This document shows positions 1 to 22,130 of a stretch of DNA of 22,130 bases, in pieces (positions within the stretch are counted from its first letter, which is position 1; each line of letters opens with the position of its first letter). This DNA is from Lachnospiraceae bacterium (lineage in GTDB: Bacteria; Bacillota; Clostridia; Lachnospirales; Lachnospiraceae), in NCBI GenBank assembly GCA_900759225.1, contig CAAEUM010000141.1:1-22130 (forward strand). The letters run 5' to 3'. Under the pieces are notes generated by a model, which was not told where the DNA came from, made no database searches, and saw only the letters and a program-made list of their open reading frames with translations. A program made the translations under genes and the position numbers.

Positions 1-2
1 AT

Positions 3-446
3 ATTGCTCTTGTAGGCAGAAAATCCCCGAAGCTGGATGAGACCTTGGGATATTATGGGGAAAAGCTTGTTTTGAAAATACAGGAGCTTGGACTTAACAG
101 CTGCTGGGTGGCAATGACCCATGGAAAAAGCAGGGCGGATGTTCCGGGTGGAGAAAAGCAGATATGTCTCATTGCTTTTGGTTATGGTGAAACACAGGGC
201 GTACCCCATAAGAATAAGCCGCTGCAGGCAGTCTGTAATTATAGGGCAGATATGCCTCAATGGTTTTTAAAGGGTATGGAAGCCGCCCTGCTTGCCCCTA
301 CAGCAATGAATCAGCAGAAATTCTTTTTTGAATTAGGCTCTGACAGTAAGATCAATGCATCTTGCGGCAGGGGCTTTTATACAAAACTGGATTTGGGAAT
401 TGTAAAATACCATTTTGAAATAGGCTCCGGAAGAAAATTACAATAA
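3..446 (+). CDS. Nitroreductase family protein, 3' part only
   Basis: The reading frame is open from base 3 and continues out of the window on the left, so this is the C-terminal 147 residues of a longer protein with no start seen. The segment GLNSCWVAMTHGK followed by APTAMNQQKFFFEL resembles the FMN-binding C-terminal half of TM1586-like nitroreductases, where the A-P-(S/T)-A-x-N-x-Q stretch lies in the second half. Such proteins are cytoplasmic flavin-dependent reductases; the substrate cannot be told from sequence. The stop codon at 444-446 lies inside the 3' end of the opposite-strand phospholipase-D gene, so the two genes overlap tail to tail by 9 bases. No terminator hairpin separates them. 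Family assignment is moderately confident; the specific function is unknown. Confidence 0.75.
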   Translation: MALVGRKSPKLDETLGYYGEKLVLKIQELGLNSCWVAMTHGKSRADVPGGEKQICLIAFGYGETQGVPHKNKPLQAVCNYRADMPQWFLKGMEAALLAPTAMNQQKFFFELGSDSKINASCGRGFYTKLDLGIVKYHFEIGSGRKLQ

Positions 447-1889
447 AAACCGGAAGGGCTGCATAAAGAATCCTGTAACCTTCCAGGCGGCCCGTTTCCA
501 TAAGGGCACAGGGGCAGCCTTTATATGCTCTGGAAAGTAGAAGCTTCCGTCGGGGAGTACCTGGCGGCAGTCCTTTTCAAACTGCATCATATAGGCCTCC
601 AGCTGTCTGGAAAGCTTTGGACTTTCAATTACAAGCATCAGCTCCGTATCTAGATAGGTGCTGCGCAGGTCAAAGTTATAGGAGCCAACGGCACACAGCT
701 TATGGTCGATCACAAGGGATTTTCCATGATAGGAGGTTCCCCCGTCATATTCCAGAAGCTGGACTCCTGTCTGCAGGATTTCTCTGCGGTGCATGGGGTA
801 ATCGCTGGATGCAAAGAAATTATCCCCGTTTTCAACAGAATTTACCATCATGCTTACAGGCACCTTTTCTGTTACCTGGGCCATGGTTTCATACATGTAG
901 TCATTAAATACGGCATAGGGGCTGTGAATGTTTACGGTCTCCTGTGCCTTTTTCATCAGCTCAGTCAGTGTGTAAAAGACAACCGGTTCCTTGGCATAAA
1001 TATCGGTAGGATTGGAGACAAGGGTGATTTTTCCCGCTGGGACAGTAGCTGCCTCGTAATAGGAATCGGCACCTTCCTCCGGGTAAAACAGCTCCGGATG
1101 TTGCTCTGCCAGAGCTTCGTACCGTTTTCTTAAAAGTTCACGTTCCTTCTGCACCTTCTTTTTGTCAGCCAGAGCTGCATCATCATGGAACAGGCGGCAT
1201 ACATCCAGATCCCATACATGGTTAAAATAGTCTTCCACCTGATTTAAGGAGCTTTCGCCTGCTCTCGCTGTCTTGTAAGCGGTATTGTAAATAAGCACCT
1301 CCCGGTCATAGCTTCTGGAGGCGGCGGGATAGGAGCCGATAAAATAGTCAAAGGTATTGCGGCCTCCAAGAATGTAGGCGTAATCATCTGCAATGATATA
1401 TTTGTCATGCATACGCCCCTGGGTTTTCCAGGGGAGCAGCAGGTTTATAGGATTGTACAGCTTGATTTCCACATTTGGATGGCTGGAAAGGGCATAAAAC
1501 AGGCTGCGCCCTTCCATTCGCACCAGTCCGGAAAAACCGTCAACTAAAATCTGTACCTTAACTCCCTGGTCTGCCTTGTGGAGCATGACAGACAGGATAT
1601 CCCTGGGACTTTCCCCATCCCGGAAGTCAAAGGTGGAAAGGATGATCCTGTTTTCTGCCAGGTTTAAAAGCCGCATCCGTTCCTCCCAAGCGCTTTCATT
1701 GGTTTCAAGCAGCATGGCCCGGTCAGAGCCTTCCATGCCCTGGGAAAATTGGGTTTGGGAAACAGCTTCCTTTGTCTGCCCGGAAACAGGGGGATAGTGG
1801 TAAAAGGGGGCAGTGGCCCCGATGATCAGATACAGAAGCAGTACAAGAATCAGAAGTAAGGGCCAGCGTTTTTTTATCCAGATGTACAA
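438..1889 (-). CDS. Phospholipase D / cardiolipin synthase-like membrane protein (ClsC/YmdC-like)
   Basis: About 483 residues. Two HKD motifs, HxKxxxxD, are visible (numbering from the ATG at 1895): H163-K165-D170 in MHDKYIIAD and H390-K392-D397 in YHGKSLVID. Each is followed by the G-(G/S)-x-N-x-x-x pattern of the PLD superfamily. A single N-terminal membrane segment lies at about residues 11-31, so the catalytic part probably faces the outside or is membrane-attached. PLD enzymes of this layout transfer phosphatidyl groups, as in cardiolipin synthesis, or hydrolyse phosphodiesters; the length is close to E. coli ClsC. An ATG at 1895 is only 2 bases from the AGGAGG site (1898-1903), while the in-frame TTG at 1889 has the usual 8-base spacing, so I place the start there. 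A terminator hairpin lies directly upstream (1911-1951) with no clear promoter between it and the gene. The family is certain, the exact substrate is not. Confidence 0.85.
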   Translation of the reverse strand: MYIWIKKRWPLLLILVLLLYLIIGATAPFYHYPPVSGQTKEAVSQTQFSQGMEGSDRAMLLETNESAWEERMRLLNLAENRIILSTFDFRDGESPRDILSVMLHKADQGVKVQILVDGFSGLVRMEGRSLFYALSSHPNVEIKLYNPINLLLPWKTQGRMHDKYIIADDYAYILGGRNTFDYFIGSYPAASRSYDREVLIYNTAYKTARAGESSLNQVEDYFNHVWDLDVCRLFHDDAALADKKKVQKERELLRKRYEALAEQHPELFYPEEGADSYYEAATVPAGKITLVSNPTDIYAKEPVVFYTLTELMKKAQETVNIHSPYAVFNDYMYETMAQVTEKVPVSMMVNSVENGDNFFASSDYPMHRREILQTGVQLLEYDGGTSYHGKSLVIDHKLCAVGSYNFDLRSTYLDTELMLVIESPKLSRQLEAYMMQFEKDCRQVLPDGSFYFPEHIKAAPVPLWKRAAWKVTGFFMQPFRFLL

Positions 1890-1910
1890 TCGCATTACCT
1901 CCTGTAAAAA

Positions 1911-1951
1911 GAAAAAAGTGCTGCCGCTTTTTTACCTATATGCGGCAGCAC
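1911..1951 (-). terminator. Rho-independent terminator downstream of hsp20, just before the PLD gene RBS
   Basis: On the minus strand a perfect 10-bp stem GTGCTGCCGC / GCGGCAGCAC (1951-1942 with 1927-1918) with a 14-base loop is followed by six T (1917-1912). It would end hsp20 transcription. It lies only about 8 bases from the PLD gene Shine-Dalgarno site, so any transcript reaching that gene from the right must pass it. Confidence 0.85.
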
Positions 1952-1962
1952 CCGGTTTTATC

Positions 1963-2033
1963 GTAACAGCTCAGCTAAGGGGGCGTCTTCTTGTCCGGCT
2001 GCACTGGACAAGAAGCATCGGATGGACTGTTAT
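1963..2033. mobile_element. MITE-like palindromic element, copy 1 (71 bp)
   Basis: Non-coding. The left end GTAACAGCTCAG (1963-1974) and right end ACTGTTAT (2026-2033) form short imperfect terminal inverted repeats. The central hairpin is CTTCTTGTCC (1987-1996) paired with GGACAAGAAG (2006-2015); a G-T and a G-C pair extend it to a CTGCA loop. It is flanked by GTTTTATC (1955-1962) and GTTTTATT (2034-2041), a 7/8 direct repeat consistent with an 8-bp target-site duplication. Compared with copy 3 it lacks the CGCCCTCTGAA block near the right end. It lies between the hsp20 stop codon and the hsp20 terminator. Confidence 0.8.
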
Positions 2034-2039
2034 GTTTTA

Positions 2040-2474
2040 TTAGAGAATATTTATATATTTCGGGCTTTCCTCTACCTTGGGTGTTTCTTTGGGGATAGAT
2101 AAGGTTAAAAGGCCATTTTCAAAGGATGCTTTAATATCTTCCTGGCGCAGCTCTTCACCCACAAAGAAGCTGCGTTTGCAGGATGCATTGAAACGTTCCT
2201 GATGAAGAAGTTTTCCCTTTGCGGCATCTTCCTGAGAATTAGCCAGTGCGGAGATGGTGAGATAGCCGTCCTTTAATTCAGCCTGTATCTCGTCCTTTTT
2301 AAAGCCGGGAAGCTCGATTTCCAGAATATAATTTCCATCCCTTTCTCTGATATCAGTGCGCATGATCGGGAGCTTCTTTACCTCTTCTTTTTTATCCGGT
2401 GTATTAGAAAAGAAAGAGTCATTGAAAATATCATCAAATAAGTTTAATCCATAATTTCTTGGTATCAGCATCAT
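2040..2474 (-). CDS. Hsp20/alpha-crystallin family small heat-shock protein
   Basis: 144 residues, typical for an Hsp20. The N-terminal NLFDDIFND stretch, an alpha-crystallin domain at about residues 38-130 (ELPGFKKDEIQAELKDGYLTI, then FENGLLTLSIPK) and a C-terminal IxI-type tail (INIL) are all visible. It acts as an ATP-independent cytoplasmic holdase that binds unfolding proteins. An upstream ATG at 2516 is in frame, but AAGGAGG sits 8 bases before the ATG at 2474, so that start is preferred; the next codon is also ATG. The gene has its own consensus promoter with an overlapping CIRCE operator (2568-2594), implying HrcA-controlled heat induction. MITE copy 1 follows the stop codon, then a terminator. 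No groEL or dnaK lies in the window. Confidence 0.95.
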   Translation of the reverse strand: MMLIPRNYGLNLFDDIFNDSFFSNTPDKKEEVKKLPIMRTDIRERDGNYILEIELPGFKKDEIQAELKDGYLTISALANSQEDAAKGKLLHQERFNASCKRSFFVGEELRQEDIKASFENGLLTLSIPKETPKVEESPKYINIL

Positions 2475-2552
2475 GATCATATCCTCCTTCAGCTGCAGCC
2501 TGCTTTGCGCATACAACAGGCAAAATGCAGTTTGTTAAGTTGTTATATGTGT

Positions 2553-2580
2553 ATTATAGCACTGTTGTTAGCACTGTCAA
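2553..2580 (-). promoter_or_regulatory. Sigma-A promoter of hsp20
   Basis: On the minus strand, perfect -35 TTGACA (2580-2575) and perfect -10 TATAAT (2558-2553) are separated by 16 bases. The untranslated leader to the chosen start is about 70 bases. The -35 box lies inside the CIRCE element. Confidence 0.88.
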
Positions 2581-2594
2581 TAGATGAGTGCTAA
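2568..2594 (-). promoter_or_regulatory. CIRCE operator (HrcA binding site) of hsp20
   Basis: The minus strand reads TTAGCACTC, nine bases, then CAGTGCTAA. The CIRCE consensus is TTAGCACTC-N9-GAGTGCTAA, so 17 of 18 arm bases match. It overlaps the -35 box, where HrcA binding would block RNA polymerase. Confidence 0.9.
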
Positions 2595-2620
2595 TTTATT
2601 TGTAAAAAATTTATGAAATG

Positions 2621-2714
2621 GTAACAGTCAGTCAGGGGACATCTTCTTAGTGCGGCTGCACCGCACTAAGAAGCATCGGATGGACATCAATTTTCCCGCC
2701 CTCTGAACTTCTAC
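2621..2714. mobile_element. MITE-like palindromic element, copy 2 (94 bp)
   Basis: Non-coding. The left end is GTAACAGTCAG (2621-2631) and the right end CTCTGAACTTCTAC (2701-2714). The central hairpin is a perfect 13-bp stem CTTCTTAGTGCGG (2643-2655) / CCGCACTAAGAAG (2661-2673) with a CTGCA loop. It is flanked on both sides by ATGAAATG (2613-2620 and 2715-2722), a perfect 8-bp direct repeat. The stem differs from copies 1 and 3 on both arms in a compensating way. It lies about 27 bases upstream of the CIRCE/promoter of hsp20 and downstream of the DUF2007-like gene. Confidence 0.85.
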
Positions 2715-2737
2715 ATGAAATGCTGATCTAGATATAT

Positions 2738-2995
2738 TTACAGGGAATTAAGAACTTGACGGGCCCTGTGTTCATCCGTTTTTTTCACAGACAGGCTGTA
2801 GATGGAGCGCATGGGGCCCCCTCTTGACAGGGCAATCGTATCTCCTCTTAAGTTGTTGAAGGACAGCCGCATCTGATTATTTGGGCTGGTATCTTTATAG
2901 GGGATTCGATGGTCGGAAAGGAGGTTCTTCGCTCTGAAAAAGTCCTCCATTTTTAAGGTGGAATATACTTCGATATAGCTGCCGAAAAGTGCCAT
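2738..2995 (-). CDS. Small DUF2007-like (putative signal-transducing) protein
   Basis: 85 residues, no membrane segment, no cysteine. The N-terminal pattern VYSTLKMEDFFRAKNLLSDHRIPYK resembles DUF2007-type proteins (V-Y-x-T, an acidic/hydrophobic helix, then a short-loop-GIP-like segment), a family named as putative prokaryotic signal-transducing proteins without a proven function. AAGGAGG precedes the ATG at 2995 by about 5 bases, and a consensus promoter lies upstream at 3031-3059. The gene is monocistronic, facing away from the sigma-factor gene and separated from hsp20 by MITE copy 2. It is real by RBS, promoter and codon pattern; the family call is tentative. Confidence 0.7.
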   Translation of the reverse strand: MALFGSYIEVYSTLKMEDFFRAKNLLSDHRIPYKDTSPNNQMRLSFNNLRGDTIALSRGGPMRSIYSLSVKKTDEHRARQVLNSL

Positions 2996-3030
2996 GGAGA
3001 CCTCCTTTGAAAACGGGAATTGTTACACTT

Positions 3031-3059
3031 ATTATAGAAAAAATGCTGTGCTGTTTCAA
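3031..3059 (-). promoter_or_regulatory. Sigma-A promoter of the DUF2007-like gene
   Basis: On the minus strand, -35 TTGAAA (3059-3054), a 17-base spacer and a perfect -10 TATAAT (3036-3031), about 30 bases upstream of the start codon. Confidence 0.8.
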
Positions 3060-3096
3060 TGATTTTTTCATAAATGCGTGTTCATGTTTTACCCCC

Positions 3097-3126
3097 TTGA
3101 CCCTGGTATTTGAAAATAAGTAAAAT
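3097..3126 (+). promoter_or_regulatory. Possible promoter of the sigma/anti-sigma pair
   Basis: TTGACC (3097-3102), an 18-base spacer and TAAAAT (3121-3126). The match is fair and the leader would be about 85 bases. If the sigma factor controls itself, the true promoter may follow a different consensus. Confidence 0.35.
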
Positions 3127-3215
3127 AATAAGAAGGAAGGTGAGTGAAAAATCTGTGTCAGACAGAATAGTAAAGTGAAGGGACATGGAAAATCAAGCTT
3201 AACACAGGAGGCATT

Positions 3216-3770
3216 ATGACGGACAAGCAGTTGATCAGGCTTTTAAAGCAGGAACCGGAGCAGGGGCTTGAGACAGTGATGGAGCTCTATGGAGGGGCAC
3301 TAAAGACAATCTGTCAAAACTGTCTGACAGGCGGCACAAGGGAAGATGTGGAGGAAGCTGTTTCAGATGTATTGGCGGCTATATGGAGGGCGGCTGGACG
3401 GTTTGATGCAAAAAAGGGCACTTCCTTTAAGAGCTATTGCTATGGGATCGCCAGGAAAACCGCGCTCACAAAGCGAAGCAATCTTATGAAAACAGCCCAG
3501 GTACTTCCGCTGGATGAGGATATACTGGAAATACAGGATGAGACTGAAAGCTTACTGGAGCACAGGGAGGAGGAGCGGATCCTTCATCAGGTGATCGACA
3601 GTCTGCCGGAGCCCCAGCGCTCTGTATTTATCCTGCGCTATTTTTATTTTTTCCCCATTAAGGAGATCGCAGCATGGCTGGGGATTGCGGATAAGAGGGT
3701 TGAAAACCTTTTATTCCGGGGAAAGCAGAAACTGAAAACCAGCCTGATCGAGAGGGGGATTGAGCGATGA
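3216..3770 (+). CDS. RNA polymerase sigma factor, sigma-70 family, ECF-like
   Basis: 184 residues with only the two essential sigma regions. Region 2 is at about residues 22-90 (EDVEEAVSDVLAAIWRAAGRFD, then FKSYCYGIARKTALTKRS). Region 4 is at about residues 125-180 (LPEPQRSVFILRYFY, PIKEIAAWLGI, VENLLFRGKQKLK, a helix-turn-helix for the -35 element). This is the size and layout of extracytoplasmic-function sigma factors. A CAGGAGG site lies just upstream of the ATG. The stop overlaps the start of the next gene in ATGA (3767-3770), so the two products are translationally coupled, as is usual for a sigma factor and its anti-sigma factor. The signal sensed is unknown. Confidence 0.88.
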   Translation: MTDKQLIRLLKQEPEQGLETVMELYGGALKTICQNCLTGGTREDVEEAVSDVLAAIWRAAGRFDAKKGTSFKSYCYGIARKTALTKRSNLMKTAQVLPLDEDILEIQDETESLLEHREEERILHQVIDSLPEPQRSVFILRYFYFFPIKEIAAWLGIADKRVENLLFRGKQKLKTSLIERGIER

Positions 3771-4870
3771 AGAGGATAACGGAGCTATATCATGATCTGG
3801 AGAAGCAGGAATTATATAAGGACGGGGAGGAACTGGTAAATCCGCTGGGAGCATCCCTGGGGAAAGATGAGAGAGCGCGCATTTTGAAAAGGGCCTGCAG
3901 CCTTATAGAGGAAGAAACTCCAAAGCGCCGCCGGTTTCAGGGAAAGAGGCTGGTACTTCTGGCAGCCGCCGCAGTGATTGCTCTGGGCGCATTGACAGTC
4001 AGCGCAGGGGAGTATGTGCGTATTCGGCCGGAGCTGGCAGAGTTTCTTGGGATTTCCTCTGAGGCACCAGTGCCTGAGATTAATAAGGTTGCAATGGACT
4101 TGGAAACGGCCTCGGATAGCGGTAAAAACTGGAAACTGGAGGATGAGGAAAATGGCCTTAAGGTCAGCGCCAAACAGGTTGTAAATGACGGAGAGATTGT
4201 TTATATTTATTTCCAGTTTCAGCTTCCGGAGGGGATTTATGAGAAAAGCACAGAGGAACATAAAAAGCTGTTTCATTTTGACCAGTGCAGCTGCCGGATG
4301 GAAAATGGGGAAGAAAGGGCACTTGGCGGCGTGATTTTAAAGGAGAGCAGGAGCAATCCGGGGGACTATTATGCAGTCGGAGAGATAGATTCTCTTCAGG
4401 CTTTTGAGGGGAAACAGGAAATCTCGATCATCCTTCAGGATTTTGGTTATGTGGATGCAACGGAGGATTCCACAAAATGGGTGGATGTGATAGAAGGACA
4501 GTGGGAGTTAAACTGGGAGCTGGAATATAAAAATGCGGCAGTCAATTATCCGGTTAAAAAAGAAATCCCGGTTGAGACAGGTACGGTTACACTTGAAAAT
4601 ATCCGGGTATCACCCCTGTCGGTAAAGGTGACAGCCACTACAGACAGCAAAGAATCGGTGCTCAGCGACCAGATTTCCATTGAGGGGATCCTTATGGAAG
4701 ATGGCGTCCATAAGGAAGTGATGAACTGCGGCTATGTGGGGCCGGAAGAGGATAAGCTGGTTATGGGCTGGGTGTTTGAGGACATGATACCCGTTGAGAA
4801 AATAAAAGGAATCATGGTAAATGGGGAGGAATTGATGCTTTCGGGGGAAAGGGAAAAAACGGAGGAGTAG
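3767..4870 (+). CDS. Single-pass membrane protein, probable anti-sigma factor (DUF4179-like)
   Basis: 367 residues. A cytoplasmic N-terminal part of about 60 residues, rich in charged residues and containing KDERARILKRACSLIEEE, precedes one membrane helix at about residues 61-81. About 280 extracytoplasmic residues follow. This layout and the ATGA overlap with the sigma gene match membrane anti-sigma proteins of Clostridia that carry DUF4179-like outer domains. I infer that the N-terminal part holds the sigma factor at the membrane until an outside signal acts. The classic zinc anti-sigma motif HxxxCxxC is not present. No signal cleavage motif is evident. Assignment rests mainly on context and topology. 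Confidence 0.7.
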   Translation: MKRITELYHDLEKQELYKDGEELVNPLGASLGKDERARILKRACSLIEEETPKRRRFQGKRLVLLAAAAVIALGALTVSAGEYVRIRPELAEFLGISSEAPVPEINKVAMDLETASDSGKNWKLEDEENGLKVSAKQVVNDGEIVYIYFQFQLPEGIYEKSTEEHKKLFHFDQCSCRMENGEERALGGVILKESRSNPGDYYAVGEIDSLQAFEGKQEISIILQDFGYVDATEDSTKWVDVIEGQWELNWELEYKNAAVNYPVKKEIPVETGTVTLENIRVSPLSVKVTATTDSKESVLSDQISIEGILMEDGVHKEVMNCGYVGPEEDKLVMGWVFEDMIPVEKIKGIMVNGEELMLSGEREKTEE

Positions 4871-4964
4871 GGGGCGCATTTCCCAAGCAAAATTATGCTA
4901 TGATTTTACCCGGATTTATGTTAAAATGGTGGGAAGAGTTTGCGGGGTGGGGAAAGTGCGCCCC
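4871..4964 (+). promoter_or_regulatory. Long inverted repeat around a possible pyrF promoter or leader
   Basis: GGGGCGCATTTCCC (4871-4884) pairs with GGGAAAGTGCGCCCC (4950-4964) with only one bulged base, across a 65-base interval. The interval contains an extended -10-like TGcTATGAT (4896-4904) and TAAAAT (4922-4927) without good -35 boxes. No T-run follows the right arm, so it is not a simple terminator. It directly follows the anti-sigma stop and precedes the pyrF RBS. Confidence 0.5.
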
Positions 4965-4996
4965 GAAACAGATGCAGAATATGAGGAGGGAATGCT

Positions 4997-5914
4997 ATGA
5001 TTAGCCAGTTGATTGAAAAAATAAAAAAGACAAAAGCACCGGTATGCGTAGGTCTTGACCCTATGCTGTCCTATGTGCCGGAGCACTTAGTAAAAAAATC
5101 ATTCCAGGAGTACGGGGAAACATTGGAAGGGGCAGCAGATGCCATCTGGAATTTTAATAAAGAAATTATTGACGCTACCTGGGATCTGATCCCTTCTGTA
5201 AAGCCTCAGATTGCAATGTATGAGCAGTTTGGCATTGAAGGCTTAAAGGTATATGAAAAGACCGTTTCCTATTGTCAGGAAAAAGGCCTTGTAGTGATCG
5301 GGGATGCTAAGAGGGGGGATATCGGCTCCACCTCCGCAGCCTATGCAACCGGACATCTGGGCCAGGTACAGGTGGGAAGCAAAACCTACAGCGGTTTCCA
5401 CATCGACTTCCTTACAGTGAACCCATACCTTGGAACAGACGGTGTAAAGCCATTTGTGGATGTATGTAACAGCCAGGATAAGGGCCTGTTTATCCTTGTA
5501 AAAACCTCCAACCCATCCAGCGGCGAATTCCAGGACCGTTTAATTGATGGCCGTCCTCTCTATGAGTGGGTAGCAGAAAAGGTAGTAGAGTGGGGCGCTT
5601 CCTCCATGGACGGCGATTACAGCAACGTAGGCGCTGTAGTAGGGGCGACCTATCCGGAAATGAGCGAGGTTTTAAGAAAGCTGATGCCAAAGACCTATTT
5701 CCTTGTACCTGGATACGGCGCACAGGGAGGCACAGCGGCAGACTTAAAGCACTGCTTCAATGAAGACGGTCTTGGTGCAGTTGTTAACTCATCCAGAGGC
5801 ATCATTGCTGCTTACCGCCAGGAAAAATACAAGAACTTCGGGCCGGAGCATTTTGCAGAGGCATCCAGGCAGGCAGTTCTTGACATGGTCGCAGATATCA
5901 ACAGTGTGCTGTAA
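4997..5914 (+). CDS. pyrF: Orotidine 5'-phosphate decarboxylase
   Basis: 305 residues, the length of the long (type 2) OMP decarboxylases. It converts orotidine monophosphate to UMP, the last step of UMP synthesis, in the cytoplasm. The first strand is VCVGLDPML (residues 16-24). The catalytic D-K-x-x-D cluster is visible as D103-K105-D108 in IGDAKRGDIGST, and the phosphate-binding end of the barrel carries LVPGYGAQGGT and VVNSSRGI. The RBS GAGGAGGG lies 6-7 bases before the ATG. It is the first gene of the pyr operon. A gap of 134 bases to pyrK, much longer than the other gaps, is mostly filled by MITE copy 3. Confidence 0.97.
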   Translation: MISQLIEKIKKTKAPVCVGLDPMLSYVPEHLVKKSFQEYGETLEGAADAIWNFNKEIIDATWDLIPSVKPQIAMYEQFGIEGLKVYEKTVSYCQEKGLVVIGDAKRGDIGSTSAAYATGHLGQVQVGSKTYSGFHIDFLTVNPYLGTDGVKPFVDVCNSQDKGLFILVKTSNPSSGEFQDRLIDGRPLYEWVAEKVVEWGASSMDGDYSNVGAVVGATYPEMSEVLRKLMPKTYFLVPGYGAQGGTAADLKHCFNEDGLGAVVNSSRGIIAAYRQEKYKNFGPEHFAEASRQAVLDMVADINSVL

Positions 5915-5931
5915 AACACAGCAGGAAAAAA

Positions 5932-6011
5932 GTAACAGTTCAGCCCAGGGGCATCTTCTTGTCCGGTTGCACAGGACAAGAAGCATCGGATCTCGCCCTC
6001 TGAACTGTTAC
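5932..6011. mobile_element. MITE-like palindromic element, copy 3 (80 bp, intact)
   Basis: Best-preserved copy. Perfect 12-bp terminal inverted repeats GTAACAGTTCAG (5932-5943) / CTGAACTGTTAC (6000-6011) flank a central hairpin CTTCTTGTCC (5955-5964) / GGACAAGAAG (5974-5983). The 8-bp sequence GGAAAAAA sits immediately outside each end (5924-5931 and 6012-6019), a perfect target-site duplication. GTAA ends and 8-bp duplications are typical of IS66-family elements. No coding capacity. It separates pyrF from pyrK inside the operon. Confidence 0.9.
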
Positions 6012-6048
6012 GGAAAAAATCCGTAGAAACAGATAGAGGATGTAAGCA

Positions 6049-6837
6049 ATGGCAAAATTAAAAATGACAGCCACCGTTGTAAGCCAGAAACAGCTGGCAG
6101 ACGGGGTTTTTGACATGAGACTCCTGGCCCGGGAGATTGCAGGGCAGGCAGTGCCGGGACAGTTTGTATCCCTTTACAGCCAGGATGGTGCAAAGCTCCT
6201 TCCAAGGCCCATCAGCCTGTGCGGCATTGACAGGGAGCTGGGACAGCTGCGCCTTGTATACCGTATTGCAGGAGCAGGAACAGAAGAATTTTCCCATTTA
6301 AAAGAAGGGGACAGGATTGATGTTTTAGGGCCTCTGGGAAATGGCTTCCCGCTGGAGGCAGGAAAAAAATCCTTTTTGATCGGCGGCGGTATCGGAATCC
6401 CGCCTATGCTGGAGCTGGCAAAGCAGCTGCATGAATTAAACGGTGAAAAGGGGCTGGTACAGGCTGTGCTGGGCTACCGTGACAGCCAGATGTTCTTAAT
6501 GGATGAGTTTAAAGCATACGGTGATGTATATGCGGCTACTGAGGACGGAAGCGCCGGCACAAAGGGAAATGTGCTGGATGCGATCAGAGAAAAAGCGCTG
6601 GAGGCAGATGTGATCTATGCCTGCGGCCCAACCCCTATGCTGCGCGCCTTAAAGGCATATGCGGCAGAGAAGAACATACCCTGCTGGCTGTCACTGGAGG
6701 AGAAAATGGCCTGCGGCGTAGGCGCCTGCCTTGCCTGTGTCTGCCAGTCAAAGGAAAAGGACGAGCATTCCCAGGTACATAACAAGCGTGTCTGCAAGGA
6801 CGGTCCGGTATTTCTGGCGGATGAGATCGAATTGTGA
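6049..6837 (+). CDS. pyrK: Dihydroorotate dehydrogenase electron-transfer subunit
   Basis: 262 residues, standard for PyrK. It carries FAD and a [2Fe-2S] cluster and passes electrons from dihydroorotate oxidation by PyrD to NAD+. The flavin-binding RPISLCGID lies at residues 53-61 and the nucleotide-binding LIGGGIGIPPM at 110-120. The cluster cysteines are C222, C227, C230 in ACGVGACLAC and probably C249. The GAGGA RBS is about 9 bases before the ATG. It lies 17 bases upstream of pyrD, as expected for the PyrDB-PyrK heterotetramer. MITE copy 3 ends 38 bases before its start. Confidence 0.96.
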   Translation: MAKLKMTATVVSQKQLADGVFDMRLLAREIAGQAVPGQFVSLYSQDGAKLLPRPISLCGIDRELGQLRLVYRIAGAGTEEFSHLKEGDRIDVLGPLGNGFPLEAGKKSFLIGGGIGIPPMLELAKQLHELNGEKGLVQAVLGYRDSQMFLMDEFKAYGDVYAATEDGSAGTKGNVLDAIREKALEADVIYACGPTPMLRALKAYAAEKNIPCWLSLEEKMACGVGACLACVCQSKEKDEHSQVHNKRVCKDGPVFLADEIEL

Positions 6838-6854
6838 CAGGAGGCGGCTGACAG

Positions 6855-7757
6855 ATGAATATGAGTGTAAAAATTGCCGGAGTGGAATTTAAGAATCCGG
6901 TTATGGAAGCGTCAGGAACCTTTGGCTCCGGCATGGAATACAGCGAATTTGTTGACTTAAGCCAGCTGGGCGCAGTTGTCACGAAAGGTGTGGCAAACGT
7001 GCCCTGGCCGGGAAATCCCACACCCAGGATCGCAGAAACCTACGGCGGAATGATCAATGCCATCGGCCTGCAGAATCCGGGGATCGATGTGTTTGCAAAA
7101 AGGGATATTCCCTTCTTAAAGAAATATGATACAAAAATTGTAGTTAATGTCTGCGGAAAAACAACCGAGGACTACATTGAGGTTGTGGAGCGCCTGGGAG
7201 ACGAGCCGGTGGATATGCTGGAAATTAATATTTCCTGTCCAAATGTAAAGGAGGGCGGCATTGCCTTCGGTCAGGATCCAAAGGCAGTGGAGGCTATCAC
7301 AAAGGCAGTAAAGGCCCATGCAAAACAGCCCATCATTATGAAATTAAGCCCCAATGTTACAGATATTACAGTGATGGCAAAGGCGGCAGAGGCAGGGGGT
7401 GCAGACGCCCTTTCCCTGATCAATACCATCACAGGCATGAAAATTGATATCCACAAGCGTACCTTTGCCCTGGCAAATAAGACCGGCGGCCTGTCAGGTC
7501 CTGCTGTTAAGCCGGTGGCAGTGCGCATGGTATATCAGGTAGCACAGGCAGTAAAGCTTCCTATCATTGGCATGGGAGGAATTCAGAATGGTGATGACGC
7601 CCTGGAATTTATTCTGGCAGGCGCTACGGCAGTGGCAGTGGGCACTGCCAATTTCCACAATCCATATGCTACCATTGAGACAGTCAATGGAATTAAAACG
7701 TATATGGAAAAATATGGAGTGACAGATATCAATGATCTGATCGGTGCAGTGTGTTAA
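6855..7757 (+). CDS. pyrD: Dihydroorotate dehydrogenase, class 1B catalytic subunit
   Basis: 300 residues. It oxidises dihydroorotate to orotate with FMN in the cytoplasm. The N-terminal FKNPVMEASGTFGSG (from residue 12), the lysine in VVTKGV (K44) and the active-site cysteine C128 in EINISCPNVKEGG mark class 1, and the adjacent pyrK marks subclass 1B, which uses NAD+. The C-terminal GMGGIQNGDDALEFILAGA is the FMN phosphate-binding region. An AGGAGG site lies 10 bases before the ATG. Confidence 0.97.
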   Translation: MNMSVKIAGVEFKNPVMEASGTFGSGMEYSEFVDLSQLGAVVTKGVANVPWPGNPTPRIAETYGGMINAIGLQNPGIDVFAKRDIPFLKKYDTKIVVNVCGKTTEDYIEVVERLGDEPVDMLEINISCPNVKEGGIAFGQDPKAVEAITKAVKAHAKQPIIMKLSPNVTDITVMAKAAEAGGADALSLINTITGMKIDIHKRTFALANKTGGLSGPAVKPVAVRMVYQVAQAVKLPIIGMGGIQNGDDALEFILAGATAVAVGTANFHNPYATIETVNGIKTYMEKYGVTDINDLIGAVC

Positions 7758-7778
7758 AAAGAAAGAGGAGTGGGAACA

Positions 7779-8456
7779 ATGGAAAGCTATAAGCAGGAAT
7801 TTATTGAATTTATGGTAGAGAGCAACGTGTTAAAGTTTGGTGATTTCACCCTGAAAAGCGGAAGGAAATCCCCGTTCTTTATGAATGCAGGAAGCTATGT
7901 AACAGGAACCCAGTTAAAGAAGCTGGGCGAATATTACGCAAAGGCGATCCATGACAATTTCGGCCTTGATTTTGATGTGCTGTTCGGGCCGGCTTATAAG
8001 GGAATCCCCTTAAGTGTTGCTACTACCATGGCGATCAGCGAATTATATGGAAAGGATATCCGCTACTGCTCTAACCGCAAGGAAGTAAAGAATCATGGAG
8101 ATGCAGGAATCCTTCTTGGAAGTCCTATTAAGGACGGTGACCGGGTTATGATCATTGAGGATGTAACCACCTCAGGAAAGTCCATTGAGGAAACCTTCCC
8201 GATCATCAAGGCTCAGGGCAATGTGGAGATCAAGGGCCTGATCGTATCCTTAAACCGCATGGAGCGCGGAAAGGGGACAAAGAGCGCCCTGGATGAGATC
8301 AAGGATCTCTATGGTTTCCCAACAGCGGCTATTGTATCTATGGCAGATGTAGTAGAGCATCTTTATAACCATAGCTGCCAGGGACGGGTTGTAATTGATG
8401 ATACGATCAAAACAGCCATTGACGCTTATTATGCACAGTATGGTGCAGAAGCATAA
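7779..8456 (+). CDS. pyrE: Orotate phosphoribosyltransferase
   Basis: 225 residues. It joins orotate with PRPP to make orotidine monophosphate, which PyrF then decarboxylates. The PRPP-binding motif RVMIIEDVTTSGKS is at about residues 122-135, with the LKSGRKSPFF loop near residues 25-34 and GPAYKGIPL near 70-78. A GTG at 7770 is in frame but overlaps the GAGGAG ribosome binding site, so the ATG at 7779 is the start. The gap from pyrD is 21 bases. It completes the pyr set in this operon; carA/B, pyrB and pyrC are not in the window. Confidence 0.96.
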   Translation: MESYKQEFIEFMVESNVLKFGDFTLKSGRKSPFFMNAGSYVTGTQLKKLGEYYAKAIHDNFGLDFDVLFGPAYKGIPLSVATTMAISELYGKDIRYCSNRKEVKNHGDAGILLGSPIKDGDRVMIIEDVTTSGKSIEETFPIIKAQGNVEIKGLIVSLNRMERGKGTKSALDEIKDLYGFPTAAIVSMADVVEHLYNHSCQGRVVIDDTIKTAIDAYYAQYGAEA

Positions 8457-8502
8457 AGCTTATGATCGTTAAAAAAGGGAAACAGGCAGAGAGGCGATGA
8501 AA

Positions 8503-8652
8503 ATGGAACGAGTTTATAAAACCATGCGCAACACAGGCGCAGGCTGTATTGCGATCGGCATTGTCATGGCGATTACAGGACTTACAGTGGGGATCATCTC
8601 CATTGTAAATGGCGCACTGCTGTTAAAACGCAAGTCCGAAATTGAATTTTAA
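8503..8652 (+). CDS. Small membrane protein downstream of pyrE (49 residues)
   Basis: The product begins MERVYKTMRNTGAG and contains one long hydrophobic stretch at about residues 14-41 (CIAIGIVMAITG, LTVGIISIVNGALLL), then a basic RK and an acidic tail ending EIEF. The GAGG ribosome site (8491-8494) is 8 bases from the ATG at 8503; an ATG at 8497 is too close. It lies 46 bases after pyrE and 14 bases before the VanZ-like gene, in the same direction, so it is probably cotranscribed. I do not know a function. Position, RBS and composition support a real gene of the integral membrane small-protein type. Confidence 0.75.
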   Translation: MERVYKTMRNTGAGCIAIGIVMAITGLTVGIISIVNGALLLKRKSEIEF

Positions 8653-8666
8653 CAGGCGGGACTGCC

Positions 8667-9140
8667 ATGATACGAAATACAACGAAACGTCAGAAGCTGG
8701 GCTGGGTACTGTTTATCCTGTACCTGTGCCTGCTGGCGTATTTTATGTTTTTTTCAGAGAGCTTTGGACGCACCGACCAGAAGCGGGACTATGCCTATAA
8801 TCTGGTGCCGTTTCTGGAGATCGGCCGGTATTTTAAGTATTACCGTGTGCTGGGCTTTCAGATTTTTATGATTAATATTGTTGGGAATATTGCAGCCTTT
8901 GCGCCGTTTGGTTTTATTCTCCCCATTATAAGCAGGCGGAGCCGTAAATGGTACAATACGGTCATGTTCGGCTTTGTGTTCAGCCTGATCCTTGAAACGC
9001 TGCAGCTTGTGAGCCGGGTTGGCAGCTTTGATGTGGATGATATGCTGCTTAATACCCTGGGTGCGTCCATTGGCTTTTTATCCCACAGGTTCATTCAGAA
9101 AGCCAGGCAGCACATTGGACATGGGAGGTTAAAAAATTGA
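8667..9140 (+). CDS. VanZ-like family membrane protein
   Basis: 157 residues with about four hydrophobic segments: residues 10-28 (GWVLFILYLCLLAYFMFFS), about 65-95, about 100-120 and about 130-145. NLVPFLEI after the first helix, and the later N-x-x-x-F-x-P-F-G-F and E-x-x-Q-x-x-x-x-x-G-x-x-D-x-D-D-x-x-x-N-x-x-G signatures (SLILETLQLVSRVGSFDVDDMLLNTLGA), are typical of VanZ-like proteins. The original VanZ gives low-level teicoplanin resistance; for most homologues the role is unknown. The stop TGA overlaps the TTG start of the next gene (9137-9140), suggesting coupled translation. Confidence 0.9.
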   Translation: MIRNTTKRQKLGWVLFILYLCLLAYFMFFSESFGRTDQKRDYAYNLVPFLEIGRYFKYYRVLGFQIFMINIVGNIAAFAPFGFILPIISRRSRKWYNTVMFGFVFSLILETLQLVSRVGSFDVDDMLLNTLGASIGFLSHRFIQKARQHIGHGRLKN

Positions 9141-9460
9141 AACGGGTCGGAAAAAAAGTTTCCTATGTAAGGAACCCATTTGCAAAAAACAGTTTTTACA
9201 GCCTTGGAATTTCAATTCTTTCCCTTGGGCTGGCAGCTGCAAGTATTTACCTTTCTGTGTCCAATGCAGGCCAGGGCGGCTTAAATACCGGAGCCTTCGG
9301 GTTTGCCAGCATGGTAGCGGCAGTCCTTGGAATCTGGTATGGGATCTTATCCTTTATGGAAAAAGACTGCAAATACATACTGGCCAGAATCGGCATTGGC
9401 ATCAGTGCAGTGCTGGTGATCGTCTGGGCAGTGATACTCATAATCGGATTTTTCAGATAG
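9137..9460 (+). CDS. Small integral membrane protein (DUF6142-like)
   Basis: 107 residues with a basic N-terminus (KRVGKKVSYVRNPFAKNSFYSLG) and three hydrophobic segments at about residues 22-42, 52-72 and 84-106. This fits the DUF6142 type of uncharacterised Clostridia membrane proteins; that name is from memory of the family pattern and is tentative. The start is TTG, with GGGAGG 8 bases upstream, overlapping the vanZ-like stop codon. It lies directly before the aminopeptidase gene. No function can be given. Confidence 0.7.
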   Translation: MKRVGKKVSYVRNPFAKNSFYSLGISILSLGLAAASIYLSVSNAGQGGLNTGAFGFASMVAAVLGIWYGILSFMEKDCKYILARIGIGISAVLVIVWAVILIIGFFR

Positions 9461-9475
9461 ATGGGAGTGGCTGTT

Positions 9476-11590
9476 ATGGATTACAGAGAATTATTGAAGG
9501 ATGAAAACAATGCCGTAAGAGAGCGCCTGGAGCTTTCCATGGAGCGGATCTGCTCTATGGAACAGGAGGAAATGGAGCTTCCTTACGGCATTTACTTTAA
9601 GAAAACAGCCGGGTTTATCAGGCTTATAGGAAAAACGCTGGAGCGCATAGGAAAGGAAGGAAGGCAGGAGATCCCTGCCGCTTCGTTAGAAATGCTGCGG
9701 GAGGAAAACCACAGGCTTTATGAGGATATCCTTCCGGAGAATTATGGGGACAGCTTTGCAGACCCTGACTATGCAGTCAGCGTTCTGGGAGACGGCTATG
9801 GTCAGCTCCTTTCTTTTTTGTATACGGAGCTTCGAGGGGAAATTGTCTATGCCTATGAGATGAGACTGGAGGCTATTACCGTTTTAAATGAGCTGTTTCT
9901 GGAGGTATACAGCTTATTTCTTCAGGCATGGCAGGAGGGGGCTAAGGCACCTTTGGAGCAGCAGATAAAGGATGCACTGTATTGGTATGTCAGCGATTAC
10001 GCAGATCTGTTTCTTCCATGGCGTATCAGGGAGGGCATTGACCCATCCCTCTCCTTTGCCGCAGATATTATCATGAAGGAGGATTTAAGCAATCTTTCTT
10101 ACCTCTATCATTTCGGGGAATATATATCAGAGTCAGAAGAGCGGCTGGCTGCCTTTATGAATACGCTGCCGCAGGAAACCATTGACCGCATGGCAGATAC
10201 CTATACGGAAGGGTACCGCCGGGGCTTTCAGGTTATGGGGCGGGATCTGGGAAAGAAGAATACCGTTGTAGTGGAGTATCAGCTGGGCTTTGAGAGGATG
10301 ATAAAAAAGGCTGTGGAGAATTTCCAGGCTATGGGGCTTGAGCCTGTCTTTTACAGGGCGGCAGTGGAATCCTTAAACCGCAGGCCAGGCGGGAAACGGG
10401 GATATTACAGTACCTTAGCGAACCGCCAGTATGATTATGACCACCGTTATGACAGCGCCCTCTATATGGGGAATGGCTTTAAGGAACGCAAGCTGGCTGT
10501 TCTGAAGGCTGCCTACGAGGAATACCGCGCTCTGGCAGCAGGCTGTGCAGGGCCGGCAGTGGTGGAAACCTTTGGACAGGAGGAATTTGAGCCTGTAAAT
10601 AAAAAGACGGCCTTAAGCTTAAACGCCCATCAGGAGGAGCTTACCCTGGCTTATGCCAACGAATCCCGGCAGGTTGTAAACCAGTATATGCCCGGGGATG
10701 AGACAAGCTTTACCATTATTGCTTTCCCAAGACCGGAGATCGGACCTGATTTTGAGGATATTTTCAGGGAAACGATCCGTATTAACACGTTGGATTATGA
10801 CAAATATCAGCAGATCCAGCAGAGAATCATCGATGCACTGGATGAGGCTGCCTATGTGGAGGTCACAGGCAAGGATGGAAATGAGACAAATCTGCGGGTA
10901 AGCCTTCATACCTTGAGGGACAGGGAAAAGGAGACCAATTTTGAGAACTGTGTAGCGGATGTAAATATCCCTCTGGGAGAAGTATTTACCTCACCAATCC
11001 TTGCAGGAACAACAGGGCTTCTCCATGTAAAAGAGGTGTATGTGGAGGAATACCTGTTTAAAGATCTGCGCATGGAGTTTAAGGATGGCCGGGTAACAGA
11101 CTTTACCTGCAGCAATTTCCCGGAAACAGAAGGGGAGGCTTCTCAGAACAGGGAGCTTGTAAAGCAGGTGATCATGCGGGGCCACTCCTGGCTGCCTCTG
11201 GGAGAATTTGCCATTGGAACAAATACAGCGGCCTATGCCATGGCACAAAAATACGGCATTGGCAGCAAGCTTCCGATCCTGATCGCGGAAAAAACAGGCC
11301 CTCATTTTGCAGTGGGCGATACCTGCTACAGCTTTTCCGAGGATTCGCCTATGTACAATCCCGACGGAAAGGAAATGATCGCCAGGGATAATGAGATTTC
11401 CCTGCTGCGGAAGGAAGATATCTCCAGGGCATATTTCAGCTGCCATACAGATATTACGATTCCTTATTCGGAGCTTGGCGATATTAAGGCCTTCCGTCCA
11501 GATGGAAGCTTTATTGAGATCATCTGCCAGGGCCGGTTTGTACTGCCGGGAACGGAAAGCTTAAATGAGGAGCTTGTTCTTTTTGTGTAA
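9476..11590 (+). CDS. M29-type aminopeptidase with long N-terminal extension
   Basis: 704 residues. The C-terminal third carries the metal-ligand and catalytic pattern of M29 (AmpS/AmpT) aminopeptidases: E502 in NIPLGEVFTSP, E577 in LPLGEFAIGTN, H610 and Y618 in PHFAVGDTCY, and H657 with D659 in CHTDI. Order and spacing parallel the E, E, H, Y, H, D set of the family. Such cytosolic dimetal enzymes cut N-terminal residues from peptides. Classical M29 proteins are about 410 residues; here roughly 290 extra residues of mostly helical character precede the peptidase part, without a recognised domain. An ATG at 9461 has no RBS, while GGGAG lies about 8 bases before the ATG at 9476, so that start is used. 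It is the last gene of the long operon-like run from pyrF. Confidence 0.82.
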   Translation: MDYRELLKDENNAVRERLELSMERICSMEQEEMELPYGIYFKKTAGFIRLIGKTLERIGKEGRQEIPAASLEMLREENHRLYEDILPENYGDSFADPDYAVSVLGDGYGQLLSFLYTELRGEIVYAYEMRLEAITVLNELFLEVYSLFLQAWQEGAKAPLEQQIKDALYWYVSDYADLFLPWRIREGIDPSLSFAADIIMKEDLSNLSYLYHFGEYISESEERLAAFMNTLPQETIDRMADTYTEGYRRGFQVMGRDLGKKNTVVVEYQLGFERMIKKAVENFQAMGLEPVFYRAAVESLNRRPGGKRGYYSTLANRQYDYDHRYDSALYMGNGFKERKLAVLKAAYEEYRALAAGCAGPAVVETFGQEEFEPVNKKTALSLNAHQEELTLAYANESRQVVNQYMPGDETSFTIIAFPRPEIGPDFEDIFRETIRINTLDYDKYQQIQQRIIDALDEAAYVEVTGKDGNETNLRVSLHTLRDREKETNFENCVADVNIPLGEVFTSPILAGTTGLLHVKEVYVEEYLFKDLRMEFKDGRVTDFTCSNFPETEGEASQNRELVKQVIMRGHSWLPLGEFAIGTNTAAYAMAQKYGIGSKLPILIAEKTGPHFAVGDTCYSFSEDSPMYNPDGKEMIARDNEISLLRKEDISRAYFSCHTDITIPYSELGDIKAFRPDGSFIEIICQGRFVLPGTESLNEELVLFV

Positions 11591-11630
11591 AATGTATCCC
11601 CGGCTCCTGAAAAAATCCCTTAATTTCTAC

Positions 11631-11659
11631 TTGCAAAGAAAGCGGGAAGCGAGTAAAGT
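11631..11659 (+). promoter_or_regulatory. Probable promoter of the MATE gene
   Basis: TTGCAA (11631-11636), a 17-base spacer and TAAAGT (11654-11659), about 40 bases before the MATE start codon. Reasonable match to sigma-A. Confidence 0.45.
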
Positions 11660-11699
11660 GTGTTTGTTTCACGAATAACAATGAAAAGAGGGGATTGTG

Positions 11700-13061
11700 A
11701 TGGCAAGAAGTGCAGTGAAGGATATGACAGAGGGGTCGCCCTTAAAGCTGATCGTGGGATTCTTTATTCCCATGCTCTGCGGCCTTTTGTTCCAGCAGCT
11801 TTACAATATGGCAGACACCATTATTGTGGGAAAATGTCTGGGTGTTACGGCGCTGGCAGCGGTGGGCTCCACCGGCTCCATCAACTTTATGATCATTGGC
11901 TTCTGCCAGGGGGTATGCAGCGGCTTTGCCATTCCTGTAGCCCAGAAATTTGGTGAGAAAAATGAGAGGGCGCTGCGCCGGTTTGTGGCAAACAGCGGCT
12001 GGCTGGCAGCGGTCTTTTCTGTTGTGATGACAGCAGTTGTCTGTCTGCTGTGCTGGAATATCCTGGTCTGGATGCGGACTCCTGAGGATATTATAGAAGG
12101 GGCTTATTCTTATATTTTTATTATTTTTCTCGGCATTCCGGCTACCTACCTTTACAATCTCTTATCCGGTGTGATCCGTTCCCTGGGTGACAGTACGACG
12201 CCCTTGCTGTTTTTGCTGCTGTCCTCGGTGCTCAATGTAGTCCTGGATTTTGTTACGATCCTGTATCTGGATATGGGCGTTGCAGGGCCGGCCTGGGCAA
12301 CTGTGATCTCACAGGCAGTGTCAGGCGTCCTCTGCCTTATTTATATGAAGAAAAAATTCACGATCCTGAAAATGCAGGAGGATGAGTGGAAGCCGGATGC
12401 TTCTTATATGAAGATCCTGTGCGGCATGGGAATCCCCATGGGGCTGCAGTATTCCATCACTGCCATTGGAAGCGTGATCCTTCAGACAGCCGTCAATACC
12501 CTGGGCTCCATGGCAGTAGCTGCAGTTACAGCCGGCTCAAAAATCTCCATGTTTTTCTGCTGTCCCTTTGATGCCCTTGGCACAACCATGGCAACCTTCG
12601 GAGGGCAGAATGTAGGGGCAAAGCGCCTTGACCGTGTAGATGAGGGGCTTAAGTCAGGAACTCTTATTGGCTGTATTTACGCAGTGGCTGCCTTTGTGGT
12701 GCTGTGGTTTTTTGGAGAGCAGATCGCGCTGCTGTTTGTAGATGCCACGGAAACACAGATTTTAAGGGATACCAGGGAGTTTCTGATCATTAATGCCGCC
12801 TTCTTTATCCCGCTGGTATTTGTAAACACAGTGCGCTTTATGATCCAGGGGCTGGGATATTCCAAGCTTGCAGTGCTGGCCGGTGTCAGCGAGATGGTCG
12901 CCCGGTCTGTGGTGGGATTTTTCCTTGTGCCGATCTACGGCTATACTGCAGCCTGCTTTGCAAGCCCTGTAGCCTGGATCGCCGCCGATCTATTCCTGAT
13001 CCCGGCCTACCGCCATGTATTAAAGAGCCTGGCAGTTTTGTTTGGTCAGAGGGAGGCCTGA
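11700..13061 (+). CDS. MATE family efflux transporter
   Basis: 453 residues, about twelve hydrophobic segments, the usual MATE length. The N-terminal SPLKLIVGFFIPMLCGLLFQQLYNMADTIIVG is the characteristic first-helix region, and FGGQNVGAKRLDR in the middle matches the second half-repeat. These proteins expel drugs, toxins or metabolites using a sodium or proton gradient. A GTG at 11697 is in frame, but the GAGGGG site fits the ATG at 11700 (6-base spacing). The gene stands alone between the aminopeptidase and the ABC importer. The substrate cannot be predicted. Confidence 0.93.
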   Translation: MARSAVKDMTEGSPLKLIVGFFIPMLCGLLFQQLYNMADTIIVGKCLGVTALAAVGSTGSINFMIIGFCQGVCSGFAIPVAQKFGEKNERALRRFVANSGWLAAVFSVVMTAVVCLLCWNILVWMRTPEDIIEGAYSYIFIIFLGIPATYLYNLLSGVIRSLGDSTTPLLFLLLSSVLNVVLDFVTILYLDMGVAGPAWATVISQAVSGVLCLIYMKKKFTILKMQEDEWKPDASYMKILCGMGIPMGLQYSITAIGSVILQTAVNTLGSMAVAAVTAGSKISMFFCCPFDALGTTMATFGGQNVGAKRLDRVDEGLKSGTLIGCIYAVAAFVVLWFFGEQIALLFVDATETQILRDTREFLIINAAFFIPLVFVNTVRFMIQGLGYSKLAVLAGVSEMVARSVVGFFLVPIYGYTAACFASPVAWIAADLFLIPAYRHVLKSLAVLFGQREA

Positions 13062-13167
13062 TGGTCCTGGTGGATATTTTGGTGACAGAAGCGCCCCTTT
13101 TGTGGAAAACTGCTCTGAATCTCATAAAACCGGGGGAAAATTCCAGCGAAAAATGGCAAAATAGGTA

Positions 13168-13196
13168 TTGGAAAAATCGTGGGCTTATGTTATACT
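13168..13196 (+). promoter_or_regulatory. Promoter of the amino acid ABC importer operon
   Basis: TTGGAA (13168-13173), a 17-base spacer and TATACT (13191-13196), giving a leader of about 130 bases before the binding-protein gene. Good sigma-A match. Confidence 0.7.
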
Positions 13197-13238
13197 AACC
13201 ACGTTAATGCATTACAGTGCAGGAAAGATACATAAAGT

Positions 13239-13266
13239 CATGCCTGACTTAGGTGTGGCTTTTTTC
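13239..13266 (+). terminator. Possible leader attenuator hairpin
   Basis: CATGCCT (13239-13245) can pair with AGGTGTG (13251-13257), including two G-U pairs, and is followed by GCTTTTTTC with six T (13260-13265). An alternative, mutually exclusive stem AAGTCA (13235-13240) / TGACTT (13245-13250) overlaps it. It sits between the promoter and the ABC genes, as an attenuator would. No T-box specifier or AGGGTGG-type sequence is present. The stem is weak, so confidence is low. Confidence 0.35.
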
Positions 13267-13332
13267 TTAAACATAGCTGTTTGACAGAAAAAGGGCTGTG
13301 GGCGCTGTAGAAAAAGAGGAGGAATAAAGATT

Positions 13333-14253
13333 ATGAAACTGAATGCAAAAAAAGTAATAAGTCTGATGACTGCTGGGCTTCTGGCAGCAGCTTCACTGAC
13401 AGCCTGCTCTGGCGGTGCAGAAGAGACAACAGCAGCAAAGGAAGCAGCTTCCGGTGCAGAGACAGGTGCAGCAGCAGAGAAGGAAGAAGCAGCTTCCGGT
13501 GAAAAGAAAACCTTAAAGGTTGCCATGGAGTGCGCTTATGCTCCTTACAACTGGACACAGCCGGATGATTCCAACGGAGCAGTGCCCATCAAGGACAGCA
13601 ATGAGTATGCTTACGGCTATGATGTTATGATGGCAAAGAAGATCTGTGAGGAGCTGGGTTATGACCTGGAGATCGTACGCCTTGACTGGGATTCCCTGAT
13701 ACCGGCAGTGAGCACAGGACAGGTTGACTGTGTAATTGCAGGTCAGTCTATTACTTCTGAGCGCCTTCAGGCCGTTGATTTTACAGAGCCTTATTACTAC
13801 GCTTCGATTGTTACACTTGTAAAAGAGGGAAGCAAGTATGCAGAGGCAAAGAGCGTGGCAGATTTAGCAGGAGCTACCTGTACCTCCCAGCAGAGCACCA
13901 TCTGGTACAACACCTGCCTGCCTCAGATTGAGGGGGCAAATATCCTGGCAGCAACTGCAAACGCTCCGGATATGCTGATGTCCTTAAACGCAGACAAGTG
14001 CGACCTGGTTGTTACAGACCAGCCAACAGGAAAGGGAGCCCTGGTTGCTTACCCTGAATTTAAGATGCTTGAGTTTGGCGGCGGCGAGAACGATTTCCAG
14101 GTAACAGATGAGGATATTAATATTGGTATTTCATTAAAGAAGGGGAACACAGAGCTGAAGGAAGCCATTGACAGTGTGCTTACAAAGATGACAAAGGACG
14201 ATTTCTCCAAGATGATGGATGAAGCCATTGCTGTACAGCCTCTGGCAAATTAA
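13333..14253 (+). CDS. Amino acid ABC transporter substrate-binding lipoprotein
   Basis: 306 residues. The lipoprotein signal is clear: basic MKLNAKK, a hydrophobic core, then the lipobox LTAC with lipidated C25. A low-complexity linker rich in A, E, G, T (about residues 27-58) precedes a family 3 solute-binding domain. AYGYDVMMAKKICEELG, DSLIPAVSTGQVDCVIAGQSIT and SERLQAVDFTEPYYYA carry the usual ligand-contact region, including the arginine (SERL) that contacts the amino acid carboxylate. It is anchored outside the membrane and delivers a polar amino acid to the permease encoded next. The exact amino acid is not evident. It follows a promoter and leader at 13168-13332; AGGAGG precedes the ATG. 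Confidence 0.95.
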   Translation: MKLNAKKVISLMTAGLLAAASLTACSGGAEETTAAKEAASGAETGAAAEKEEAASGEKKTLKVAMECAYAPYNWTQPDDSNGAVPIKDSNEYAYGYDVMMAKKICEELGYDLEIVRLDWDSLIPAVSTGQVDCVIAGQSITSERLQAVDFTEPYYYASIVTLVKEGSKYAEAKSVADLAGATCTSQQSTIWYNTCLPQIEGANILAATANAPDMLMSLNADKCDLVVTDQPTGKGALVAYPEFKMLEFGGGENDFQVTDEDINIGISLKKGNTELKEAIDSVLTKMTKDDFSKMMDEAIAVQPLAN

Positions 14254-14269
14254 GTAAGGAGAGGGAAAA

Positions 14270-15064
14270 ATGCCGACAGATTTTTTTGGCCGTGTAATGG
14301 TCGTATTTAACAGATATGGTATGTCAATGATCCAGGGCGCAGGCGTCAGCCTTCAGATTGCCCTGGTGGGAACCGTTGTAGGCTGTATCATTGGTTTTGC
14401 AGCCGGTGTGATTCAGACGATCCCCTCAGAAAAAGGGGATAATCCCATAAAACGGGTAGTCCTCTGGGTGGCAAAGCTGATCCTCAATGTTTATGTGGAA
14501 TTTTTCAGAGGCACGCCCATGATGGCCCAGGCCATGTTTATTTACTACGGGCTTCTGCCTATGATGGGGATCAATCTGTCTATGTGGCAGGCTGCTTACT
14601 TTATTCTGTCGATTAATACAGGCGCTTACATGGCTGAGACGGTCCGGGGCGGTATCCTTTCCATTGATGCAGGACAGACCGAGGGCGCAAAAGCCATTGG
14701 AATGACCCATGTACAGACTATGATCTATGTGATCCTGCCTCAGGCGCTGCGCAACATTATGCCTCAGATTGGAAATAACCTGATTATCAATATTAAGGAC
14801 AGCTGTGTGCTTTCCGTAATTGGCGTTGCGGAGCTTATGTATAAGACAAAGGCAGCAGCCGGAGCATTGTATCTGAACTTTGAAACCTATGCCATCACCA
14901 TGATCATGTACTTTATCATGACCTTCACCTGCTCCAGGCTTCTTCGCATCTGGGAGAACCATATGGACGGGGCAGACAATTTCGACCTTGCAACAACGGA
15001 CACCCTGGCATATACAAGCGGAATGTTCCGTTATCCCGGCGACAAGAAAAAGGAGGATGCATGA
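14270..15064 (+). CDS. Amino acid ABC transporter permease
   Basis: 264 residues with about five membrane segments. The HisM/GlnP-type signature is visible: [55 protein letters not shown] (the EAA loop that docks on the ATPase) and [24 protein letters not shown]. It forms the membrane channel of the importer. A GTAAGGAGAGGG site precedes the ATG, 16 bases after the binding-protein gene. The stop TGA at 15062-15064 overlaps the ATG of the ATPase gene. Confidence 0.95.
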
Positions 15065-15807
15065 TGAACGGCGAAAGTATTTTGGAAATCCGTCATTTAA
15101 GTAAGACCTTCGGCACCAATCTGGTGCTAAAGGATATTGATTTTAAGGTAGACAGCGGGGATGTGACCTGTATCATCGGTGCTTCCGGCTCCGGAAAATC
15201 TACCCTTCTGCGCTGCTTAAACCTTCTTGAAACACCTACAACCGGTGAGATCTTATATCATGGCAGCAACATTGCTGACCGGAAGGTAAATGCACCTCAG
15301 TACCGCTCCCGGGTGGGAATGGTGTTCCAGAGCTTTAATCTGTTTAACAATATGACGGTTCTGGACAACTGCATGGTGGGACAGACCAAGGTGTTGAAAA
15401 AGGATAAGGAAGAGGCGAAAAAGCATGCCATGTACTATCTTGAAAAGGTAGGGATGGCCCCCTATATCAATGCAAAGCCAAAGCAGCTTTCCGGAGGGCA
15501 GAAGCAGCGCGTTGCCATTGCAAGAGCCCTTGCGATGGAGCCGGAGGTACTTCTGTTTGATGAGCCTACCTCAGCCCTTGATCCGCAGATGGTAGGCGAG
15601 GTTTTAGAGGTTATGCGGAAGCTGGCGTCTGAGGGCTTGACTATGATCATTGTCACCCATGAAATGGCCTTCGCCAGGGATGTATCAAGCCATGTAGTAT
15701 TTATGGCAGACGGTGTTATTGTGGAGGAGGGGAAACCCAGGGAGATTTTTGAAGATCCGCAGAAACACCAGACAAAAGAATTTTTAAGCCGCTTTATGCG
15801 TGGATAA
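15061..15807 (+). CDS. Amino acid ABC transporter ATP-binding protein
   Basis: 248 residues. The Walker [10 protein letters not shown] (residues 40-48), Q-loop VFQSFNLF near 88-95, signature LSGGQKQR (143-150), Walker B VLLFDE with E168, and switch H in VTHEMA are all present, so it should be an active ATPase. It belongs to the polar amino acid (GlnQ/HisP) class and powers the importer. Two ATG codons in tandem (15061 and 15064) follow AGGAGG with 4- and 7-base spacing; the second may be used. It is the last gene of the operon, closed by a strong terminator. Confidence 0.96.
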
Positions 15808-15826
15808 GGACGGCTGTGAAGTGAAG

Positions 15827-15859
15827 ATCGGCTCCTGTGCAGAACAGGGCCGATTTTTT
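15827..15859 (+). terminator. Rho-independent terminator of the ABC importer operon
   Basis: ATCGGC-T-CCTGT (15827-15838) pairs with ACAGGGCCGAT (15844-15854) with one bulged T and a short loop, followed by six T (15854-15859). Strong stem plus U-tract. Confidence 0.92.
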
Positions 15860-16077
15860 AATATCATAGGAACGTTCCGGACAGGCAAACCTGTATGAAT
15901 TTGCCGTACTAGCATCTTTGAAGTTAATTGACACTGAAAAAATAAAAAGTCTCTGTTTAACAGGGATAAGGCTTAAAAAGATAAAAATAATAAAAGAATC
16001 CATAAAAAAAGGAAAAATCTGGATAGATATAGGCGTTTTGTACAAAAATCAATGAAAAATATCTTGCATACTGTACA
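15860..16077. other. Intergenic AT-rich region upstream of the dsdA promoter
   Basis: Together with the flanking sites, this belongs to the 388-base gap between the ABC ATPase and D-serine ammonia-lyase genes. I see no gene here. It is strongly A-rich from about 15930 to 16030. It holds two TGTACA palindromes (16039-16044 and 16072-16077), 33 bases apart, the second touching the -35 box of the dsdA promoter. A lone TTGACA at about 15918-15923 has no matching -10. Confidence 0.5.
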
Positions 16078-16105
16078 TTGAAACTTTACAAATGTTAAGT
16101 ATAAT
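16078..16105 (+). promoter_or_regulatory. Promoter of the D-serine operon
   Basis: TTGAAA (16078-16083), a 16-base spacer and perfect TATAAT (16100-16105). The leader to the start codon is about 85 bases. Confidence 0.85.
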
Positions 16106-16131
16106 AAAATATATGAAAAGTAATACTTAAC
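16094..16131. promoter_or_regulatory. Operator-like inverted repeat over the -10 box of the D-serine operon
   Basis: Perfect 9-bp arms GTTAAGTAT (16094-16102) and ATACTTAAC (16123-16131), centre to centre 29 bases. The left arm overlaps the -10 box and the right arm lies downstream of the transcription start. A bound regulator would block transcription. The nearby XRE-cupin protein is a candidate; this is inference. Confidence 0.55.
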
Positions 16132-16195
16132 ACCGGGTGTGAAACAATAACAATGGTTGTGAATTTTGCAGCTGAACGAAAGAGAGGAGATTCTT

Positions 16196-17545
16196 ATGGC
16201 ATTAAAAGAGTATGCAGCGAAAATGGTACAGGAGCAGCCAATCTTAAAGGAGATTTCCGAACAGAAAGAAACCGTATGGATCAATGATAAGTACCTTCCC
16301 TTTGCAATGACAGATGGCCTGTGCCAGCTGATCGTTTCAGATGAGGACATTCTGGACGCAGAGAAGCGTCTGGAGCGCTTTGCGCCATTTATTGAAAAAT
16401 GTTTCCCGGAAACAAAGGAGACAAAGGGTATGATCGAATCCCCGCTTAGAGCGATTCCGTCTATGCAGAAAGCACTGGAACAGCAGTATGGATGTACAAT
16501 TTCCGGCAATCTGTTTCTGAAGATGGACAGCCATCTTGCTGTGGCAGGTTCTGTAAAAGCAAGAGGCGGCATTTATGAGGTGTTAAAGCATGCAGAGGAT
16601 TTGGCCATTGCAGCCGGAAAACTGAAGGTAACGGATAATTATGAAAAGCTGGCAGAGGATGAGATGAAGGAGTTCTTTGGACAGTATACAGTCCAGGTGG
16701 GTTCCACCGGAAACCTGGGAATGTCCATTGGCATCAGCAGTGCTGCCATTGGCTTTAAGGTAAAGGTACATATGTCTGCGGATGCCCGCCAGTGGAAGAA
16801 GGATCTGCTTCGCAGCAAGGGCGTGGAAGTGATCGAATACGCAGATGATTATTCAAAGGCAGTTGCAGAGGGAAGAAAGCTGTCAGATGCAGACCCTATG
16901 AGCTACTTCGTAGATGATGAAAAATCTGTAAATCTTTTCCTGGGATATGCAGTAGCTGCTTCCAGACTGAAAAAGCAGTTTGAAGAACAGGGCGTTGCTG
17001 TAGATGAGGACCATCCTCTGATCGTCTATATTCCTACTGGTGTAGGCGGAGCTCCCGGCGGAGTTGCCTACGGCTTAAAGCGTCTGTTTAAGGACAGTGT
17101 ACACTGCTTCTTTGCAGAGCCTACCTTGTGTCCTTCTGTACTGCTCGGATTTGCAACCGGCTATTACGAGAAGGTAAATGTACATGATTTTGGAATTGAA
17201 GGCATTACAGAGGCGGACGGACTGGCCTGTGCAAGCCCATCCGGCTTTGTTACAAGAATTGATTCAAACCTTGTATCCGGTGATTTTACAGTGAAGGATG
17301 GCAGGCTGTATGACTTTATGAGACTGCTGCATGAATCAGAGGATATCCTCATTGAACCATCCAGCTGTGCAGCATTTGCCGGACCTGTTAACCTGGAAGG
17401 TGCAGAGGCAGGAAAAGAATATCTGGAAAAACAGGGCCTTACCAGTGAGCAGATGCAGAATGCAACCCAGATCTGCTGGGCAACCGGCGGCCGACTGGTT
17501 CCGGATGAGATCTGGAAAGAGTATCTGACAAAGCAGATTGACTGA
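16196..17545 (+). CDS. dsdA: D-serine ammonia-lyase (D-serine dehydratase)
   Basis: 449 residues, close to E. coli DsdA (442). It is a PLP enzyme that converts D-serine to pyruvate and ammonia in the cytoplasm. The PLP lysine is K121 in LAVAGSVKARGG, the phosphate-binding loop is GSTGNLG at 169-175, and LKMDSHLAVAGS is characteristic of this subgroup. An ATG-less upstream extension to 16166 is in frame, but GAGGAG lies 6-7 bases before the ATG at 16196, which is used. It is followed after 20 bases by a GntP-type permease. Together they form a D-serine uptake and breakdown operon under the promoter at 16078-16105. Confidence 0.95.
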   Translation: MALKEYAAKMVQEQPILKEISEQKETVWINDKYLPFAMTDGLCQLIVSDEDILDAEKRLERFAPFIEKCFPETKETKGMIESPLRAIPSMQKALEQQYGCTISGNLFLKMDSHLAVAGSVKARGGIYEVLKHAEDLAIAAGKLKVTDNYEKLAEDEMKEFFGQYTVQVGSTGNLGMSIGISSAAIGFKVKVHMSADARQWKKDLLRSKGVEVIEYADDYSKAVAEGRKLSDADPMSYFVDDEKSVNLFLGYAVAASRLKKQFEEQGVAVDEDHPLIVYIPTGVGGAPGGVAYGLKRLFKDSVHCFFAEPTLCPSVLLGFATGYYEKVNVHDFGIEGITEADGLACASPSGFVTRIDSNLVSGDFTVKDGRLYDFMRLLHESEDILIEPSSCAAFAGPVNLEGAEAGKEYLEKQGLTSEQMQNATQICWATGGRLVPDEIWKEYLTKQID

Positions 17546-17565
17546 AAATAAAAGGGGGAAGAACT

Positions 17566-18909
17566 ATGAGTTCAACAACAATGGTTATTTTAGGTCTTGT
17601 TTTAGCAGTTGCGGTTCTGGTTTTATTTACCGTAAAATTGAAGATACATCCGTTCTTTGCTCTGATTGCAACCTCTGCAACCTTTGCGGTTGTTTCAGGC
17701 ATGGACATGCAGGAAATGTTAAGCGCTTTTACCAGCGGAATGGGCGGGACAACGGCCGATATCGGTCTTGTGATCGCACTGGGAACAGTTACCGGCACCC
17801 TTCTTGAGAAATCAGGTGCTGCAGAGACTATGGCAAAAACCATTTTAAAGATCACCGGAAAGAAGCATGCTGCTTTGGGACTGGCAATCACCGGATATTT
17901 TGTATCCATTCCTGTATTCTGTGATTCTGCCTTTGTTCTTCTCAGCCCCATTGCAAAAAGGCTTTCCAAGGACACAAAGATTTCCATGACAACCATGGCA
18001 GTTGCGCTGGCAATGGGTCTTCATGCAACCCACATGTTTGTGCCGCCGACACCGGGGCCTCTGGCAGTTGCAGGAATTTTGAACGCAGACCTTGGTATGG
18101 TAATTCTGTTTGGCGCTATGGTATCAATTCCGGTTATGCTGGTTGGCTACTTTGCCTCTCTGGCAGCAGGGAAAAAGTATTATTATCTCCCGGAGATCGA
18201 GGAGACTGCTCCTTCAGAAAATGGAAAGCAGCCCAGCGCATTTGCGGCATTTCTTCCAATCCTGGTCCCTATTTTTCTGATGCTGTTAAAAACCATCGGG
18301 GATATGGTAGCCTCTGAGAATGTGCTTCTCTCTGTTCTGGATGTGATCGGAACCCCGGCTGTAGCTCTTTTGATCGGCCTTTTGCTTGCAGCCTATACCT
18401 ATCATCAGATCCATCCGGAAGATAAGGATGCATGGAGCTTTGACGGCGTAGTAGCCGACTCTTTAAAGACAGCCGGCCAGATTGTCCTGATCGTAGGTGC
18501 AGGCGGTGCCTTCGGCGGTGTTTTAAAGGCCTCCTCCCTGCAGGCGATCCTGACAGAGGCATTCTCCGGACTGGCAATCGGTATCCTAGCTCCGTTCCTC
18601 ATTGGATTTATCTTTAGAACCTGTGTTGGCTCTGCAACCATTGCCATGGTAACAGCGGCGACAATGATAACACCTCTCATTGATATCCTTGGATTTGGCA
18701 CACCGATGGGCAGAGTGATCGCAATGCTGGCATGTGCGGCAGGCGGTATGATGGTATTCCATGGAAATGATGACTTCTTCTGGGTAACTGCAACTACATC
18801 CAAGATGGATACGTCCATTGCCTATAAGACAATTCCGATCATCAGTGTACTGCAGTCCCTGACAGCACTGGCAGTTGTATTTGTATTAAGCCTGGTATTT
18901 CTGCACTAA
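17566..18909 (+). CDS. GntP family permease, probable D-serine transporter (DsdX-like)
   Basis: 447 residues, about 12 hydrophobic segments. GntP-family features include GLHATHMFVPPTPGPLAVAGIL in the middle, IPVFCDSAFVLLSPI and, near the C-terminus, FRTCVGSATIAMVTAATMI and FHGNDDFFWVTA. The family moves gluconate-like sugar acids or, for DsdX, D-serine by proton symport. Location directly after dsdA on the same transcript supports D-serine; sequence alone would not separate it from gluconate permeases. GGGGGAAG lies about 5 bases before the ATG. A terminator follows at 18936-18975. Confidence 0.9.
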   Translation: MSSTTMVILGLVLAVAVLVLFTVKLKIHPFFALIATSATFAVVSGMDMQEMLSAFTSGMGGTTADIGLVIALGTVTGTLLEKSGAAETMAKTILKITGKKHAALGLAITGYFVSIPVFCDSAFVLLSPIAKRLSKDTKISMTTMAVALAMGLHATHMFVPPTPGPLAVAGILNADLGMVILFGAMVSIPVMLVGYFASLAAGKKYYYLPEIEETAPSENGKQPSAFAAFLPILVPIFLMLLKTIGDMVASENVLLSVLDVIGTPAVALLIGLLLAAYTYHQIHPEDKDAWSFDGVVADSLKTAGQIVLIVGAGGAFGGVLKASSLQAILTEAFSGLAIGILAPFLIGFIFRTCVGSATIAMVTAATMITPLIDILGFGTPMGRVIAMLACAAGGMMVFHGNDDFFWVTATTSKMDTSIAYKTIPIISVLQSLTALAVVFVLSLVFLH

Positions 18910-18935
18910 ATAATAGAAATAAGTATGTTAGAGAG

Positions 18936-18975
18936 TACGGCAATTTCCTTCTGTGGGAACTGCCGTATTTCTTAT
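18936..18975 (+). terminator. Terminator of the D-serine operon
   Basis: TACGGCA (18936-18942) pairs with TGCCGTA (18961-18967); after one mismatch the inner TTTCC/GGGAA pairs continue the stem (one G-U), followed by the T-rich TTTCTTAT. Confidence 0.75.
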
Positions 18976-19009
18976 ATAGCCAGAATGAAGCCGGAAATTT
19001 TTTGGGCCC

Positions 19010-19038
19010 TTGTCCTTGTTCGGGAGACATGGTAAAAT
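19010..19038 (+). promoter_or_regulatory. Promoter of the XRE-cupin regulator gene
   Basis: TTGTCC (19010-19015), a 17-base spacer and TAAAAT (19033-19038), about 35 bases upstream of the start codon. It lies after the D-serine operon terminator, so the regulator is expressed separately. Confidence 0.65.
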
Positions 19039-19072
19039 AGACCTTAGAAAACCAGAAACAGGAGAAGTGAAA

Positions 19073-19624
19073 ATGGATTTAAATATAGGTGCAAAAATTT
19101 TGAAATACAGAACGCAGCATAGGCTGAGCCTGAGGGAGTTGGCAGAAAAAACGGGAGTTACTGCTTCTATGATCAGCCAGATTGAAAATAATGCAGTTAA
19201 CCCTTCGATCAATACCTTAAAGCTGCTGTCGGATGCACTTGATTTTCCTCTGTATGTGCTGTTTCAGGAGGAAAATAATCCGGAGAAGGAGCTGATCGTC
19301 CGCAGGGGAGAATACCGTACCCTTGGAAACGGACAGAGCGAGGTATCCTATAATCTGCTCACAGCCAATACAAAAGGTGACATTGAGTTTGTTATGATGG
19401 TGATTCCGGCAGGAACAGTTACTGCGGACAGGGAGCGGGCCCATCAGGGGGAAGAAACCGCTTATGTAGAGCGCGGCAGTGTCTATGTTTCTCTGAACAG
19501 TGAAGAATTTCTGCTGAATGAGGGGGATGCAGTCAGGATCCCTGCTGGTACGGAGCACCGATGGTTTAACAGGGACACTGCGGAAGCGAGGGTTATTTTT
19601 GCAGTGACACCGCCTACGTTTTAG
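19073..19624 (+). CDS. XRE family transcriptional regulator with C-terminal cupin domain
   Basis: 183 residues. The N-terminal helix-turn-helix is at about residues 6-62 (ILKYRTQHRLSLRELAEKTG, then ASMISQIENNAVNPSINTLKLL). The C-terminal cupin is at about residues 105-178 (IPAGTVTADRERAHQGEETAYVERGSVYV, then NEGDAVRIPAGTEHRWFNRD). The architecture is that of small regulators that sense a metabolite in the cupin barrel. Upstream in-frame codons from 19010 lack an RBS, while CAGGAG lies 8 bases before the ATG at 19073. It sits just after the D-serine operon in the same direction with its own promoter, so it is the likely local regulator of dsdA and the permease, binding perhaps the inverted repeat at 16094-16131. 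Ligand unknown. Confidence 0.9.
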   Translation: MDLNIGAKILKYRTQHRLSLRELAEKTGVTASMISQIENNAVNPSINTLKLLSDALDFPLYVLFQEENNPEKELIVRRGEYRTLGNGQSEVSYNLLTANTKGDIEFVMMVIPAGTVTADRERAHQGEETAYVERGSVYVSLNSEEFLLNEGDAVRIPAGTEHRWFNRDTAEARVIFAVTPPTF

Positions 19625-19659
19625 GAAACACAGGCGGTGGAGGATAAAGTGTGAGAAAA

Positions 19660-19694
19660 CAGGCAGCTGGCTGTAAACCGCTGCCTCTTATTTA
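19660..19694. terminator. Shared hairpin between convergent genes (bidirectional terminator)
   Basis: GGCAG (19662-19666) pairs with CTGCC (19681-19685), with an inner GG/CC pair. On the plus strand it is followed by TCTTATTTAT, on the minus strand by TGTTTTCTC. It lies between the regulator stop (19624) and the stop of the minus-strand small gene (19688). U-tracts are interrupted, so it is moderate. Confidence 0.5.
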
Positions 19695-19867
19695 TCCTCA
19701 GTGGCTCTGTAATTATAAAGGGCCTCATAGCTGTCAAGCTCTGCTTCTGACTGGGGCAGTGAGGGAATCAGTCCGGTGCAGTCGGTGGCGGAGCAGCTCT
19801 GGATATCTGTGTCAAAGGTATCCTTTTTCTTCGTTTTTGCCTGTTTTTTAGCTTCCCATTCTTTCAT
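19688..19867 (-). CDS. Small uncharacterised protein (59 residues)
   Basis: Starts MKEWEAKKQAKTKKKDTF, then contains DIQSCSATDCTGLIPSLP (C25 and C30) and ends with an acidic, tyrosine-containing tail ESYEALYNY-like (SEAELDSYEALYNY). No hydrophobic segment. A very good ribosome site, AGGAGG, lies 10 bases before the ATG at 19867. The basic N-terminus, the paired cysteines and the NPC-like loop are not a domain I can name. No clear promoter was found upstream. It converges on the XRE-cupin gene and shares a hairpin with it. The gene is likely real by RBS and sensible composition, but the function is unknown. Confidence 0.65.
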   Translation of the reverse strand: MKEWEAKKQAKTKKKDTFDTDIQSCSATDCTGLIPSLPQSEAELDSYEALYNYRATEDK

Positions 19868-19971
19868 TCAATAAATACCTCCTGTATAGGGATAGTATGA
19901 TCGGAAGAGCCTGCGCCATACAGGAAAAAAGCGGCAGCTATTTTGGAAAAGGGACTCTGTGGCTGAACGGA

Positions 19972-20123
19972 CGAACAGTTCAGCCTTGTATCTTCTTGTC
20001 CGCTGCAAGCGTCCAAGAAGCGCCGGGCGTCCGCCCTATGAAGATTTAGACAGTAAAACGTTTATGAAAGCAAGCTTTCAACACTTTTTTACTTTATAAA
20101 TCTTCGCATGGCTGAACTGTTAG
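19972..20123. mobile_element. MITE-like palindromic element, copy 4 (152 bp, divergent and composite)
   Basis: Terminal GAACAGTTCAG (19973-19983) and CTGAACTGTTA (20112-20122) match the ends of copy 3, but the outermost bases have changed. The left hairpin (CTTCTTG / CAAGAAG with an inner CGC/GCG and a TGCAA loop, 19992-20020) is related to the other copies. To its right lies an extra imperfect palindrome of 66 bases (20040-20105), with arms GAAGATTTA/TAAATCTTC and a core TGAAAGC/GCTTTCA. No 8-bp flanking duplication is visible. A further GGCTGAAC at 19961-19968 suggests an adjoining fragment. It lies upstream of the ftsH promoter. Confidence 0.7.
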
Positions 20124-20153
20124 CGATTTTAAGAAATTTTAATTGTTCTTTTC

Positions 20154-20182
20154 TTGATTTATGGGGAGACTGCAACTATAAT
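20154..20182 (+). promoter_or_regulatory. Promoter of ftsH
   Basis: TTGATT (20154-20159), a 17-base spacer and perfect TATAAT (20177-20182), about 60 bases before the start codon and 31 bases after MITE copy 4. No CIRCE-like sequence is present here. Confidence 0.75.
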
Positions 20183-20242
20183 GGTAGAGAATGGGTTTTG
20201 ACATGCTTTAAAAGGCCTATTCAGAGGGAGAAATCATACAGA

Positions 20243-22130
20243 ATGAATGATAACAAAAAAGATCCAAATATGAAAAGTAACTGGCAGACAATATCCATGC
20301 TGATCGTGGCGGCCCTGCTTACCTTCCTGGTGGTAGGATGGATGAACACGACCGTCAACGAGAGGCAGCGCAAGGAATTGACCTATAATGAATTTGTCGC
20401 TATGGTAGAAAACGGGGAAGTGGAATCCATCAGCGTAGGCAATTCCGAAATTTCAGTAAAGCCAAAGCCTGGCAACACAAAGTATTCTCAGCAGATAAAG
20501 TATTATGTGGTGCGTATGGAAGGAGATTACCAGTTTGTAGAGCGTGCCATTGAAAACAAGGTGGATTTTGTCCGGGAGGACAGCAATCCCAATGCGGTGC
20601 TGTTGGCAATCTTAAATTATGCACTTCCCTTTGCCTTCCTGCTGTTCCTGATGAATTTCACCATGAAGCGCATGGGCGGCGGCGGAATTATGGGTGTTGG
20701 AAAGAGCAATGCCAAGATGTATGTTCAGAAGGAAACTGGAATCACCTTTAAGGATGTGGCCGGGGAGGATGAGGCAAAGGAATCCCTGACTGAGATCGTA
20801 GATTTCCTTCATAATCCGGGAAAGTACACCAAGATCGGTGCAAAGCTTCCCAAGGGAGCCCTTTTAGTAGGCCCTCCTGGAACCGGTAAAACCCTGCTTG
20901 CAAAGGCAGTGGCAGGAGAGGCACATGTGCCCTTTTATTCCCTGTCAGGCTCTGACTTTGTAGAGATGTTTGTAGGTGTAGGTGCATCCCGCGTCCGCGA
21001 TCTGTTTAAGAACGCAACGGAAAATGCCCCCTGTATTATTTTTATTGATGAGATCGATGCCATTGGCCGCAGCCGCGACAGCCGCATGGGCGGAAATGAC
21101 GAGCGTGAGCAGAGCTTAAACCAGCTGCTCAGCGAGATGGATGGTTTTGATTCCACGAAGGGACTTCTGGTGTTAGGTGCGACCAACCGTCCGGAGATCC
21201 TTGACCCGGCTCTTCTGCGTCCGGGACGTTTTGACCGCCGGGTGATCGTGGATAAGCCGGATCTAAACGGACGCATCAGTATTTTAAAGGTACATTCCAA
21301 GGATGTGCTTTTAGATGAGACCGTTGATTTTAAGGAAATTGCCCTGGCTACCTCCGGAGCCGTAGGTGCAGATCTTGCAAATATGATGAATGAGGCTGCG
21401 ATCAATGCAGTCAAGCATGGACGCAACGCTGTTTCCCAGAAGGATCTTCTGGAGGCAGTTGAGGTTGTGCTTGTAGGTAAGGAAAAGAAAGACCGGATCA
21501 TGAGCAAGGAGGAGCGCCGTATCGTATCTTACCATGAGGTAGGACATGCCCTGGTAAGTGCGCTGCAGAAGCATTCTGAGCCGGTTCAGAAGATTACCAT
21601 TGTTCCAAGGACCATGGGTGCTTTGGGCTATGTTATGAATGTGCCGGAAGAGGAAAAGTTCTTAAATACAAAGAAGGAGCTGGAGGCAAGGCTGGTAGAG
21701 CTTATGGCAGGCCGTGCAGCGGAGGAAATCGTGTTTGACACAGTGACTACAGGAGCAGCCAATGATATCCAGCAGGCAACCAATCTTGTCCGGGCTATGG
21801 TAACCCAGTACGGAATGTCGGAGAAGTTCGGCCTTATGGGACTTGCATCCCAGGAGAACCAGTATCTTTCCGGCCGCACTGTATTAAACTGCGGCGACGC
21901 AACGGCAGCAGAGATTGACCAGGAAGTGATGAAGGTCTTAAAGGATGCCTACAATGAAGCAAAGCGCCTGCTGAGTGAAAACAGGGATGCCATGGATCAG
22001 ATCGCAGATTTCCTCATTGAGAAGGAAACCATTACAGGAAAAGAGTTTATGCAGATTTTCCGCCGCGTAAAGGGGATTCCGGAGCCGGAGGAGAAAAAGG
22101 AGGAGCCTGCCGGGGAAGCAGCACCTGCGA
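20243..22130 (+). CDS. ftsH: ATP-dependent zinc metalloprotease FtsH, 3' end outside window
   Basis: 629 residues are visible and the frame is still open at the right edge, so the extreme C-terminus is missing. It is a membrane-anchored AAA+ protease that unfolds and degrades membrane and regulatory proteins as a hexamer. Membrane segments lie at about residues 14-33 and 118-140. Walker A GPPGTGKT is at 210-217, followed by the pore loop MFVGVG, Walker [12 protein letters not shown] and the second region of homology [21 protein letters not shown]. The zinc site is H431-E-V-G-H435, with the third ligand probably the D of AANDIQQA. The start ATG at 20243 has a GGGAG site about 12 bases upstream; the later ATG (residue 10) has none. 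The C-terminal part turns E/K/P/A-rich. Confidence 0.97.

What the first reader, a model, noticed from the sequence alone, without database searches (positions are those of the whole stretch)
1955..20123. Four-copy dispersed palindromic repeat family with three independent target-site duplications
Four related copies (1963-2033, 2621-2714, 5932-6011, 19972-20123) occur in 22 kb, all in the same orientation and all intergenic. Three have different 8-bp flanking repeats (7/8, 8/8 and 8/8 matches), which argues for separate insertion events rather than duplication. Four copies in a housekeeping region suggest a high genome-wide number. I do not recognise the family by name.
Basis: partly seen in the sequence, partly recalled or inferred. 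Interest (0 to 1): 0.75.

Follow-up and report, generated by a model that had tools for sequence, protein, structure and literature searches.

The report
Tiny palindromic jumping DNA in Lachnospiraceae
The window carries four remnants of a family of very small, gene-less jumping DNA elements that is common in a group of gut bacteria; the kind of element is known, the family seems undescribed, and the two arms of its long hairpin keep changing together.

Summary
Four copies share the core TCTTCTT..AAGAAGCRYCGG (4 matches, shuffle expectation 0.00). Three are flanked by 8-bp repeats matching 7/8, 8/8 and 8/8; the fourth has none. They belong to a superfamily of non-autonomous transposons (MITEs) of Lachnospiraceae that I did not find described. 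The canonical element is 151 bp, with a ~16-bp terminal inverted repeat (GTAACAGTTCAGACGG) and three hairpins. Of 80 copies with both ends, 38 have flanks matching at least 7/8, about 1.1 expected. A covariance model built without the window finds copy 4 (E 1.5e-21) and copy 3 (2.5e-9). Copies 1-3 look like internal-deletion derivatives. The same ends flank other modules (134-289 bp) and 28-31-bp end-only units (24 of 46 with flanks at 7/8 or better, 0.5 expected). The long hairpin diverges fast with both arms changing together (193 two-sided changes, 54 in shuffles) and shows no wobble bias (40 G.T, 59 A.C of 1967 cells), which suggests a DNA-level process. The mobilising transposase was not found; IS66 copies share only GTAA and the 8-bp repeat.

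The parts
1963..2033 (+). copy 1, 71 bp; hairpin A kept, hairpins B and C lost
1955..1962 (.). left target duplication of copy 1, GTTTTATC
2034..2041 (.). right target duplication of copy 1, GTTTTATT (7/8)
2621..2714 (+). copy 2, 94 bp; hairpin A with a different, still paired stem; remnant of hairpin B and of the far arm of hairpin C (AATTTTCCCGCC)
   Evidence: comparison with full-length copies
2613..2620 (.). left target duplication of copy 2, ATGAAATG
2715..2722 (.). right target duplication of copy 2, ATGAAATG (8/8)
5932..6011 (+). copy 3, 80 bp, between pyrF and pyrK; intact terminal repeats, hairpin A
   Evidence: model hit E 2.5e-9
5924..5931 (.). left target duplication of copy 3, GGAAAAAA
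6012..6019 (.). right target duplication of copy 3, GGAAAAAA (8/8)
19972..20123 (+). copy 4, 152 bp, diverged full-length element without target duplication
   Evidence: model hit E 1.5e-21
20040..20105 (+). hairpin C of copy 4 with the conserved tip AAAGCAAGCTTT
   Evidence: coordinates counted by hand

Best explanation
The four copies are members of a superfamily of MITEs. Shown: shared terminal inverted repeats, 8-bp AT-rich target duplications, no room for a transposase gene, mostly intergenic placement, tens of copies in several related genomes. Inferred: an unidentified cut-and-paste (DDE-type) transposase recognises the GTAAC[A/T]GTTCAG ends in trans and inserts the element. The canonical cargo is three hairpins: A (CTTCTTG..CAAGAAG), B (CATCGGAT-GTCC-ATCCGATG) and C (long variable stem with a conserved tip like TTACAAGCAAGCTTGA). 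After insertion copies shrink by deletions between short repeats, giving the 71-94-bp window copies and, elsewhere, end-only units near 30 bp (inferred). The two arms of hairpin C change quickly but together; the lack of wobble bias points to a DNA-level process such as template-switch copying between the arms rather than selection on a transcript (inferred).
For: Core found only at the four places. Flanks at 7/8 or better in 38 of 80 copies (3 of the 80 are the window's), 1.1 expected; in 97 of 209 end pairs, 1.5 expected. Model built without the window finds copies 3 and 4. Element absent before pyrK in 30 of 30 relatives. 7 of 48 elements centred in a predicted ORF, 88% of random points. 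Nested insertion L335 with 8/8 duplications for both elements. Exact ends in 40 of 150 sampled genomes of the family, up to 117 per genome. Hairpin C: 19 of 19 pairs with two-sided changes; G.T 40 and A.C 59 of 1967 cells, 104 elements (p 0.07 for equal numbers).
Against: No autonomous partner was found, so mobility rests on duplications. 42 of the 80 copies have flanks under 7/8 and 18 of them at most 4/8; 53 of 133 core matches lacked recognisable ends and were set aside. Window copy 4 has no duplication, copies 1 and 2 did not reach E 1e-8 with the model. For the copying idea: among the closest pairs single changes (28) are nearly as many as paired ones (35), as stepwise compensation would also give, and the alignment is fitted to the structure.
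Confidence: 0.9

Rival explanations
1. A conserved structured RNA (UTR element or small RNA); the covariation reflects selection on a transcript and the flanking repeats are incidental.
For: Strong two-sided covariation; low folding energies of the window copies (z -3.2 to -7.8).
Against: No Rfam match in the window or in 8 loci with full elements; G.T not above A.C; no orientation bias to tandem genes, 15 against 12; 8-bp duplications exact to the ends.
Confidence: 0.05
2. MITEs derived from an IS66-family element, whose transposase moves them.
For: Intact IS66 in these genomes also begin with GTAA and make 8-bp duplications (5 of 22 IS66 loci bounded); IS66 occurs in 8 of 12 MITE-bearing genomes; in Catenibacillus scindens an IS66 fragment abuts a MITE-type end GTAACAATTCAGCCCG (L149/L189).
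Against: IS66 ends continue GTAAGCGTCAAATAACAG or GTAAACGC.., not GTAACAGTTCAG; no MITE-type end was recognised at the other loci; 4 of the 12 genomes have no IS66 match although they carry MITEs.
Confidence: 0.25
3. The IS4-family element P0002 is the autonomous partner: its full form ends in MITE-type repeats outside its CAATGTCATT ends.
For: In L255 and L260 the IS lies between inverted 15-16-bp MITE-type ends with 7/8 outer 8-bp duplications.
Against: In 12 other copies it has 9-10-bp duplications directly at CAATGTC, and 6 of these lie in a GTTCA/TGAAC target of MITE-end type, so it looks like an IS that inserts into MITE ends. IS4-family duplications are reported near 10 bp (PMC2266710, passages). 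14 of 24 searched genomes, chosen for their MITEs, have no match.
Confidence: 0.15
4. REP-type palindromes spread by a RAYT (HUH) transposase.
For: Short intergenic palindromes in many copies.
Against: Terminal inverted repeats and 8-bp target duplications, which REP/REPIN elements are not known to make (recalled).
Confidence: 0.02

Closest known systems
Bacterial MITEs in general (review PMC10969869, passages read; RUP, BOX, ERIC, NEMIS recalled)
   Same: Short, gene-less, terminal inverted repeats, target duplications, intergenic, truncated variants common
   Different: Ends, cargo and hosts; none of the passages read mentions Lachnospiraceae, Clostridia or IS66; several unrelated cargoes share one kind of end
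Small dispersed repeats of cyanobacteria (Elhai et al. 2008, not held; seen only as a citation in PMC3116915; content recalled)
   Same: Mobile-looking units of about 20-30 bp
   Different: Here the 28-31-bp units are two fused terminal repeats and may be deletion remnants of 134-136-bp elements
REPINs (PMC3116915, passages)
   Same: Palindromic intergenic repeats in many copies
   Different: Here target duplications and DDE-type ends
IS66 family
   Same: GTAA start and 8-bp duplications
   Different: Rest of the ends differs; no cargo shared
ISs that insert into repeat ends (IS231 in Tn4430 ends, recalled; IS1111 in QMITE2, PMC10969869 passage)
   Same: An IS4-family IS recurrently found 15-16 bp inside such ends
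   Different: Other host, IS and target
Template switching in hairpin evolution (PMC8794818, abstract and introduction)
   Same: Paired multi-base changes of stem arms
   Different: Described for RNA genes; proposed here for a mobile DNA hairpin

Membership tests
MITE | Short element without transposase gene | tested here: met
   Canonical 151 bp; longest with duplication is 390 bp (a tandem pair); window copies 71-152 bp
MITE | Terminal inverted repeats | tested here: met
   GTAACAGTTCAGACGG / CCGTCTGAACTGTTAC; in the window clear for copy 3, degraded in copies 1, 2 and 4
MITE | Target-site duplication | tested here: met
   38 of 80 at 7/8 or better, 1.1 expected; window 3 of 4
MITE | Many dispersed, mostly intergenic copies | tested here: met
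   in relatives, not in the host genome itself
MITE | Autonomous partner with the same ends | tested here: inconclusive
   None found among IS66 or by end pairs over 400 bp; composites L255, L260 unresolved
IS66-derived element | Ends homologous to an IS66 element of the same genomes | tested here: not met
   Only GTAA shared
Known RNA family (Rfam 15) | Match at the gathering score | tested here: not met
   Window and 8 loci with full elements
REP/REPIN | Palindrome with GTAG- or CGTC-type tag (PMC3733652, abstract start) and no target duplication (recalled) | tested here: not met
   8-bp duplications
MITE | Transposition observed | not testable with these tools
   Needs strain comparison or a bench assay

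The most novel reading that the evidence does not exclude
The 28-31-bp units, little more than two fused terminal repeats, transpose as such and would be among the smallest DDE-type transposable units; and one unknown transposase drives a whole modular superfamily whose hairpin cargo is renewed by arm-to-arm copying during replication or transposition.
Probability: 0.15. Interest if true: 0.8.

Novelty: new member of a known kind. Interest (0 to 1): 0.5.

Why it matters
It is an abundant and apparently unnamed source of intergenic variation in Lachnospiraceae: 40 of 150 sampled genomes of the family carry exact ends, a few of them dozens. It offers many natural replicates in which deletion, nested insertion and joint change of palindrome arms can be measured, exposes an IS4-family element that recurs at one position inside these ends, and leaves a concrete target: the missing transposase.

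Tried and rejected
Structured RNA: no Rfam match, no wobble bias, no orientation bias. IS66 as parent: only GTAA and the 8-bp duplication shared; the IS66 fragment next to a MITE-type end in L149/L189 was set aside because its relatives end otherwise, but it is not explained away. Larger end pairs: 1405 bp in G005 and 711 bp in G001, 3330 bp in G012, about 1.7, 2.4 and 3.4 kb in G406 and about 3.7 kb in G041 show no duplication of 7/8 or better over the large span; the gene lists printed for L171, L173, L249, L324, L325, L368 and L369 show no obvious transposase by eye (no family search of them was run). The only pair over 400 bp with an 8/8 duplication, 1903 bp in L119, proved to be an IS4-family IS inside a MITE. 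Are the 30-bp units mobile? The 136-bp element holds TCTGAACTGTTAC twice, and a deletion between the two gives the 30-bp unit (read off); the 134-bp and 29-bp units of G105 are related in the same way with one mismatch. So deletion is the cheaper reading. Viral contigs: by eye 1 of 16 pattern hits (L010) was real. Plasmid and phage collections: no match for one 151-bp element. Of the loci, L020, L065, L066, L105 and L125 show no MITE end in the printed flank and look like chance (whose output was cut). Literature: GTAACAGTTCAG in 0 papers; some searches gave listings only, and I saw no description of this family in the rows shown (one search matched 2,788 papers, 8 shown). Absence from print is claimed for these searches alone.
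Full report
Observation. The window holds four copies of a palindromic repeat at the stated places, all on the + strand. The core TCTTCTT N8-26 AAGAAGCRYCGG is found 4 times and in none of 100 shuffles. Flanking 8-mers match 7/8, 8/8 and 8/8 for copies 1-3; copy 4 has none. At the same spacings such matches occur at 0.04-0.15% of window positions. Rfam has no match in the window.

Relatives. Of 133 core matches in these loci, one viral contig and the window, 80 have both ends with at most 3 mismatches; 53 were set aside. Of the 80 (3 are the window's), 38 have flanks matching at least 7/8 (19 of them perfect), against about 1.1 after re-pairing flanks among copies; 18 match at 4/8 or less. The commonest length is 151 bp (19 copies).

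Anatomy. From 59 elements of 148-156 bp, 35 under 90% identical were aligned. The consensus has the terminal repeat GTAACAGTTCAGACGG, hairpin A on the foot CTTCTTG/CAAGAAG, hairpin B CATCGGAT-GTCC-ATCCGATG, and hairpin C, a variable 19-pair stem around the tip TTACAAGCAAGCTTGA. 96.6% of cells pair (85.1% in shuffles) and 193 cells show two-sided changes (53.9 in shuffles); 19 of 19 pairs of hairpin C show such changes. The shuffle control does not remove relatedness, but sliding the partner by 1-3 columns drops pairing to 32-47%. Model R1 from this alignment, which does not hold the window, finds copy 4 at E 1.5e-21 and copy 3 at 2.5e-9; copies 1 and 2 did not reach 1e-8. Compared with the full element, copies 1-3 lack hairpin C, and copy 2 keeps a remnant of its far arm; I read them as deletion derivatives.

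DNA rather than RNA. In 104 distinct elements hairpin C has 1825 Watson-Crick cells, 40 G.T, 59 A.C and 43 others; in the 35-element alignment 604, 19, 28 and 14. A.C on one strand is G.T on the other, so neither strand shows the wobble tolerance expected of a selected transcript (p 0.07 and 0.24 for equal numbers). Hairpin C differs at 0.19 of cells even between elements at least 95% identical elsewhere, and L079 and L090 (95.1% elsewhere) differ at 6 pairs, all two-sided. Against a pure copying model, single changes in the closest class are 28 against 35 paired, and the alignment leans towards the model structure. Template switching is the simplest single-event source (PMC8794818, abstract and introduction); this step is inference.

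Placement and number. Of 48 elements with enough flank, 7 have their centre in a predicted ORF, against 88% of random points; the other 41 lie between tandem (27: 15 with, 12 against), divergent (11) or convergent (3) genes (crude ORF calling). None of 30 relatives shows a MITE end or core in the 190 bases before pyrK; 29 of them have pyrF next to pyrK in the fetched stretch (loci are the best 30 of 397 genomes searched). R1 matches 19 of 19 genomes tried, most chosen because they carry the core, with 3-145 matches each; one palindromic element can match on both strands, so these counts may be inflated about twofold, and only 150 candidates per genome were scored. The closest relative in the sample, G131, has 21 such matches but only 2 exact cores. 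In an even sample 40 of 150 genomes of the family hold GTAACWGTTCAGNNNNG, from 1 to 117 times; the reversed pattern gives at most 3 per genome. Chance can explain single hits, not the high counts.

A superfamily. The same ends with 8-bp duplications surround other modules: 136 bp in G003, 134 bp in G105, 165 bp in G012, 173-175 bp in G041, 201-202 bp in G050, 289 bp in G005, and very small units. Over 377 loci (1.92 Mb) 209 end pairs of 24-420 bp give 97 with flanks at 7/8 or better (1.5 expected); for 28-31 bp it is 24 of 46 (0.5 expected). Most of these loci were fetched because they carry such ends, so these are not genome rates. The duplications are AT-rich. In L335 a 108-bp element lies inside the end of a 44-bp one, each with an 8/8 duplication. 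The 30-bp units fit a deletion between the two TCTGAACTGTTAC repeats of a 136-bp parent, so they need not move themselves.

What moves it. Not found. IS66 elements share GTAA and the 8-bp duplication only. An IS4-family element (P0002; Pfam DDE_Tnp_1, NCBIfam NF033592) has CAATGTCATT ends. Of 40 loci examined (30, 10), 12 show both ends and a 9-10-bp duplication (L254, L256, L257, L265, L272, L277, L281, L336, L337, L339, L342, L343). Six of the 12 lie in a GTTCA/TGAAC target of MITE-end type, and in five of these the IS is 15-16 bp from the visible tip. In L255 and L260 it is instead bracketed by inverted MITE-type ends with 7/8 outer duplications. I read it mainly as an IS that hunts MITE ends; whether it also supplies the transposase is open.

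Verdict. The family was not found in the searches made here, but the kind is well known. The points of interest are the fast joint change of hairpin C, the end-only units and the missing transposase.

Noticed in passing
L254, L256, L257, L336, L337, L339: An IS4-family insertion sequence (CAATGTCATT ends, 9-10-bp duplication) sits inside GTTCA/TGAAC targets of MITE-end type; in five of the six it lies 15-16 bp from the visible tip.
   Followed up: partly
L255, L260: The same kind of IS is bracketed by inverted 15-16-bp MITE-type ends with 7/8 outer 8-bp duplications: a possible composite that moved as one unit.
   Followed up: partly
L265, L272, L277, L281: Four IS4-family copies about 40% identical to P0002 in one genome sit in near-identical flanks (duplication CCAACGAGCG or CCAAAGAGCG), so this relative seems to target another repeat.
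   Followed up: no
L044, L047, L052, L058, L087, L113 and others: A 19-bp hairpin module TACCCC(AA/GG)AGGGCACCTAG is inserted at CA/TC positions of some MITEs (17 occurrences in the loci then held, by eye all inside MITEs); a similar motif is part of the 202-bp element of G050.
   Followed up: partly
L187, L349, L303, L319 and other 28-31-bp units: End-only palindromes of 28-31 bp with perfect 8-bp duplications in several genomes.
   Followed up: partly
window 2553-2595: Upstream of the Hsp20-like gene a perfect TTGACA-16-TATAAT promoter on the - strand overlaps TTAGCACT..GAGTGCTAA, which looks like a CIRCE operator (recalled); copy 2 lies just upstream.
   Followed up: no
window 16166-19624: D-serine ammonia-lyase, a GntP-type permease and an XRE-cupin regulator side by side, an ordinary-looking D-serine utilisation cluster.
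   Followed up: no
L149 / L189 (Catenibacillus scindens): An IS66 transposase fragment is followed directly by a MITE-type end GTAACAATTCAGCCCG, unlike its relatives.
   Followed up: partly
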